DNA of 64,000 bases from Streptomyces sp. Edi2 (GTDB taxonomy: Bacteria; Actinomycetota; Actinomycetes; Streptomycetales; Streptomycetaceae). Below are positions 1 through 64,000 of the stretch, in pieces. Made by a program: the position numbers and the translations under genes. The stretch spans positions 1,798,001 through 1,862,000 of the forward strand of contig NZ_JBEJGX010000003.1 in NCBI RefSeq assembly GCF_040253635.1, written 5' to 3'. Below the pieces are notes generated by a model. The model made no database searches. It had not been told where the DNA came from and saw only the letters and a list, made by a program, of their open reading frames with translations. The stretch's first letter is position 1. Each line of letters opens with the position of its first letter.

Positions 1-107
1 GACCGGAGCGGTGGCTGATGCTCCGTTCCCCGTTCCCGCCGCCGGGCCGGTCGTCCAGCCGCGACCGATGACGGCCCGACCCGGTCCCACCCTGCCCCTC
101 CCGGCGC

Positions 108-1190
108 CTAGAACACCACCAACGCCCGCCCGCCCTTGCCCGCCAGCATGGCGTCGAAGGCGGACGGGATGCCGTCCAGGGTGATGCGCTCGGTGACCAG
201 GGCGGACAGGTCGAGGGCGCCGGAGCGGACGTGTTCCGCGATGACGGGGAGGTCGCGGGCGGGGTCGCTGTTGCCGTAGACGCAGCCGGAGAGGGTCCGG
301 CCGAAGTAGAAGAGCTCCAGGGCGGAGAAGGCGACCTGCTGGTCCTGTCCGCCGATGCCGACGACCGTCGTACGGCCGCCGCGGCGGGTCGACGACCAGG
401 CCGTGCGGATGGTGTCGGCGCGCCCCACACACTCCACGGCGACATCGGCACCCACACCTGAGGTGAGCTTGCGGATGCGCTTGGCGGTGTCGTCGCCCGC
501 CACCACGAACTCCGTCGCGCCGGCCGCGCGGGCCAGCTCCTCCTTCTCCGGTGAGACGTCCACGGCCACGATCGGGCCCGCACCGGCGATCCGCGCGGCC
601 TGCAGCGTGGCCAGGCCCACCCCGCCGACGCCGAAGACCGCGACCGACTCCCCGGCCCGTACCCGGGCGTTGTGGTGCACGGCGCCCCAGCCGGTGAGTA
701 CCGCGCAGCCGAGCAGCGCCGCGTCGGCGAGCGGCACCCCGTCGGGCAGCGGCAGCGCGGCCCGCGCGGGCACCACGGTCTCCTCGGCGAACGCGGCGGT
801 GCCGAGGCCAGGGTAGAGGTCGGTGGCGTCGGCGGCGAGGGTGGCGTACGGCGCCTCCGCGGCGTGGCCGGAGCGGGCGCACAGCCACGGCTCGGCCAGC
901 CCGCAGAAGTGGCAGTCACCGCAGGACGGCGCCCAGTTGAGGACGACCCGGTCGCCGGGGGCCACCGTGGTCACCTCGGGCCCCACCGCGGTGACGGTGC
1001 CCGCGCCCTCGTGACCGAGGACGGCCGGGGCCGGCTGGCGCAGGGTGCCGTTGGACAGGGACAGGTCGGAGTGGCAGACGCCGGCGGCGGCGAGCCGGAT
1101 ACGGACCTGGCCGGGACCGGGCTCGGGCAGGTTGATCTCGGTGACCCGCAACGGGGCGTTGACGGCGGACAGTACGGCGGCGCGGATCAC
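108..1190 (-). CDS. Zinc-dependent alcohol dehydrogenase, MDR superfamily
   Basis: A 360-residue medium-chain dehydrogenase that should oxidise an alcohol (or reduce the aldehyde) with NAD(P). The N-terminal GroES-like half has the catalytic zinc site (Cys-His in AGVCHSD near residue 40, then GHEGAG) and a structural zinc cluster (CGDCHFCGLAEPWLC near residues 90-105). The Rossmann half carries VFGVGGVGLATLQAA near residue 185. It lies downstream of an aldehyde dehydrogenase on the same strand with a gap of about 200 bp, so the two probably carry out consecutive alcohol-to-acid steps. The substrate is not evident from the sequence. The family assignment is firm. Confidence 0.9.
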   Translation of the reverse strand: MIRAAVLSAVNAPLRVTEINLPEPGPGQVRIRLAAAGVCHSDLSLSNGTLRQPAPAVLGHEGAGTVTAVGPEVTTVAPGDRVVLNWAPSCGDCHFCGLAEPWLCARSGHAAEAPYATLAADATDLYPGLGTAAFAEETVVPARAALPLPDGVPLADAALLGCAVLTGWGAVHHNARVRAGESVAVFGVGGVGLATLQAARIAGAGPIVAVDVSPEKEELARAAGATEFVVAGDDTAKRIRKLTSGVGADVAVECVGRADTIRTAWSSTRRGGRTTVVGIGGQDQQVAFSALELFYFGRTLSGCVYGNSDPARDLPVIAEHVRSGALDLSALVTERITLDGIPSAFDAMLAGKGGRALVVF

Positions 1191-1289
1191 GAAGGACTCT
1201 CCTCGGTGCGGAGGCGGAGGGCGGGACTTGCAGGGCTGACGGGGGCCGGCGGGACTGGCGGGGGCGGCCGGCCCGGCGAGGAAAGGGGC

Positions 1290-1319
1290 GCGGCACGGCG
1301 GGATGCGGCACGGCGGGAT
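1290..1319. repeat. Two tandem copies of a 15-bp unit
   Basis: GCGGCACGGCGGGAT occurs twice back to back in the gap between the two dehydrogenase genes, and the next bases begin a third partial copy. The following stretch to 1389 is low-complexity CACCGCCCCG repeats. No gene or clear terminator is visible in this gap. Confidence 0.7.
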
Positions 1320-1389
1320 GCGGCACCGGCCGAGCCCACCACCGCACCGCCCCGCACCGCCCCGCCGGGCCCCGCGCCGCCCCGCCGCA

Positions 1390-2784
1390 TCAGAACTGCA
1401 GCGACTTGGTCTGCAGGTATTCGGTCAGTCCGTGCGGGCCCAGCTCGCGGCCGATGCCGGACTGCTTGTAACCGCCGAACGGGGCAAGGGGGTTGAACCG
1501 GCCGCTGTTGATGTCGACCTGCCCGGTGTCCAGGCGGCGGGCGAAGGCGACCGCCTCGGCATCGTCGCCCGCCCAGACCGCGCCGGCCAGCCCGTAGACG
1601 GTGTCATTGGCGATCCGGGCGGCGTCGTCCTCGTCCTCGTACTTCAGGATCGACAGGACCGGGCCGAAGATCTCCTCCTGGGCGATGGTCATCTCCGGCG
1701 TGACATCGGCGAAGACGGTCGGCGCGACGTAGAAGCCCGGCCCGGCGGGCGCCTCGGGGCCGCCCGCCACGACCCGCGCGCCCTCGACGATGCCCTGCTC
1801 GATGTAGCCGCGCACCCGGTCCCGCTGCTTGGCGCTGACCAGCGGACCGACCCTCTCCCCCGGGACGTACTTGGCGGCCGCCGCGGTCGCCAGCTCGACG
1901 GCCTCGGCGTACCGGTCCTTGTGGACCAGCATCCGGGTCCAGGCGCTGCAGGTCTGGCCGGAGTTGGCCATGACATTGGCGACGCCGACCGCGACCGCCT
2001 TGGCCAGATCGGCGCTGGGCAGGATGACATTGGCGGACTTGCCGCCCAGCTCCAGCGCCACCCGCTTGACCGCGGCCCCCGCGAGGGCACCGATCCGCTT
2101 GCCGACGGCCGTCGAGCCGGTGAAGGAGACCAGGTCGACCCCCTCGTGCTCGGCGAGCGCCTGCCCGGCGACCGGGCCGAGTCCGGTGACGAGGTTGAAG
2201 ACACCGGCGGGTATCCGGGCCGCGTCGACGCACTCCGCGAAGAGCTGGGCGACCAGCGGGGTGTCCTCGGCGGGCTTGAGCACCACCGTGCAGCCGGCCG
2301 CGAGCGCCGGGGCGACCTTGGCGACGATCTGGTGCAGGGGGTAGTTCCAGGGCGTGATCGCGCCCACCACACCCACCGGCTCGTGCAGCACGGTGGAGTT
2401 GCCGATCTTCTCCTCGAAGGAGTAGGTGCCGGCCAGTTCGGCGTACGAGCCGCAGACCGCGAGCGGTATCCCGGCGTGCACCTTCGTGCTGAAGGCGAGC
2501 GGCGAGCCGAGTTCGGCGCTGACGGTCTCGGCGATCTCCTCGGCGCGCGCGGCGAGTTGGTCGCGCAGTGCGGCCAGCCGGGCCGCGCGCTCGGCGGGCG
2601 GGGTGGCGGCCCAGCCCGGCAGCGCCGCGCGGGCGGCGCGGACCGCGGCGTCCACGTCCTGCGCCGAGCCGGCCGGGACGGTGGCGATGACCTGCCCGTC
2701 GGCCGGGTTGACGACCTCGATCGTGCCGCTGCCCCCGGCGGGCCGCCAGCTTCCGTCGATGTACATCGCGTCGTGCTGCTTCAC
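1390..2784 (-). CDS. NAD(P)-dependent aldehyde dehydrogenase
   Basis: An ALDH superfamily enzyme of about 464 residues that oxidises an aldehyde to the acid. It has the [10 protein letters not shown] cofactor-pocket motif, the [10 protein letters not shown] nucleotide-binding segment, the catalytic Glu motif LELGGKSAN, the catalytic Cys in NSGQTCSA and the EEIFGPV motif. I place the start at GTG 2784 ([13 protein letters not shown]) because GGGAGGA lies about 8 bases upstream. A longer frame reaches 2820 but has no comparable ribosome site. It is probably the first gene of an operon with the alcohol dehydrogenase. A palindrome just upstream suggests control by a dimeric repressor. Confidence 0.9.
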
Positions 2785-2822
2785 GTCGTGGTCCTCCCGG
2801 GCCGGCTGCTGGTCGTCCACCC

Positions 2823-2841
2823 AAACTAGCGCCGGTAGTTT
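2823..2841. promoter_or_regulatory. Candidate operator upstream of the aldehyde dehydrogenase
   Basis: AAACTA and TAGTTT form a perfect 6-bp inverted repeat around a 7-bp spacer, about 40 bp upstream of the chosen start. The AT-rich half-sites stand out in GC-rich DNA. The shape suits a TetR- or MarR-type dimer, but no matching regulator gene lies next to it. Function is inferred. Confidence 0.45.
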
Positions 2842-2946
2842 TGTACGCGCCAGGAATCCGCCACACCGTGCGGGGTGACGGTCACCACGAGACTAGGGCG
2901 CGCCCGCAACCCCCCGCCCTGGTGGATGGACCCCATGTTTCCCGGG

Positions 2947-4021
2947 TCATGTGGGGGAATCCCCCCTTGCCGTGCACCGCGTCCGCTCTCCGGCCTGCCC
3001 CTCCCGTGACGGCGCGACCGGTCCGCCGGCCGCCCGCCCCGTACGGGCGGCCATCGCGCCGGAGGCCAGCAGCAGCGCGCCGAGCAGGACGAAGGGCGCG
3101 GCGGTGCCCGCGAGTCCGGCCAGCAGGCCGGCGCCGGCAGGGGCGGCGACCTGGCCGAGCCGGTTGCCGGTCAGGCGGAGCGCCAGCGCCGTACTGCGGG
3201 CCCGGTCGGGAGCCGCCTGGACGACCGTCGTCATCGACAGCGGCTGGCCGACGCCGAGACAGAAGCCGAGCGCGAGGAGTATCGCCGCCAGCGCCGCCAC
3301 CGGAACCGGCAGCACCAGGCCCACGCACAGCAAACCGGCCAGCGCGCAGCTGCCGGCCATCAGCGCGGTGCGTCCCAGCCACCGGATCATCGGCGTCATC
3401 ACCAGCCGGCAGGCAATGGTGGCCGCGGCCCGCAGGCTGAGCAGCACGCCGATGGCCGTCGGGGCGATGGCGCTCGTCGGGGCCATCCGGCCGTCGTGCT
3501 CGGAGATGACGAGTCCGGCGGCGACCGGGCCGATCAGCTGGCCCAGGGAGGCGCCGATGGTGAAGTGGCCGAAATTGCGGTCGCGTTCCTCCGGCGCGCT
3601 GCGGCGGGCGACGATCGACTGGGCGCCGATGACGAAGCAGAGGTGCCCCAGCCCCATCACCCCGCTCCAGGCGGCCATCACGGGCAGCAAACCGGCCAGC
3701 CCGCTGAGCGCACAGCCACCGCTGATCAGCGCCACCCCGACGACCAGCAGCGGGGCGCAGCGCCCGTGGTCGGTACGGCGGCCCAGCGGGACGGCGACGA
3801 GCAGCGGGAGCAGGGCGTAGACGGCGGTGATCACGCCGATGGCGCGTTCTTCCCCAAGCTCTCAACTACGTTCGAGCAGGGGAGACCCCAACCCCCAGGG
3901 CGAGGGCCCGGTAGGAGACGGCGGGCCTGGCCATGCTCACCGCTCCCTGAGCGAAGGAGAAGGTGAGGACCAGGCGCAGCAGCCAACCCCTGCCGGGCCT
4001 CGCGGCGCCGGTACCGGTCAT
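2947..4021 (-). pseudogene. MFS transporter gene broken by a short palindromic element
   Basis: The ATG at 4021-4019 follows the stop of the citrate transporter gene without a gap and opens a reading frame for a first membrane segment (LLRLVLTFSFAQGAVSM, then RPAVSYRALALG). After about 45 codons the frame enters a 48-bp repeat and stops at a TAG. Beyond the repeat, in another frame, the text resumes as ERAIGVITAVYALLPLL and continues for about 295 codons with the remaining segments of an MFS carrier. Removing the repeat joins the two parts naturally. An internal GTG at 3834 could still give a carrier lacking TM1, which I expect to be inactive. The original gene was probably co-transcribed with the citrate transporter. 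Confidence 0.8.
3849..3896. repeat. Short dispersed palindromic element inside the MFS gene
   Basis: A 48-bp block that can fold as GCTC-TC-AAC, loop TAC, GTT-C-GAGC (3858-3877), extended by CCCC/GGGG pairs, with further C- and G-runs outside. I recognise this text as a small repeat found many times in some Streptomyces genomes, though I cannot count copies here. It introduces a TAG stop and changes the reading frame of the host gene. Confidence 0.7.
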
Positions 4022-5554
4022 CTAGAGGATGCCGAAGAGCACACCGGCGCACAGGACCACCAGGGAGGTCAGCGCGGCCCACTTGACGGTGAACTTGGTG
4101 TGGTCGCCGAACTCGACCTTGGCCATGCCCACGAGGACGTAGACGGCGGGAACCAGCGGGCTGGACATGTGCAGGGCCTGTCCGACGAGGGAGGCCCGGG
4201 CGATCTCGATGGGGGCCACGCCGTGGGCGGCGCCTGCCTCGGCGAGGATCGGCACGATGCCGAAGTAGAAACCGTCGTTGGACATGAAGTAGGTCAGCGG
4301 GATGCTGAGGACGCCGGTGACGATGCCCATGTGCGGGCCGAGTGCGTCGGGGATGCCGCTGACCAGCCAGCGGGCCATATGCTCGACCATGCCGGTGCCG
4401 GTGAGCACGCCGGTGAAGACGGCGGCGGCGAAGACCATTCCGGACACATTGAGCACGTTCTCGGCGTGCGCGGCGATGCGGGCCTTCTGGTCCTTCATGT
4501 GCGGGAAGTTGACCGTCAGGGCGAGGGCCGCACCGAGCAGGAAGAGGACCGGGATCGGCAGGGCCTGCAGGATCAGCAGGGTGAGCAGCGCGACGGTGAG
4601 CGCGGCGTTGAACCAGTAGAGCTTGGGGCGCAGGGTGGCCCGCTGCGGGTCCAGGACCTGGAGACCGTCGTCGTCGGAGTCTGTGACGGTCTCGCTGTCG
4701 CTGTCGGCATCAGCGTCGGCGTCGGACCGGTCCCCGGAGCCGGTGGCCGCACCGCGGTCCGCGTCCGTGCCGGTGCCCGCGCCGCCGGTGCCTCGCTGCG
4801 CACCGCCGCCGACGAGCCCCTTGCCGCCGGCGCCCCCCGCGCCACCGGCACCCGCGCCGACCAGCACCTGTTCGGTCTCCTGCACGGTCTGCTGCTCGTC
4901 CGGGGCCTCGGTCACCAGCCGGGTGTCGCCGAGGGTCAGCGTGCCGAGCCGCTTGCGCTCGCGCCGGCCGAGGACGTACGCGAGGGCGAACACCGCGACC
5001 AGGCCGACGGCCAGGGCCGGGATCATCGGGACGAAGATGTCGCCGGCGTCGAGCTTGAGGGCGGTGGCGGCGCGGGCGGTCGGTCCGCCCCAGGGGAGGG
5101 TGTTCATCACGCCGTTGGCGGTGGCGGCGACACCGGTCATGACCACGAGGCTCATCTTCAGCCGCTTGTAGAGCGGGTAGAGCGCGGAGACGGTGATCAT
5201 GAAGGTGGTGGAGCCGTCACCGTCGAGCGAGACGATCGCGGCGAGCAGGGCCGTGCCGAGCACCACCCGCACCGGGTCGGCCTTGCAGAACTTCAGGATG
5301 CCGCGGACGACCGGGTCGAAGAGCCCGACGTCGATCATCACCCCGAAGTAGATGATGGCGAACATCAGCATCGCGGCCGTGGGGGCCAGGTCGCCGATGC
5401 CCTTGAGGACGTAGTCGCCCAGGTGCGCGCCCTGTCCGACCAGGACGCAGAACAGCGCGGGGATGAGCACCAGCGCGGCCATCGGTGACATCTTCTTCAT
5501 CATGATCAGCGCCAGGAAGGCTGCGATCATGACGAATCCGAGGATTGTCAGCAT
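4022..5554 (-). CDS. CitMHS-family citrate/divalent-metal:H+ symporter
   Basis: A polytopic carrier of about 510 residues resembling CitM/CitH, which import citrate complexed with divalent metal. The start at 5554 (MLTILGFVMIAAFLALI) has GAGG about 9 bases upstream and opens directly with a membrane segment; a longer frame to 5584 is less likely. Family segments seen include SLDGDGSTTFMITVSALYPLYKRL and NTLPWGGPTARAA. The protein is longer than typical members because of a roughly 90-residue central hydrophilic linker rich in Gly, Ala, Asp and Ser between the two membrane halves. Its stop touches the ATG of the broken MFS gene, indicating translational coupling. Confidence 0.88.
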   Translation of the reverse strand: MLTILGFVMIAAFLALIMMKKMSPMAALVLIPALFCVLVGQGAHLGDYVLKGIGDLAPTAAMLMFAIIYFGVMIDVGLFDPVVRGILKFCKADPVRVVLGTALLAAIVSLDGDGSTTFMITVSALYPLYKRLKMSLVVMTGVAATANGVMNTLPWGGPTARAATALKLDAGDIFVPMIPALAVGLVAVFALAYVLGRRERKRLGTLTLGDTRLVTEAPDEQQTVQETEQVLVGAGAGGAGGAGGKGLVGGGAQRGTGGAGTGTDADRGAATGSGDRSDADADADSDSETVTDSDDDGLQVLDPQRATLRPKLYWFNAALTVALLTLLILQALPIPVLFLLGAALALTVNFPHMKDQKARIAAHAENVLNVSGMVFAAAVFTGVLTGTGMVEHMARWLVSGIPDALGPHMGIVTGVLSIPLTYFMSNDGFYFGIVPILAEAGAAHGVAPIEIARASLVGQALHMSSPLVPAVYVLVGMAKVEFGDHTKFTVKWAALTSLVVLCAGVLFGIL

Positions 5555-5629
5555 TAGGGGTACCTCACGTTCGCCCTTGAACATCTGCCGGGGGGTGGCA
5601 GTTCAGGTGACGGTAGGTCCCGCCAACTT

Positions 5630-5639
5630 TTGTTAACAA
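5630..5639. promoter_or_regulatory. Palindrome upstream of the citrate transporter
   Basis: TTGTTAACAA is a perfect 10-bp palindrome about 75 bp upstream of the transporter start. Next to it lies a direct repeat of CGAGCAA (near 5649 and 5659). This could be a regulator site; no regulator can be assigned. Confidence 0.3.
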
Positions 5640-5771
5640 GGCCTTGACATGCGAGCAATACGAGCAAAACCCCAGGTCAATACGGATCTCCCCGGACGGG
5701 CGTGCGCACAACCGGCAACCCGCCGCCGGCTGGGGCACCGGGACGCGGGGCCGCCGGAGCCCGGCCGGCCC

Positions 5772-6458
5772 TCACGCCTCCGCCGTCTCCCCCTCCGCCG
5801 TCTCCCCCTCCCCCGCACCCGCCCCGTCCAGATAACGCGCGAGGTAGGCCCAGAGCAATTCCTTGGTCTCCGTGACGATGGCAGGATCACCGGCCGGGTC
5901 CGTGCGGAAGGCGAGCTGGAGCAGTGCGTCGGCCGTCTCGACACCGACCAGGAAGGCGGTGCGCAGCCGCTCGTCGGCGGTGTCCAGACCGAGCGGGCCG
6001 GCGAAGAGGGCGCGTAGCCGGTCGGCGACCTCGTAATTGGCCTGCCGAGAGGCGGGCGGAGCGGGGACGGTGAACTCCACCAGGGCGAAGCCCGGCACGG
6101 TCCGCTTCATGGCGAGGTATTCGTCGACCACCACGTCCATCGCATGGCGCCACTGGAGCGGCCGGCCGGCCGGAGCGGTCAGCCGGGCGGTGATGCGGTC
6201 CGTATAGGCGTCGAGATTGCGCCGGGCAAGGGCCTCGGCCATGGCGCGCTTGTTGGGGAAGAAGCGGTAGACGGAGCCGATCGGGACACCGGCGCGGCCG
6301 GCCACGGCCCGGGTGCTCAACTCGTCGTAACCGGTCTCCTCCAGGACCTCGGCACAGGCATCGAGGATTCTGGCCAGGCGCCGGGCGCTGCGTTGCTGGA
6401 CGGGTGCACGGCGCAGGGCGGCGGACGGGGGGCCGGGGCGGGGGGTCGGCTGCTGCAC
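5772..6458 (-). CDS. TetR-family transcriptional regulator
   Basis: A 228-residue one-domain repressor type. The N-terminal helix-turn-helix reads RILDACAEVLEETGYDELSTRAVAGRAGVPIGSVYRFFPNKRAMAEAL (residues about 25-72), and the C-terminal part is a ligand and dimer domain. I start it at GTG 6458; the open frame runs on to 6794 but that would overlap the start of hmgA. It is divergent from hmgA, with a palindrome over the hmgA promoter region, so it may regulate tyrosine/homogentisate breakdown. The C-terminus ends in a short Glu/Ala/Gly repeat. Confidence 0.85.
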   Translation of the reverse strand: MQQPTPRPGPPSAALRRAPVQQRSARRLARILDACAEVLEETGYDELSTRAVAGRAGVPIGSVYRFFPNKRAMAEALARRNLDAYTDRITARLTAPAGRPLQWRHAMDVVVDEYLAMKRTVPGFALVEFTVPAPPASRQANYEVADRLRALFAGPLGLDTADERLRTAFLVGVETADALLQLAFRTDPAGDPAIVTETKELLWAYLARYLDGAGAGEGETAEGETAEA

Positions 6459-6533
6459 CCGTCCATCCTGCCCCTCGCCCGGACGGGCGGAGCGCCATCG
6501 CCGCGATCCGGCCGCCGCGGCCGGGAGTCTCCG

Positions 6534-6562
6534 TTGACGGCCCCCGACGGCAATCCTAAGGT
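6534..6562 (+). promoter_or_regulatory. Candidate hmgA promoter
   Basis: TTGACG at 6534-6539 and TAAGGT at 6557-6562 are separated by 17 bp. The -35 match is good and the -10 match is weak. The putative operator at 6552-6575 overlaps the -10. Confidence 0.4.
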
Positions 6563-6575
6563 CTTGCATAGGATT
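6552..6575. promoter_or_regulatory. Candidate TetR operator between the regulator and hmgA
   Basis: AATCCTA and TAGGATT form a perfect 7-bp inverted repeat with a 10-bp spacer, 22 bp before the hmgA start codon. Position and symmetry suit binding by the divergent TetR protein. This is inference from placement. Confidence 0.5.
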
Positions 6576-6597
6576 CCTTGAGCGGCGGGAGTACGCG

Positions 6598-7947
6598 ATG
6601 GCAGGCACGGGCAACGAGCAAGCGAGGAAGACGGCCGAGGGGCTGGAGTACATCACCGGCTTCGGCAACGAGCACAGCTCGGAGGCCGTCCCCGGCGCGC
6701 TGCCGGTGGGCCGCAACTCCCCCCAGCGCGCCCCGCTCGGCCTGTATGCCGAACAGCTCAGCGGGTCCGCGTTCACCGAACCGCGCGACCACAACCACCG
6801 CTCCTGGCTCTACCGCATCCGCCCGTCGGCCGCGCATCCGCCGTTCGTCCGCGCCGGGCAGCGCGCCGTCCGCTCGGCCCCGTTCACCGACTGCGCCCCC
6901 GACCCCAACCGGCTGCGCTGGAATCCCCTGCCCGAACCCACCGGCCCGGCCGACTTCCTGGACGGGCTGTGGACGCTGGGCGGCAACGGCGACGCCACCC
7001 AGCGCACGGGCATGGCCGTCCACCTGTACCAGGCCAACACCTCCATGGAGCGGCGGGTGTTCGGCAACGCGGACGGCGAGCTGCTGATCGTGCCGGAGCG
7101 CGGCGGGCTGCTGCTACGCACCGAACTCGGCCTGCTGCACGCCGAACCGGGTGAGGTGGCGTTGATCCCGCGCGGCATCCGCTTCCGCGTCGAGCTGCTG
7201 GACACCGCCCACGACGGCGGGCAGGGCCCGACCGCCCGCGGCTATGTCTGCGAGAACTACGGCCGCCCCTTCCAGCTCCCCGACCTGGGCCCGATCGGCG
7301 CCAACGGCCTGGCCAACGCCCGCGACTTCCGCGCACCGGTCGCCGCCTACGAGGACGTCGAGGGCCCCGTCGAGGTCGTGAACAAGTTCTGCGGCAACCT
7401 CTGGACGGCGACCTACGACCACTCGCCGCTGGATGTCGTCGCCTGGCACGGCAACCACGTCCCGTACGTCTACGACCTGCGCCGCTTCAATGTCATCGGC
7501 TCGATCAGCTACGACCATCCCGACCCGTCGATCTTCACCGTGCTCACCGCCCCCTCCGACACCCCGGGGCTGGCGGGTGTGGACTTCGTGGCCTTCGCGC
7601 CGCGCTGGCTGGTCGGCGAGGACACCTTCCGGCCGCCGTACTTCCACCGCAATGTGATGACCGAGTACATGGGGCTGATCGAGGGCGCCTACGACGCCAA
7701 AGCGGAGGGCTTCATCCCGGGCGGCGGCTCGCTGCACAACATGATGTCGGCGCACGGGCCCGACCGGGAGACCTTCGACCGGGCGAGCGCCGCCGAGCTG
7801 CGGCCGCAGAAGATCGACGACGGACTGGCCTTCATGTTCGAGACCCGCTGGCCGCTGACGCTGACCGAACAGGCCCGGGACGCCGGCCATCTGCAGCGCG
7901 GCTACGACGACGTATGGCAGGGTCTGCAACGTCATTTCCGCCTGTGA
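6598..7947 (+). CDS. hmgA: Homogentisate 1,2-dioxygenase
   Basis: A 449-residue protein matching the usual length of the iron(II) ring-cleaving dioxygenase that converts homogentisate to maleylacetoacetate in tyrosine and phenylalanine breakdown. It shows the family's N-terminal [19 protein letters not shown], central [19 protein letters not shown] and the iron-site region [18 protein letters not shown], followed by [15 protein letters not shown], all very well conserved. The ribosome site GGCGGGAG precedes the ATG. A GntR regulator gene follows 16 bp later. Confidence 0.97.
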
Positions 7948-7963
7948 CACCGGGGAACGCCTC

Positions 7964-8710
7964 GTGACCACCTTCGCTCCCGACTCGCTCGCCCTGAACC
8001 GCAAACTGCCGCTGTGGTACCAGGTCTCGCAGTCGTTGCGCGCCTCCATACTGGGCCGCTCACCCGAGGCCTCGCTGCGGCTGCCCACCGAGGACGCACT
8101 CGCCGCGCACTACGGCGTGAGCGTGCTGACCATGCGCCAGGCCCTCAAGGAGCTGGAGGCGGAGGGCCTGATCAGCCGGCACCGGCGGCGTGGCACCTTC
8201 ATCGAGCCGAGCGCGCAGCGCGGTGCGCCGGTGCGGCTGCTGGGCTCGGTGGACGCGATCGTGGCCCAGCAGTCCGGGATGAGCACTGAACTGCTGGAGC
8301 ACGGCCCCACCGCCGTACCGTCCGAACTGTCCGAGTATTTCCCGGACATGACGGAGGTGGCCGGATTCCGCCGGCTGCGCAGCGACGAGAAGACCGGCGA
8401 GCCCACCAATCACGCACACAACTACGTACGCCCCGAGGTCGCCGAGCTGATCGATCCGGCGGATCTGCTGCGCTGGCCGATGACGAAGGTACTGCGGGAC
8501 GGGGTGGGCATACGGATCAGCCGGATCACCGACAGCGTCGAGGCCCGGCTGGCCGACCCGGAGACCGCCCGCCTGCTGCAGGTCCCGCTGCTCAGCCCGA
8601 TCCTGCATTACACGGGTGTCACCTACGGTGAGGACGGCGACGTGGTCGATGTCGCCCGGATTCATTACCGGGGCGACCGCTTCTCCTTCACGGTGACGTT
8701 GGAGGCGTAG
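7964..8710 (+). CDS. GntR-family regulator with UTRA ligand domain
   Basis: A 248-residue protein with an N-terminal winged helix (LPLWYQVSQSLRASILG, then LPTEDALAAHYGVSVLTMRQALKELEAEGLISRHRRRGTFI, residues 16-80) and a C-terminal UTRA domain of the HutC subgroup, which senses small metabolites. It starts at GTG 7964, 16 bp after hmgA, and is probably co-transcribed with it. It may respond to an aromatic-acid pathway intermediate; the ligand is not evident. Confidence 0.88.
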   Translation: MTTFAPDSLALNRKLPLWYQVSQSLRASILGRSPEASLRLPTEDALAAHYGVSVLTMRQALKELEAEGLISRHRRRGTFIEPSAQRGAPVRLLGSVDAIVAQQSGMSTELLEHGPTAVPSELSEYFPDMTEVAGFRRLRSDEKTGEPTNHAHNYVRPEVAELIDPADLLRWPMTKVLRDGVGIRISRITDSVEARLADPETARLLQVPLLSPILHYTGVTYGEDGDVVDVARIHYRGDRFSFTVTLEA

Positions 8711-8830
8711 CGGTTTGCTGCGCATTGCCTCGCCACGTTTTCGGCTGTCCCGTCGTGGGGGTTCGCCGCCGTTTCGCCTGCGGCGGGCCGGGTCCGCTGC
8801 GCGGGGCTGTGGGTGCGGTGACGGGCCTGC

Positions 8831-8879
8831 GGGGCCGGTGTGTGGGACTGCTTCGCTTTACGTCCCACACACCGGCCCC
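8831..8879. terminator. 18-bp perfect hairpin, left copy
   Basis: GGGGCCGGTGTGTGGGAC (8831-8848) pairs perfectly with 8862-8879 around the loop TGCTTCGCTTTAC. It lies downstream of the GntR gene. There is no T-run after it. Terminator function is inferred. Confidence 0.6.
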
Positions 8880-9091
8880 TCCGGCCCGTCCCCTCCCGTG
8901 GGGGAGGAAGTGACGGTGGGTGGGGGCGGGCGTCGATCACAACCAATTCGCCGTGCCACGGCCATCTCCCTGTGCCACGGCTATTCCCCTGTTCCCACGG
9001 GCATTACCTACGTCCACGACGCGCACTGGACCAGCCACAGTCACCCCCACCGGCCTTTTCCCACCCACCCAACGGGAGGGGACGGGCCGGA

Positions 9092-9140
9092 GCGGGTGGG
9101 GTGCCGGACGTAAAGCGAAGCAGTCCGGCACCCCACCCGC
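9092..9140. terminator. 18-bp perfect hairpin, right copy
   Basis: GCGGGTGGGGTGCCGGAC (9092-9109) pairs perfectly with 9123-9140. The loop GTAAAGCGAAGCA is the exact reverse complement of the left hairpin's loop although the stems differ in sequence, implying that stem pairing is maintained by compensating changes. It lies downstream of the MFS gene on the minus strand. Confidence 0.6.
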
Positions 9141-9339
9141 GGAGGTCCGTCACCGCACCCGACAGCCCCGCGCAGCGGACCCGCCCGCCGCAGGCGCAAC
9201 GGCGGGACAGCCGACAACGTGGGCAGGGGCAAAGCGCAGCGAACCGGCCCGCCGCCAGGCGCAACGGCGGGCGCACCGCGGAGCGGGCGAAAAACGGCGC
9301 GCAACCCCCACGTCGGGCCAGACAAAAACGTGGGAAGCC

Positions 9340-10731
9340 TCAAATCCGCTCAAGGCTCCGCCCAGTACTCCGCGGCCCCAGCAGTGCCACGTCCAAACAC
9401 AGCAGCACCATCAGCCCCGCCGACCCCGCGAACACCGCGGCCGCCCCGAGGTCGTTCAACACGCTCAGCGCGATGAACGGCAGCACGACCGACGTGAGCC
9501 GGGACAGCGAGTAGGCGATGCCGATCGCGCTGCTGCGCAGGCCGGTCGGGAAGAGTTCGGTCTGGTAGACGTGGAAGGCGTTGGAGAAGACATTGCTGCA
9601 CACCGTCAGCAGGAAGCCGAAGGTGACGATGGCCCAGGAGGCGGTGGCGAAACCGAAGGCCAGACCGCAGCCGGCGATACCGAGCGCCGAGGCGATGATC
9701 AGCGTCCGGCGCTCGATCCGGTCGATGAGCGGGACGGACAGCGCGGAGCCGACCGGGTAACCGCAGAAGCTCAGCGCCGCGTACAGCAGCGACTCGGTGA
9801 CGGTGTGGCCCTTCGCGGTGAGCACCACCGGCGCCAGCGACCCGAAGCCGTAGTAGCCGACGGTCTGCAGCACCTGGAAGATCCACCACATGACGGTGCG
9901 CCGCCGCTGGTCGCCCCGGAACATCTCGGCCAGCGGCACCTTCCGCTCCGGTACGGTCTCCGCCTCCGGTACCGACGGCAGACTGCCGCCGCTCTCCCGG
10001 GCCACCCGCTCCTCCAGCCCGGCCACGATGCGTTCGGCGTCCTCGCCACGTCCTTGCACCACCAACCAGCGTGGAGATTCCGGGAGTTGGCGGCGCATCA
10101 CCTGGAGGAACCCGGCGCCCAGCGCACCGGCGACCAGCAGCCAGCGCCAGCCCTCGACGCCCAGTGGCTGATGGGCGGCCACCAGCCGGGCGCCGAGCAG
10201 CGCGGCGACCGGAACGCCGAGGAACCCGAAGGTGTACGCATGGGCGATATAGCGGCCGCGTACCGCCCGGGGCAGGAACTCCGCGAGATAGGTGTCGACC
10301 AGTACGAGTTCGGCGCCCAGCCCCAGGCCGGACAGGAAGCGCAGCACGAGGAACCAGGACAGGTCCGGGGCAAACGCGCACAGCAGTGAGAAGAGCGAGT
10401 ACGCCGCCAGGTTGATCATGAACATCCGGCGCCGCCCGAAGCGGTCGGCGAGCACCGAGAGCACATTCGCGCCGACGAACATCCCGAGGAAACTCGCGGC
10501 GATCACCCAGGACTTCGCGGTGGGCCCGAGGTGCCACTGTTCGGCGAGGGCCGCGGCCAGCACGCCGCCGAGGAAGATCTCGTAGAGGTCGAAGAAGGCC
10601 CCGATGCCGACGACGAGGGTGATCCGGCGGTGCCACCGGGACGGCGGCAGCCGGTCCAGTCGTGCGGCGGCCCGGATGCCGGTGGGGGTCCCCCCGCGCC
10701 GTTCAGGCGTGGGAGAGGTGGTGTCCGTCAT
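9340..10731 (-). CDS. MFS transporter, sugar/aromatic-acid:H+ symporter type
   Basis: A 463-residue carrier with 12 predicted membrane segments. It has the family loop motif LADRFGRRRMFMINL after TM2, the TM4 Arg in LVLRFLSGLGLGAELVLVDTYLAEFLP, the PESPRWLV motif after TM6 and YQTELFPTGLRSSAIG late in the C-half. These features place it among metabolite:H+ symporters (niacin or aromatic acid transporter relatives). Proximity to hmgA makes an aromatic substrate plausible, but that is inference. Confidence 0.85.
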   Translation of the reverse strand: MTDTTSPTPERRGGTPTGIRAAARLDRLPPSRWHRRITLVVGIGAFFDLYEIFLGGVLAAALAEQWHLGPTAKSWVIAASFLGMFVGANVLSVLADRFGRRRMFMINLAAYSLFSLLCAFAPDLSWFLVLRFLSGLGLGAELVLVDTYLAEFLPRAVRGRYIAHAYTFGFLGVPVAALLGARLVAAHQPLGVEGWRWLLVAGALGAGFLQVMRRQLPESPRWLVVQGRGEDAERIVAGLEERVARESGGSLPSVPEAETVPERKVPLAEMFRGDQRRRTVMWWIFQVLQTVGYYGFGSLAPVVLTAKGHTVTESLLYAALSFCGYPVGSALSVPLIDRIERRTLIIASALGIAGCGLAFGFATASWAIVTFGFLLTVCSNVFSNAFHVYQTELFPTGLRSSAIGIAYSLSRLTSVVLPFIALSVLNDLGAAAVFAGSAGLMVLLCLDVALLGPRSTGRSLERI

Positions 10732-10946
10732 GGCGGTCCTCCCCTGAGCAGGTCCCGGCGCGCAGGACGGAGCCAGGTCCGCACCGCGTGGTCGGGCGTA
10801 CGGCGAGGACCGTACTCCTTCAAGATCAGCAAGCGGAAGACCGCCTGCCCGCCCCGGACGGTGGAGGTGGCCTGCGGATTCGGTACCGCCGCGGGGCCGG
10901 TGGATACCATGCCGGGGTCAACCGAACGGTCCGGGAGGGGCTCCGC

Positions 10947-12209
10947 GTGACGGCGAAGCAGGACGCGCCACGGCTGTCCGATCTCATGCCCTGGTCCGTG
11001 GCGCCGCTGCGGCTCGGCCGCTCCTGGGTGCTGGCACCGGATCCGGCCACGCTGCGGGCCCGCTGGGCGGCGCTGGTGGACGCCGAGGACGCGGCGGCCC
11101 GCGAGCGGCTGTTCCGGCCGTCCCGGGTCCGGACCCTGCACTCCGCCGTCGGCCAGCTGCCCGGCCAGGCCACGGCGACCGAGCGGCTCTACCGTGCGAG
11201 CGGCCCGTGCCCCGAGCCGGTACGGGTGGCACACGGCCCGTTCGACCAGCAGTGGCTGCTGCCCGATCACCGGCTGATCGACGGCGCGCGGCCGGAGTTG
11301 TGGCGGGTGGCGGACGCACGGCAGCTGTTCGTGGTCGAGTGGGGGCAGGTGCCGCAGGTGCCCGGCCCCGCGGTGGTGTGCTCCGCGCTGCTGCCCGACG
11401 GGCGTTCACCGGCCGGCCGCCCCGGACGGATCCGTCCGTTCTACCGGCGGCCCGGCGGACACGAGCCCAATCTCGCCCCGGGCCTGCTCGCCCTGCTCGG
11501 CGGGCGCCTGGACCGCCCGGTGGCGCCGACGGACCTGCTCGCCTGGCTCGTCGCGAGCGCCCGGCACTCCCCCGAGGGCTGCACGGTCCCGCTCACCACC
11601 GACCCGGAGTTCTGGGACCGCGGCGTCGCCCTCGGCGAGCGGCTGCTCTGGCTCGCCACCCGGGGCGCCTACGCTCCCGGGGCGGACGGCGGGCACGGCA
11701 GCGAGGGGCCCCGGATGCCGGGCGGCCGGCGCCCGTACGTACGCTCCGCACTCCCCGCCCGCGGGCTGCCGCAGGACGTCGCCTACGACCCGGCGGAAGA
11801 AGCGCTGCTGCTCGGCGGCGGCCGGATCGCTCCGGTGCCGCCGGGCGCCTGGGACTTCCACGCGGGTGGCGTACGCGTCCTGGAAGCGTGGCTGGCCGAG
11901 CGCACCGGCACGGCCGCGGCGGGCCCGGACGCACCCGAGGCCGGTTCGCTGGCGGCGCTGCGCCCCGCCGACTGGCCGCAGGAGTGGACCTCCGAGCTGC
12001 TGGAGCTGATCACCGTGCTGGCGCTGCTGTCCGAACTGCAGCCGCGGTGCGAGGAGTTGCGGCGGCAGACGGAGGACGGTGGTCCGCAGCTGTCGGCCGG
12101 CGAACTGCGGGCAGCCGGCATTCTCCCGGCGCCCGTCTCCGCACACCGCCCGGCCTCGGTGCTCGACCACCACGAGGAGGGCCCGGAAGGGCAGTTCGCG
12201 CTGCTGTGA
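10947..12209 (+). CDS. Protein resembling the C-terminal part of type ISP restriction/modification enzymes
   Basis: A 420-residue protein that begins LSDLMPWSVAPLRLGRSWVLAPD and contains LFRPSRVRTLHSAVGQLPGQ, ESGPCPEPVR-like text and the segment GPFDQQWLLPDHRLIDGARPELWRV. Proteins of this kind are common in Streptomyces and are usually named type ISP restriction/modification enzyme from similarity to the target-recognition end of LlaGI-type enzymes. I see no helicase, nuclease or methyltransferase motif, so restriction activity is doubtful and the real role is open. The start at GTG 10947 has GGGAGGGG 6 bases upstream; the open frame extends further but includes non-coding-like sequence. Confidence 0.6.
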   Translation: MTAKQDAPRLSDLMPWSVAPLRLGRSWVLAPDPATLRARWAALVDAEDAAARERLFRPSRVRTLHSAVGQLPGQATATERLYRASGPCPEPVRVAHGPFDQQWLLPDHRLIDGARPELWRVADARQLFVVEWGQVPQVPGPAVVCSALLPDGRSPAGRPGRIRPFYRRPGGHEPNLAPGLLALLGGRLDRPVAPTDLLAWLVASARHSPEGCTVPLTTDPEFWDRGVALGERLLWLATRGAYAPGADGGHGSEGPRMPGGRRPYVRSALPARGLPQDVAYDPAEEALLLGGGRIAPVPPGAWDFHAGGVRVLEAWLAERTGTAAAGPDAPEAGSLAALRPADWPQEWTSELLELITVLALLSELQPRCEELRRQTEDGGPQLSAGELRAAGILPAPVSAHRPASVLDHHEEGPEGQFALL

Positions 12210-12325
12210 GCCGCGGGGGCCGGGGGGCCGGGGGGGCTGGAGGCACGGGCGCTTCTCCGGGAAGCGGCCGACCCGGCGGCCCGGGTCTCGCGGAGGGCCC
12301 GGAGCGCCCCGTCAGAGCACACAAA

Positions 12326-12352
12326 ACCACCCGTTGCCGGGCAACGGGTGGT
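12326..12352 (-). terminator. Rho-independent terminator-like hairpin
   Basis: ACCACCCGTTGC and GCAACGGGTGGT pair perfectly (12 bp) around the 3-base loop CGG. Read on the minus strand the stem is followed by a short T-run, so it best serves the small gene ending at 12548. It could also stop plus-strand transcription from the gene ending at 12209. Confidence 0.65.
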
Positions 12353-12547
12353 GGGGAGTGCTGCGCCGGCCGGGTGGGGGACGGGGCCGGAGCAATCGAG
12401 CGGGTGCCTCACGGCATCTTCGGGGCAAGGATTCCCGCCCCGGCGAGCACACCGACGAGCTGCCGGCGCCCTGAGCCTGACGAGCGATCGGACCGCGGTG
12501 CCGCGCCGGGACGGTGTGATCGCCCGAGATGCCGCTTCAGCAGCGGA

Positions 12548-12811
12548 TCAGCCGTGACCCCCGAACAGCGAGCGCCGCAGCCTGCGCAGCGGCGCGAACA
12601 ACGACACCCTGGCGCCGCGGCTGTTCCTCACACGCGAGCGATCACGCGCGGTGAGCTCCTGCATCAGCGAAGTCGCGCCCTCCACCTCGCGCTGCGGGAT
12701 GGCGGGACCACCCAGCACCGCGAAATGGCGGTCGAGACGCGCACTGGACGCACCGCTCCCGCAATTGATGGCAGGGACTCGCGCCCTGCTACGCACTGTT
12801 ATCTGTTCCAT
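12548..12811 (-). CDS. Small basic protein of unknown function
   Basis: An 87-residue protein starting MEQITVRSRARVPAINCGSG with GGGGAGAG about 5 bases before the ATG. It ends in the strongly basic stretch APLRRLRRSLFGGHG. It has no signal peptide or membrane segment. The codon pattern and ribosome site support a real gene, and a good terminator follows. I recognise no family. The open frame extends upstream to 13051 but that part reads like non-coding DNA. Confidence 0.6.
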   Translation of the reverse strand: MEQITVRSRARVPAINCGSGASSARLDRHFAVLGGPAIPQREVEGATSLMQELTARDRSRVRNSRGARVSLFAPLRRLRRSLFGGHG

Positions 12812-13082
12812 GACTCTCCCCACCCTACGAGGGCACCCCGGCCCGGGCAGGGTAACCCTATCTCTCTCGGAGGACACGCGTGCAGACCGGTCAACGGATT
12901 CACCTGCCCCGCCTTGACGTTGACGAACACCATACGGAATGTCACGTACACCGCATGGACCAGGGCGAGTTGAGCGACATCGGGCTGTGGTGGGGCCGCA
13001 CGGGGCGCCTGACGGGCCGCCAGGGCGCACGAGGAGAGACCGGGATCTCACTGCCTTTCCCCGGCGCCCGGCGAGCGGATGA

Positions 13083-13889
13083 TTACGCAGCGGAGGCGAA
13101 CACCGGCAGATAGCCGCCGGACTGCCCGGCGGCGGTGGGGTGGTAGGACTCCAGGACGGGGAAGGTCACGCTGTGCAGCCAGGCGCTGCCGGAGCAGAGC
13201 TCATGGCCGGAAAAGGTGGCGTTGACATCGGCGAAGGTGAAGCCGTGGTCGGCGGCCCGCTTGGCGGTGACGCCGTTGATGTCGTCGGCGGCCGCGTTGA
13301 TCGCGGCACGGGACTTCTCCGAGAGGCCCGCGATGCAGGTGCCGCGGAGTTTGTAGAAGTGGGGGTATCCCACGACCACCACATGCGCGGCCGGGGCCTT
13401 CTGGGAGATGGCGCTGTACACCCCGTCGAGCTGATCGGGCAGGGTGGTGTCGATGTAGGTCCTGGCCTGCGCCACCCGGGCCAGGCAGGCGCTCTCCCCC
13501 TGGAGCGCACAGGTCGTCATGGTGTCGGCGAAGCCTGCGTCGTTGCCGCCGATGGTGATGCTGACCAGGCCGGTGGAGCTGTCGAGCGGGGCGAGCTGAC
13601 CGCTGAGAACGTCACCCGTTCGGGCGCCGGAACAGGCGGTGAAGCGGAAGGAGGAGGGGGAGTGCGCGGCGGCCCACAGGGCCGGGTAGGCCTTGGTGCT
13701 GCGCTTGCAGGAGCCGCTGGCACTGTCGTAGCTGCCGGCCCCCACACCGGAGGAGTAGGAGTCGCCGAGGGCAACATAGCCCGTGGTGGTGGGGAGTTGG
13801 GCCGACACGGCGGCGCTCGCGCCGGTGAGCGCGAGCGCCGTGGTGACGAAGAAGGCGGACGTCAAGGCCGCAAATCGGGACAGTCTCAT
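13083..13889 (-). CDS. Secreted SGNH/GDSL-family esterase or lipase
   Basis: A 268-residue protein with a signal peptide (MRLSRFAALTSAFFVTTALA, cleavage after about residue 30). The catalytic Ser lies in the GDSYSSG block, the oxyanion Asn in the TIGGNDAGF block, and the catalytic His near the C-terminus in SYHPTAAG. Six Cys residues fit the three disulfides of Streptomyces secreted lipases of this family. It should act outside the cell on acyl esters. The start is chosen at 13889 because it gives a proper signal peptide, with GGGAGG nearby. Confidence 0.9.
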   Translation of the reverse strand: MRLSRFAALTSAFFVTTALALTGASAAVSAQLPTTTGYVALGDSYSSGVGAGSYDSASGSCKRSTKAYPALWAAAHSPSSFRFTACSGARTGDVLSGQLAPLDSSTGLVSITIGGNDAGFADTMTTCALQGESACLARVAQARTYIDTTLPDQLDGVYSAISQKAPAAHVVVVGYPHFYKLRGTCIAGLSEKSRAAINAAADDINGVTAKRAADHGFTFADVNATFSGHELCSGSAWLHSVTFPVLESYHPTAAGQSGGYLPVFASAA

Positions 13890-14045
13890 GGAACCTCCCT
13901 TAGCAGGGTCTCTGCCACATTCGTCGTAGCAAAACTCGTGGGTAGCCGGAAGTGTCCATGCCAAAAATCATCGGCAGTTCACGGCAAATATCCCGATACG
14001 AGGGGATGTTCACCCTCCCGTCACGGCGCCGACTCCGGGGACACG

Positions 14046-14165
14046 GGTGCTTCTCCTGTCGGTGCTTGTCCTGCGGGTGCTTCTCCTGTGGGTGCTTCTC
14101 CTGTGGGCGCTTCTCCTGTGGGCGCTTCTCCTGTGGGCGCTTCTCCTGTGGGCGCTTCTCCTCTC
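14046..14165. repeat. Tandem array of eight 15-bp units
   Basis: Units of GGCGCTTCTCCTGTG (earlier copies have GGTGC) run without a break; four central copies are nearly identical and the outer ones have drifted. The array lies between the esterase and the DUF1275 gene, which ends at 14226. On the minus strand one frame would spell repeats of EKRPQ, but that frame continues antisense to a real gene and is not a credible protein. Confidence 0.85.
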
Positions 14166-14225
14166 CGTATCTCGGCGTCCTCCTCTGCGGGCCGGTGTGC
14201 TGCGGGCCGACGTGCGGCGGACCGG

Positions 14226-14942
14226 TCATTCCTCGGAGGGGCCCAGGCGGCCGGTGAGGCCGGGAACGAGGAAGGCGGTGGCCGCGATGACCACGGCCAC
14301 CAGCAGGATCACCAGCGTCGGACGCGTCCCCAGACCGAGCAGTCCGGCGCCGAGCAGGCCCCCGGCGAACATCGCGGAGACCGAGACCAGCCGGCGGCCC
14401 GCGACGTGGCTGCCGTACCCAAGGCGCTTGTCGTGCCCCAGCGGTGAGCCGCTGACCAGGGCCGTCATCGCCCGGGTCTCCACCGTCGTCGTGAAGTCGG
14501 GGGCGGCGGTCCGTATGGCGGTGACATTGCGCATGCCCATCGCCACCGCCATCAGCCCGACGACCACCAGGCGCCGCCCCGGCGGCAGGCCCCGGACCGG
14601 CCCCCACTCCCATGCGGCCGCCGCGGCCCCGGCCAGCAACGTCGCCTCCGTCGCCAGCGCGACCGGGAACCACTGGCGCCGCCGCACGGCCAGCGCCGAT
14701 TCCCACCGCGCCCCGAGCGCCGCGCCCAGGGCGAAGGCGCCGAGCGACACCACCGTCGCCAGGACCGGCAGACCGCCCTGACCGGCAATGCCGAACCCGA
14801 GGAAGAGCAGATTGCCGGTCTGGGTGGCGGTGAAGACCTGACCGAGCGACAGAAAGCTGACGGCGTCGAGCACTCCGGTGGCCACGGTCAGACACACCAT
14901 GATCACCGTCAGGGCGATTCCGCTCGGCGGCTCCACGGGCAC
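14226..14942 (-). CDS. DUF1275 (YoaK-like) membrane protein
   Basis: A 238-residue integral membrane protein. Family segments include TGVLDAVSFLSLGQVFTATQTGNLLFLGFG near the N-terminus and MGMRNVTAIR in the middle; about six membrane helices are visible. The biochemical role of the family is unknown. It appears to be a single-gene unit. The start follows a GGAAGGAGCC ribosome site. Confidence 0.88.
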   Translation of the reverse strand: MPVEPPSGIALTVIMVCLTVATGVLDAVSFLSLGQVFTATQTGNLLFLGFGIAGQGGLPVLATVVSLGAFALGAALGARWESALAVRRRQWFPVALATEATLLAGAAAAAWEWGPVRGLPPGRRLVVVGLMAVAMGMRNVTAIRTAAPDFTTTVETRAMTALVSGSPLGHDKRLGYGSHVAGRRLVSVSAMFAGGLLGAGLLGLGTRPTLVILLVAVVIAATAFLVPGLTGRLGPSEE

Positions 14943-15158
14943 GGCTCCTTCCGGCGGTCACCTCACCTCGCGGCACGTCCCCCCAGTCTCCGGACGACCG
15001 GCCCGCGCCACCGCCATTGCGCCGTCCGAGGGCGGCCCGGCGTCTTCACCCCCGCACGGTTGCGTAGGTTTCCGGCCTTCGTCATGTCTTGACGGTGCTC
15101 CGAGCGTTGCGCGACATTGAGGCCCGGCATCCGGCGCTTATGGGGGGCAAAGCTGCCA

Positions 15159-15584
15159 ATGCACACCAAGACCATCGCTCGTCACGGCTCGCACGACCTG
15201 CCGCCACCCGGGGAGCGACCGGCGAGCGCCACCGCGTCGCTGGTCGCGGGGATGGCGGTCGGCATCGGCATCATGGGAGCCGTCCTCGCGCTCGCCGATA
15301 TCGGCTCACCACTCCGGGCACCGTTCACGCTCTTCTTCCTTCTGATGGCACCGGCCGCCGCGCTCGCCGTGGCACTGGGCCGGATGGATCCGCTCGGCCG
15401 CGCGGTCGCCGCCGGGGCCGGGGCGCTGGCCGTCGATCTGCTGGTGGCGCAGACCATGCTGGCGCTGCATCTGTGGTCGCTGCGCGGCGGCGTGCTCGCG
15501 GTGGCGGCGCTCAGCGGCGTCCTGCTGCTGGCCGGCTCGGTACGGCGGCGCACAGGCCGGGGCCCCGGAAGCCGGGCGGGTTGA
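15159..15584 (+). CDS. Small membrane protein, first gene of the polysaccharide locus
   Basis: A 141-residue protein with a short polar N-terminus and four hydrophobic helices (around residues 28-47, 54-72, 80-97 and 105-125), ending in a basic tail. The start at 15159 is chosen because the sequence after it looks coding; an upstream ATG at 15117 is less likely. It ends one base before the next gene, so the two are translationally coupled. No family is recognised; it may assist the acyltransferase or export proteins beside it. Confidence 0.6.
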   Translation: MHTKTIARHGSHDLPPPGERPASATASLVAGMAVGIGIMGAVLALADIGSPLRAPFTLFFLLMAPAAALAVALGRMDPLGRAVAAGAGALAVDLLVAQTMLALHLWSLRGGVLAVAALSGVLLLAGSVRRRTGRGPGSRAG

Positions 15585-15585
15585 G

Positions 15586-16686
15586 ATGGACGTCGCGGTG
15601 TACCGCCCCGGCGAACTGACCGGGGCCGACCGGAGTGCCTGGACCGCCCTGCAGTCCCGGGCACGGTCCCTGGGGACGCCGCAGCTGGCGAACCCCTTCC
15701 TCTCCCCCGAGTTCGCGCTGGCCGTCGGCCACTGCCGGAGCGGCGTACGGATCGCGGTGCTCCACGAGCACGGCGAGCCGGCCGCGTTCCTGCCCTTCCA
15801 GCGCTCGGCGCTCGGGACCGGGCGGGCGGTCGGCCTGGGCGTCTCCGATGCGCAGGGGCTGGTGCACCGGCCCGGGTTCCATTGGGACGCCCGGGAGTTG
15901 CTGCGGGCCTGCGGGCTGTCGGTGCTGGAGTTCGATCACCTGGTGGCCGGTCAGCACCCCTTCGAGACGGCCGCGTTCAGTGGTCACGCCTCACCCGTCA
16001 TCGATGTGGACCAGGGCTTCGAGGCCTATCTGGCAGGGCTGCGGGCCCGGTCGCCGAAGTTCACCCGCACCACTCTCGCCAAGGAACGCAAGCTCGGCCG
16101 GGACGTCGGGCCGCTGCGCTATGTCCACGACGAGCGGGACCCGGCGGCGCTGCGGACGCTCATGCAGTGGAAGTCGGCGCAGTACCGCAGGACGGGGCGC
16201 AGCGACCGCTTCGCGCACCCCTGGATCGTCCGGCTGGTGCAGCACCTGTTCCATACCCGCAGCGCTTCCTTCGCGGGGCTGCTGTCGGTGCTGTACTCGG
16301 GCGAGCGGCCGGTCGCGGCGCATTTCGGGCTGCGTTCGGAGTCCGTACTCGCCTGCTGGTTCCCGGCCTACGACCCCCGGTTCGCGAAGTTCTCCCCGGG
16401 ACTGGTGCTGCATCTGCGGATGGCGCAGGCGGCGGCCGCGGAATCCCTCGGGTATCTCGACCTGGGGCGTGGCGCTAAGGACTACAAGGAATCCCTCAAG
16501 ACCCGTGAACTGCTGGTGTCCGAGGGGTGGGTGATGCGGCGGCATCCGGTGGCGCTGGGGCATCGGGCGCGGCGCGCGCCGGTGCGTGCGCTGCGCAATG
16601 CGGTGCTCGCCAGACCGGAGCTGTTCGCGCCCGCCGACCGCCTGCTCAAGCGGGTGGGCCGAATCCGGTCGGGCGGTGACGCATAG
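15586..16686 (+). CDS. GNAT-fold acyltransferase, CelD/BcsL-like
   Basis: A 366-residue protein like the cellulose-biosynthesis CelD group. The C-terminal GNAT fold is seen in PVAAHFGLRSESVLACWFPAYDPRFAKFSPGLVLHLRMAQAAAAESLGYLDLG, followed by the typical GRGAKDYKESLKTRE segment. Such proteins acylate surface polysaccharide precursors or act in their assembly. It is cytoplasmic by composition. Context with glycosyltransferases, a deacetylase and a flippase supports exopolysaccharide decoration. Confidence 0.78.
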   Translation: MDVAVYRPGELTGADRSAWTALQSRARSLGTPQLANPFLSPEFALAVGHCRSGVRIAVLHEHGEPAAFLPFQRSALGTGRAVGLGVSDAQGLVHRPGFHWDARELLRACGLSVLEFDHLVAGQHPFETAAFSGHASPVIDVDQGFEAYLAGLRARSPKFTRTTLAKERKLGRDVGPLRYVHDERDPAALRTLMQWKSAQYRRTGRSDRFAHPWIVRLVQHLFHTRSASFAGLLSVLYSGERPVAAHFGLRSESVLACWFPAYDPRFAKFSPGLVLHLRMAQAAAAESLGYLDLGRGAKDYKESLKTRELLVSEGWVMRRHPVALGHRARRAPVRALRNAVLARPELFAPADRLLKRVGRIRSGGDA

Positions 16687-17153
16687 CCCGTCAACGGCGG
16701 TCCGTGGCGGGGTTTTGCGGAGTTCCGGAGGGCGCAACGGGGCGTGCGCCGGTGCATTCATACGGGCGTGCCCCCGAGTGCACCAGTCAGTTGCCGCAAA
16801 GGGTATTTGACGTGGAAGGGCGTGCCCTACAGTCCCTGACATCAATACCGACGCACATCCACCCGCACCGGACGATCATCACAAGACGGCTCTGGGGAGA
16901 GCCCGCGCGACACGATGCAACGACCGGTGCGGTGCGCGGTGGGGGGGTCCCGTGCGCACGGTCTTCGCTTGCCGATCACAGCTTGCCGAGGGCCGGAGCA
17001 CGAGCCGCGCAGCCGGAATCACGCGTGCCTGCTGCCCTGTCCGCACGGTGAACGCTGCCGTGCGACCGGGGTGTGAACCCCCCTTTCGACCCGGATAACC
17101 ACAGAGACCGCCCGGGGGTGGGCGGTCCACCGGACGAGAGGGCAAGAAACCCG
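16687..17153 (+). promoter_or_regulatory. 467-bp leader before the glycosyltransferase genes
   Basis: No credible gene lies here. A weak promoter candidate is TTGACG at 16807-16812 with TACAGT at 16828-16833 (15-bp spacing, shorter than ideal). A hairpin of CGCACGG and CCGTGCG lies near 17041-17060, so part of the stretch may be an untranslated leader of the downstream operon. Confidence 0.3.
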
Positions 17154-17969
17154 ATGAGCTCGTTCCTTCGCCCGGCCGACGCGGAAGAACCGCCGCTGAC
17201 GCTGCTGCCGGACCAGGCCGTCTACCGTCCCGTTTCCTCGCATCTGGCCATTGCTCCACCGGTCAGTGTCGTCATCCCGGCGATGAATGAAGCGGAAAAT
17301 CTCCCGTATGTCTTCAAGACCCTGCCGGACTGGATCCATGAAGTGATCCTGGTCGACGGGAATTCCACCGATGACACCGTTCAGGTCGCCCGTGACCTGT
17401 GGCCGGACGTCACGGTCGTACCGCAGCGCGGCAAGGGCAAGGGTGACGCGCTGATCAGCGGTTTCGCGGCCTGCACCGGCGAGATCATCGTGATGATCGA
17501 CGCGGACGGGTCGGCCGACGGCGGCGAGATCGTCAGCTATGTCTCGGCACTGGTCTCCGGGGCCGACTTCGCCAAGGGCTCGCGGTTCGCCAACGGCGGC
17601 GGCACGGACGACATGACGCCCGTACGCAAGCTCGGCAACCGCGTACTGACCGCCGTGGTCAACACCAAGTTCGGCGCCCGGTACACCGATCTCTGCTACG
17701 GATACAACGCCTTCTGGCGGCACTGCCTGGACGAGATAGCTCTGGACTGCGCCGGGTTCGAGGTCGAGACGCTGATGAACATCCGGGTGGTCAAGGCCGG
17801 GCTGCGGGTGCAGGAGATCCCCAGCCACGAGTACAACCGCATCCACGGCGTCAGCAATCTGCGGGCGGTGCGGGACGGGCTGCGGGTGCTGCGGGTGATC
17901 CTGAGCGAGCGGAGCTCCCGGCGGAACCGGGCGGCCCGGCCCGCGCTGATCACCGGGAACGTCCGGTGA
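17154..17969 (+). CDS. Family 2 glycosyltransferase
   Basis: A 271-residue GT-A glycosyltransferase resembling dolichyl-phosphate mannose synthase-type enzymes. It has SVVIPAMNEAENLPYVFKTLP, the first acidic site ILVDGNSTDDT and the metal-binding IDADGSADGGE (DxD-like). It lacks long membrane helices, so it works at the inner face of the membrane. It starts at ATG 17154 rather than at 17073. Its stop overlaps the GTG of the next glycosyltransferase, indicating an operon. Confidence 0.88.
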   Translation: MSSFLRPADAEEPPLTLLPDQAVYRPVSSHLAIAPPVSVVIPAMNEAENLPYVFKTLPDWIHEVILVDGNSTDDTVQVARDLWPDVTVVPQRGKGKGDALISGFAACTGEIIVMIDADGSADGGEIVSYVSALVSGADFAKGSRFANGGGTDDMTPVRKLGNRVLTAVVNTKFGARYTDLCYGYNAFWRHCLDEIALDCAGFEVETLMNIRVVKAGLRVQEIPSHEYNRIHGVSNLRAVRDGLRVLRVILSERSSRRNRAARPALITGNVR

Positions 17970-19102
17970 GCGCGGCGAGACCGGCGGCCGGCCCGGCACC
18001 ACGGATCTCCGTCGTCATCTGCGTCCACACCGAGGACCGGTGGGACGACATCCTCGCCGCGGTGGCGTCGGTGGACGGCCAGTCGAATCCCGCCCATGAG
18101 CTGGTGGTGGTGGTGGACCACCACCCCGCGCTCCTGGCCCGGCTCAGGGAGCACTTCGGGGGCGCTCGCGCGGGCGCATCAGCATCTTGTGCGCCCGCAA
18201 CTCCCGTGCGGATCATGGCCAATTCGGGACCCCGCGGGTTGTCCGCGGGGCGTAACACCGGTGTTGCCGTGGCCGGCGGCGAGGTCATCGCCTTCCTGGA
18301 CGACGATGCGGTGGCCGAGCGGGACTGGCTGCGCCACTTCGCCGCGGCCTACGCCGACCCGGCGGTGATGGCGGTCGGCGGGCGCACCGAGCCGGTCTGG
18401 GCGTCCGGCCGCCGTCCCGCGTGGTTCCCCGAGGAGTTCGACTGGGTGGTGGGCTGTACGTACCGCGGTCTGCCGCCGGGCAGGGTGCGGGTGCGCAACG
18501 TCCTGGGCGGCAATGCCTCCTTCCGCAGGGTGGCGTTCGATCTCGTCGGCGGGTTCGCCGTCGGTATCGGCCGGGATGCCGGGCGGCGCCCGCTGGGCTG
18601 CGAGGAGACCGAGCTGTGCATCCGGATCAGCCGCTCGCTGCCGGACGCCGTGCTGCTGATCGACGACCGGTCGGTCATCCACCACCGGGTCCCGGCCGTG
18701 CGGGAGCGGTTCGGCTACTTCCGCAGCCGGGCGTATGCCGAGGGCCTGTCCAAGGCGCTGGTGACCCGCAGCGTCGGCGCACGGGACGGGCTGTCGGCCG
18801 AGCGGCGCTATACGACCCGGGTGCTGCCCGTAGGGGTGCTGCGCGGGGTGCGCGACGCGCTGCTGGGCCGGCCGGGCGGCGCCGGGCGGGCGGGCTCGAT
18901 CGTGGCCGGCGTGACCGCCGCCGCGGCCGGCTATGCGTGGGGCACCGCACGGGCACGGGCACGGGCACAGGCACGGACACGGGCGCAGAAACGATCGTGG
19001 TCACGGGCACGCGGAAAGCCCTCGGGGAGACGGGGAGTTGGCCGGCCTGCGGAAGGTGCGGCCGCGGGGGCGGCACCGGAGCGCGAGGGGGCGGAGGTAT
19101 GA
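17966..19102 (+). CDS. Family 2 glycosyltransferase
   Basis: A 378-residue GT2 enzyme: N-terminal PRISVVICVHTEDRWDDILAAVASV, the FLDDDAVAERDWL acidic motif and the C-terminal GCEETELCIRISR segment (ED-type acceptor motif). The last 60 or so residues are Ala/Arg-rich low-complexity sequence. It overlaps the previous gene by 4 bp and the next by 4 bp. It probably adds a sugar during assembly of the surface glycan made by this locus. Confidence 0.85.
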   Translation: MSAARPAAGPAPRISVVICVHTEDRWDDILAAVASVDGQSNPAHELVVVVDHHPALLARLREHFGGARAGASASCAPATPVRIMANSGPRGLSAGRNTGVAVAGGEVIAFLDDDAVAERDWLRHFAAAYADPAVMAVGGRTEPVWASGRRPAWFPEEFDWVVGCTYRGLPPGRVRVRNVLGGNASFRRVAFDLVGGFAVGIGRDAGRRPLGCEETELCIRISRSLPDAVLLIDDRSVIHHRVPAVRERFGYFRSRAYAEGLSKALVTRSVGARDGLSAERRYTTRVLPVGVLRGVRDALLGRPGGAGRAGSIVAGVTAAAAGYAWGTARARARAQARTRAQKRSWSRARGKPSGRRGVGRPAEGAAAGAAPEREGAEV

Positions 19103-19902
19103 GCGAACGGCCGCCTGTGGTGCCGATAGTGATGTACCACGCGGTGACCTCGGCTCCGGCGCCCGCCGTGCGGGCGCTGTCCGTGCCGCCCGAGGCCTTC
19201 GCCGCGCAGGTCGCGGTGCTGGCCGACGCCGGCTTCACCCCGCTGACCACCGCCGCGCTCGCGGCGGCCTGGCGGAGCGGCGGGCCGCTGCCGGCCAAGC
19301 CGGTGCTGATCACCTTCGACGACGGCTACGAAGGCGTGTACCGGCACGCGCTGCCCGCGCTCGCCCGGCACGGTTTCCCGGCCACTCTCTTCGTCTCGAC
19401 CGGCTGGCTGCCCGGCCCGTACGACACCGGTGGCGCCCTGGACACCATGCTCGACTGGGACCAGGTGCGGAAGCTGGCCGCGGCGGGTGTGGAGATCGGC
19501 GGGCACAGCCACAGCCATCCGCAGCTCGACGGCCTCGGTGACGCGCGGCTGCGGCACGAGGTGCTGCGGTGCAAGGAGATCATCGCCGAGCAGGTCGGCA
19601 CCCCACCGGAATCCTTCGCCTACCCCTACGGCCACTCCAGCCGGCGGGTACGGCGGACGGTGCGCGCGCTGGGATTCTCGCAGGCGCTCGCGGTGGGCAA
19701 TGCGCTCGCGGCCCGCCGTCAGGGGCCGTACGCCCTGGCCCGGCTGACGGTGCGGCGCCGTACGGACACCGAGGAGTTCGCCCGGATCATCGAGGGCCGC
19801 GGGCTGGTCCGCGCCTTCGCCGGGGACCGGGTGCTCACCAAGGGGTACGCGGTGGTCCGCAGGGCGCGGCAGGCGGTCCGGCTGTGCACACCGGGCCGCT
19901 GA
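19099..19902 (+). CDS. Polysaccharide deacetylase family protein
   Basis: A 267-residue NodB-homology (CE4) protein. It has the metal and catalytic motif TFDDGYEGVY, the HSHSHPQL metal-ligand motif and the late AYPYGHSSRRVR segment. This family removes N-acetyl groups from amino-sugar polymers such as PNAG or chitin. No signal peptide is evident, so it may act inside the cell or at the membrane. ATG 19099 overlaps the previous stop by 4 bp and has GGAGG upstream. Confidence 0.88.
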   Translation: MSERPPVVPIVMYHAVTSAPAPAVRALSVPPEAFAAQVAVLADAGFTPLTTAALAAAWRSGGPLPAKPVLITFDDGYEGVYRHALPALARHGFPATLFVSTGWLPGPYDTGGALDTMLDWDQVRKLAAAGVEIGGHSHSHPQLDGLGDARLRHEVLRCKEIIAEQVGTPPESFAYPYGHSSRRVRRTVRALGFSQALAVGNALAARRQGPYALARLTVRRRTDTEEFARIIEGRGLVRAFAGDRVLTKGYAVVRRARQAVRLCTPGR

Positions 19903-19947
19903 GCACACCGCGGCACGCCCGCGGCGGAGGAAGGGGCAACGGAGCCG

Positions 19948-22900
19948 GTGTCTGACACCACCACCAAGGCCGAGGAGCATGCGAAACCGGAGCCCCGGGG
20001 AGGCGGCGGCCGCGCGCTCCGGCTCCCCGGGCGGGGCGGCGGAAGTCCGCTGTTCCGCAACGCCTATGCGCTGATGCTCAACACCGGCGTCTCCGGGCTG
20101 CTCGGTCTGGGGTTCTGGCTGGTCGCGGCCCGTTACTACACGGAGTCCGCGGTCGGCCAGGGCTCGGCGGCCATCGCCGCGATGAAGCTGCTGGCCGGGC
20201 TGACGGCGGTGACCCTGACCGGCGCGCTGGCCCGCTTCCTCCCGGTCTCCGGGCGGAGCACCGGCCGGCTGGTACTGCGGACCTACGCGGTCAGTTCGGC
20301 CGTGGTGGCCGCCGCCGCGGCCGTCTTCCTGCTCACCCTCGGCCTCTGGGGGCCCTCCTACCGCTTTCTGCACGGCCCGCTGAACGGCCTCGGCTTCCTG
20401 CTGGCCGTGGTCGCCTGGTCGTTGCTCACCCTGCAGGACGGGGTGCTGACCGGGCTGCGCAGCGCCCTGTGGGTGCCGTTGGGCAACCTCTCCTTCTCCA
20501 CGGTGAAGCTCGGGCTGCTGGTGGTCTTCGCCGCGGCGCTGCCCACCGCCGGGGTCTTCGTCTCCTGGGCCGCGGCGATCGCGGTATCGGTGATTCCGCT
20601 GGGCTGGCTGATGTTCCGGCGGCTGGTACCCCGGCACGTACGGGCCACGCACCACACCGCACGGCCGCCGTCGCTCCGGGAGATGGGCCGCTTCCTGGCC
20701 GGCGACTCCACCGGGTCGCTGTTCTCGCTCGCCGTGGTCTATCTCGTGCCGGTCCTGGTGGCCTCGCAGGTCAGCGCGGCCGACAATGCGTACTTCTACA
20801 TCACCACCACCATCGGCGGCACGGTCAATCTGCTCGCCCTCAACATGGGCGCCTCGCTGACCGTCGAGGGGGCGCACGATCCGGCGCAGCTGGCCCACCA
20901 CACGCGGGCCGCGCTGCGGCGGATGGCCCGCATCATGCTCCCGGTCTGTGCCGTCCTGTTCGCCGGCGCTCCCCATATTCTGGGGATCTTCGGCCCGGGG
21001 TACGCGGAGGCGGCCACGCCGCTGCTGCGCTGGTTCGCGGTGGGGGCGGTGCTGCGGGTCGTGATGGAGGTCCATTTCGCGGTGCTGCGTGCCCAGAGCC
21101 GTACGTCCGGACTGGCCGCGCTGCAGGGCCTGTTGTGTGTGCTGGTGCTCGGGCTGACACTGGTGCTGCTGCCGCGGATGGGGCTGACCGGCGCCGGTGT
21201 CGCCGAGATCTCCAGCCTGGCGGTGATCGTCGCGATCGCCGGGGTCCGGCTGAGCCGGGTACTGCGCGGGACGGTGCCCGCGCCGGCCACCCGCACACCG
21301 GCGGGCGGCCCCGCCGCCCCCGACGGGGTTGCGGCGGACCTGTCCGTCCACGGGGACCTGGGGGATGCGGTGCGAGGGGACCGGGCGCAGGGCGAGCCGG
21401 CGGTCACCACCGTGCCCGACTCGCTGCCCGGGGACGGTCCGCCGGGCCGCCGCGCCCCCCTCGTACGCCTCCGAAGCCGCCCCGACCTCGCCGTCTGGGC
21501 GCTGCTGGCCACCGCGCTCGCGCTGTTCTGGCTGCCGCTGCGCGGGATGGGCGACACCGCGCTGGACCGGATGGACGGGCTCGGGCTGATCTCGGTGCTG
21601 CCCGTGGCGACGCTCGCCGGGGTCGCCTTGCTGGTGGCGGCCTTCGGCGCGGCGTTGTCGCTCGCCCGGCCGCGGCGGGCGCTGCTCGCCGCGGTGCTGC
21701 TGCTGACGGTGGTGGCGCTGCATGCGCTGCCGGCCGTACTGGAGACCGAGCCGCGCTTCCCGACGGCCTGGCAGCATCTGGGATTCCTGGACTACCTCGG
21801 CAGAACCGGCACCGCGGTACCGGACCTGGACGCCCGCTGGAGCTGGCCCGGCTTCTTCGCCGCGGTGCAGTTCGTCGCCGGGGCCTGCGGGGTCACGGAC
21901 TTCACCGAAGTGCTGCGCTGGTGGCCGCTGACCGTACAGCTCCTCTACCTGGCGCCGCTGTTCCTCCTCCTGCGGGCGGTGCGGGCGAGCTGGCGGGCGA
22001 AGTGGTGTGCCCTGTGGCTGTTCGCGCTGTGCGGCTGGGTCGGCCAGGACTACTTCTCCCCGCAGGGGTTCACCTACCTCCTCTACCTGGCCTTTGTGGC
22101 GATCCTGCTGGTGTGGTTCCGCGACCCCCGTCCGACGTGGGGCCGGCGCCGGCCGGGCGAGGCGGAGGTGCGGCCGGCCGGCCGCGGTCAGCTGGTGACG
22201 CTGCTCGGCGTGCTGATCGCCCTGTTCACGGCGTCGGTGGCGGGCCATCAGCTCACCCCGTTCGTGATGCTCGGTGTGCTGACCTTCCTGGTGCTCGCCC
22301 GCCGCTCCAGCCTCTACGGTCTGCCGCTGCTGTGCGGCGTCCTGGTCCTGGCCTGGATCGGGTTCCTGGCGGAGCCCTACTGGTCGGGCCACTTCGACGA
22401 GCTGTTCGGCGGGCTCGGCGGCATCGGCGGCAATGTCGCCTCGTCCGTCACCGACCGGATCGGGGGCGGCGATCCCACCCACAAGCTGGTGCTCTACACC
22501 CGGGTGGCACTGGCGGGCGGGGTACTCGCGCTGGCCTGCTGGGGAGTGCTGCGACGGCGGCGGGCGGGCTTCACCGAACGCGCGCTGCCGGTGCTGGCCT
22601 TCGCGCCCTTCCTGGCGTTCGGGATGCAGTCCTACGGCGGCGAAATGGCGCTCCGGGTCTTTCTGTTCGCGCTGCCCGGCGCCGCGGTGCTGGCCGCGCT
22701 GGCGCTGTTCCCGCGCGAGACCGGCGCCCGGCGCGGTCTTGGTCCGCTCGCCGCGCTGCTGACGGGCCTGCTGCTGGCCTTCGGCTTCCTCGTCGCCCGC
22801 TGGGGCAACGAGCCGTTCGAGCGGGTCCGGCCGGGCGAGGTCGCGGCGATGGACTACGTCTATGCGCACGACCGGCCGACCGCGCGGCTGCTGTGGCTGA

Positions 22901-23460
22901 GCAGTGACCCGGTCAACAGCGTCACCCCGGCGATGCCCTGGGGCGCCAAGGACATGGAGCGGGTGCAGTACGCACCGGTCCTGGCGCCCCGCGATCCGGA
23001 CCGGGTGGGCCCGGTCGTGACCGCCCTGCGGGACGCGGGGCCGCAGTCGTACCTCATCGTCAACCATGCCCAGTCGGAGTCGCTGCGGCTGGATTCCGGG
23101 TACCGCAAGGACTGGGAGGCCCGGCTGCGCGCCGCCCTGGACCGGCGCCCCGAGCTGCGGCGGGTGCTGTCCCGTCCGCAGGCGGCGGTGTACGAGCTGA
23201 CGCGGCGCCCGGCGGGCGAGGTCCCGCCGCCCCGGCCCGGCAGGGCGGGCCCGCAGGTGACCTGGACGCCGTGGTCGGTGCTCGGTGCGCTGGCGGCGCT
23301 CGCGCTGCTCGTGGTGCTGGCGGCCCGCGAGGTACTGCGGGTCGCGGTCTTCCCCGGTGTGCGTCAACTGCACTGGATCCAGGGGATGTTCTGGTTCTCG
23401 CTGCCGCTGCTGGTGGTGTTCCTGGCGTCGCTGGTGCAGCGGTTCCTGACGATGTCGTGA
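19948..23460 (+). CDS. Flippase fused to a second polytopic membrane protein
   Basis: A 1170-residue membrane protein starting at GTG 19948 with GGAAGGGGC upstream. Residues about 32-440 form an oligosaccharide-flippase (Wzx/MATE-like) unit with about 12-14 helices, for example NAYALMLNTGVSGLLGLGFWLVAARYY. A hydrophilic linker of about 70 residues follows. Residues about 510-1170 form another polytopic unit of at least ten helices with an extracytoplasmic DYFSPQGFTYLLYLAF segment, similar to actinobacterial polymerase or glycosyltransferase-C-like proteins of unknown activity. The fusion suggests that export and polymerisation or ligation of the glycan are coupled. It is the last gene of the operon. 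Confidence 0.75.
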   Translation: MSDTTTKAEEHAKPEPRGGGGRALRLPGRGGGSPLFRNAYALMLNTGVSGLLGLGFWLVAARYYTESAVGQGSAAIAAMKLLAGLTAVTLTGALARFLPVSGRSTGRLVLRTYAVSSAVVAAAAAVFLLTLGLWGPSYRFLHGPLNGLGFLLAVVAWSLLTLQDGVLTGLRSALWVPLGNLSFSTVKLGLLVVFAAALPTAGVFVSWAAAIAVSVIPLGWLMFRRLVPRHVRATHHTARPPSLREMGRFLAGDSTGSLFSLAVVYLVPVLVASQVSAADNAYFYITTTIGGTVNLLALNMGASLTVEGAHDPAQLAHHTRAALRRMARIMLPVCAVLFAGAPHILGIFGPGYAEAATPLLRWFAVGAVLRVVMEVHFAVLRAQSRTSGLAALQGLLCVLVLGLTLVLLPRMGLTGAGVAEISSLAVIVAIAGVRLSRVLRGTVPAPATRTPAGGPAAPDGVAADLSVHGDLGDAVRGDRAQGEPAVTTVPDSLPGDGPPGRRAPLVRLRSRPDLAVWALLATALALFWLPLRGMGDTALDRMDGLGLISVLPVATLAGVALLVAAFGAALSLARPRRALLAAVLLLTVVALHALPAVLETEPRFPTAWQHLGFLDYLGRTGTAVPDLDARWSWPGFFAAVQFVAGACGVTDFTEVLRWWPLTVQLLYLAPLFLLLRAVRASWRAKWCALWLFALCGWVGQDYFSPQGFTYLLYLAFVAILLVWFRDPRPTWGRRRPGEAEVRPAGRGQLVTLLGVLIALFTASVAGHQLTPFVMLGVLTFLVLARRSSLYGLPLLCGVLVLAWIGFLAEPYWSGHFDELFGGLGGIGGNVASSVTDRIGGGDPTHKLVLYTRVALAGGVLALACWGVLRRRRAGFTERALPVLAFAPFLAFGMQSYGGEMALRVFLFALPGAAVLAALALFPRETGARRGLGPLAALLTGLLLAFGFLVARWGNEPFERVRPGEVAAMDYVYAHDRPTARLLWLSSDPVNSVTPAMPWGAKDMERVQYAPVLAPRDPDRVGPVVTALRDAGPQSYLIVNHAQSESLRLDSGYRKDWEARLRAALDRRPELRRVLSRPQAAVYELTRRPAGEVPPPRPGRAGPQVTWTPWSVLGALAALALLVVLAAREVLRVAVFPGVRQLHWIQGMFWFSLPLLVVFLASLVQRFLTMS

Positions 23461-23533
23461 GGGATAGCCGGGTGCATGCCGTCGTGAGGGATACCGAGTG
23501 CACACCGTCGTGAGGGATGCCGCGAGCACGCCG
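23455..23533 (+). repeat. Three tandem 26-27-bp repeats over the stop codon
   Basis: Imperfect units begin TCGTGAGGGAT at 23455, 23482 and 23508. The TGA of the first is the stop codon of the large membrane protein, so the 3' end of the gene has been copied twice downstream. No independent gene is formed. Confidence 0.75.
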
Positions 23534-23589
23534 CCGAGGAACCGTCCGGGAACGCGGCACGCGCGGGTCAGGTGCGGGTCAGATGCCGG

Positions 23590-24936
23590 TCAGGTGCGGC
23601 CGATCCACCGCACCTCGTATCCGGCGAGGGTGACGTCCTTGCCGTCCACTCTCGCCACGGCGCGGCGGTCCCTGGTGTTGACCAGCAGCGCCGTCCGGTC
23701 ATCGGCCAGCCCCCGTACCGTCGTACCGCCGGTGTCCAGGTCCTGCGGCCGCTCCCCCGGCGGAAAGGCGCGGGAGAACCGGGACAGCAGGTCCATCATC
23801 GGCAGCTCCGTCCCCCCGTCGTCCCGTGCGGTGCTGGTCCACAGGCATCCGGGGCAGTGCGCTCCCTGGGTCTCCGGGTTCCAGTAGAACCCGCTGCCGG
23901 CGCCGCCGGCCGCCATCTCGATCAGCGCAGTGGCCTGTACGGCGGTGCGGCGGCGCTCGCTCCAGCCCGCCCGGTCGTCGTTCCCGTCCGGGATCTCGAC
24001 GTACCACTCCGCCCACCACAGCGGCAGCCCGCTCTCCTTGCGCAGCCACCGTCCCACGTCGGCGAATTTGCGGGTGGCGGCGAACGCGTCCGGGGCGTAC
24101 CGGTTGTCCTTGCTGTAGCTGGAGCCGTCGACGACCAGGAAATCCGCGCCGGCCTTGTGCCGGTTCCAGTACGCGAAGGCGTCGAGGGTGCGCCGGTCGA
24201 TGCTGCCCCAGGGGCCCTTGAGGGGGGAGGCGTAGGTGTCGTCGCCCGGGACGTAACTGTCCATCACCAGATACGGGCCACCGACCTGATTGGCGCTGTT
24301 CACCTTCTTCACCGCGCGGTAGACCAGGTTGTACAGGCGGGTATAACCCTCGTAATTCCAGCGGCCCGTGGCGTCGTCGAAGAATCCCTTGAATTCGTTC
24401 CAGACGACGAAGTGCCGGACGTCCGGATAGCGCTGGGCAACCTTTCCGGCGAGCGCGGCGAAGTCCGCGTAATGCGCCGGTTCCGGCGCCTTTTCCAGGG
24501 TGCTCCAGTCGGTGTGTCCCGCCGTGCCGCCCTTCATCCAGTCCGGTGCGCAGCACAGGGTCAGTACGGGGGTGCCGACGGTCTTCCGGATCAGCGCGAG
24601 CCGGCGGTCCAGGTCGGCGAAGTCATAGCGGCCCGGACTCGGTTCGGGGTTGTCCGCACCCCAGCCCATCAGGTGCTGGTTCTGCGGCATCGGGTGGGCG
24701 GACAGCAGCCGGGCGGCCCGTGCGGTGGCCGCGTCGGTGCCGTCGTCCGCGCTGAACTGGGTGTGGGTGAACCCCCAGCCCACCGTGGGGCCCGCGACGC
24801 GCGGGCGCGCGGGCCGCTTCCCGTCCCCGCCCTCGTCACCCGGAAGGCAGCACAGGACCAGCAGTATCGCCAGCACCGCCACCCCCGCCGCGATCGCGAA
24901 TCCCCGGGCCTGACGTTCCCCACCATGGCGTCGCAC
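23590..24936 (-). CDS. Membrane-anchored GH39-like glycoside hydrolase
   Basis: A 448-residue protein with an N-terminal signal-anchor (AIAAGVAVLAILLVLCCLPG, residues about 14-33) and an outside (beta/alpha)8 domain. The acid/base Glu is in HFVVWNEFKGFF (WNE) and the probable nucleophile is in LWWAEWYVEIPD. A small beta-domain follows (GTTVRGLADDRTALLVNTRDR). This pattern is that of GH39 xylosidase/iduronidase relatives and of enzymes that trim exopolysaccharides. Convergent placement with the glycan operon suggests that it processes the same polymer. Confidence 0.75.
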   Translation of the reverse strand: MRRHGGERQARGFAIAAGVAVLAILLVLCCLPGDEGGDGKRPARPRVAGPTVGWGFTHTQFSADDGTDAATARAARLLSAHPMPQNQHLMGWGADNPEPSPGRYDFADLDRRLALIRKTVGTPVLTLCCAPDWMKGGTAGHTDWSTLEKAPEPAHYADFAALAGKVAQRYPDVRHFVVWNEFKGFFDDATGRWNYEGYTRLYNLVYRAVKKVNSANQVGGPYLVMDSYVPGDDTYASPLKGPWGSIDRRTLDAFAYWNRHKAGADFLVVDGSSYSKDNRYAPDAFAATRKFADVGRWLRKESGLPLWWAEWYVEIPDGNDDRAGWSERRRTAVQATALIEMAAGGAGSGFYWNPETQGAHCPGCLWTSTARDDGGTELPMMDLLSRFSRAFPPGERPQDLDTGGTTVRGLADDRTALLVNTRDRRAVARVDGKDVTLAGYEVRWIGRT

Positions 24937-25063
24937 AATGGGCAGATTAGCCAGCGAACCACCCGCTACGCCCGAGTTTCTGAGTAACAGTTCTGTTCTG
25001 GTACAGGGAAAACGCCGGGATAATCCGTGTACGTGGCGGGCGGCCGTGACAGATCATGGCGGC

Positions 25064-26176
25064 ATGTGTGCCGATCACGTCCAGCCGTCCGCCGCCGAGG
25101 AGTCCCTTCCGCTCCGGCTGACCATGGACGACAGCGATGCGCCCGCCGATGTCGTCGATGCGCTCTTCCTCGGGCGGTTCGCCAAGGGAGAGCAGCCGTA
25201 CTCCCGCAGCCGGTCCATGGACCGGGTGAAGTCCGGACTGACGCTGCTGCCACCGGGCGCACGGGTCCTGCGCTCGGCGAAGGACGAGGACCGCAGCGCC
25301 ACGCTCGCCGAGGGCGACGGTTTCACCCTGCTGGTCTCCCGCTGGAACCGCGGCGCCGATGTGACGGTCACCGCCGTCACCGACGAACTCGCCGAGAAGG
25401 TGCTGGGCCAGGCCGCCGACGGCGCGCAGGACGAGCCGGAGCCGCAGCCGGAGAACGTCCCGATGGGCTTTTGGTACTTCTCCCCGCGCCGCGGCCCGCA
25501 CCGCACGTCCCGGCAGATCTCGGCGGGCACCTGGGAGGAGATCCGGCCCAACTACACCGCGCCGGTGGCCGAGGCCATGGACCGGCTGATGAAGGTGGCG
25601 CCCGAGGAGATCGCCGGCCGGCTGCTGTTGCTGCACGGCCCGCCCGGTACGGGCAAGACCTCCGCGCTGCGCACGCTCGCCCGCTCCTGGCGCGACTGGT
25701 GCCAGGTGGACTGCGTCCTGGACCCGGAGCGGCTGTTCAACGACGTCGGCTATCTGATGGACATCGCGATCGGCGAGGACGACAGCACCGGCAAGGGCCG
25801 CTGGCGGCTGCTGCTCCTGGAGGACTGCGACGAACTGATCCGCGGTGAGGCCAAGCACGCCGCGGGCCAGGCGCTGTCGCGGCTGCTCAATCTGACGGAC
25901 GGCCTGCTGGGCCAGGGCCGTAACGTCCTGGTCGGGGTGACCACCAACGAGGATCTGGAGCGGATGCACCCGGCCGTGATCCGCCCCGGCCGCTGCCTGG
26001 CCCGGATCGAGGTCGGGCCGCTGACCCGCCCCGAAGCCGTGCGCTGGCTCGGCACGGAGCAGGGCATCGGCCGCGAGGGCGCCTCGCTCGCCGAGCTGTA
26101 CGCCCTGCGGCGCGGCACCCGGCCCGCGACGGTCCCGGCCCAGGACTCGGGGGCCGATGCCGGGCTGTACCTCTGA
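25064..26176 (+). CDS. AAA-family ATPase with DUF5925-like N-terminal region
   Basis: A protein of about 370 residues. The C-terminal AAA core has Walker A LLHGPPGTGKTSALRT, Walker B RLLLLEDCDEL, sensor NVLVGVTTNED and the Arg finger region HPAVIRPGRCLARIEV. The N-terminal 140 residues (LTMDDSDAPADVVDALFLGRFAKGEQPYSRS onward) match the Streptomyces-specific group usually labelled DUF5925. The substrate and partners are unknown. The start could be GTG 25046 or ATG 25064; neither has a strong ribosome site. Confidence 0.8.
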   Translation: MCADHVQPSAAEESLPLRLTMDDSDAPADVVDALFLGRFAKGEQPYSRSRSMDRVKSGLTLLPPGARVLRSAKDEDRSATLAEGDGFTLLVSRWNRGADVTVTAVTDELAEKVLGQAADGAQDEPEPQPENVPMGFWYFSPRRGPHRTSRQISAGTWEEIRPNYTAPVAEAMDRLMKVAPEEIAGRLLLLHGPPGTGKTSALRTLARSWRDWCQVDCVLDPERLFNDVGYLMDIAIGEDDSTGKGRWRLLLLEDCDELIRGEAKHAAGQALSRLLNLTDGLLGQGRNVLVGVTTNEDLERMHPAVIRPGRCLARIEVGPLTRPEAVRWLGTEQGIGREGASLAELYALRRGTRPATVPAQDSGADAGLYL

Positions 26177-26373
26177 CCGGCGGTCACCGGCGGTCCGCGC
26201 CGGTCCGCCGTCTTCCCGGGCCTCGTGAGCACCCCCGCCCCCGCAGCCCCGGAGATCCCGTCAAGGACGGCCGTACCGCTGCCACAACGCCGGACCGCGG
26301 TGCGGCAGCGGCTGACCTCCAGCCGACACCGGCGGCATGGCGCATCGACGCCCGATCCGCGATCGTATGCGGC

Positions 26374-26670
26374 ATGGAGTCCGACGAAACCGAGATGCGC
26401 GCAACGGTCCGCCAGCTGGCCGAGGCACTGGAGACGATGCTCAACCTGATCAGAGCCGACGCGCTTCCCACCACTCCCGAGGCGCACCGCCTCATGCGGA
26501 CGGCGATGGCCTTCCTCGACGAGACGTCCCACCGGATCACCGCCCCGGACGGGCCGGGAGAGATCCTCCCCCTGGCCGTCGCACTCAACAAGCTGATCAT
26601 CAAGGGGCGGGAGCAGATCCTCGACGACGCCATCGCCGCTTCACCCGTACCCGACCATCCGGACGTGTGA
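26374..26670 (+). CDS. Small hypothetical protein
   Basis: A 98-residue, mostly helical acidic protein (METDE-like start, then RATVRQLAEALETMLNLIRADALP and LALN KLIIKGREQILDDAIAA-type helices). It has third-position GC bias consistent with coding. No family is recognised. It lies 197 bp after the ATPase gene on the same strand. Confidence 0.5.
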   Translation: MESDETEMRATVRQLAEALETMLNLIRADALPTTPEAHRLMRTAMAFLDETSHRITAPDGPGEILPLAVALNKLIIKGREQILDDAIAASPVPDHPDV

Positions 26671-26999
26671 ACAGGCCGCACAGGGTGAACACGCCGCGCC
26701 GGCCCGGAAGGAACGGAGGCAGCGTCCGCGCCCTCGGCTCCCCTGGTTTCGTGGGTTCCCTGGGTTCCCTGGGCGTCTCGGCATCGGCGGTCAGCAAACC
26801 GAAGCCTCGGAGATCTTGAACCACTTGCGGTCCGCCTCCGAGCGATCGGGGCCCTTCTCACCTGGCCGGTCATGCCGGGAACCCGACTGGCTGCGTCGCC
26901 ATCGCCCCGCTCGTCACTTCGCATAAACATCACGGTCATCGGCGTCGATGCCTTGCGTCCTGCCATGGAGTGCTCGCCATGTACGGAGACGACGATGCG
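26671..26999. other. Junction between high-GC core and lower-GC cluster
   Basis: About 330 bp without a credible gene. It has a short run of GGTTCCCT repeats near 26750-26785. Base composition falls from the usual Streptomyces level to that of the peptide cluster here. No tRNA, integrase or obvious attachment site is visible. Confidence 0.5.
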
Positions 27000-27728
27000 T
27001 TACACAGTCCAGGGCTCCCCCCAACGCTCACGATATGTCACTTCCCGGACAGGACGACGGCGACCGACAGCGAAGGAAACAGCAGGCCAGCCAAGAGGGA
27101 TTAGTGCGCCGGGAACGACACCGTCGGGTATTCCCAAGATCTGCTTGAGTTCTTCGTACAGCGTGAGTGAGGCACTGGGGAGGGATTCGACAGTGGGGAT
27201 GTCAAAGGCTTGCAACGTCGTGAGCGTGGCTCCGAGTCCAACGGATCGAGCGGCCAGCAGCAGGTTCTGCACTGCGGGGTAGATCGAAGCTCCGCCGAAG
27301 AAGTCTGCTGGGTTACGGCTTGCCGGGAGAAAGCAGGCGATAATGATAACTGGGACTTCATCAAAGTTCGCGGCGAGCGTGGCCCCCGAAGAAATCTGAC
27401 GCTCCTCGTCGGGAATCCGTTCATTTCGCACTTCAGGAGAGTTGAGCCGGGCTTCGTGGTGGTACCAGCCTCGCTGGTACCACCGAGTGAGCTGTTCCTT
27501 TATGCAAGGGTCACGGACAACGATGAACCGCCACGGCTGGCGATTCTTTCCCGAACCTGCCTGTATGGCATGACGAAGCACGTAGTCAATAAGTTCTGGA
27601 GACACATCAGCTCGTCGAAACCTACGCACCGAATTTAAGGTACGGATGCAATGCGAAACCGCATCGATCGACGCCATTGAAAGCGCTTCACTATCGACGG
27701 CTTGACTATTCAGTGTGGGGGATTCCAT
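27000..27728 (-). CDS. Nitroreductase-family flavoenzyme
   Basis: A 242-residue FMN protein. The N-terminal RTLNSVRRFRRADVSPELIDYVLRHAIQAGSGKNRQPWRFIVV is the flavin-binding start of the family, and GGASIYPAVQNLLLAARSVGLG plus IPLGWPAV are its later motifs. I start it at ATG 27728, with GAGGG upstream; the frame runs open to 27842. As the last gene of the left minus-strand NRPS operon it may reduce or oxidise the peptide product or a precursor (enoyl, nitro or oxazoline-type chemistry are all known in the family). The substrate cannot be told. Confidence 0.85.
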   Translation of the reverse strand: MESPTLNSQAVDSEALSMASIDAVSHCIRTLNSVRRFRRADVSPELIDYVLRHAIQAGSGKNRQPWRFIVVRDPCIKEQLTRWYQRGWYHHEARLNSPEVRNERIPDEERQISSGATLAANFDEVPVIIIACFLPASRNPADFFGGASIYPAVQNLLLAARSVGLGATLTTLQAFDIPTVESLPSASLTLYEELKQILGIPDGVVPGALIPLGWPAVSFAVGRRRPVREVTYRERWGEPWTV

Positions 27729-27884
27729 GACGCCCTCAACCCTTGACAGTATCAATTGGCAGTAACACTTGACTGAGCGCGGAGAACTCCACAGCGCATA
27801 GATCGACATTCGAAAACATGGGAAGTCTCCGCGACGGGCCAAGCCTCAGTCGCATATCCGGATCCGAGCTGCGACGCGAAGACA

Positions 27885-29249
27885 CTAATTTGGTACCGCT
27901 AACGATGCTTCAACCTGCGACGCCGCAGCCGCCTTGGCCGGCAGCGATTTCAGCCTTGTCACCGGCGAGAGCGCAATGGGCACCAACATCACAGCAGACG
28001 CCCCTGCTGCAACCCAAAGAGCGGAATGCAGTCCGACCTGGTCGGCAACGAGCCCACCGACTGGGCCTCCCAGCGCTCCACCACCGAACATGAGCATCCT
28101 CGTAGCGGCACTCATTCGCCCCATCAACGGATCGGGAGTGATGGCCTGGCGCAGACTCACGATGACGACGTTAGCGACGCTTACTCCCATATAGGCGATA
28201 AAGAAGGATGCGATGAACAGGCCCCACAACACTGGCTTGGGACCCCTTGCCGCCGGAATCAATAACGGTCCGAGAAATATCACTGCGACCGATACCGCAT
28301 AGATCCTTCCTACCGCAAATCGGCGAACGATCGGCCCCGAGACAACGGCACCAATCAGCCCGCCCACCGAACCTGCTCCAAGTATGAAACCCACACCGGA
28401 GGGAGACAGCCCGGCATTTTGCACCGCGTACAGCAGGAACAGCGATGAGACCATAATCATGAAGAAATTACAGGAGCTGCCCACCAAGGCAATCGCCCGA
28501 AGATATCGATTGCCAAATACCCACCGTAAGCCCTCGGCCAGATCTGTTCGCAAACGTCGCTTCTCGACAGATGCTGATACAGGTTCAGGAGCCCGGATGG
28601 AGAAGAGGGAAACCACTGACACCGCATAGGATACGGCGTTTACAGCCATTGCCGTCGGCGCAGAAAGCGAGCTCACCAGCAGGCCTGCGATTCCCGGGCC
28701 GACCACCTCGGCACTTGACGATGTCGTGCTCAGTTTCGCATTGGCATCGAGGAGCGACCGGCGATCTCGGACGATCGATGGAACATACGACATCCAGCTG
28801 ACGTCGAAAAGCACCGATGCGATGCCGATGCCCAGTGCCAGAACGTACAGCACGGGCAAGTTCAACAGACCGGTCATGGAGAATACCGGCACCAGACCGA
28901 TCAAGACCATGCGGGATATATTCGCACCCAGCATCATCGGACGCTTCTTGGATCTATCGACCCAAACGCCGAAGAGCAGTGCCAGACCCAGGTAGGGGAC
29001 CATCTGCACGAAGCGCAGCATACCCAGCTCGCCAGGACTTGCCTGGAAAACCAGAACAGCGGTCAAGGGGAGCGCGAGTGCCGTGATCTGGATCCCGTAC
29101 AAGGACAGCGTCTCGCCGCCCCAGAACCTGAGAAATTCAGCATTCCGCCAAAGACTGGCCGGCGGGGATTCCCCGGACGGGGCGACGTTGGTCTCCCCAC
29201 CGTCACTCCCGTCGCCTCCCCCAGGGGCATCGTCCACGTTCTTCGTCAT
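27885..29249 (-). CDS. MFS exporter of the peptide cluster
   Basis: A 454-residue carrier with 12 helices, of the DHA3/EntS-like drug and siderophore exporter group: FLRFWGGETLSLYGIQITALALPL at the start, VWVDRSKKRPMMLGANISRM as the loop 2-3 motif, and AKLSTTSSSAEVVGPGIAGLLVSSLSAPTAMAVNAVSY around TM5-6. Its ATG overlaps the thioesterase stop by 4 bp. It most likely exports the product and may confer self-protection. Confidence 0.88.
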   Translation of the reverse strand: MTKNVDDAPGGGDGSDGGETNVAPSGESPPASLWRNAEFLRFWGGETLSLYGIQITALALPLTAVLVFQASPGELGMLRFVQMVPYLGLALLFGVWVDRSKKRPMMLGANISRMVLIGLVPVFSMTGLLNLPVLYVLALGIGIASVLFDVSWMSYVPSIVRDRRSLLDANAKLSTTSSSAEVVGPGIAGLLVSSLSAPTAMAVNAVSYAVSVVSLFSIRAPEPVSASVEKRRLRTDLAEGLRWVFGNRYLRAIALVGSSCNFFMIMVSSLFLLYAVQNAGLSPSGVGFILGAGSVGGLIGAVVSGPIVRRFAVGRIYAVSVAVIFLGPLLIPAARGPKPVLWGLFIASFFIAYMGVSVANVVIVSLRQAITPDPLMGRMSAATRMLMFGGGALGGPVGGLVADQVGLHSALWVAAGASAVMLVPIALSPVTRLKSLPAKAAAASQVEASLAVPN

Positions 29250-30133
29250 ACGGCGCCTCCATCACAGGCATGGGCCGAGTGTGCCTGGGCCAAGGTGCGC
29301 CGAACGATGTCAGTCAGGGTCACGAGCGCGTCACCAACCCAAATCGAGTGATGGTTGCCCATGACAATGTGCTCCGCTACGGCTTTACCCCAGTCCTGCC
29401 AGCAGAGCGTCTCGCCCGGCGTTCGGGGATCAGCTGCCGTCCCCGGACAGCCCTGCTCGGCCACCGATTCGCTCGCCCTGATGAGGGTGATCAAACCGGG
29501 ATACCCGATGCCCTCCACACGGTGATCGAAAAGCGCCACGACATGAGCCCTGAAGACCGTATAGCGATCCAGCAGGAACTCTGCATCGATTTCGTCAGGG
29601 AACAGATCAGCCTGCTCTACAGCCGAAAAAACCATCTCAGGCGACGGCTCCTCCCCAAGCCCGGCGAGGACCGAGTCCACATCGGAGGATACGCCTCGCG
29701 ATGCCCCTATAAGATCCTCCAGGAACTTGTGCAGCAGGACCTTCTCAGATGGCAACGGTTCTGGATTGGGAACCTCTGCATCAACAATCACAAGAACGGG
29801 GACTTCCTCCCCAAGAAGGATCAGCTTCCTTGCTACCTCGAAAGCTACCGTGCCACCCAGGGACCAGCCCAACAAGCAGTAAGGCCCCTTGAGGTTGGAC
29901 GCTATGAGGGATTTTACGTGCGTTGCAGCCAGCTCTTCGATAGACCCTGCCAGCGGGGCACCACCATCGAAGCCTGGCGCTTCGAACCCGTAGACGGGTT
30001 GTTCCGAACCGAGTTCTCGGGCCAGATCAACATAGGCATAGGCAGAGCCGGAGACCGGATGAACACAATAAAGCGGAGGGAGACTACCGGATGGGCGTAG
30101 AGGCACCAGCGTCCCAGAATATTCGTCAGCCAC
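29246..30133 (-). CDS. Stand-alone NRPS thioesterase
   Basis: A 295-residue alpha/beta hydrolase of the EntF/SrfA thioesterase type. The oxyanion/N-terminal motif is LYCVHPVSGSAYAYVDLA, the nucleophile Ser is in LLGWSLGGTVAFEVA, an acidic residue follows in VIVDAE and the catalytic His is in MGNHHSIW. It starts at GTG 30133 inside the end of the C-A-PCP gene (8-bp overlap) with GGGAGGG upstream. It is larger than typical type II editing thioesterases and may be the chain-releasing enzyme, since no NRPS protein here has a C-terminal release domain. Confidence 0.85.
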   Translation of the reverse strand: MADEYSGTLVPLRPSGSLPPLYCVHPVSGSAYAYVDLARELGSEQPVYGFEAPGFDGGAPLAGSIEELAATHVKSLIASNLKGPYCLLGWSLGGTVAFEVARKLILLGEEVPVLVIVDAEVPNPEPLPSEKVLLHKFLEDLIGASRGVSSDVDSVLAGLGEEPSPEMVFSAVEQADLFPDEIDAEFLLDRYTVFRAHVVALFDHRVEGIGYPGLITLIRASESVAEQGCPGTAADPRTPGETLCWQDWGKAVAEHIVMGNHHSIWVGDALVTLTDIVRRTLAQAHSAHACDGGAV

Positions 30134-33100
30134 AGTTCCCTCCCACCTCCGGCTTTGAGGCGACCAGGTCGTCTATCGCAGCAGCCACGGCCCCCACCGT
30201 TGCGGTCCCGTAAAGCATCCGCACACCAATCTTCACACCGAACCTCTTATTGAGACGGCTCACTGCCCGCATTGCCTGCAGGGAGTTGCCACCCATATCG
30301 AAGAAACTGTCCTCCACCCCGACATTGGGCCTGGATAGCACCGCAGAATAGACATCGGCGACTCCCGCCTCGCTCATCGTGACGGGCGCCCCGGACTGCC
30401 GGTCAAATCCTTCCACACTCATCTCTTCGGGAAGAGGCAGAGCAGCCCGATCTATCTTCCGGGCAGGCGTCAGGGGAAATTCATCAAGCATCACCCAACT
30501 GGTCGGCACCATGTACTCGGGCAGCTGCTTCGCGAGATGGCTACGAAGGTCAGCTGTGTGCAGGGCATCGCTATCGTGAGTCGTAACATAGGCGACCAGC
30601 CGCTTCTCGCCTCGCGAATCAGGCCGCAGCAGCACCGTGGCCATTTTGACTCCCGGGTGAGTGAGGAGAATGGACTCGATCTCACCGAGCTCGATACGGA
30701 GGCCTCTGAGTTTCACCTGGTTATCGAGGCGACCCATGAAGTCCACTTGCAGATCTTTGGTCCAGCGAACTTGGTCACCACTGCGATAGACCTTGCCACC
30801 CGGGTGAAATGGATCATCGATGAACTTCTCTGCCGTCAAGTCCGGCTGGTTGAGGTAACCTCGTGCTAATCCCTCATCGCCTCCGATAAGGAGCTCACCA
30901 GGAACTCCGCGCGGCACCAGGTTCCCATCGCTGCCTACGATGTAGACACGGCGGTCGAACTCTGGAGCTCCGATCGGCGGCGAAGACTGCCATATTGTCT
31001 TCTCGCAGTTGTACTCAAGACAGGCAATCGCCGCCTCGGTCGGGCCATAGAGATTGACGAACTGACGGCCAGGCAAATTCCACTTGTTGACCAGCTCCGC
31101 AGGGAGTGCGTCCGCGCCACCCATGACGTACTTCAGGTCCGGGTAGGGGCCGGCCACAACCAGGGAGAGCATCGCCGGCGACAGCCCCGCGTAGGTGACC
31201 CGCTGATCGCGCATAAGTGTGGCCAGAGCTTCCGGGGAGGAAGCGTCCACGGGTGCCACCAGGACCAGCGACGCGCCGCCGATAAGTGCCGTGAAGATCT
31301 CTCCGATAGACATGTCGAAGGTGAGCGCAGGGAGCTGCAGCAGACGGTCGTCGGGCGTGAAGCCGAACGTGCGCCAGTACGCCTCGATGAAGCAGCGCAG
31401 AGCGCGATGTTCAATCAGTACGCCCTTGGGCCGACCAGTCGAGCCGGACGTGTAAAGAACGTAGGCCAGAGAGTCACGGGTCGCCCACTCCTCTATGGAC
31501 GAATCCACAGCTGAAGATTCCAGGTCCTCCCATTGGGTGTCCAGCAAGAGGGTGTTCCAGCCGTCGGGCTCTGGCAAATCCCCGACCATCGTAGAACGGG
31601 TGATGACCAGGGGTGTCTGGGTATCGTGCAGGATATGATCCAGCCTGGACACCGGGTGGGAAGGGTCAATCACGGTGAAGGCTGCCCCAGCCCGGAGGAC
31701 TCCGACCAGCGCCACGAGTGTGTCGAGATCGCGGTCCATGGCAATAGTCACGACTTGCTCATGGAGTACACCCTGCGCGCGCAGGTAATGCGCCAGAACA
31801 TCGGCCCTACGGATGAGTTCACCGTATGTCAGCTCGACCCCACGGCAAATGGCGGCAACCCTGTCCGGTCCTTCGGCGGCCACTCGCGCAATGGTGGCAT
31901 GAACTGGTTCGGAACTATAGGGAAACTTGCCGCCGTACCCGGCTGCAAGGATCTGCTCCCGCTCGGAGCCGGTAAGTATCGAGAGCTTGGAGAGCGGAAG
32001 ACTCGGACTCGCAGCTGCTGAAGCCAGTACGCTCTGCAGGTGTGCAGCCATGGCCTCGATACGCCACCGGTCGAATAGGTCGAGTGCATATTCGATAGTC
32101 AGTGTCAGGCCTTCGCCCGATTCGGTGAAGGCCACCGCGAGATCGTAGCGGGCTCGCGTAACCGCGGCTGCAACCGGCTCAACCTCCAGGCCGTCCAGCA
32201 CGAGTCCGGATCCGGACGTGTCATCGGAAAGGACCTGAACTCCGACCTGGAAAAGTGGATTTCGGCCGGACGCACGGACGGGCTGTACACGAGCCACAAC
32301 CTGATCGAACGGGACATCCTGGTTGTCATAGACATCCATATTCGATCCGGAAACTCGATCGATCAGCTCGGAAAAGGTCGGGTCACCTGAGAGGTCCGAG
32401 CGCAGCACGGCCATATTAATGAATAGACCGACGACCTCCTCAAGCTCTTGTTCCATGCGACCCAATACGGGGATCCCTACAGAAATGTCTTCCTGACCCG
32501 TGTAACGACTGAGCACCACGTTCAATGCAGCAGTGACGACCATGAAGAGAGTCGCGTTCTCCTGGCTCGCCAACGCATAGATGCTGCGGACCAAACTGGT
32601 TGGCAACTCGACTCTGACAACATCACCCCGCTGACTTGCTACTGCGGGTCGGATCCGGTCACTGGGGAGCTCCAGGGCAGGAAGCCCCGCAAGCGCATTT
32701 TCCCAGAACTGTAGCTGCTGTTCCCACGACGCTGACAGGCTGCGCTGCCGCAATACGTGCTCAGCATAGGTGGCACGTGGCTCGGGCAAGGAGGGATCAC
32801 GACCGCCAATGAGCTGCTGATAAGCAACGCTGAGTTCATGGCTTAACACCCCCGCCGACCAACCGTCAGTGACGATGTGGTGGAAACTCAATGCCAACAC
32901 GTGCTCGTTATCTGCAAGGCGGATCAAAGAAAACCGATGGAGTGGCCCCGTCTCCAGATCGAAGGGCGTGTCACCTGCTTCTTGCAGCCACTCGTCAAGA
33001 CGGCGCTGGCATTCATCGGCCGGGAAGTCGCTAAGATCAATCTCCGCAAGGCGAACCTCTGCAATGGGTGAGATCACCTGGTACGGAACGCCGTCGTTGG

Positions 33101-33317
33101 CATGGAAGGTGGCGCGCAGCTGTGGGTGCCGTGCGACCAAGTAGCTCAGTGCCTTGTTGAGTGCAACCGTGTCCAACTCACCGCGGATTCGGTATGAATT
33201 GAGCAGATTGTACGCAGTCTCGCCGCGGTTGAGCTGTGCCAGGAACCACAGTTGGTCTTGCTCGAAGGACAGCCCGAGCCGCTGTCCCGGGGTTTCCTGT
33301 TCGGGTATTTTACTCAT
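30126..33317 (-). CDS. NRPS module, C-A-PCP
   Basis: A 1063-residue nonribosomal peptide synthetase. Residues about 10-440 are a condensation domain with HHIVTDGWS intact. Residues about 465-965 are an adenylation domain (YVLYTSGSTGRPKG, NLYGPTEAA, YRSGDQV). Residues about 985-1050 are a carrier domain with GGNSL. My hand alignment to GrsA gives the pocket residues D-M-G-G-V-G-L-I-A-K. Asp at the first position indicates an alpha-amino acid, but the code matches nothing I know. There is no epimerase or thioesterase domain. It is probably the last module, since the thioesterase gene overlaps its 3' end. Confidence 0.93.
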   Translation of the reverse strand: MSKIPEQETPGQRLGLSFEQDQLWFLAQLNRGETAYNLLNSYRIRGELDTVALNKALSYLVARHPQLRATFHANDGVPYQVISPIAEVRLAEIDLSDFPADECQRRLDEWLQEAGDTPFDLETGPLHRFSLIRLADNEHVLALSFHHIVTDGWSAGVLSHELSVAYQQLIGGRDPSLPEPRATYAEHVLRQRSLSASWEQQLQFWENALAGLPALELPSDRIRPAVASQRGDVVRVELPTSLVRSIYALASQENATLFMVVTAALNVVLSRYTGQEDISVGIPVLGRMEQELEEVVGLFINMAVLRSDLSGDPTFSELIDRVSGSNMDVYDNQDVPFDQVVARVQPVRASGRNPLFQVGVQVLSDDTSGSGLVLDGLEVEPVAAAVTRARYDLAVAFTESGEGLTLTIEYALDLFDRWRIEAMAAHLQSVLASAAASPSLPLSKLSILTGSEREQILAAGYGGKFPYSSEPVHATIARVAAEGPDRVAAICRGVELTYGELIRRADVLAHYLRAQGVLHEQVVTIAMDRDLDTLVALVGVLRAGAAFTVIDPSHPVSRLDHILHDTQTPLVITRSTMVGDLPEPDGWNTLLLDTQWEDLESSAVDSSIEEWATRDSLAYVLYTSGSTGRPKGVLIEHRALRCFIEAYWRTFGFTPDDRLLQLPALTFDMSIGEIFTALIGGASLVLVAPVDASSPEALATLMRDQRVTYAGLSPAMLSLVVAGPYPDLKYVMGGADALPAELVNKWNLPGRQFVNLYGPTEAAIACLEYNCEKTIWQSSPPIGAPEFDRRVYIVGSDGNLVPRGVPGELLIGGDEGLARGYLNQPDLTAEKFIDDPFHPGGKVYRSGDQVRWTKDLQVDFMGRLDNQVKLRGLRIELGEIESILLTHPGVKMATVLLRPDSRGEKRLVAYVTTHDSDALHTADLRSHLAKQLPEYMVPTSWVMLDEFPLTPARKIDRAALPLPEEMSVEGFDRQSGAPVTMSEAGVADVYSAVLSRPNVGVEDSFFDMGGNSLQAMRAVSRLNKRFGVKIGVRMLYGTATVGAVAAAIDDLVASKPEVGGNCG

Positions 33318-33455
33318 CTCGCACTACTCCGATTCATGACGATCTGACACCGTTAAGCAAGCGGCAACAACTGCTCCGGCGCTCTCCTTGCACCTCAACC
33401 GACGGAGCCAACTCCGAGTTCTCGCGCCGGCGCGGAAATACCTCTGGCCCCGCTT

Positions 33456-34562
33456 TCAGCCGGAAGTAAAAACCTTCGGCGGCCTGAGCACGGATTCGAT
33501 CCGCCGTAAACCTTCGGTTAGCGACTGGGGCTCGCGGGCAAAACAGAGACGGAACCCGTTTCCGGACCCAACTGTCTCGCCGGGCATCACCATGACCCCC
33601 AGGTCAAGTGCACGCTGAGCGAAGGCCATCGGCGGTTCGCCGGTCATCAACTGGATCCAGGCGAAGGGCGTTCCATGTGGTGGCACAAGCTGTATCGCAT
33701 CTGAATGACGATCGGCCCACTCGCGCAGCAGCGCCAGACCGCCCGACGTGAGACGCCTGTATTCCTCGATGTACTGAGCACGCTGCTGCAGCACTTCGAC
33801 AGCAAGGCTCTCGCACAGGACCGAGTTGGAGATGGTGGTGAGATGCTTTCGCTCAATGCAGGCTGACACCAGGTCAGGTGTGCCGAACAGCCAGCCGATG
33901 CGTAGGCCCGGAAGACCGTATACCTTCGACAGGCTGGATACCGAGAGAACACGATCGCTGCGGGTGGCGAGAGAAGTCGAGAGGTCGACCGAGTACTCCT
34001 CGTCAAGGAGCAGATACCCGTCATGACGCTGAGCCAGTGACACCAGCGCGTCGAGGTCGGCAGCATTGATGCGCTGGCCAGTCGGATTGCACGGTGTACT
34101 GGCGACGATCAATCTGAGTTTGGGACCAGCAATTGCTGCAGCTGCCTCGACGTCGACAGTCAGATCTGGCCGAAGGCCAATAACGTCAACATCGGCGCCT
34201 AATGAAGACGGCGCCTCCGCATGCTGCTGCCACCCGGGGCTGAAGGTGATGACTTGATCGCCAGGACGGAGCAGGGCGCTGTACACGAGGTAGAGTGCTT
34301 CCTGGGCTCCATGAGTGATCAATGTCGAGTTGAGCTCGCCGCTGTACAACCGAGCCACCATCTCGCGCAAGCGCTCGGTGCCCCGGTCGTGCCCGTAGTC
34401 GAGCACGAGGCCATCGTGGACCTTCAAACCCGCCAGGGTTCCACACTGCACGTTGCTGTCGCCTAAGTCGATATCGAACCGGCCTGCAGCATCTTCGAAC
34501 ACCCAACGCCGCATGGGGTACGCAGCTGACCGATTGGCCGTGTCGACCGGTAGAGAGGTCAT
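33456..34562 (-). CDS. Fold-type I PLP aminotransferase
   Basis: A 368-residue enzyme of the class I/II aminotransferase group. It has LDYGHDRGTERLREMVARLYSG, STPCNPTGQ, the cofactor Asp region LLLDEEYSVD and the PLP Lys in VSSLSKVYGLPGLRIGW. The text around YG..RG, THGAQEALYL and SKVYGLPGLR recalls capreomycidine synthase-type (VioD) enzymes, which cyclise a side chain rather than transaminate; the resemblance is only by eye. It overlaps the preceding small gene by 4 bp, so it is in the NRPS operon. Confidence 0.82.
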   Translation of the reverse strand: MTSLPVDTANRSAAYPMRRWVFEDAAGRFDIDLGDSNVQCGTLAGLKVHDGLVLDYGHDRGTERLREMVARLYSGELNSTLITHGAQEALYLVYSALLRPGDQVITFSPGWQQHAEAPSSLGADVDVIGLRPDLTVDVEAAAAIAGPKLRLIVASTPCNPTGQRINAADLDALVSLAQRHDGYLLLDEEYSVDLSTSLATRSDRVLSVSSLSKVYGLPGLRIGWLFGTPDLVSACIERKHLTTISNSVLCESLAVEVLQQRAQYIEEYRRLTSGGLALLREWADRHSDAIQLVPPHGTPFAWIQLMTGEPPMAFAQRALDLGVMVMPGETVGSGNGFRLCFAREPQSLTEGLRRIESVLRPPKVFTSG

Positions 34563-34837
34563 CGGTGGCTCCTCTGCGGAACGGAGGGGACACGGGCCCC
34601 GAGCCGTTCCCGAAGCGTGGGGCCGAAGGAGCCTTCCGCAATGCGCTCCGCAGGACCGGTCGTGTTGATGTGTCCGCCATCGCTGACCTGGATCTCCAGT
34701 TCGCCACCGGGCATCCGCACCGTCGGCTCAGGGTCAACAAGAGCAGGGCAGCTCAGCCGAGCGGATATCTCCTCGAACAGTCCCTGGTAGGTACTGACTG
34801 GTTCTGGGCTGAGGACGGAAGGATGCAGGGTAGACAA
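34559..34837 (-). CDS. Small unknown protein in the NRPS operon
   Basis: A 92-residue protein beginning at TTG 34837 with a strong AGAGGAG ribosome site, and overlapping the following aminotransferase gene by 4 bp. It contains ALVDPEPTVRMPGGELEIQVSDGGHINTTGPAE, with no helix-turn-helix, carrier Ser motif or membrane segment. The overlap and ribosome site argue that it is translated. It matches no family I know; it could be a subunit or chaperone for the adjacent aminotransferase or NRPS. Confidence 0.6.
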   Translation of the reverse strand: MSTLHPSVLSPEPVSTYQGLFEEISARLSCPALVDPEPTVRMPGGELEIQVSDGGHINTTGPAERIAEGSFGPTLRERLGARVPSVPQRSHR

Positions 34838-34919
34838 AATATGCTCCTCTGAATTAGATATTCACCCACCGTCCGCAAACCATCGATCCGAGTGGGCTGC
34901 ACGACACTTCTAAGGCCTC

Positions 34920-35927
34920 TTAGCTTGGCGAGTCGAAGTTCAAAGGAACCTCTGTCAGCCAGTCTTTGTGTCTCGCGGACTCACCACGGACGACTTCGGC
35001 ATAGGTCTCTTCCAGCCGAGAGGCGACCGGCCCCATGATGCCTTCGCCAACTCGGAGCCCATCCACACTCGTGATAGGCAGGATTTCCCACGCGGTACCG
35101 AGGAAGAAAACCTCGTCGGCAAGGTACAATTCAGTGCGGTCCACCTCCCTCTCCTCGACCGTGATGTCTGCCTCACGCAGCAAAGTGATCGCACTTTCAC
35201 GAGTGACGCTTTCCAGAACGCCACTTGTGATGGATGGAGTGATGACAACTCCATCACGAACTAGTGCGACACAGGCTCCAGGCCCCTCACTCACCTTGCC
35301 TCGCTCATTGAGGAGGATCGGCCAGTCATGGCCGTTCTCACGCGCCTCCAGCACAGCCAGCCGACCATTGTGGTAGTTCGAAAATGCCTTGGCTCGGGGT
35401 GGCATCGTGGTTTCGTTAATTCGCGCCCAGGAACCAAATGCAGCGCGACAGCCGCGAGCTGCGAAGAGATTACTGCTCATCCGCCAGGTATCGATTACCA
35501 CCTCGCAGTTCACATCGGCTGGTACCAGCATCTCCCGTAGTGGGTCACCAGGGAACGCCCAGGGCCGGATGTAGACGTCCTCACGATATCTATTGAGAAG
35601 CAGGAGCTCCAATACAGCTTCACGTAATTCTGCAAACGAGTACGGGAGACGTAACCGGCAGAGACGCGCTGAGGCAAAGAGCCGGTTTAAGTGCTCATCC
35701 AACCGGAACACGAAAAGTCTCTGCCTATCGGCAGAGAGGTACGCCCTGAGACCCTCGAAGACAGCCGAAACTGATGAATGACCAACCGCTCTCACATGAA
35801 CCGTGGCATTGTCCCACGCTATGTTCTCGCCGCTGCGCCAGATCCATTCGGGATGCCGGTCAGGAGCGCCGGCACAATCTTCATCCGGCTGTTTCAAAGG
35901 CTCGGTGTCATTGAGTTCCTTCGTCAT
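34920..35927 (-). CDS. Class IV aminotransferase, branched-chain type
   Basis: A 335-residue fold-type IV PLP enzyme related to IlvE, D-amino-acid aminotransferase and 4-amino-4-deoxychorismate lyase. Motifs are SAVFEGLRAY, YIRPWAFPGD, the PLP Lys in PPRAKAFSNYHNGRLAVLEA and GKVSEGPGACVALVRDG. The usual Gly-Asn-Tyr after the Lys is Ser-Asn-Tyr. It may make a hydrophobic amino acid for the peptide. The N-terminal 25 residues are polar and variable, so the start is uncertain. Confidence 0.87.
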   Translation of the reverse strand: MTKELNDTEPLKQPDEDCAGAPDRHPEWIWRSGENIAWDNATVHVRAVGHSSVSAVFEGLRAYLSADRQRLFVFRLDEHLNRLFASARLCRLRLPYSFAELREAVLELLLLNRYREDVYIRPWAFPGDPLREMLVPADVNCEVVIDTWRMSSNLFAARGCRAAFGSWARINETTMPPRAKAFSNYHNGRLAVLEARENGHDWPILLNERGKVSEGPGACVALVRDGVVITPSITSGVLESVTRESAITLLREADITVEEREVDRTELYLADEVFFLGTAWEILPITSVDGLRVGEGIMGPVASRLEETYAEVVRGESARHKDWLTEVPLNFDSPS

Positions 35928-36140
35928 GGGTGCATGGCCATCCTGTGCTATAGGTGCGTGGTCAACTTACAGAATCCCGCCGCCAGTTGCCCGCGGCAGA
36001 AGTCTTACCTGCCGAACCGTTGGGCCTTGGGGAGTTACGTGTTCGGTGATCCAGGCCCGAAGCTGTCTGGACTTTTCTTGAAGTCCACAGCACATCACTT
36101 GGTGGAACGCCAATCTCGGCGCATCATTCAGTAAGAAAAC

Positions 36141-37493
36141 TCAGACGTCTGCAGAATGAAAGACGGTCCCGACTCCGACGGAAGCGCTAGTCCCCAGATT
36201 GATGATTGCATCCTCGCCGGCTGGAATTCCTCGGATCTGAGATCCGGCATATCCATCCGGAGTGATAAACACGCCCCAGACCGCATCCCAATTCTGGATG
36301 CGACGAGACTCGGGATTCACGACGGGCTCGTTTCGGGGAATCACCCTACGCTGCACGATGTACCCGTCTTTGGACGCCGACGAGAGCGCTTCTTTCCAAT
36401 CAGCAGCAGTGGATTCCCATCCTGCTACGATGCCATCCCCACTGTAGCCAACATGCGGCTTCAGAATGAGATGCTCTCGGTTGTCCTTGCAGTAGTCAAT
36501 GAGATCGACCAACCCTTCGCTACTTTCTGTAGGGCCCGCCACAAGGGTCCGGGTCCAGGGCAGTATTCGATCTATAACGTCCTTTTCTGTGGATGAAAAT
36601 GCGTGACGCCACCGCGGGTCAGATAACAGCGCCAGACATCCTTTATTTGCGACGAGCCCGCTCTGCATCTTCGTCCAAAGAATTACCTTGCCGTCCTCAT
36701 GGGCACGGAAGATCGGTTCAACAGCGCGATCGCCAGCGGGGTCCGCAAGCACCTCGTCGATGTCGAAGCACCGCAATATGACGTCGATCGGTTTGCCCTG
36801 GAGAAATAGCCGCCCGCCCTGGCTACGTACCTGGCTCACCTCGCCCAGCACGACGTCCAGCCCGAAGCGGCGCATCATTTCTTGGTATGAACGGTATACC
36901 GAGAGATATGGGTTCAGGCCGCCGTTGGTTTCAACGAAGGCAACTACCGGATCCGCGCCACCTGTTAAAGGTTGCGATACCCTTCGCAGAATTTTCGCAA
37001 TCCGCTCGCCAGTATGAATGTAGTCGAGCTGGAATTCCTCGGCGAATTCACGAAAAGCTTTCACCTGCAACAGCAGCCGGGAGATCTCGGCCCGGTCTAT
37101 CCCGCCCAATGCGCTGTCCACATTGTATTCAAGAAGCTTGAAAGAGCTTCCATCGTGATAGAGATCGGCGCGTCCGTACATCTCAGGCAAGCCGGTTAAT
37201 CGGCGCATCAACCCGGCACGTCGGGGGTCGATGCCGAGAGCTGCACAGTACGCTGTGGTGTCGCCGTCGAAGAGTCGCTCAGGGAGCGAGGACATGAGCC
37301 CAAAGAGATCAACGAGGTCAGCAGCACAGCGCTGAATTTCGGTCTCGTCGACAAAGAAAGGACGGGGAATCAGGCGACCGGCGCAAGCGGCCGATAATAC
37401 TGGCGGGATGTCGATGCTCTGCATAACATCAAGTAATCCCGAGTTACCGTCTAGACAACGTTGTAAATATCCGTCAGTGGCACGATCGTTCAT
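36141..37493 (-). CDS. Glutathionylspermidine-synthase-like ATP-grasp ligase
   Basis: A protein of about 450 residues resembling the C-terminal synthetase of glutathionylspermidine synthase and other circularly permuted ATP-grasp proteins. Segments include KLLEYNVDSALGGIDRAE (metal/ATP acidic site), VAFVETNGGLNPYLSVYRSYQEM and LKPHVGYSGDGIVAGW (ATP-binding loop). The family joins a carboxylate to an amine using ATP, so it may add an amine or amino acid to the peptide or a precursor. It has at least three TTA codons (36624, 36966 and 37197). The start may be TTG 37496 or ATG 37493. It is separated from the BCAT-like gene by 213 bp. Confidence 0.72.
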   Translation of the reverse strand: MNDRATDGYLQRCLDGNSGLLDVMQSIDIPPVLSAACAGRLIPRPFFVDETEIQRCAADLVDLFGLMSSLPERLFDGDTTAYCAALGIDPRRAGLMRRLTGLPEMYGRADLYHDGSSFKLLEYNVDSALGGIDRAEISRLLLQVKAFREFAEEFQLDYIHTGERIAKILRRVSQPLTGGADPVVAFVETNGGLNPYLSVYRSYQEMMRRFGLDVVLGEVSQVRSQGGRLFLQGKPIDVILRCFDIDEVLADPAGDRAVEPIFRAHEDGKVILWTKMQSGLVANKGCLALLSDPRWRHAFSSTEKDVIDRILPWTRTLVAGPTESSEGLVDLIDYCKDNREHLILKPHVGYSGDGIVAGWESTAADWKEALSSASKDGYIVQRRVIPRNEPVVNPESRRIQNWDAVWGVFITPDGYAGSQIRGIPAGEDAIINLGTSASVGVGTVFHSADV

Positions 37494-37496
37494 CAA

Positions 37497-39498
37497 GATC
37501 AGCTCTTTTGCGGTCTACTCTGCGCTAGTCACAGTCGCTTATCTGCAGGGATACCCAGAACGAAATTGGACATATCTCTTGCCTCACGTCCAGACACCGC
37601 GCACCCACCGCGTCTGGAGTTTGACCCTAATCGCTGACTGTCTATACCTGACAGTCATTCATGACACCCGGAAGCTCTATTATCCTGCCATGTACCGCCT
37701 TGGATGGCAAGGAATATTGTCGATACGACACACGACTGAGCATTTAACGCAAGTTGAGCACATAGCGACATGTTGTCCATTTTGTGATCATCCGGGTGGC
37801 ATCCGCTTTGGTGAGATTGGCACCTGAGTCTGGAGCAGCAGTGCATGGCTTTCGCCAGGTGCGACGCCGGCACTTGTCTCAGCTTGGCTTTAACTCAATG
37901 CCACTGCCTTGGGGCCGGCAGTGCGACTGCCTCCATGCCCTGAAGGTTTCAGCTGGCCAGCGGGATAACCGCGGTGATCGTGGGCGTCGAGTTGCCGGCA
38001 TGGGTGGCGTTTTTCCGCCACTGCGCCGGACTGCTTGTCGTGCAGCGGCTTCGTTGCGCCGCTCAGGGGCCGGCAACCGCGACGGTGTACGACTACCTGG
38101 TGCGCGAGGATCCGCAGTCCGGTGCAGGCCGCCGACTGCACGCACATTCCCTGGAACACCACCCCGGGTCCCTTGCGAGGCAGGGCCGTCAGGGTGCTCT
38201 CAGTCAATCCCCTCGCTGATGCCTTTCCATCTGACTGCAGAGCCGTGGTGTGGGAGCCGGCGACTCTACGGAACGACAAAACTCCAGACAGTGGGTTCTC
38301 GACCGCCATCCCCCATGCTGCTGCCGGGCACCTCGCGTGCTTATCCACCCATCGGCCGATGTGCTCAACCGCAGCCTGCGGCATCCGGTCTGGGCAGCTC
38401 GTCGTCCTGCTGGGGCGGATCAGAGCCCGGCAGAGGCGCTCGCCGAATGAATTCCCGCCAGTGGCAATCACTCGCCAGTCTGCACGCGGAGCACGACACC
38501 GTACTGGTCAGCCCGCCACTATCTGCGCTCCGTCGTCAGCCGCCGACCGGGAAGCGGGCTCTCAAGTCGCCTGCTTTCAAGCTCTGATGACGCAACGGAT
38601 CGCCGAACTCTATCCCGTGAGGCCGAACCCGATACTCACCAACTTGTGCACCATCGCCAGCGTGGCACGACCCATGACGCACCCCCTCCGCAGCGCCCAC
38701 CTCGCCGACGAGACGGTCGTCGGGCCGAAGATGATCGTCAGGTTCGACGACGGCCTGGCCGGCGCAGCTACCGCGTCTCCAACCAGCTGCGAGTCACAGA
38801 GCCCCGGGCCCTACTTCGCCCCCCGGTAGTCATGCCCGACGTCATCAGGCGTCATATCCGGTCAACGGCATACCTGATCATCCGGACACGTCACCGCAGC
38901 GCCAGTTCTTCGCACCTCGACCGAGCACACGAGCCCTCTTCTACCTCGCCGATGTCGAGCCGGCGCATCCTTCGCGATGCTCCGCGGCGGGCCCTCTGCC
39001 ACCCCCAACGCCACCTCGGCATCCTGGCGAAGCCCAAAAGGAAGCAGTGGCGATGCACCGCTACGACGTTAGCTTGGCACGCGGTCCAGTGTGGCAAAGC
39101 AACTCGTTCGACAAGATCGAGCTTCCGCTGGTTTATTGGTGTCACGCCCTGGCGATGCTTCCAGCTGTGCTGGTGCTGTAGTTCTGGCCGGACGCCGGGA
39201 CCGATGTGGCTCACGATGCACCCGATCACCACCCAACGTGAGCAGTCGATCAAGCCGGCGACCGGCCTGCTTCCTCGGCCCTGTCCCCTTGCTCGGCAGC
39301 TCTCCCGCTGATCGACGCGCTCCAGTGTCGTTCTGTCCAAACGCGATCAGCTCGGCGATACCCGCTGCCTTCCCTCTTTTCCCGTACGCATTCGCCGACA
39401 CGGCCAGGCCACTATCGTCGCCGTCTGGGTTTCGTGTATTTACTCTTCGATGAACGGCATGATGAGTCACGTGATTCACCCAATGGAAGGACGTCTCG
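37497..39498. other. 2-kb stretch without an intact gene
   Basis: The first 300 bp are AT-rich and probably carry the divergent promoters for the ATP-grasp gene. From about 37.8 to 39.4 kb, several overlapping short frames exist on both strands with no ribosome sites, no consistent codon bias and no domain I can name. It looks like decayed coding DNA or insertion-sequence remains. The isochorismate-synthase-like gene begins right after it with a good GGAAGGA site. Confidence 0.5.
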
Positions 39499-40929
39499 GT
39501 GATTGACCATCACATACCCTGTCGCGACCGCGCATTCCAGTTCGCCACTGAACTCTCCTCGGCAGCGGTCAAGGAGAACTCCCCCCTTCTCATGAGCTGG
39601 TCAACGCGGATACCCGCAGTTGACCATGTGAAATTCTGGGCTAGCGCGCAAGCGCTTACTGATAACGCTTTCCTTTGGCTTTCGTCTTGGGGAGGCCCAC
39701 GGATCGTTACGGCCGGCAGCACCGTAGAGCTTAACGGATCCGGTCCGGAACGGTTCATCGATGTCCGACGGGCCTGGTCGCGTATTTCCATGACTGTGCG
39801 TCGAAATTGCAACCTCCCAGACGCGCCGGGTCCGATACTCGTCGGCGGATTCACCTTCGCTCCCCAAGAGGGGAAGCACAACGACGCGCACTCGCTGCCC
39901 GACGGCCGGATGACTGCTCCTGCAGTTCAGTTGGTCGACTATCCCTCTGGCGATACCTACCTCACGGTAAACCTACGTATCGAGCCGGGTACCAGTGCTA
40001 CGCAGGCGCTCACCGACCGGTTCACGCTGGTTGACAAGTTGATCAACGGCAAATTTCCGCACGGTGGAAAGGTCGTCAACCGGCAAGTGGTGTCGAAAAC
40101 TGAAGTACCACTCGGGGCAGACTTCCAGAAGCTTGTTGCACAAGCAGTGGATGAGATCCGCAACGGGACCTTCGAGATGGTGGTGACGGCTCGCGAACTC
40201 CAGGTCAGGCTGGGCGAAGACTTTGACCTGCTGACAGCGGTCGAAAGCCTGCGCTCCTCCTCCCTTGGGGCAACCGTATTCGCAGCGCACACACGAAACG
40301 AAGGGCTTAAACAATGCTTCTTGGGTGCCACGCCTGAATATTTGGTACGCCTCAAGGGTGACACTGTACAAACCCTGGGGCTGGCCGGATCAACACCGCG
40401 GGGTCTCGATCCAGAAGAGGACTATGCCCTGGAACGCGAGCTGCTGGCGAACGAAAAGCTCCGCCATGAGAATGCAGTGGTGACAGAGATGCTGAGTCGG
40501 GCACTTTCTGATGTTTGCCATCGGATCGAGGTAGCGAAGGAGCCCACAGTCCTAAAGTTGACCAACATACAGCATCTGGCCACGCATCTATCCGGGCAAC
40601 TGGCATCTTCTCCGCCTTTAGGCATCCTCGACCTGGTGGCCAAGCTGCACCCCACTCCCGCGCTGGGCGGCTATCCGCGGCACGCGGCGCTCAACTGGCT
40701 TGGGCAAAATGAGCCGATCAATCGAGGCTGGTTCGCCAGTCCGGTTGGATGGGTCGACGGTCACGGCACGGGCGAATTCGCAGTGGCTATCCGCTCGGCT
40801 CTTGTGCAGGGCGAACTCGCCTCACTTTATGCCGGCTGCGCAATCGTTGAGGGCTCAGAGCCCGACGCCGAGTACGAGGAAACGAGCATCAAGCTGCGTA
40901 CGATGGCCTCCGCGCTTGGCTGCTTGTGA
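39499..40929 (+). CDS. Isochorismate-synthase-family (MenF/EntC-like) enzyme with altered active site
   Basis: A 476-residue chorismate-utilising enzyme. The C-terminal core has FLGATPEYLV, TLGLAGSTPRG, NIQHLATHLSG, LHPTPALGGYPR, RGWFASPVGW and GEFAVAIRSA, typical of isochorismate synthases. At codon 227, where MenF/EntC/MbtI have the Lys that activates water (KVVL-type motif), this protein has Met (FEMVVTAREL). The general-acid Glu (ATPE, residue 280) and the Mg-binding Glu residues appear kept, but the usual S-KD..EH motif reads NEKLRHEN. Codon 374 (40618-40620) is TTA. The start is GTG 39499 with GGAAGGA. There is no isochorismatase or pyruvate-lyase gene nearby, so the product may not be plain isochorismate. 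Confidence 0.85.
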   Translation: MIDHHIPCRDRAFQFATELSSAAVKENSPLLMSWSTRIPAVDHVKFWASAQALTDNAFLWLSSWGGPRIVTAGSTVELNGSGPERFIDVRRAWSRISMTVRRNCNLPDAPGPILVGGFTFAPQEGKHNDAHSLPDGRMTAPAVQLVDYPSGDTYLTVNLRIEPGTSATQALTDRFTLVDKLINGKFPHGGKVVNRQVVSKTEVPLGADFQKLVAQAVDEIRNGTFEMVVTARELQVRLGEDFDLLTAVESLRSSSLGATVFAAHTRNEGLKQCFLGATPEYLVRLKGDTVQTLGLAGSTPRGLDPEEDYALERELLANEKLRHENAVVTEMLSRALSDVCHRIEVAKEPTVLKLTNIQHLATHLSGQLASSPPLGILDLVAKLHPTPALGGYPRHAALNWLGQNEPINRGWFASPVGWVDGHGTGEFAVAIRSALVQGELASLYAGCAIVEGSEPDAEYEETSIKLRTMASALGCL

Positions 40930-40963
40930 AGACGAGGGTCTCCAATGTGCGTCAACACCGGTG

Positions 40964-41435
40964 TCAGCTGCAGATATAGAGTGCCGTAGGTGCGGCCTTG
41001 CGGGACACAGGCGCCCCCAGCCCCGGCAAACTGAAGGTGCACGTGGTGACCGGGAGGCATACCTGGGATGTGCGCAGGTGCTCCCTCAGCCACACGTGGG
41101 TGGGCTTGCTGCTACGCGAGGCGAGGTTGTCGGTGACGATCACGGTCCCGCCGGCGGTGTTGGCGTCGCCGCCCCGCTCCAGAAGCCGCTGGTGGTTGAC
41201 GCTGGTGCGCAGACATGGTGTTCTGCCGGCCGCCCGTCGGCAGGGCCCCAGATACCCACGTCCGCTCCGGCCTGCGGGTGCAGTCCAGATGGGCCTGGCA
41301 TGGCAACTCGCCGACGAACAGCAGCAGTCGGCACAGGTTGCGGTTACTGATACCGGGCCACCGCAGATCTCGACGATACGTCGCCAACTCACCTTGGATG
41401 CGACAGACTGTCATGGGAGAGGTCAACATGCCTCC
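40964..41435 (-). pseudogene. IS630-family transposase remnant
   Basis: In shifting minus-strand frames one can read FVGELPCQAHLDCTRRPERTW, then NHQRLLERGGDANTAGGTVI, VTDNLASRSS and a degraded end with FRKAALA-like text as SRKAAPT. The order and spacing match the DDE domain of Streptomyces IS630-type transposases (the VTDNL block is the second catalytic region). Several frameshifts make it inactive. It sits between the chorismate enzyme and the cyclase gene. Confidence 0.6.
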
Positions 41436-41517
41436 CACTGCCAGGAGTTGGCAGACTACACACAGGATGTGCCCAAGAATTTACGTTTGGTCGCAGACAG
41501 CGCAGTGAGGGTAAGTA

Positions 41518-42189
41518 ATGACATTCGTTGACATTAGTCAGGGTTGGTACGTGGGCATGCCGTCGTACGATGCCGACTGGTACCCAAAGTTCTCGGTTGA
41601 TGCCGTCATGACGCCAGAAACGGATCCAGCGAGCGTCGGTCGCACATTCACCGGGTTACACATCTTCCCGCATAACGGCACACACATCGAGAGTGGATTT
41701 CATTTCTTTGCCGACCGCGAGAAGATTGACGAGGTTCCGCTCGAAACCTTCGTCGGGCCGGCGCTGATCGCTGACCTGTCGCACAAACAGGATCTTGAGC
41801 CCATCACTGCCGATGACCTCGACAAGGCTGTCGGCGAAGTATGGCAGCCCGGACATCGGTTGCTCGTCCGTACTGATCACCCCATGCGTCACCTTGGGAA
41901 GTCCGATTACTGGGACACACCGCCCTACCTGACGCCCTCTTCAGCCGCCTGGATGGTGGACCATGACGTAAGTCTCGTCGGCCTTGACTGCCTCACCGAG
42001 CAACCAGGTGACCGCACATCACCGGTCCATCGAAGGCTACTTGAGGCTGGGATTCCGATCTTGGAGAACATTCAGAACCTCCATCTCGTGAGCAGCAGAG
42101 ACGTCCACTTGGTCGCACTGCCGATCAAGGTCAGCGGCGTGGAAGCGGCTCCAGCACGTGCACTTGTATTCGAGAACTGGGGGCGCTGA
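41518..42189 (+). CDS. Cyclase/kynurenine-formamidase-family metal hydrolase
   Basis: A 223-residue protein of the family of bacterial KynB formamidase, isatin hydrolase and polyketide cyclases. The metal motif reads HIFPHNGTHIESGFHF, so the usual HxGTHxD-P has Glu in place of Asp and lacks the Pro. Later parts are PGHRLLVRTDHP, DVSLVGLDCLTEQPGDRTSPVHRRLLEAGIPILENIQNLHLV. Codon 47 is TTA (41656-41658). GAGGG lies about 7 bases before the ATG. It may hydrolyse or cyclise an intermediate made by the chorismate enzyme. Confidence 0.82.
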   Translation: MTFVDISQGWYVGMPSYDADWYPKFSVDAVMTPETDPASVGRTFTGLHIFPHNGTHIESGFHFFADREKIDEVPLETFVGPALIADLSHKQDLEPITADDLDKAVGEVWQPGHRLLVRTDHPMRHLGKSDYWDTPPYLTPSSAAWMVDHDVSLVGLDCLTEQPGDRTSPVHRRLLEAGIPILENIQNLHLVSSRDVHLVALPIKVSGVEAAPARALVFENWGR

Positions 42190-42257
42190 CAAGCGCCTGA
42201 GGAGAACCGAGGCAAACCCACTGCACCAGTCGGCGGCCGAGCCGAGCCGGGCGGTAC

Positions 42258-42292
42258 GGGGGATGGCGGCATTGTTGTGGCCGCCATCCCCC
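42258..42292 (+). terminator. 13-bp perfect hairpin after the cyclase gene
   Basis: GGGGGATGGCGGC (42258-42270) pairs perfectly with GCCGCCATCCCCC (42280-42292) around a 9-base AT-rich loop, 69 bp after the cyclase stop. There is no T-run, but the stem is strong. From here to 42660 no credible gene is seen. Confidence 0.6.
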
Positions 42293-42660
42293 CAGGTCTT
42301 TCACCACGATGCCCGGACGACCTACGGCCAGGTAGTCGAAATCTTCCTGCCACCGGCCTCGGCCGTGCGCCGCGCGGCCGTTCCCCTCACCGTGAGCGGC
42401 AAGCCGAGTCTCTGGCAATGATCGCCAGGCGCCGGAGCCCTGCGCCGTCGCGCGCGACTGGTGACTCGTGCAGCTGTGCCCGGCCAGGTTCTCCCGGCTC
42501 GTCACGCCACGAGAGCCGGCCCAACCAGCGCCCGGCGGCACCGACACGTCATGCGGTAGGCACGCCGGGAACAGCTTGCCTGCTTTGACCTTCCCGTCAC
42601 CCCCGCAGACCCGATCTGATCACCGACCTTGGGCCTGAAGGGAGTTGACATAATGCGCCC

Positions 42661-43251
42661 ATGACCTTAATTGACCCCGTATCCGCCGTCGTTCCCGCCG
42701 GCATGATGAGTCGGCACGAACAACCCGTGATTCAGCTTGCAGGAGGCGTGGAGCTGCGACCATGGCAGCAGACAGATGCGTCAGCTTTGGTCGCCTCCAG
42801 TCTCGATCCCGCAATCCGACAGTGGAACCGGGTCCGCCCCCTGTCACCCGAGGAAGCGCGGCAGAAGATCGCCCGATGGCACGAGCGCTGGCGGACTGAA
42901 TCCGCAGCGGTCTGGGCTATCTGTCGCACGGCTGACGAAGAGATCCTCGGGTTGATCGGCCTCGGCGACATCGACCTCCACGGTGGCAGTGCCGAATACC
43001 TTTACTGGGTTCTGCCGGCCGCCCGCGGTACCGGCGTTGCGACACATGCGACAGTCGCACTCAGCCGCTGGGCCTTCGACGACTTGGGGTTGCACCGACT
43101 CCAACTCACCCACTCGACCGCCAACGAAGCGTCCTGCCGGGTTGCCACCAAGGCGGGGTTCGAACTGGAGGGAACCATGCGAAGCGCACTGCTGCACGCA
43201 GACGGGTGGCACGACGAACACCTGCATGCTCGTGTACGAGGTGACGAATAG
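42661..43251 (+). CDS. GNAT acetyltransferase, RimJ/RimL type
   Basis: A 196-residue N-acetyltransferase. The RimL-like pattern is GVELRPWQQTDASALVASSLDP, LIGLGDIDLHGGSAEYLYWVLPAARGTGVATHATVALSRWAFDDLGLHRLQLTHSTANEASCRVATKAGFELEGTMR, with the acetyl-CoA loop at ARGTGVAT. Codon 3 of the longest frame is TTA. The role could be modification or self-resistance for the peptide, or it may be a passenger gene between insertion-sequence remains. Confidence 0.82.
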   Translation: MTLIDPVSAVVPAGMMSRHEQPVIQLAGGVELRPWQQTDASALVASSLDPAIRQWNRVRPLSPEEARQKIARWHERWRTESAAVWAICRTADEEILGLIGLGDIDLHGGSAEYLYWVLPAARGTGVATHATVALSRWAFDDLGLHRLQLTHSTANEASCRVATKAGFELEGTMRSALLHADGWHDEHLHARVRGDE

Positions 43252-43499
43252 GGAATTGGCGGGCGGGGAGCTCCCCCGTCACCATGCATCGCACACGCCG
43301 GCTGGTCGCGCGGGCCGATCCGGCCGAGGCCCTGACCGTGGGCGGCGATGTGGCAGAGGGGCCCGTTCAACAGGTGCAGGACCCGGCACCTGCCAGGGCA
43401 GTGGCGCAAGGTCCCGGTCGCCGGATCCCTCGTGCCGCGGCGTGGGGAGGGGACGAGGGTAGAAGTGCTCGCGTCGGACTACCGCCTGCGCCACCTGCG

Positions 43500-43725
43500 G
43501 AAGAGGCATATACGCGGTCTCATGCGGGGAATTCGCCGGGAACAGAGTGCCACTTGACGCCATTGTCGGTGACGAAGAACATCGCGCCGGTCTTCTGCCG
43601 GTTGCGGTAGCCCTCCGGCTGCCCGCCCGGCCCTCCAGCCACGCCGGCACCGGCAGTGCGTCGCGGACCACCGCCCACTGGGCGTCCGTCATGCCGGAGG
43701 GATACCCCCGCGTCCTGGGCGGGCG
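43500..43725 (-). pseudogene. IS5-family transposase remnant, N-terminal part
   Basis: RGYPSGMTDAQWAVVRDALP followed by VPAWLEGRAG, then in the next frame GGQPEGYRNRQ and NGVKWHSVPGEFPA, matches the N-terminus of Streptomyces IS5-type transposases (usual text ends WRSMPADFP-W). It carries at least one frameshift and lacks the catalytic domain. Confidence 0.65.
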
Positions 43726-44114
43726 GTCGGCCGCGTTCCCGAATCGGTGCCCGAGGCCATCGCACGCCGACGGCGTCGAGTTGAACTCGAAAGACGAAAC
43801 CACGGGCTCGCGAACGGCACTTGCGTGCTGGTCGCCGAATGCCCTGCACTCACCACGGTGACGATGCCGTCACGTGTGGTGAGCGCAGGGGTGGGGTGCA
43901 GAAGCGTCATTCTTGACGCCCAGACGTGCGGTGCCCTCGTGCCGGTTAGCGCGCGACACGGATGGTCACCGATGCAGATGTGCGGTCCGTCCTCGCGTGC
44001 TGGTGGTGCTTGTCGGTCGAGTACAGCACCGAACGGAACTGCAGCTCGCCGGTGTACCTGGCCTTGACGTTGACGCGTGCATCACCGCTGAAGTTCTGCT
44101 TCCCCTTCCGCCAA

Positions 44115-44205
44115 TGGCCCCTAGAGATCGCGCGGGCCCCGGCCCGGCTCCAGCTGCTGGTCACCATCCCCGGGATCGGCCTGCGCACCAGGGACCGTGT
44201 TCGAC
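44115..44205 (+). pseudogene. Possible IS110-family transposase fragment
   Basis: APARLQLLVTIPGIGLRTRD resembles the conserved IPG-G segment of IS110-type transposases. Only about 30 codons remain. The surrounding 43726-44245 shows no other gene I can support. Confidence 0.35.
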
Positions 44206-44245
44206 CAGAACCATCCTCGTGATCTATAGAGAGACGGCTTCTCCC

Positions 44246-45115
44246 TCACTTCGATGGACCGCACCGTGGCAACGCAGAGCCCGCGTGTTGGTCCAACGGG
44301 GGCTCCCCAGTAGCCAGACGGCTCAGCGACAGGTCCACCGCCGCTTCCAGAGCTGCCCCCACCGCGCCCGTCAACTCGCGTTTCTCGAGAATGTCCAGAG
44401 CCGCTTCCGTCATCCCCCCGGGAGAGGCCACCGAATCGACGACGGCATCGGGCGTAAGCCCGCCCCCGGTGAGCAGTGCACCGGTGCTCTTCACGGCATG
44501 TGCCGCGAGTTGGTCAGCCACCTCGCGTCCCAGTCCCTGAACGGCGGCAGCCTCCGCCAGCGCCTGCGCGAATCGGGCAACCAGGGCCGGCCCTGCGCCG
44601 GACAAACTGCTCACCGTCTCCATCTGTGCCTCGTCCACGCCAAGTACACGACCGAGTGAACCAAAAACACCGCGCGCCAGTTCCAGATGCTCTCGATCTG
44701 CGCCAGAGCCCACCGAGAGCGCGGTGACGCCTGCACACAAAGCGACCGCCACGTTCGGCACCGCGCGTATCACCGGAACACCCGGCAATGCCGCAGCCAC
44801 GGCATCGGTGTGCCAGGAGGCAACCAGAGAGACCAGAAGCTGGTCGGCACTGACCACTTGCACGAGACCGCCCAGAACCTGCCTCATCTCGTGAGGGTGT
44901 ACAGCGAGGATGACGATATCCGCGCCCCGTACGGCCTCCGGGGCGCTGGGCATAGCCACCAGGCCGAATTCCGCAGCCAGAGCGCGGGCCCCGGCTCCGG
45001 TGCGGGACACGCCCCGGAGCCGTTCCGGTGACCAGCCCGCCGTGACCAGGCCGCTCACAACAGCTCGTGAGATCCGGCCACAGCCGATGAACGCTATCGT
45101 GGTCCGCGCCCTCAA
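44246..45115 (-). CDS. proC: Pyrroline-5-carboxylate reductase family
   Basis: A 289-residue NAD(P)H-dependent reductase of the ProC family, which reduces pyrroline-5-carboxylate to proline. It has the dinucleotide motif IAFIGCGRISRAVVSGL, VNVAVALCAGVTALSVG-like mid text (PNVAVALCAGVTALSVGSG) and the C-terminal dimer domain LSGAGPALVARFAQALAEAAAVQGLG with SVASPGGMTEAALDIL. I start it at TTG 45115, which overlaps the previous aminotransferase stop (TTGA) and has GGAG upstream. As part of a proB-proA-proC set inside an NRPS cluster it should supply proline or an analogue. Confidence 0.87.
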   Translation of the reverse strand: MRARTTIAFIGCGRISRAVVSGLVTAGWSPERLRGVSRTGAGARALAAEFGLVAMPSAPEAVRGADIVILAVHPHEMRQVLGGLVQVVSADQLLVSLVASWHTDAVAAALPGVPVIRAVPNVAVALCAGVTALSVGSGADREHLELARGVFGSLGRVLGVDEAQMETVSSLSGAGPALVARFAQALAEAAAVQGLGREVADQLAAHAVKSTGALLTGGGLTPDAVVDSVASPGGMTEAALDILEKRELTGAVGAALEAAVDLSLSRLATGEPPLDQHAGSALPRCGPSK

Positions 45116-46266
45116 CTCGTCTCCTCGATCAGACCGGCCACCGCGGAGATCCCGCGCAGCAGTCGCTGCTCCGGCTCGGTTCCTACGGAGATCCGGACGA
45201 ACCGATCGCACGAAGCTCCATACCCGGTGCCCGGAACAACGCTCACCGCATGCCGGCGCAGCAGCTCCTCAGTAAAGTGCTCCGCATCCAGTCGAGACTT
45301 CCCCAGGGACGCGAACAGATAGAACGTCGCGTCACCCGGCATGCACGCGACGCCTCGCGAGGCGAGCTCCCCGGCCATCCGATTGCGCATCGATACGACG
45401 CGTGCGATCTGCGGACGCGTTTGCTCCAAGATCGTCTCGAAATGCTCGGCGAGATAATGGCACAGTATCGTCGGTGCACAGGTGATGATGTGTTGCTGGA
45501 GCTTGATGATCTGGTCGATCAACAGCTGATGCGCCACCATATAGCCTACGCGCCAGCCTGAGATGCCGTAATTTTTCGACATCGAGTTGCAGACGATCGT
45601 GTGATGCTTATGTGGATCGAATGAACCAACGGACAGGAACTCGGCTCCCTCAGGAACGAACTCGTGGTACGCCTCATCGGCGATGATGAACAGGCCATGC
45701 TGTTCGGCTAGTTCATGTAGTCTCCGCAGTTCGTCCACACCGAGCCTGCGCCCAGAGGGGTTTTGTGGGTTGTTCACGATGATCGCCTTGGTACGTGGGG
45801 TCACATACGAGGCAAAGTCATCGACCGAGTCCTGCCACGGAGTCATCACCGGCACGCCCCTGCACAGGCGTACTTGCTCGGGGTAACTCACCCACAGTGG
45901 CTCCGGGATGATGACCTCGTCGCCCGGATCCAAAATGGCGCTCAGCGCCATGAAGATGGCCGCCTTCGAACCAGCGGTCACGATGATTTCGGTTTCGGGA
46001 TCGAGGGGCAGTCCGCAATCTAACTCGTAGTACTTGGCCAGCTTCTCGCGGAGTAACGGCAGTCCACGTGAGTGTGAGTAATGATGGATCTTCGCCTGCG
46101 GCAGATCATCGAAGGACGGTACCGGGATGTCGAAGAAAGCCTCACCGAGCGACAGTGTCACAATATCTGCACCGTCGCCTTGCATCTCGTAAACCCGATT
46201 ATTATGGCTTATCGAAGAGGCCTCGGCGAGGCTGTCGAGAAGGCTCGCATGGCGAGGTATGGGCAT
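45112..46266 (-). CDS. Class I aminotransferase
   Basis: A 384-residue PLP enzyme of the aspartate/aromatic aminotransferase group. It has VTLSLGEAFFDIPVP, the HHYSHSRGLPLLREKLA region, NNPQNPSGR, the PLP Lys in CNSMSKNYGISGWRVGY and the substrate-carboxylate Arg near DRFVRISVG. The start at 46266 has GAGG upstream. It sits between proA and proC homologues, so it may act on a glutamate-semialdehyde-like or keto-acid intermediate. A role in making a non-standard proline is inference. Confidence 0.87.
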   Translation of the reverse strand: MPIPRHASLLDSLAEASSISHNNRVYEMQGDGADIVTLSLGEAFFDIPVPSFDDLPQAKIHHYSHSRGLPLLREKLAKYYELDCGLPLDPETEIIVTAGSKAAIFMALSAILDPGDEVIIPEPLWVSYPEQVRLCRGVPVMTPWQDSVDDFASYVTPRTKAIIVNNPQNPSGRRLGVDELRRLHELAEQHGLFIIADEAYHEFVPEGAEFLSVGSFDPHKHHTIVCNSMSKNYGISGWRVGYMVAHQLLIDQIIKLQQHIITCAPTILCHYLAEHFETILEQTRPQIARVVSMRNRMAGELASRGVACMPGDATFYLFASLGKSRLDAEHFTEELLRRHAVSVVPGTGYGASCDRFVRISVGTEPEQRLLRGISAVAGLIEETS

Positions 46267-46318
46267 CTCGTCGCCTCTCGTGGTCAGCGGGGGCCCAGAC
46301 GGGAACTGAGGCGATTGG

Positions 46319-47575
46319 TCAGAGAACACGGACCTGCCCGCTCCCCCACACGACGTTCTTTACACAGGTCAACGATTCAAGGCCCATGGGTCCACGAACA
46401 TGAAGCTTCTGCGTGGAGACACCGATCTCGACTCCGTAGCCGAACTCGCCGCCGTCAGAAAAACGAGGGGAGCTGTTGACAAATACGCTGCCGGAGTCGA
46501 TCGACCGCGCGAAACGCCGGGCTACCGCGATGTCCTGAGCAACGATAGCGTCAGCATTGCGGGTGCCCCACCGGTTGATGTGCGCCACTGCCGCATCGAA
46601 GTCGGGCACAACCTTGACCGCGAGAATCATGTCGAGGTACTCAGTCCCCCAATCGCTCTCTCGCGCCGGCTCCGCGTTCGGCCAGACTTGCTGTGTTCGA
46701 GCGTCGCCTCGTATTTCCACGCCAAGCCCCTGGAGTTCATCCAGGACCTTCGCCAGCCATGAATCAGCGAGATCCTCGTGGACCAACAGCGTCTCCACTG
46801 CGTTGCACACGCTGGGACGCGAAGTCTTGCCGTTGATGACGATTTCCGTGGCCATGTCCAGATCGGCGGTGTGATCCACGTACACATGGCAGTTGCCATC
46901 GCCATCGATGACAGTCGGCACAGTGGCGTGGTCCTGCACCGTCTTGATCAAGCTGGGTCCACCACGCGGGACGAGCAAATCCACGTAGCCATCGGCGCGC
47001 AGCAGTTCCAGAGCAGCCTCACGAGAGGAGTCTCGAATCAGTTGCACCGCGTCCTTTGGCACTTCGTCATAGCGCTCCAGAACACGAGCAATCACGTCGG
47101 CAACGGCCACATTCGTGTGCATAGCGATCGACGACCCTCGCAGCACAGCGGCGTTTCCGGATTTCAGACACAGGGCAGCGACATCGGCGGTTACGTTCGG
47201 CCGGGCCTCGTAAATAACTGCGATGACCCCGAGAGGGTCACGCACCCGGTCGATCTGGATACCATTGGGGCGAGTGTCGCCCTTGACCACCTGTCCTACC
47301 GGGTCGGGCAAACCCATGATAGTGCGGATCGCGTTGACCATTCCCGTGATGCGCGAATCCGTGAGAGTGAGGCGATCCACCAGAGTGGCTGAAGTCCCCG
47401 CCGCGCGGGCTGCCTTCACATCGAGCGAGTTAGCGGTCTTCAGTTGATCCCGGCTCTTGTCGATGGCAACAGCCATCTCGTCAAGAACCCGATCCTTGAT
47501 TTCCGTATCCAACTCACGCACCCTGACTGATGCTTCACGGGCACGACGGCAGACATCGATGACTGAGATGGACAT
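46319..47575 (-). CDS. proA: Gamma-glutamyl phosphate reductase family
   Basis: A 418-residue protein of normal ProA length, which reduces gamma-glutamyl phosphate to glutamate semialdehyde with NADPH. Landmarks are [39 protein letters not shown], the catalytic Cys in [16 protein letters not shown] and the end block [34 protein letters not shown]. The proB homologue's stop directly precedes its ATG. This copy lies in the biosynthetic cluster, so a separate housekeeping proA is expected elsewhere. Confidence 0.95.
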   Translation of the reverse strand: [418 protein letters not shown]

Positions 47576-48676
47576 TCAGCTCTCCAATAGACTTATGTAA
47601 TCGGATGGGTGAAGTACGACCTGGCCGTCCGCCAACTGGCGTGGTGCGACCTGGGACATGTCTGGGGCAGCGACGCTCGAACGGCCACGGGCGATAACAC
47701 CATGGGAATCAACAACCACGTCCACTACATCACCGGACTTGAAATTCCCCTCAGAAGCCTGCACATGGCCTTTCGTCAGGGGTCGGCCGTCAGCGGCTGC
47801 GGCTACGGCGGAGGGATTGCACAACAGCCGGCCGGTGGGGGCAGCAGACAGTGCGCGCCATAGCTGGCCCAGATCTGCACGCTTCTTCGGCTGCCGGGGA
47901 CGCACCAATGTGCCGACGTTCTCCCCTCTCACAGCTCCCTCGATTGAATCTGCCACGGAAGCACCAGCGATCACACAGGCGACGCCCGCCAACGTCGCGA
48001 TCCAAACGGCGCACAGCTTGGTGGGCATACCACCGGTTCCCGGCCCTTCGACCGGACTCCCTGCCAGGTGTTCCACTTCCGGTGTCATGGCATCCACGAC
48101 AGGAATCCGGCGCGCATCTGTACTCTGGCGCGGATCGCTCTCGTACAGGCCGGAGACATCGGTCAGCAGGACGAGCAAACCAGCTCCCAGCGTGGCGCTG
48201 AGCAGGGAAGCGAGCACGTCATTGTTTCTGACCATGACGGCATCGTTCTCGTTCACCACGGGCACCCACCCCCGGTCGAGTGCCTCTTCCAGCGCATCGC
48301 GGACACCGTCACGGTGATCGGGCCCGGTCAAGTCGAACGGGGTGAGGAGGAACTGAGCTGCTTGCAGGCCATTCTCTTCCAAGCTGCACCGGAACGCATC
48401 GAACAGAAGACCCTGGCCGATCGCTGCGGCCAATTGCCGAGAGCCGGCACGTCCTTCGGCGTGACGGTTCAGGCGCACATCGCCCAAAGCAATGGCGCCG
48501 GAAGCGACAAGCAGGATTTGATGACCGTCCGTCCGAAGCTTGGCGACGGCCTCAACCAGCGTGGCAAGTTTCCGCTGATCCACTTCACCATCAGTGATGA
48601 GAGAGGACGTCCCGACTTTGATGACGATACGTTTGAGGTGAGCGTTTTGAGGAGCAGGGGTCCTGGTGATGCTCAT
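47576..48676 (-). CDS. proB: Glutamate 5-kinase family protein with modified substrate loop
   Basis: A 366-residue amino-acid kinase plus C-terminal PUA domain (residues about 275-360), the architecture of bacterial ProB. KVGTSSL, LVASGAIALG, VLLTDVSGLYESDP and GTGGMPTK (catalytic Lys) are kept. The glutamate-binding loop is changed: E. coli has NENDAVATAEIKVGDNDNL, here it is NENDAVMVRNNDVL, about four residues shorter with the first Asp of DND replaced by Asn. This suggests altered feedback control or a glutamate analogue as substrate. Its ATG overlaps the stop of the A-PCP gene by 4 bp. Confidence 0.9.
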   Translation of the reverse strand: MSITRTPAPQNAHLKRIVIKVGTSSLITDGEVDQRKLATLVEAVAKLRTDGHQILLVASGAIALGDVRLNRHAEGRAGSRQLAAAIGQGLLFDAFRCSLEENGLQAAQFLLTPFDLTGPDHRDGVRDALEEALDRGWVPVVNENDAVMVRNNDVLASLLSATLGAGLLVLLTDVSGLYESDPRQSTDARRIPVVDAMTPEVEHLAGSPVEGPGTGGMPTKLCAVWIATLAGVACVIAGASVADSIEGAVRGENVGTLVRPRQPKKRADLGQLWRALSAAPTGRLLCNPSAVAAAADGRPLTKGHVQASEGNFKSGDVVDVVVDSHGVIARGRSSVAAPDMSQVAPRQLADGQVVLHPSDYISLLES

Positions 48677-50565
48677 GAAGAATCACCCAGCAACTCACTC
48701 ATCTCATCTTGCGATAGATTCGAGATCTTCTCTTTGAGTAGCAACCCGACTTCCACCGCAAGGGAAGAGACTGTGGGCGACTCAAAAAGTCTCGCCAACG
48801 GTAGCTCGACCCCGAACTTTTGCCCCACGCGGTTGACAACCCGAACAGCCAGAAGCGACTCACCGCCAAGATGGAAGAAATTATCCGTGACGCTCACTCG
48901 CTGCACATCAAGGATGCTGGCAAATATATCCGCCAACTCCTCCTCCACAACGCCACGGGGAGCGGTGTAGATCTCGTTCGAAGTGGCCAGTGAATCGTCG
49001 AGAGCCGACAATTTCCCACGATCGACCTTGCCACTCCCATTGAGGGGCATCTGCTCAAGAAAAAAGAACGAAGAAGGCCTCATGTAGTCAGCAAGGTGTC
49101 GACTCACATGGTCACGCAATTCATCGGCAGAAACCCTACGACGCGAGTGCAAGTGTGTCACGTATGCGACCAATCGCTTAAGCCCGTTTGCAGACTCCCG
49201 CACGCCGGCCACGGCTTCCTTTACCAGGGGGTGCCTGGAGATTACAGCCTCGATGTCTCCCAATTCGACGCGCATCCCGCGAATTTTAACCTGGTGATCC
49301 TCGCGTCCGGCATAACGAAGACAGTGATGAGCGTCAAAGTATCCCCGGTCACCGGAACGGTACATCCGTTCACCCGAATGCAGGGGGTGGGGGATGAAAT
49401 TCTCTGCCGTCTTGGCAGGGTCCCCCAGGTAACCGCGAGCCAACCCGATGCCACCCATATAGATGTCTCCGACCACTCCAGTCGGCACCGGATCCAGATC
49501 CTTGTTCAGGACGTAAACTTGATTGTTCGCGAATGGGAGTCCGATGCTCACCGAGCCGTCGACGAGCCCATCGGCGGGACTGCACGTGTAGGTGGTGGAA
49601 TCGATGGATACTTCAGTCGCTCCCCACGTGTTGTGCAGCTCGCCAGGCATGGACTCGAAGAACCGGGCCACCGTCGCCGGGAGCAGTGCTTCACCGCTCG
49701 AAACGGTGCACCGCAGTTTGGGGAGTGATATTTGCGCGTCCTCTTCTATCACATCCAGAACCATATTCAGCATGCTGGGCACTACCTGGAGGAGTATCGT
49801 CCCGTAGCGGGCTGCGGCCTCAAGTACTGCACGAGGGTCCTTGTGTGCACCTGGACGAACCAAGGCTACTCGTCCGCCGAATGCGAGTGGCCAGAAGAGT
49901 TCGAGGGCTGAATCATCGAAAGTAAGAGTGGTCTTGTGCAAGACCGTTTCGCCGGGCTGAAGCTGGTGCTCTTGCTGCATACACAGCATGCGGTTGACCC
50001 AACCTAGATGGGTGCTCCCGACCCCTTTGGGTGTCCCGGTGGAACCGGATGTGAAGTACACGGATACCAGATTATGCGGTGTCACCGGGACCGCTGGACT
50101 CGCCTCTGAAAACGAGGAAATAACGGGCCAGTCCGAGTCGGGGCAGATGATGAACGCCTCTGTGGCCAAATGGGATCGATAGCGGTTATCTCCGATACAG
50201 AATCGGACGCCGGCTTCGTCCAGGATCTGATTGAGCCGGTTGCTCGGCACTGTGGGATCAAGTGGCACATACGCTCCGCCCGCCTTCAAAATTGCGAGCA
50301 AGGCCACGACCAAATCTGGCGATCGATCCATGCATAGAGCGACCGGACTATCTAACTGCAGCCCATGCTCTAAAAGGAAATTGGCCAGCTGATTTGCGCG
50401 CGCATCAAGCTGTCGATAGCTAAGCTGTTGGTCACCGAGGACCACCGCGGTATGGTCCGGGGTTGCCATGGCCTGAGCTTCAAAGAGATGATGCATGCAC
50501 TGAAATGGCGAAATTTCAAGGCTCCGGTTTTCCGGACCGGAGACCGGCACGCGTACGCGCTTCAT
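48673..50565 (-). CDS. NRPS loading-type protein, A-PCP
   Basis: A 630-residue protein: adenylation domain (residues about 20-520, with VYFTSGSTGTPKG, NTWGATEVSID, MYRSGDRG, NGSGKVDRG) and carrier domain (residues about 540-615, FFHLGGESLLAVRVV). It has no condensation domain, so it likely starts the chain. My hand-read pocket code is D-D-L-Q-V-S-T-I-D-K, which is not a proline-type code (usually DVQ..AHVV). It is translationally coupled to proB, linking precursor supply and activation. Confidence 0.93.
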   Translation of the reverse strand: MKRVRVPVSGPENRSLEISPFQCMHHLFEAQAMATPDHTAVVLGDQQLSYRQLDARANQLANFLLEHGLQLDSPVALCMDRSPDLVVALLAILKAGGAYVPLDPTVPSNRLNQILDEAGVRFCIGDNRYRSHLATEAFIICPDSDWPVISSFSEASPAVPVTPHNLVSVYFTSGSTGTPKGVGSTHLGWVNRMLCMQQEHQLQPGETVLHKTTLTFDDSALELFWPLAFGGRVALVRPGAHKDPRAVLEAAARYGTILLQVVPSMLNMVLDVIEEDAQISLPKLRCTVSSGEALLPATVARFFESMPGELHNTWGATEVSIDSTTYTCSPADGLVDGSVSIGLPFANNQVYVLNKDLDPVPTGVVGDIYMGGIGLARGYLGDPAKTAENFIPHPLHSGERMYRSGDRGYFDAHHCLRYAGREDHQVKIRGMRVELGDIEAVISRHPLVKEAVAGVRESANGLKRLVAYVTHLHSRRRVSADELRDHVSRHLADYMRPSSFFFLEQMPLNGSGKVDRGKLSALDDSLATSNEIYTAPRGVVEEELADIFASILDVQRVSVTDNFFHLGGESLLAVRVVNRVGQKFGVELPLARLFESPTVSSLAVEVGLLLKEKISNLSQDEMSELLGDSS

Positions 50566-50632
50566 GGGAAGTCCCCTCCATCAGAGCTTTCATTCATCCG
50601 TCACTCAAAATCCGCGAATCATGAAGAGTGGA

Positions 50633-52111
50633 CTATGTGTTTCCGGCAAGAGCCCGTCGATCAACTTTACCGTTGGGCGTCAGCGGAAAATCCTTGAGCG
50701 CAACAAATTCGCTGGGCACCATGTACTCAGGAAGGGCATGCAGGCAGGCATCCCGCACGTCCGAGGGGGTAACTTCCGTACCCTGCTCGGCCGTGTAATA
50801 GGCCACGAGATTCAGACGATCAGCCTTACGGTCGCCTACAACCACTGCACGGCGCACACCCGGAAGGCTGACGATGGCGGCCTCTACCTCCCCGGGTTCG
50901 ACTCTGTATCCGTTCATCTTTAGCTGATCGTCTACACGTGCAATGAAGTGGAAATTATCTCCGTCGAACAGCACTCGATCACCCGTGAAATAGCACCTGA
51001 GCTTTCTGCCATCTTGATGCCTGATGTTCCTGAACTTCTCCTCCGTGAGTTGCCTGTCGCCCAGATAGCCGGTTGCTACACAACGACCGGAAATAACAAG
51101 CTCACCCTCCTCCATCGATCGGAAGGGGCGAAGCCGCTCACCATCGGACATCAGCAATTCGGCGCTGACAACTGCTGTACCAATCGGCGGGAAATCTGGC
51201 CACGCTTCAGGATCTCCCGCAAGCCTATATTGGGTCACCAGATGCGTCTCGCTGGGACCGTACTGGTTGATCAATCCAATTTCGGATTTGCCGCAAAACT
51301 CCCTCACCTCATCGTTGATGACCAGCTTCTCGCCAGCCACCGCGATCTCCTGCAGAGCGGGAAGTTTGGTATCGGTGGCGGTGGCCACCAATGCCAAACT
51401 ATGCAGGGCGCCAACCGGCATAAAGAGCCGGCTCACCTCATTGCTCAGTGCTAGCTGCATCACTTCGAAGGGATCGCGCCGCTCTTGATCGTCGGCTATA
51501 ACAAGCTTGGCGCCAGACGACCAGGTGGCGACCATGTCCTCATAAATTACGTCAAAGCCAATGGAAGACGCATGCAGCGTGTGGGGAAGAGCGGTGTGAT
51601 CCCAATGCTCAACATGCCATGCAGCCAGATGCTCGAGAACCACCGGAGGAACCGCGACTGATTTCGGCTCCCCTGTTGAGCCGGACGTCGCAATGACGTA
51701 GGCAACCTCAGCGTCAGCGAGTTGCCGACGAGGTCGGCTGCGGACTTTGGAGTAGTTGTATCGAGGAAGGTCGGAATCGATATGCCACTCGATCTCATCG
51801 TGCAGAACCAGCGTGGGACCAGCGCTATTGAGGATCCGCTGTGTCCGCGCTGCGGGCATACTGGGATCGATCGACAGCACACCTGCGCCTGCCCGCCATG
51901 CACCAAGTACTGCAGCACACCGCAACCAGGAACGTGTGTCGTAGAGGCAGACGAGGTCGCCCTGTCCGATTCCCTTTTCTACGAGACCGCCACACATTTC
52001 TGCAGATAATTGGTCGAGGTCGCCGTACGTATAACTTTTCCCGTGATCGACGACTGCTATGGACTGACTGTGTCTTTCTATCGAAGCAACAAGCGACTGG
52101 ATCATAGACAT
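50633..52111 (-). CDS. Stand-alone NRPS adenylation enzyme
   Basis: A 492-residue adenylation protein without carrier domain. Core motifs are YVIATSGSTGEPKSVAVP, FDVIYEDMVATWSSGAKLVIAD, NQYGPSETHLV, CYFTGDRV and TPNGKVDRRAL. The FDV..ED/RLFMPVGAL text puts it with the MbtH-dependent free-standing adenylating enzymes known from aminocoumarin-type systems. The hand-read pocket code is D-V-E-F-A-A-Q-L-V-K. It starts 7 bp after the MbtH gene and probably loads the C-PCP protein in trans. Confidence 0.92.
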   Translation of the reverse strand: MSMIQSLVASIERHSQSIAVVDHGKSYTYGDLDQLSAEMCGGLVEKGIGQGDLVCLYDTRSWLRCAAVLGAWRAGAGVLSIDPSMPAARTQRILNSAGPTLVLHDEIEWHIDSDLPRYNYSKVRSRPRRQLADAEVAYVIATSGSTGEPKSVAVPPVVLEHLAAWHVEHWDHTALPHTLHASSIGFDVIYEDMVATWSSGAKLVIADDQERRDPFEVMQLALSNEVSRLFMPVGALHSLALVATATDTKLPALQEIAVAGEKLVINDEVREFCGKSEIGLINQYGPSETHLVTQYRLAGDPEAWPDFPPIGTAVVSAELLMSDGERLRPFRSMEEGELVISGRCVATGYLGDRQLTEEKFRNIRHQDGRKLRCYFTGDRVLFDGDNFHFIARVDDQLKMNGYRVEPGEVEAAIVSLPGVRRAVVVGDRKADRLNLVAYYTAEQGTEVTPSDVRDACLHALPEYMVPSEFVALKDFPLTPNGKVDRRALAGNT

Positions 52112-52118
52112 CAGATAC

Positions 52119-52337
52119 TCACCGACCTCGTGCTTCCGTTGTGTTGCGAAGACTCAATGGACGCATATCTGCCCAAGTTTCGGTGATGTACTTTAGGCAT
52201 TCCGCTTTGGAGCCGATTCCATCCACCCCACGCCAACCTGCTGGTATGACCTTGCCAACCGGCCAAAGAGAGTACTGTTCTTCGCCATTCACCACCACCT
52301 GGAAGGCGGCATGAGTCTCATTCTTCTGGCTGTCCAT
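52119..52337 (-). CDS. MbtH-family NRPS accessory protein
   Basis: A 72-residue protein with the full MbtH signature: [24 protein letters not shown] and [12 protein letters not shown]. MbtH proteins bind adenylation domains and are needed for their solubility or activity. It lies between the C-PCP and the free-standing A gene, so the latter is its most likely partner. The ATG follows an AAGGA site. Confidence 0.97.
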
Positions 52338-52399
52338 GCGATTCCTTGAGCTCAGGTGAGTTCTGACCGATCCCTAACTCGCCGCCTCGGTGATACCTG

Positions 52400-54199
52400 T
52401 TAGATTCCCGCGTTGCTGCCGGGCTGTGCAGATTTCACGAGGGCGCCGATCCGAACAGCAAGATCCTCAAACACGGGACACTCGAACATAAGCCTCACGG
52501 TGGGCTCTATGTTCCACGTCTTGCGAATGCGCAGGATCACCTTTGTGGCCAGCAAGGAGTTCCCTCCCACGCTGAAGAAGTGTGCTCCACGAGGAACTAC
52601 TGGTACCCCCAGCACCTCGGACCATATTGCGGCCAATTGAATCTCCGTCGGTGACCGGTCACCGTTGGGGGTTGACTCAAGGCCGGGATTTGTTTCTCGT
52701 TGGCCCGCCTGAGCGCTATCCTCAACGAGCTTTCCACAACGAGCACTGTGGGCGGTGCGACTCTGGGGAAGACCTGGGATGCTTTCGACTGTTCTGCTCT
52801 GGTCCGTGACCAGAGCAGTCAATATTGTGCGATAGTCCGACGCCAGATCCTGGATTACGGCGTGATCAAAGAGGGCATGTGGGAACTCGAACCAGCACTT
52901 CAGTCCCATTGAATCATGGATTGCTTTGAATTCTAGATCGAACTTTCCCGTCAGAGTTCGCATTTCCTCAAGCTCGACGGATACCCCCGGAAACTCGGGA
53001 GCCGGGACGGCATCGTTAACCGTGCACATCACCTGGAAGACCGGGTTGATTCCTGCGTCGCGTTTCACCTGCAGCGCATCTACGACCTGATCAAAAGGAA
53101 CCCGTTGGTGAGAGAGTGCATCGACGGAAGCGGTCCTGACTCTTCGCAGTACGTCGCCCAGAGGCGTGTCGCTGGTAACTTCTGCCCTGATCGCTACCGT
53201 GTTCACAAACAGGCCTACGATCGACTCCCACTCCGGACGCGACCTATTGGCAACTGGCGCACCAATAATTATGTCCTCGTTGCCAGAATGACGGTGCAGC
53301 AAGATCAGAAGGGCTGATGCAGCGATAGTGAACAGCGAGATATTGTCCCTCTGCTGCAGTTTTGAGATCGCGGCGACGAGGTCAGACGGGAGATCGATAT
53401 CTGCCCATCCACCAGCTCTGGAAGCATCATCAGAGCGGGGCCTGGTACAGGGTAGCGTGAGTACCTCTGGCGCGTCCTTGAGCTGCTCTGTCCAATAGCT
53501 CAGCTCCGAGCTGAAGCAGTCGCGCTCGGCTAAGTCGGCTTCCCATATTGCGTAGTCGGCGTATTGCAGATCCAGAGCCGGCAGCCCGGGCTCCCGGTCG
53601 GCTATCCGTGCGGAGTACAGACTCCCCAGTTCTTGGAAGAGGATTTTTTCCGACCAGCCATCAGTCACGATGTGATGGATGTTGAGCATCAGGTAGTGGT
53701 CCCGTGGCGCGAGACGCCATAAGGTCGCGCGTATCAGGGGCTCACCGATGAGCTTAAAGGGGCGGTTGGCTGCAGTTTCCAGCTCCCGCTGCATTACAGT
53801 TTCTCGTTCTTGCTCCGAGAGCCCGGCCATGTCGACACAGGGGATATCCAGATCGAGAGACGGCGCGATGACCTGTATTACTTCGTCCCCGGAGTGAGAA
53901 AATGTCGTACGGAGGCTCTCGTGGCGACTGACCAAGTCGCCTATTGCGTGCCGGATTTCGTCCACCTGGAGTTGCCCCCGCAGGCGCAGAACGAACGGCG
54001 TATTGTACGACTGATTTATCCCCTCCAGTTGGTTGATAAACCACATGCGCTTTTGTGCGGACGAAGCCGGTAACACGCCGTCGCGAGAGAACGGAGTTAT
54101 GGTCTCCTGCGGGTCGACGCTAGAAAGTCGTTGTAAAAATCTCCGCAAAAGATCTTCCTGATTCCGAGCCTGCCCGCCGGCGGAATACCCGGTACTCAT
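52400..54199 (-). CDS. NRPS condensation-carrier protein, C-PCP
   Basis: A protein of about 599 residues: condensation domain (about residues 25-450, HHIVTDGWSEK intact, LFVNTVAIRAE and VPFDQVVDAL motifs) followed by a spacer rich in Ser/Gln/Arg and a carrier domain with FFSVGGNSLLATKVI. There is no adenylation domain, so the carrier must be charged by a separate enzyme. The start is ATG 54199 (or 54202) with AAGGA just upstream; the frame is open to 54286. It appears to be the first gene of the right minus-strand operon. Confidence 0.92.
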   Translation of the reverse strand: MSTGYSAGGQARNQEDLLRRFLQRLSSVDPQETITPFSRDGVLPASSAQKRMWFINQLEGINQSYNTPFVLRLRGQLQVDEIRHAIGDLVSRHESLRTTFSHSGDEVIQVIAPSLDLDIPCVDMAGLSEQERETVMQRELETAANRPFKLIGEPLIRATLWRLAPRDHYLMLNIHHIVTDGWSEKILFQELGSLYSARIADREPGLPALDLQYADYAIWEADLAERDCFSSELSYWTEQLKDAPEVLTLPCTRPRSDDASRAGGWADIDLPSDLVAAISKLQQRDNISLFTIAASALLILLHRHSGNEDIIIGAPVANRSRPEWESIVGLFVNTVAIRAEVTSDTPLGDVLRRVRTASVDALSHQRVPFDQVVDALQVKRDAGINPVFQVMCTVNDAVPAPEFPGVSVELEEMRTLTGKFDLEFKAIHDSMGLKCWFEFPHALFDHAVIQDLASDYRTILTALVTDQSRTVESIPGLPQSRTAHSARCGKLVEDSAQAGQRETNPGLESTPNGDRSPTEIQLAAIWSEVLGVPVVPRGAHFFSVGGNSLLATKVILRIRKTWNIEPTVRLMFECPVFEDLAVRIGALVKSAQPGSNAGI

Positions 54200-54289
54200 C
54201 ATGGTTCCTTTCAGGACATGCAAGGAGAGGAGATTTTGACGCCCAGCTGTGTGAGATCGAACGAGCCTTCGCCGCATCGAGTGCATACG

Positions 54290-54810
54290 AAGCTGTCAGT
54301 TCTGTCAACCTCTATTCCTCACCGGCGACCGCCGCTGATCTGAACAACGGGTTCAGTGCCGCAGGTCACCGCCTGCGAGCGGTCAGGGTTCGCATGATTC
54401 GCGCCCTACAGTGGGCAATATCCCGTTTTGCCCAACTATTACAACTCGCCGTTGGCGCCATTTTCAGCCACGGGCCTCGATTAAATGTCCCCTGGCATGC
54501 GATTTCTGATGTAACAATTCGGGCGAACGCGGCCAGATGACCCCAGGGCGGTAGTTAAAGGTGTCCAATTCCCCTCTTGCCGTACGGAATGCGCCAGTCG
54601 TAGCTTCTTGATCCATGTGTTCCTGGATGGAGATGGATACCTGCCAGGCGGGTCGCCATTTCCGTGGTTGTTTTTTTACAAGCTTGACTCACATTTGGGC
54701 CCGGATAGACATTAGTTAGGCCAACGATTCCTTTGTGCCTAACGGTTGGCATCTTTCCATCATGCGCGAAGGAGTCGGATCTCGTTGGTTGGCTCTCAAG
54801 TGCCGATGTG
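54290..54810. other. AT-rich region upstream of the right NRPS operon
   Basis: No gene is visible. The stretch 54400-54700 is much richer in A/T than the flanks and should contain the operon promoter. No clear -35/-10 pair stands out. The text near 54700-54750 may be an end of the insertion sequence whose remnant follows. Confidence 0.4.
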
Positions 54811-54814
54811 AACG

Positions 54815-55153
54815 GCATTGAGCCGCTCGTCCGCAGCATTCCGCCCGTCCGTTCCCCTCGCGGCCCGCGCCGCTGCAGGCCGGCGAAGCTGCACGCCGAC
54901 AAGGGCTACGAACTACGCCCCCGTGCGCCGATGGCTCCACAAGCGTGGTTTCCGGCACCGCATCGCCCGCAAGGGCATCGAGTCCTCGCAGCGGCTCGGC
55001 TTTCCCCGCTGAGGCCTCGAACGGACCGATTCCCGGCTCGCCGGCTGTCGCCGACTCCACTGCCGCTACGAGCGTAAGGCCGACCACTTCTTCGCCTTCC
55101 TCGCCTTCCTCGGCATAGCCGCAGCTCTCATCTGCCGCCGCCTCACCCAATGA
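54815..55153 (+). pseudogene. IS5-family transposase remnant, C-terminal part
   Basis: Across two or three plus-strand frames one reads KLHADKGYE, APVRRWLHKRGFRHRIARKG, IESSQRLGF and then, after a frameshift, RLAGCRRLHCRYERKADHFF ending in AALICRRLTQ and a stop. This is the C-terminal half of an IS5-type DDE transposase. It marks the right border of the peptide cluster. Confidence 0.7.
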
Positions 55154-55800
55154 AGCGACACCTTAGCCAGGTAAGTTCAGGAGGTATTCAGCTGCGATCC
55201 CGGCCTGGTGGACAGCCAGATCGTGCGAGGAGAGGCCGACGGCGAGTGCCGTAAAGGCCGCGGTCATCCATTTTCCGCTACGAAAGCTTGAGCCGTCGAG
55301 CGTCCACAGCTGGACACTTAAGGCCGAGGCAAGAGCGCGGTCGGGATTTACTGAGGGCAGGCCGTGCCTGTCCGACTGCTCAGCCACCATGTGGTCAGGG
55401 GCAGGCGCCAGGGTGCCGTAAACGATGAGCGCAGCATCCTTGTGGAACCGTTTGCGCGGCGGCAGCGCCAGCTATGTCACGAAGCCCGTCGTGCCTCAGC
55501 GACGCTGCCCATAGGCGGGAATCTGCCGGCCCTGCGACTCCCCCACCGCAGAGCTCCAGCGCGGCCGTCTCATCATGGTTCACCTGAACTTGCCGGATTC
55601 CCCGCCCCCACACGTGACGCCATGTCAGCAACGTCGGCACGGGGTCGGCATGAGGCTGACCAGACTGGTCACAGACGGCCGACCCGCAACTCCCGCGCTG
55701 CTCGCTGCAGCGCCCAGATCGGCTGGCCGGCTCACCTCGGGCGTCTCCTCTCGGGTACAAGAAGCCGCGCCGGGTAGCTAAGGGCTGTCCCGTAGGCCCA
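55154..55800. other. 650-bp stretch without a supported gene
   Basis: Frames on both strands are short and lack ribosome sites. A minus-strand frame (55163-55390) has protein-like text ending AGIAAEYLLNLPG but no recognisable family. Base composition rises back to the chromosomal level towards 55800. It is likely decayed DNA at the cluster boundary. Confidence 0.45.
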
Positions 55801-55802
55801 GG

Positions 55803-56765
55803 TCAGCGTACTCGTCCCCGCGCCTTCAGGGGCCCGGGCGGAACTTCGGGGGCAATCAACCGGTCACCGTCGTAGCCCTGCACCTCGCCAAAGCGAGCAC
55901 CGTCCATCCAGTCCGAACGCGCCTCTTCGATCTCTTCCTGCGACCGCCCCACGAAGTTCCACCACATGAGGATCTTCTCCTCGAACGGTTCGCCGCCGAG
56001 CAGCATCAGGCTGCTGTCGGAGTCGGCGCGCAGGGGCAGTTCGCTGCGTCCACAGCCGAGGTAGAGGAGGGCGCCGGGGGCGAGGCGCACCCCGTCGACC
56101 TCGCTCTCGCCGGAGATGGCCAGCGCCGCGTACTCGAAGTCGGGGTCGACCGGCAGGCGGGCGTCCGTGCCGGCGGCGAGCGTGAGGTCGGCACCGGCCA
56201 GCGGGGAGTAGGTGGTGCCGGGTGAGGCGGCGCCGGCCAGCTCGCCCAGGACGACGGTGGCGGACAGTCCGCCACCGCCGGTGATCACCGGCAGTTCGGT
56301 GTGGTGCTCGAAGGCCGGGGCGGTGTCGCGGTGTCCGCCGGGCAGCGCCACCCACAGCTGGGCGCCGTGCAGGATGCGGCCATGGCCGGCCGGTGACTCC
56401 TCGGAGTGGGCGATGGCCCGGCCCGAGGTCATCAGGCCCAGCTCCCCCGGCCGTACGGTCTGCAGGCTGCCGAGGCTGTCGCGGTGCAGGACCTCGCCCT
56501 CGCGCAGCCAGCTGACGGTCTGCAGGCCCATGTGCGGGTGCGGCGGCACCTGCATCCCGGGCTCACCGGCGATGTCGTCGGGGCCGTAGTGGTCGACGAA
56601 GCACCAGGCGCCGACCATCCGCCGGCCGAGGTTCGGCAGGAGTCTGCGGACGACGGTGCTCTCACCGAGCGGCACCTGCTTACCGGGCTGGACGTCGCGG
56701 ACCGGGCCCGTACGGCCGTTGCCGCCGCACGGATGGGGCGCGGGTCTGAGGTCGAGGTTGCTCAT
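55803..56765 (-). CDS. Pirin family protein
   Basis: A 320-residue bicupin. The N-terminal cupin has the metal motif PPHPHMGLQTVSWLREGEVLH and the later AHSEES, giving the His-His-His-Glu iron set of pirins, followed by LHGAQLWVALP. Bacterial pirins include quercetin dioxygenase-like enzymes and regulators of central metabolism; the role here is unknown. It is a single gene just outside the peptide cluster. Confidence 0.92.
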   Translation of the reverse strand: MSNLDLRPAPHPCGGNGRTGPVRDVQPGKQVPLGESTVVRRLLPNLGRRMVGAWCFVDHYGPDDIAGEPGMQVPPHPHMGLQTVSWLREGEVLHRDSLGSLQTVRPGELGLMTSGRAIAHSEESPAGHGRILHGAQLWVALPGGHRDTAPAFEHHTELPVITGGGGLSATVVLGELAGAASPGTTYSPLAGADLTLAAGTDARLPVDPDFEYAALAISGESEVDGVRLAPGALLYLGCGRSELPLRADSDSSLMLLGGEPFEEKILMWWNFVGRSQEEIEEARSDWMDGARFGEVQGYDGDRLIAPEVPPGPLKARGRVR

Positions 56766-56834
56766 GGCGCCACGATAGGCACGGCCGGGGGTACGGCCCG
56801 GGCAGGCGCACGAGCTGCCCGGGGTGACGCCCCG

Positions 56835-57611
56835 TCACACATACAGCTCGCGCAGCCTCACGGACAGGCAGGTCACACAGCCCTCCAGCTTCTCGAACTC
56901 GCTGATGTCCACAGCGACCGGCTGATACCCCAGGTCGGTGAAGAGCTCCGCGCTCTTGGGTGCGGAGGCGGCCATCAGCAGGGCGCCGCCGCCGAGCAGC
57001 ACGACATGGGCACCGGATTCCTCGGGGACGGGCAGGAAGCGGGTGAAGGCGGCGGGGTCGTCGACCAGGGGCGGATAGCCGATGACGGTGCCGTCGGGGA
57101 GGGCGGTCACCGCGGACTTGAGGTGCAGCACCCGGCTCACCGGTACGGCGACCACGCGGGCCCCCAACGGTTCGAAGACGGCGCGGAGTTGGCGTATGCC
57201 CTCGGCGTTGGTGCGGCCGCCGCGGCCGACGTAGAGGGTGTCGCCGACCTTCAGGACGTCACCGCCGTCGAGGGTGCCGGGCTCCCGGATCTCGTTGACG
57301 GAGCAGCCGAGCGCCTCCACGGCCGCGCGGGCGCCGGGCACCTCGGCCCTGCGGACGCCGGCGCCGGGGCGGGCGAGCAGCGCCACATTGCGGAACATCA
57401 CCAGGGCGTCCTCGACGAAGACCGCATCGGGGCAGTCGTCGGCGGGACCGGCCTCGACGGTGTGCCAGCCGTGGTCGCGCAGCACCTGGACGTAGGCCTC
57501 CCACTGGCGCAGGGCGAGCACGGGGTCGACCGGATGCCGTTCGATATGGGTCACCAGGCCCTCGGCGAGGCGGGGGCCGGGACGGCGGACGAGCGCGTGC
57601 TTGCTGGGCAT
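56835..57611 (-). CDS. Dimethylarginine dimethylaminohydrolase
   Basis: A 258-residue amidinotransferase-fold hydrolase that turns methylated arginine into citrulline. Active-site parts are PDAVFVEDALV (substrate Asp/Glu), GTLDGGDVLKVG, VSRVLHLKSAV (catalytic His) and the C-terminal Cys in KLEGCVTCLSVRL. The start is ATG 57611, with AAAGGA upstream. A GntR regulator gene precedes it by 37 bp on the same strand and is likely co-transcribed. It is outside the low-GC cluster, so I treat it as a core gene. Confidence 0.9.
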   Translation of the reverse strand: MPSKHALVRRPGPRLAEGLVTHIERHPVDPVLALRQWEAYVQVLRDHGWHTVEAGPADDCPDAVFVEDALVMFRNVALLARPGAGVRRAEVPGARAAVEALGCSVNEIREPGTLDGGDVLKVGDTLYVGRGGRTNAEGIRQLRAVFEPLGARVVAVPVSRVLHLKSAVTALPDGTVIGYPPLVDDPAAFTRFLPVPEESGAHVVLLGGGALLMAASAPKSAELFTDLGYQPVAVDISEFEKLEGCVTCLSVRLRELYV

Positions 57612-57648
57612 GCGGATCCTTTCGGGCATGGAGCGCGGTGGCTGCGGT

Positions 57649-58035
57649 TCAGGCGTCGGGGTAGGTCGCGCGCAGGGCGTTCTCGACGGCGGCGAGGGCG
57701 GCACGGTGGTCCAGGCCGAGGCGCCGGGCGCGGTGGGCGTAGCTCTCGGCGGCCGCGGCGGCTTCCTTGTCCGCGGCCTCCCCGGCCGCCGCGATGAAGC
57801 TGCCGTTGCGGCCCCGGGTCTCGATCACCCCGTCGGTCTCCAGGGCGCGGTAGGCCTTGGCGACGGTATTGGCGGCCAGGCCGATGTCTTCGGCCAGGCC
57901 GCGGACGGTGGGGAGTTTGTAGCCGACCGGGAGGCCGCCGTCCCTGGCCTGGTCCGCGATCTGGGTGCGTACCTGCTCGAACGGCGCGGCGGCCGCCGCC
58001 GGATCGATGGTGAGGGTCAAGGTCTGCGGGGACAC
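57649..58035 (-). CDS. GntR-family regulator, YtrA-type
   Basis: A 128-residue protein consisting of a winged-helix domain (PFEQVRTQIADQARDGGLPVGYKLPTVRGLAEDIGLAANTVAKAYRALETDGVIETRGRNGSF) and a short helical dimer tail, the small YtrA layout without a ligand domain. The start is GTG 58035 with AGGAG upstream. It probably controls its own operon with the following hydrolase, perhaps through the repeats at 58217-58290. Confidence 0.88.
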   Translation of the reverse strand: MSPQTLTLTIDPAAAAAPFEQVRTQIADQARDGGLPVGYKLPTVRGLAEDIGLAANTVAKAYRALETDGVIETRGRNGSFIAAAGEAADKEAAAAAESYAHRARRLGLDHRAALAAVENALRATYPDA

Positions 58036-58216
58036 GGTGGCGCTCCTGGTGCTGTGGGTGGGGCGGGCGGATACGGGGCGTGCTCGTACCCCTGAGGCCT
58101 CGGCCCCGGGATACGTGCCGTGCTCGCACCCGTCCGTCGGTGCGCGGTTTTGTCGCATCCATTGTGCGTCAGGAGCGCGGGCGGTGCGGGAAGGTGTGCG
58201 GGGGTCACTCCTCGGA

Positions 58217-58290
58217 GGGGTGACACCGACCGGGAGCGGCACCGATCGGGAGCGGCCCCGACCGGGGTGTGTGACACCGACCGGGAGAGC
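58217..58290. repeat. Repeated ACCGACCGGGAG motifs between divergent genes
   Basis: Four spaced copies of (C)CGA(C/T)CGGG occur at roughly 16-30-bp intervals, three of them within ACCGA-CGGGAG. The region lies between the GntR gene and the divergent double-GNAT gene. It may be an operator array or a slipped repeat. Confidence 0.45.
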
Positions 58291-58350
58291 CGTCGAGGGC
58301 GCGGAAAAAGCAGCGGCACGACGGCGCACCGGCGCGTACTCTCCGCCGTC

Positions 58351-59280
58351 ATGACACCTACCGTGCGCGACTACCGCCCTGCCGACGCCAAGGCCGTCGC
58401 CGACCTGCGGCGGGCCGTTCTGCCCTACCGGCTCGCCACCCCGCAGGGCATCGCCTGGGAGGTCTCCACCGCCCCCGCGGCGCAGTGTCTGCGGCTGTTC
58501 GTCGCGCAACGGGACGGCCGGATCGTCGGCGCGGTCCAGGCCGGGATGCTGCACGACGCCCAGGCCCCCGGCCAGGCCGCGGTGTCCCTTCAGGTCCACC
58601 CGGGACACCGTGGCCGGGGTACCGGCCATGCCCTGCTGACGGCGGCCGAGGACCACCTCTTCGCGGCAGGCGCCGACCGGATCTTCGTCCGGGCGGCCGA
58701 CGAGCCCGGCACCCCGGCCTTCGCGCAGCGCCACGGCTACCGCCGTGCCCGCCCGGCCCACTACCTGCGCCTCGACCTCACGTCCTGCGGCCTGCCACCA
58801 CTCCCCTCCGCGCTGCCCTCCGGCGTCCGGCTGCGCACCGGCGCGGACTTCGAGGCCGACCCGCGCCTGCTGTACGCCGCGGATACCGAAGTCACCGCCG
58901 ACGAACCGGGCGAGGTGACCGTCGACGCCATGGCCTACGAGGACTGGCTGCTGCACACCTGGGAACACCCCGATATCGACCTGGACCTGACCTCGGTGGT
59001 GACCGTGGACGGGAAGATCGCCTCCTTCGCCCTGGCCGCAACGGACGGTGACGCCCGCTACTCCTCCGCCATGACCGGCACCCGCCGCGCCTTCCGCGGC
59101 CGGGGCCTGGCCCGGCTGGCCAAGGCCTTCTCCCTCCACCGCGCCCGCGACGCCGGCTGCGCCGAGGCCTTCACCCACAACGACGCCGGCAACACGGCGA
59201 TGCTCGCCCTCAACCGCGCCTTCGGCTACCGGCCGTTCGCCGCGACGTGGCGGTATGTGCGGGAAAGGGCCGCGGACTGA
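58351..59280 (+). CDS. Tandem GNAT-domain protein
   Basis: A 309-residue protein with two acetyltransferase folds. The N-half has SLQVHPGHRGRGTGHALLTAAEDHLFAAGADRI, and the C-half has the second acetyl-CoA loop in AFRGRGLARLAKAFSLHRARDAGCAEAFTHNDAGNTAMLALNRAFGYRPF. Such double GNATs include mycothiol synthase-like proteins, but this one lacks other clues and the substrate is unknown. The start ATG 58351 is the first in a region that looks coding. Confidence 0.85.
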   Translation: MTPTVRDYRPADAKAVADLRRAVLPYRLATPQGIAWEVSTAPAAQCLRLFVAQRDGRIVGAVQAGMLHDAQAPGQAAVSLQVHPGHRGRGTGHALLTAAEDHLFAAGADRIFVRAADEPGTPAFAQRHGYRRARPAHYLRLDLTSCGLPPLPSALPSGVRLRTGADFEADPRLLYAADTEVTADEPGEVTVDAMAYEDWLLHTWEHPDIDLDLTSVVTVDGKIASFALAATDGDARYSSAMTGTRRAFRGRGLARLAKAFSLHRARDAGCAEAFTHNDAGNTAMLALNRAFGYRPFAATWRYVRERAAD

Positions 59281-59302
59281 CGCGCCCTGACGCGCCGCCC
59301 GG

Positions 59303-60001
59303 TCACTTCGGTATGCCGGGCGGAAGCTCGGCGATCAGCGCATACCGCTCGTCGGCCACCTCCTTGCCCCACAGCACCGGGTCGTGCGAAAGGTCGTCGA
59401 CACGGGTGTGTGCCGCCAACGGCTCGACCAGGGCGGCGAGTTCGCCGGCCGGGATGCCGATCGGCTCGGCCTCACCCCAGCGGCCCTCGACCAGTACCAG
59501 CCGCCCGCCGGGAGCGAGCAGCCCGGCCCAGTGGCGCAGGACGGCCGAAGGACCGGGCAGCGCCCACAGGACATGGCGCACCAGGACGGCGTCGAACCGC
59601 TGCTCTCCCACGGGTGGTTCGGTGGCGTCCCCGACCAGGAACGCGGCGTCGTGGCCCGCGAGCTTGCCGCGCGCCTGCGCGATCATGCGCGGGGAGCGGT
59701 CGACGCCCGTGACCCGGTGGCCCTGCTCGGCGGCGAGCAGGGCCAGGCTTCCCGTGCCGCATCCCAGGTCGAGGACGGCGGCGGGAGCGGACGGGAGCCA
59801 GGAGCGCAGCCGGGCGGCCCAGGCGGAGCGGACGGCGGTGTCGCGAAGGCCGTGGTCGGGCTCGTCGTCGAAGGAGGCGGCGGCTTCTTCCCAGTAGGCG
59901 GCGTCGGCGGTCGGCAGGGCCGATTCCCCCTGGCCGGCAGGGGGGTTGGGAAGGCCGGCGGAGGGCAGGAGGGCCGGGTCGGCGGGCGCGTCGGTACTCA
60001 T
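59303..60001 (-). CDS. Class I SAM-dependent methyltransferase
   Basis: A 232-residue methyltransferase. Motif I is AVLDLGCGTGSLALLAAEQGHRVTGVDRSP, followed by FLVGDATEPPV and FDAVLVRHVLWALP. The N-terminal 60 residues contain YWEEAAASFDDEPDHGLRD, typical of small-molecule methyltransferases. It converges on the double-GNAT gene. The substrate is not predictable. Confidence 0.88.
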   Translation of the reverse strand: MSTDAPADPALLPSAGLPNPPAGQGESALPTADAAYWEEAAASFDDEPDHGLRDTAVRSAWAARLRSWLPSAPAAVLDLGCGTGSLALLAAEQGHRVTGVDRSPRMIAQARGKLAGHDAAFLVGDATEPPVGEQRFDAVLVRHVLWALPGPSAVLRHWAGLLAPGGRLVLVEGRWGEAEPIGIPAGELAALVEPLAAHTRVDDLSHDPVLWGKEVADERYALIAELPPGIPK

Positions 60002-60197
60002 ACGCCGATGGTGCCAGGGACCACTGACAACGCCGGGTGGGCGCGTTCCCGCCGGGCCGGGGACGCCCCCGCGCCGGGCGCCGGGAAGAGCGCCCGGACA
60101 GGGTGAGGGAGTACCGTTGTAGGGGCCGGTCTGCAGCGGTGGCGCCGCCCCGGACAGAGCGCCTGCCGCATGGTGGGACCGGCATTGGACCGGTCAG

Positions 60198-62714
60198 ATG
60201 AGTGCTTCCCAGAGCAGCCGTCTCTCCGGAGACGGGGTCTTCGACCTCACACGGACGGCCGTGGTGATGGCCGATCGCGCAGGGGTGGCGCAGGGCTGGA
60301 CCGCGGGCGCCGAGCGGCTTCTGGGGTATCGGGTGTCCGAGGCCGTCGGCCGGCCGCTGGCGGACCTTTTCGCCGGGGTGGGTGCAGGCTCGGAACAGGA
60401 CGGCAGGTGGGAGACCCGGCTGGCGTCGGCGGACGGCTGGAGCGGGCTGGAGGCCGTACGCCACAAGGACGGGCACCGGCTCGACCTGGAGTTCCGCGTG
60501 CTGCCGGTCATGGATGCCCACAGCGGCTTCTCGCGTCTGGTCCTTGCCGCCGAGATGGCTCGGACGCCGTGGTCAGGGGCGAGCCGGTCGTTTCTGGAGG
60601 GCATTCTCGGCATGTCGCCGATCGGTGTGGCCATGGTCAACGCCGATCTGCAGTTCGTCTGGCTGAACGACGCCCTGGAGCAGATGGGCGGTACCAGCCG
60701 CGAGCAGCGCCTCGGGAAGCGCCTGGCGGAGGTGCAGCCGGGCTTGGCCGTGGAGGCCATCGAGGCGGAAATGGGCCGGGTACTGCGTACCGGCACCCCC
60801 TCGGTCGGCTACGAATACCTCGGGCGCCCGCAGTCCGATCCCGAGCGCGAGCACGCCTACTCCACGTCGTTCTTCCGGCTGGAGGACGAGGCGGGACAGG
60901 TGCTCGGCATCTGCTACATGGTCCTCGATGTCACGGAGGGTTACCGGGCCCGGCAGCGGATGGCGCTGCTGAACAAGGCAGGGGAACGCATCGGCAGCTC
61001 CCTGGACGTCTGGCAGACCGCGCAGGAACTCGCCGATGCGGCGGTGCCGGATCTCGCCGACTTCGTCACCGTCGATCTGCTCGATGCGCTGCTCTCCGGG
61101 GAGGAGGCGGCGCCAGGACCGCTGGATGCGGCGGATCTGCTGACCATGCGCCGGGCGGGAGCGCAGTCCGTCCACGAGGGCTGTCCCGAGGCGGGGGTCG
61201 CCATCGGGGAGCCGACCGCCTATCCCCCGTCGGCGCCCGTGGTGGCGAGCCTCACCAAGGGCGAATCCACGCTGTTCGGGACGCTGGATCCCGCCGACGG
61301 TGACCGGTCGGCCGAGGACCCGGTCCGGGCGGCGCATCTGCGGGCCCTGGGCTTCCACTCGCTGATGGTGGTGCCGCTGCGGGCGCGGGGCGTCTTCCTG
61401 GGAGCGGCCGCGTTCGCCCGCTGGCAGGCCACCGGGCCGTTCCAGCCCGACGACCTGGTGCTCGCCGAGGAATTCGTCACCCGCGCCGCGATCTCCATCG
61501 ACAACGCCCGCCGGTACACCCGCGAGCACACCGCGGCCCTCACCCTCCAGCACAGCCTGCTGCCGCGCGATCTGCCCGAGCAGTGCGCGGTGGAAGCCGC
61601 CTACCGCTATCTGCCGGCCGATTCGCTCAGCGGGGTCGGCGGCGACTGGTTCGATGTGATCCCGCTGTCCGGGGCCCGGGTCGCGCTGGTGGTCGGCGAT
61701 GTGGTCGGTCACGGAATGCATGCCGCGGCCACCATGGGACGGCTGCGCGCCGCGGTACAGGCGCTCGCGGACCTGGACCTGTCCCCGGAAGAGGTGCTGG
61801 CGCATCTGGACGACATGCTCAACCGGGTCGCCCACGACACGAACGCCGACGACGGCGTCATCGGAGCCACCTGTCTGTACGCCGTCTACGACCCCGTCAG
61901 CTGCCGCTGCACGCTGGCCCGCGCCGGCCACCCGGCCCCGCTGCTCGTCGGCCCCGACGGCGCGGGCAAGCTGCTGGATCTGCCGACCGGCCCGCCGCTG
62001 GGGCTGGGCGGTATGCCCTTCGAGTCCGTCGAACTGCCGTTGCGGGAAGGGAGTCTGCTGGCCCTTTACACCAACGGGCTGCTGCTGGGGAAGGCCCTCG
62101 ACCTCGACGGCGGGATCAGCAGGCTGCGGCAGGCACTGGCCGATCCGCAGGCTCCGCTGGAGGACATCTGCGAGACGGTGATCGGCGGTCTGCCGGGCGG
62201 GCGGCCGGTCGACGATGTGGCGCTGCTGCTGGCCCGTACCCGGGCCGTGCCCCACTCCCGGCTGGCCACGTGGGAGATCCCCGCCGACCCGTCCGCGGTC
62301 GGCGAGGCCCGCCGGACCGCGGCCCGCCTGCTGCGGGAATGGGATCTGGAGGATCTCGGCTTCTCCACCGAACTGATCGTCAGTGAACTGGTCACCAACG
62401 CCATCCGGCACGCCTCCGGGCCGATCGGCCTGCGGATGATCCGCGCGGGCGAGCTGATCTGCGAGGTCTCGGACGCCAGCAGCACCACCCCGCACCTGCG
62501 CCATGCGCGGACCACCGACGAGGGGGGCCGCGGGCTGTTCCTCATCGCCCGCTACGCCCAGCGGTGGGGCACCCGCTACACCGCCCAAGGAAAGATCATC
62601 TGGGCCGAACTGCCGCTCGGCCCGGCCACCGGGACCGCCCCGCCGGCCGACCTCGGCCCCCTCCTCGAAGACCGCGACGACCAGGCGGACTTCACGGGGG
62701 CGGAGGGGCGGTAG
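60198..62714 (+). CDS. PAS-GAF-SpoIIE phosphatase with HATPase domain
   Basis: An 838-residue cytoplasmic signalling protein. In order: PAS (about 12-115), PAS (about 130-250), GAF (about 265-440), PP2C/SpoIIE phosphatase (about 450-665; GGDWFDVIPL, VVGDVVGHGMHAAATMGRLR, LARAGHPAPLLV, DDVALLLAR) and an anti-sigma-type HATPase (about 690-800; LIVSELVTNAIRHA, DEGGRGLFLIARYA). Streptomycetes have many such proteins, which dephosphorylate anti-anti-sigma factors and bind sigma factors. No membrane segment is visible. It is a single gene. Confidence 0.93.
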   Translation: MSASQSSRLSGDGVFDLTRTAVVMADRAGVAQGWTAGAERLLGYRVSEAVGRPLADLFAGVGAGSEQDGRWETRLASADGWSGLEAVRHKDGHRLDLEFRVLPVMDAHSGFSRLVLAAEMARTPWSGASRSFLEGILGMSPIGVAMVNADLQFVWLNDALEQMGGTSREQRLGKRLAEVQPGLAVEAIEAEMGRVLRTGTPSVGYEYLGRPQSDPEREHAYSTSFFRLEDEAGQVLGICYMVLDVTEGYRARQRMALLNKAGERIGSSLDVWQTAQELADAAVPDLADFVTVDLLDALLSGEEAAPGPLDAADLLTMRRAGAQSVHEGCPEAGVAIGEPTAYPPSAPVVASLTKGESTLFGTLDPADGDRSAEDPVRAAHLRALGFHSLMVVPLRARGVFLGAAAFARWQATGPFQPDDLVLAEEFVTRAAISIDNARRYTREHTAALTLQHSLLPRDLPEQCAVEAAYRYLPADSLSGVGGDWFDVIPLSGARVALVVGDVVGHGMHAAATMGRLRAAVQALADLDLSPEEVLAHLDDMLNRVAHDTNADDGVIGATCLYAVYDPVSCRCTLARAGHPAPLLVGPDGAGKLLDLPTGPPLGLGGMPFESVELPLREGSLLALYTNGLLLGKALDLDGGISRLRQALADPQAPLEDICETVIGGLPGGRPVDDVALLLARTRAVPHSRLATWEIPADPSAVGEARRTAARLLREWDLEDLGFSTELIVSELVTNAIRHASGPIGLRMIRAGELICEVSDASSTTPHLRHARTTDEGGRGLFLIARYAQRWGTRYTAQGKIIWAELPLGPATGTAPPADLGPLLEDRDDQADFTGAEGR

Positions 62715-63169
62715 GGGGCGCTGAGGGCGGGAGCCGGGGAGCCGCAGGGGGAGCCAAGGGGGAGCCCCCGGAGGCGATCGAGGCGGACCGGCCCGGACCG
62801 TCACCGACTGCCGGACCGTCACTGACTACCGGACCGTCACTGACTCCGGTGCATCACGGACGTCGACGCGTCACGGACTGCCGACGCAGCAGTCCCAACT
62901 CCCGATGCCCGTTTCCTCCCCGCCTGCCTGTGCCCCCGCTTAGCGGCTCCTTAAGCCCGCCATAAAGATCCTCAGGACCCCCTCTCCAGGGGCAAATCCG
63001 CTGTTCAGCGGGGCTAGCGTGCTTCTCGTAAGGCAGCACTGCGGGCCGTCGTCGCCGCTCACCGGGGGACGGCGCCGTGGTCCGTATCCCGACCCCCCAC
63101 CCCTGTGCCGCCTCGCACCCCGCTCGATGCAACGGATGCTCGATGCAACGGATGAAGGAGACCCCCACG
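62715..63169. other. Intergenic region before the LPMO gene
   Basis: About 450 bp without a credible gene. The first part has repeated GGACCGTCACTGACT units (about 62797-62850). The last part holds the LPMO leader with a 16-bp tandem duplication. Confidence 0.5.
63123..63154 (+). repeat. 16-bp tandem duplication next to the LPMO ribosome site
   Basis: CTCGATGCAACGGATG occurs twice with no gap, immediately before AAGGAG. Each copy carries ATG triplets upstream of the true start at 63170. Confidence 0.85.
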
Positions 63170-64000
63170 ATGACCGCTCGTCGCAAGGCCGCCGGGATCG
63201 CACTGGCCGGTATCGGCCCGCTCGCGCTCACCGTGCTCACCGCGAGCCCGGCCGCCGCGCACGGTTCGATGACGGACCCGGTCAGCCGGGTGTCGGCATG
63301 CTTCGCGGAGGGGCCCGAGAGCCCGAAGTCCGCGGCGTGCAAGGCGGCCGTGCGGGCCGGCGGCACCCAGGCGCTCTACGACTGGAACGGCGTACGGGAC
63401 GGCGAAGCGGGCGGCCGGTCCAAGGCCCGTATCCCGGACGGCAAGCTGTGCAGCGCCAACAACCCCGAGTACAAGGGCCTGGATCTGCCCCGCGCCGACT
63501 GGCCCTCCTCCAGGATGCGGGCGGGCAGCCACACCTTCCACTACAAGGCCACCGCGCCCCACAAGGGGTACTTCGAGCTGTACCTCACCAAGAGCAGCTA
63601 CAACCCGGCCAAGCCGTTGAAGTGGTCCGACCTGGAGTCGAAACCGTTCGCGAAGGTCACCGACCCGAAGCTGACCAACGGGGAGTACGTCTTCAACGGA
63701 AAGGTTCCGGCCCGGTCCGGGCGCCATCTGATCTACAGCATCTGGCAGCGGTCGGACAGCCCGGAGGCGTTCTACACCTGCTCGGACGTGGTCTTCGGGA
63801 AGGACAGCGGCCAGGCGGCGGCGAAGCCCGCGCCGACCGCCTCGGCACCGACCGCCCTCCAGCTCGCGGCGGGCGCCGACAAGTCGTCCATGGACATGAG
63901 CGGGCACGACCATGGAGGCAGCGGCACCGGCACCCACACCGATGCCGGCGCCCACTCCGGTGCCGTCACTCCGGCGGACGCCGATGCCCCCGCGCCGGGC
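63170..64000 (+). CDS. AA10 lytic polysaccharide monooxygenase, cut by the window end
   Basis: At least 277 codons are present and the frame is still open at the window edge. A signal peptide (ARRKAAGIALAGIGPLALTV, cleaved after AAA) exposes His as residue 1 of the mature enzyme (HGSMTDPVSR), the first ligand of the copper histidine brace; the second His is probably in YKATAPHKGY. LYDWNGVRDGEAGGRSKARIPDG and EAFYTCSDVVF are typical of AA10 enzymes that oxidatively cleave chitin or cellulose. After residue about 225 a Pro/Ala/Thr then His/Asp/Gly-rich linker leads to an unseen C-terminal part. The ribosome site is AAGGAG. Confidence 0.92.
   Translation, partial: MTARRKAAGIALAGIGPLALTVLTASPAAAHGSMTDPVSRVSACFAEGPESPKSAACKAAVRAGGTQALYDWNGVRDGEAGGRSKARIPDGKLCSANNPEYKGLDLPRADWPSSRMRAGSHTFHYKATAPHKGYFELYLTKSSYNPAKPLKWSDLESKPFAKVTDPKLTNGEYVFNGKVPARSGRHLIYSIWQRSDSPEAFYTCSDVVFGKDSGQAAAKPAPTASAPTALQLAAGADKSSMDMSGHDHGGSGTGTHTDAGAHSGAVTPADADAPAPG

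Follow-up and report, generated by a model that had tools for sequence, protein, structure and literature searches.

A putative mosaic NRPS cluster in Streptomyces sp. Edi2 joins the remains of a nitrocyclopropane-type cluster to proline-type parts

Introduction

Do the scattered NRPS genes in one region of the Streptomyces sp. Edi2 genome form a single assembly line, and from which kinds of clusters do they derive? The region lies in a 64,000 nt stretch of contig NZ_JBEJGX010000003.1 (positions 1,798,001 to 1,862,000; in the following called the window, whose numbering we use). The original prediction, made from the sequence alone, described an NRPS cluster at 27000..54199 with fully dissociated modules and a product of about three residues, and did not recognize its combination of accessory genes from a known pathway.

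Results

Open NRPS genes in a foreign-looking island

By composition, a low-GC island extends from ~27.0 to ~54.3 kb, a foreign-looking block in this Streptomyces genome. The GC content of 2-kb bins is 0.56–0.67 from 28 to 54 kb, compared with 0.69–0.75 in the bins outside 26–56 kb, and GC3 is 0.55–0.72 in island genes versus 0.89 and 0.90 in two tested flanking genes. We found no tRNA gene in the window and no direct or inverted repeats of ≥24 bases between 25.5 and 57 kb. Two weak transposase scraps lie at 42.2–42.4 kb (E 3e-4) and 43.5–43.8 kb (E 6e-4, under the curated cut-off). In the 2-kb gap at 37.5–39.5 kb, none of five tested ORF fragments matched a Pfam family.

Internal stops are absent from all 19 translated genes (18 of the island and the flanking pirin gene). 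Pfam confirmed the C-A-PCP, A-PCP, free A, MbtH, C-PCP, thioesterase (TE), MFS and nitroreductase proteins, the chorismate-binding enzyme, the cyclase, ProA (as Aldedh), ProB and ProC, as well as two class I/II aminotransferases and one of class IV. The NRPS genes contain the core motifs HHxxxDG, GGxSL, K[IV]DR, GxSxGG and SxSK, so that open A, C and PCP domains with their core motifs occur together with a release enzyme. All parts named in the original prediction are real, open genes, and the frameshifts that would have spoken against it were not found. Its modules are not fully dissociated, since only two of three are and C-A-PCP is an ordinary single-protein module.

The left block resembles orphan nitrocyclopropane-type clusters

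Five neighboring genes make up the left block:

27885..29249, minus strand, MFS exporter (PF07690; 65–67% identity to the exporter of five Ncpa-type clusters)
29246..30133, minus strand, free TE (PF00975, GWSLGG; 41–46%, in the same place, in five Ncpa-type clusters)
30126..33317, minus strand, C-A-PCP module (Pfam, motifs; code DMGGMGLIA)
33456..34562, minus strand, PLP enzyme, VioD/GntC-like (under both curated cut-offs; 61–63% in five Ncpa-type clusters)
34601..34741, minus strand, DapF-like (BelM/HrmT-like) remnant (last part only, without either catalytic position)

The nitrocyclopropylalanine (Ncpa) pathway genes of belactosin and hormaomycin are belK-hrmI, belL-hrmJ and belM-hrmT. Orphan NRPS clusters with a ScBelL-like enzyme carry PLP, C-A-PCP, TE, MFS and DapF-like genes in the order seen in the window, including a C-A-PCP with the code DMGGMGL(I/V)A. 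We draw the likeness to Ncpa systems through these orphan clusters; from belactosin and hormaomycin, only HrmI (PDB) was compared directly. The PLP/C-A-PCP/TE/MFS block is common to five of nine regions fetched around the best PLP-gene matches, where C-A-PCP identity is 61–62%; it is 57–63% to 13 loci of the genome collection. There, 13 of 16 loci (C-A-PCP at 53–63%; 21 returned) carry HDO, 2OG and DapF-like genes. The minimal relatives manage with a single C-A-PCP module.

The code DMGGMGLIA was read from mafft columns (by eye, position 299 is V), with the specificity columns set by what we take to be the PheA segment. It matched no known code that could be named and is identical in 18 of 18 rows of relatives (15 distinct loci), except for I/V at one site. 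Conservation of the code is only slight evidence of selection, given that 51% of the A-domain columns do not vary among the window and 13 relatives. In the phylogenetic tree, the C-A-PCP of the window groups with Streptomyces and Kitasatospora members (support 98/92) on a long branch (0.38), and the Micromonospora and Actinokineospora members fall outside that group.

Compared with Ncpa-type clusters, the window lacks BelK and BelL: neither a BelK/HrmI-type di-iron N-oxygenase nor a BelL/HrmJ-type cyclopropanase had a match in it. Its DapF-like gene is not intact, matching residues 269–315 of 342 with 51% identity over 47 aa, and was also found by the search of the own genome (49%). This truncated gene at 34601–34741 is absent from the original prediction. 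Relative to these clusters, the window possesses A-PCP, C-PCP, free A, ProBAC and ATP-grasp genes as extras. Homology, tree and remnant together support the view that the PLP enzyme, C-A-PCP, TE and MFS exporter descend from the orphan family of BelK/BelL-type NRPS clusters, with the Ncpa-making genes lost and the DapF stub left behind. This block of a combination that the original prediction did not recognize is thus probably the rump of a nitrocyclopropane-type NRPS cluster. The loss of BelK and BelL may have crippled the pathway, and their absence from the window rules out a plain nitrocyclopropane cluster.

The PLP enzyme belongs to the same family as the capreomycidine synthase VioD and the guanitoxin enzyme GntC and is not a member of either group. 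We rejected a capreomycidine or enduracididine peptide on its scores of 194 and 219 bits against the VioD/GntC cut-offs of 391 and 415, and because no arginine hydroxylase family was among the Pfam matches of the cluster.

A ProB-ProA-aminotransferase cassette adjoins a trans-A gene set

The right part of the island comprises a cassette of proline-type precursor genes and a second group of NRPS genes:

44246..45112, minus strand, ProC-like reductase (PF14748, PF03807; 57% in NBC_01237; start unsure, ORF opens at 45211)
45112..46329, minus strand, class I/II aminotransferase of the ProBA cassette (PF00155; 58–71% in five other cassettes)
46319..47575, minus strand, ProA (NF001221, 551 bits; 67–78% to cassette copies)
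47576..48676, minus strand, ProB (TIGR01027, 247 bits; 45–61% to other cassette copies)
48673..50565, minus strand, A-PCP, likely loading unit (Pfam, motifs; code DDLQVSTID)
50633..52111, minus strand, free A enzyme (Pfam; proline-type code DVEFAAQLV)
52119..52337, minus strand, MbtH-like protein (PF03621)
52400..54286, minus strand, C-PCP module without A domain (PF00668, PF00550, motifs)

The ProB-ProA-aminotransferase cassette occurs in five other Streptomyces NRPS loci. These represent three lineages (four with the window), since the cassettes of G279, G381 and NBC_01483 are 93–97% identical. ProA is 67–97% identical among the six cassette copies versus 54–56% to the host's own ProA. The dedicated ProA of the window, at 67–78% to the cassette copies and 53–55% to the housekeeping ProA of the host, is distinct from the latter; ProC was found in only two of the six cassettes. 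Each of the five other loci encodes one proline-type A domain (D-[VP]-Q-[FY]), none of them a free-standing enzyme, next to one to three A domains of other types. None of the four A domains of NBC_01450, which lacks a cassette match, is proline-type. The co-occurring A codes suggest that the cassette is dedicated to providing proline or an analogue of it, a role that we did not find described in the literature searched.

A likeness in gene content that extends beyond the cassette is seen with a plasmid locus of Streptomyces sp. NBC_01237 (NZ_CP108509.1, ~1.137–1.162 Mb). As in the window, a ProB-ProA-AT-ProC cassette (57–78% to the window), an ATP-grasp gene (36%), MbtH and NRPS genes lie within ~25 kb. 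Unlike in the window, the NRPS is multimodular with a methyltransferase domain, and the closest C-A-PCP reaches only 36–37%, hence there is no Ncpa-type block. Our search found no characterization of this locus.

A free A enzyme, MbtH and a C-PCP didomain that lacks an A domain constitute a gene set of the trans-A type. The C-PCP ORF opens at 54286, and 54199 is near a likely internal start. The last column of DVEFAAQLV was read by eye past an alignment gap; the third position is Glu, not Gln. For eight relatives of the free A enzyme (52–56%), the surrounding NRPS locus in each case encodes MbtH and gives a continuous match from C to PCP, and no ProA/ProB match was found in these eight clusters. 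The link between cassette and free A enzyme hence rests on co-occurrence, given the Glu and the relatives' clusters without ProA/ProB. For the A-PCP code DDLQVSTID, no match to a known code could be named.

The WS9326A synthetase of S. calvus has MbtH proteins and, besides an A-less C-PCP didomain, the trans A domains Cal22 and Cal23, both shown to be essential (PMC7539972). Free A enzyme, MbtH and A-less didomain are common to both systems; the WS9326A line has seven positions and Thr- and Asn-activating trans A domains, whereas the window has three carriers and a proline-type A code (PMC7539972).

Accessory genes and a candidate tailoring ligase

Further enzymes are encoded on both strands:

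27000..27728, minus strand, nitroreductase-family flavoenzyme (PF00881, E 1e-20)
34920..35927, minus strand, class IV aminotransferase, branched-chain type (PF01063)
36141..37496, minus strand, ATP-grasp ligase, glutathione synthetase/glutathionylspermidine synthetase fold (sub-threshold Pfam; AlphaFold2/Foldseek)
39499..40929, plus strand, isochorismate-synthase-like chorismate enzyme (TIGR00543, 291 bits, cut-off 225)
41518..42189, plus strand, cyclase-family metal hydrolase (PF04199)
42661..43251, plus strand, GNAT acetyltransferase (PF13302; putative cluster member)

The ATP-grasp enzyme matched two GSP/CP-type Pfam families, only below their cut-offs. Its AlphaFold2 model (pLDDT 84) found human glutathione synthetase as best Foldseek match (E 1.5e-18, TM 0.64, 15% identity), and the predicted fold is glutathione-synthetase-like over most of the protein. 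Searching the genome collection with it yielded 27 candidate stretches and no confirmed locus. In the scleric acid cluster of S. sclerotialus, the last step requires an ATP-grasp enzyme, whose proposed role is to couple a proline unit with a benzoic acid derived from chorismate (PMC13307308). That cluster, likened here by its description, also has ProB and an MFS transporter; it differs in the proline-activating SclN and the glycolate genes sclQ1-4, and the accessible part of the account describes no trans A, C-PCP or Ncpa-type module (PMC13307308). A gene set like sclQ1-4 plus sclN was not apparent among the family matches of the window.

At the base position located by alignment, the chorismate enzyme has Met; Lys is found in EntC, DhbC, 9va5, NBC_00998 and NBC_01450. 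We take this position to be EntC Lys147, the general-base Lys of isochorismate synthases, and the enzyme may lack isochorismate synthase activity. It forms a recurring pair with the cyclase, which shares 67% identity with copies located on two Streptomyces plasmids at 1.8–2.5 kb from an isochorismate synthase. The plus-strand genes may not be part of the cluster. For the nitroreductase, there was no plasmid match at E ≤ 1e-20 and none in the regions of the Ncpa-type relatives.

The class IV aminotransferase exceeds the cut-offs of the branched-chain transaminase models NF005146 and TIGR01122 and stays below those of others. A 4-aminobenzoate or anthranilate starter was rejected because of this branched-chain type and because isochorismate synthase is the type for which the chorismate enzyme scores highest; salicylate synthase was rejected at 95 bits versus a cut-off of 325. 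A search for DAHP synthase in the window gave nothing at E ≤ 1e-6.

A BelK/BelL cassette elsewhere in the genome

The whole genome contains one BelL-like and one BelK-like match, adjacent to each other at C3:4538209-4539979, ~2.7 Mb from the window and accompanied by DapF-like and PLP genes. There is a small chance that this cassette supplies Ncpa in trans to a C-A-PCP module that still uses it. The conserved code, the exporter kept at 65–67% and the adjacency of the genome's sole BelL-like and BelK-like genes with DapF-like and PLP genes would fit; the cassette, however, has a separate neighborhood, which, as in L065 and G007, includes an ATP-grasp gene. Moreover, Ncpa use by the relatives' C-A-PCP is itself putative. 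The only other NRPS locus found with BelL/BelK (43/41%), G086 contig 20, has six A domains, none with the code of the window; the most similar of them, DTFLCGLVA, agrees with it only in D, G, L and A. It is similarly improbable that the two loci, 2.7 Mb apart, build a peptide with an Ncpa isomer and a proline analogue, after excision of the NRPS core from a nitrocyclopropane cluster and its fusion to a trans-A line for a proline analogue.

Discussion

Judged by sequence comparison, the cluster is a mosaic whose parts are found, each on its own, in other gene clusters. We tentatively read the island as an intact mosaic NRPS cluster that was acquired horizontally and directs the synthesis of a short linear peptide, a reading to which we give slightly less than an even chance, with loading order, trans adenylation and tailoring all taken in. 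The most likely product would be a short peptide in which proline or an analogue of it is preceded by a residue X and followed by a residue Y, tailored by the ATP-grasp enzyme; the residues are suggested by codes and gene context. A-PCP would load the first residue, being placed first because it has no C domain. The C-PCP, which lacks an A domain, would then be charged in trans by the free A enzyme with the help of MbtH. The residue added here would be proline or, more probably, an analogue of proline supplied by the dedicated aminotransferase-ProB-ProA(-ProC) cassette. Based on the gene order shared with relatives, C-A-PCP would add the third residue and the neighboring TE release the chain. 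Off the carriers, the ATP-grasp enzyme would attach one more group, acyl or amino acid, for which the chorismate enzyme and cyclase might conceivably be the source. The originally predicted length of about three residues agrees with the presence of a TE and three carriers, one for loading and two for extension.

That the island instead holds two or three unrelated, non-cooperating clusters or fragments, with an Ncpa-type rump on the left and a proline-type dipeptide cluster on the right, is unlikely but the most serious rival. Each block recurs elsewhere without the others, and divergent plus-strand genes, the 2-kb gap and a transposase scrap lie between them. Yet the right block lacks a TE and the left is one C-containing module without a loading partner, whereas together they give one complete line, and GC3 is alike across the blocks (0.55–0.72), as if they had travelled together. 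A cluster in decay that makes no product appears less probable still. The missing BelK/BelL, the DapF stub, the Met for the base Lys of the chorismate enzyme and 2 kb without a recognized gene are what decay would leave; however, none of the NRPS and precursor genes is interrupted, the core motifs are in place and the A code of C-A-PCP is unchanged. At 57–63% identity of C-A-PCP to its relatives, neutral drift should have broken such genes.

The openly accessible literature, genome samples and plasmids that were searched yielded no characterized cluster with the same genes. The unfamiliarity of the whole combination noted originally thus stands, but not that of its parts, as at least four blocks occur elsewhere.

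If the preferred reading of an intact mosaic cluster is right, a new peptide pathway arises here by sub-cluster recombination, with the scar, the DapF stub, still visible, and the locus would offer a ready test of whether an NRPS module can persist once its precursor genes are gone. The locus further highlights the orphan family of NRPS clusters of nitrocyclopropane type, whose members come from Streptomyces, Kitasatospora, Micromonospora and Actinokineospora.

A real NRPS island of distinct composition

The low-GC NRPS island extends over ~27.0–54.7 kb of the window, which occupies C3:1798001-1862000 of a 9.8-Mb Streptomyces genome. In 2-kb bins, GC content was 0.56–0.67 at 28–54 kb versus 0.69–0.75 outside 26–56 kb, and the GC3 of island genes was 0.55–0.72, whereas the two flanking genes examined gave 0.89 and 0.90. 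The parts list of the original prediction was recovered with Pfam and NCBIfam profiles, and core motifs of C, A, PCP and TE domains were all found in the island proteins. The possibility of frameshifted key NRPS genes, raised at that stage, was not borne out, as 19 of 19 translated proteins (18 from the island and the flanking pirin) lack internal stops. Because of the composition, the open genes, the profile matches and the core motifs, the NRPS gene block is real and no chance reading. We detected no tRNA in the 64-kb window, no repeats of at least 24 bases across 25.5–57 kb, and no Pfam match for five fragments tested from the 2 kb separating the divergent ATP-grasp and chorismate genes (37497–39498).

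Relatives of the left block and probable loss of Ncpa-type genes

The PLP enzyme of the left block matched 45 of 392 genomes of the genus (E ≤ 1e-30), with at least 53% identity in ten places, the window's own included. We fetched the regions around the other nine (40 kb each, or whatever the contig offered). In five of these, the PLP gene is followed by genes for C-A-PCP (61–62%), TE (41–46%) and the MFS exporter (65–67%); in the remaining four, these do not follow it. A search of named genomes yielded 21 loci, of which five weak ones (22–26%) were left out of the comparison. The other 16 (53–63%), all from actinomycetes, encode a haem-oxygenase-like enzyme, a 2OG-Fe enzyme and a DapF-like protein upstream of the PLP gene; C-A-PCP is present in 13, and SHMT plus a second A-PCP in eight.

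The haem-oxygenase-like enzyme from one named locus matched HrmI in the PDB (E 3e-66), and the 2OG enzyme of the same locus matched chains 9dq0 and 8jms over 229 residues (E 1e-138); we take 8jms to be ScBelL. A review describes the conversion of lysine to 6-nitronorleucine by BelK/HrmI and its cyclisation to nitrocyclopropylalanine (Ncpa) by BelL/HrmJ, reports a crystal structure of ScBelL from S. cavourensis, and names belM/hrmT as possible diaminopimelate epimerase genes (PMC10764440). Given these matches and this chemistry, the left-block relatives appear to make up an orphan family of nitrocyclopropane-type NRPS clusters.

In the window, tblastn (E limit 0.01) detected neither the haem-oxygenase-like nor the 2OG enzyme. 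Immediately upstream of the PLP gene lies a DapF-like remnant of 47 residues (51% identity, to the protein's end), corresponding to residues 269–315 of 342, past both catalytic positions. IQ-TREE analysis of 17 rows placed the window's C-A-PCP as sister to the Streptomyces/Kitasatospora rows (support 98/92), on a long branch (0.38) that calls for caution; earlier branches hold the Micromonospora/Actinokineospora rows, whose loci likewise carry the complete gene set. The simplest reading is that the Ncpa-type genes were lost in the window's own line. At its nine specificity positions, the window's C-A-PCP agrees with all 18 relative rows except for I or V at one site (15 distinct loci; three rows from sampled genomes duplicate named loci). 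Since overall A-domain identity is already 69%, and 51% of columns do not vary among 13 relatives, this kept code lends support without settling the matter.

Elsewhere in the window's genome, BelL-like and BelK-like matches occur at one place only, side by side (C3:4538209-4539979), followed by DapF-like and PLP genes. This second nitrocyclopropane-type cassette (C3:4538209-4542040; loci L085/L086) shows identities of 71% (BelL-like), 43% (BelK-like), 42% (DapF-like) and 43% (PLP); an ATP-grasp gene lies nearby, and glutamine-amidotransferase- and MFS-like neighbours were recognized by eye only. The four genes are likewise grouped in genomes G372 and G414. An NRPS locus in genome G086 (C20 44001–84000; L161/L162) with BelL-like (43%), BelK-like (41%) and MbtH genes could be a hormaomycin-type cluster.

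We also read by eye 25 rows of DapF-like proteins encoded beside belL/belK homologues (L053–L068 plus regions of sampled genomes; L057 is the query, and L066 is on the same contig as the G305 row). In all 25, Ser replaces both catalytic Cys of the host's housekeeping DapF (CGNG and SCGTG motifs). Thus, the BelM/HrmT-like proteins encoded there are probably not typical diaminopimelate epimerases. This reading, drawn from the cluster homologues, runs contrary to the epimerase proposal for BelM/HrmT in the review (PMC10764440).

The right block

The cassette aminotransferase matched six of 392 genomes, the window's own among them (E ≤ 1e-60), and two plasmid records. The weakest genomic match (G250, 37%) has no cassette. 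With NBC_01237 and G019 counted once as one cassette, five distinct cassettes were found besides the window's (NBC_01237, NBC_01483, G279, G381 and G393), representing three lineages because NBC_01483, G279 and G381 are mutually 93–97% identical. ProB, ProA and the aminotransferase occur together near NRPS genes in all five; ProC was found in NBC_01237 only. Identity of cassette ProA is 67–78% to the window's copy and 54–56% to the housekeeping enzyme of the host; the ProB copies have diverged further (45–61% to the window's). Since a conserved aminotransferase accompanies ProB and ProA, the cassette may first make a substituted glutamate and then convert it to a proline analogue.

In each of the five loci, a single A domain starts D-[VP]-Q-[FY], accompanied by one to three of other types; none of the five is a free enzyme. 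This type is found in none of the four A domains of NBC_01450, which has no cassette match. The code of the window's free A is DVEFAAQLV; for comparison, the proline code is DVQFIAHVV.

The free A had nine other matches in 392 genomes (E ≤ 1e-90), eight of them at 52–56%. All eight fetched regions are NRPS loci that also match MbtH and, at 32–35%, the window's C-PCP; the latter alignment continues from C straight into PCP without an intervening A domain. ProA or ProB matches occur in none of the eight. That such an arrangement can work in trans is shown by WS9326A, whose synthetase likewise pairs free A domains and MbtH proteins with an A-less C-PCP (PMC7539972).

ATP-grasp and chorismate enzymes

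The ATP-grasp enzyme matched 24 of 61 genomes, including the window's (E ≤ 0.001); the best match outside its own genome (G040, 51%) adjoins an MFS gene. Its AlphaFold2 model (9 sequences, pLDDT 84.1, pTM 0.85) has a predicted fold resembling glutathione, homoglutathione and glutathionylspermidine synthetases. A second relative (42%) lies in the window's own genome, outside the island, at C3:347389-348687. On the S. angustmyceticus plasmid NZ_CP104318.1 (L011), another (40%) adjoins both an MFS gene and an NRPS with the 2,3-diaminopropionate genes sbnA/sbnB.

At the strict limit of E ≤ 1e-100, none of 295 further genomes of the class matched the chorismate enzyme. Two Streptomyces plasmids carry a copy (41–43%) 1.8–2.5 kb from a cyclase gene (67%), in NBC_00998 beside DAHP synthase, carbamoyltransferase and another ATP-grasp gene, and in NBC_01450 beside DAHP synthase and NRPS. 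The window's enzyme passes the isochorismate synthase profile and has Met at the EntC Lys147 position, where EntC, DhbC, 9va5 and both plasmid copies have Lys; it may be altered or dead. On the NBC_01450 plasmid (NZ_CP109481.1, ~39.5–60 kb; L126), one stretch, unannotated in PLSDB, holds cyclase, DAHP synthase, isochorismate synthase and large NRPS genes as well as LarB/LarC-like genes recognized by eye.

Working model and alternatives

The genes, their domains, the homologous blocks, the missing genes and the DapF stub are direct observations. In our main reading, a horizontally acquired mosaic NRPS cluster, A-PCP would start the chain, followed by C-PCP, charged by the free A with proline or a proline analogue, and by C-A-PCP; TE would release the product and the MFS protein export it. 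The ATP-grasp enzyme, class IV aminotransferase, nitroreductase and PLP enzyme may make or add further groups.

Module order, substrates and cooperation of the blocks are what we infer here. That unrelated blocks were gathered in one island without cooperating is rather unlikely. Decay of the cluster, suggested by the DapF stub but countered by the open NRPS genes, appears improbable. We give similarly little credence to a supply of Ncpa in trans to C-A-PCP, for which the kept code and the BelL/BelK-like pair elsewhere in the genome speak; it is compatible with the main reading.

No described cluster with the same gene set was found in the literature and the genome and plasmid collections searched. 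We regard the island as an orphan mosaic NRPS cluster that is informative for cluster evolution.
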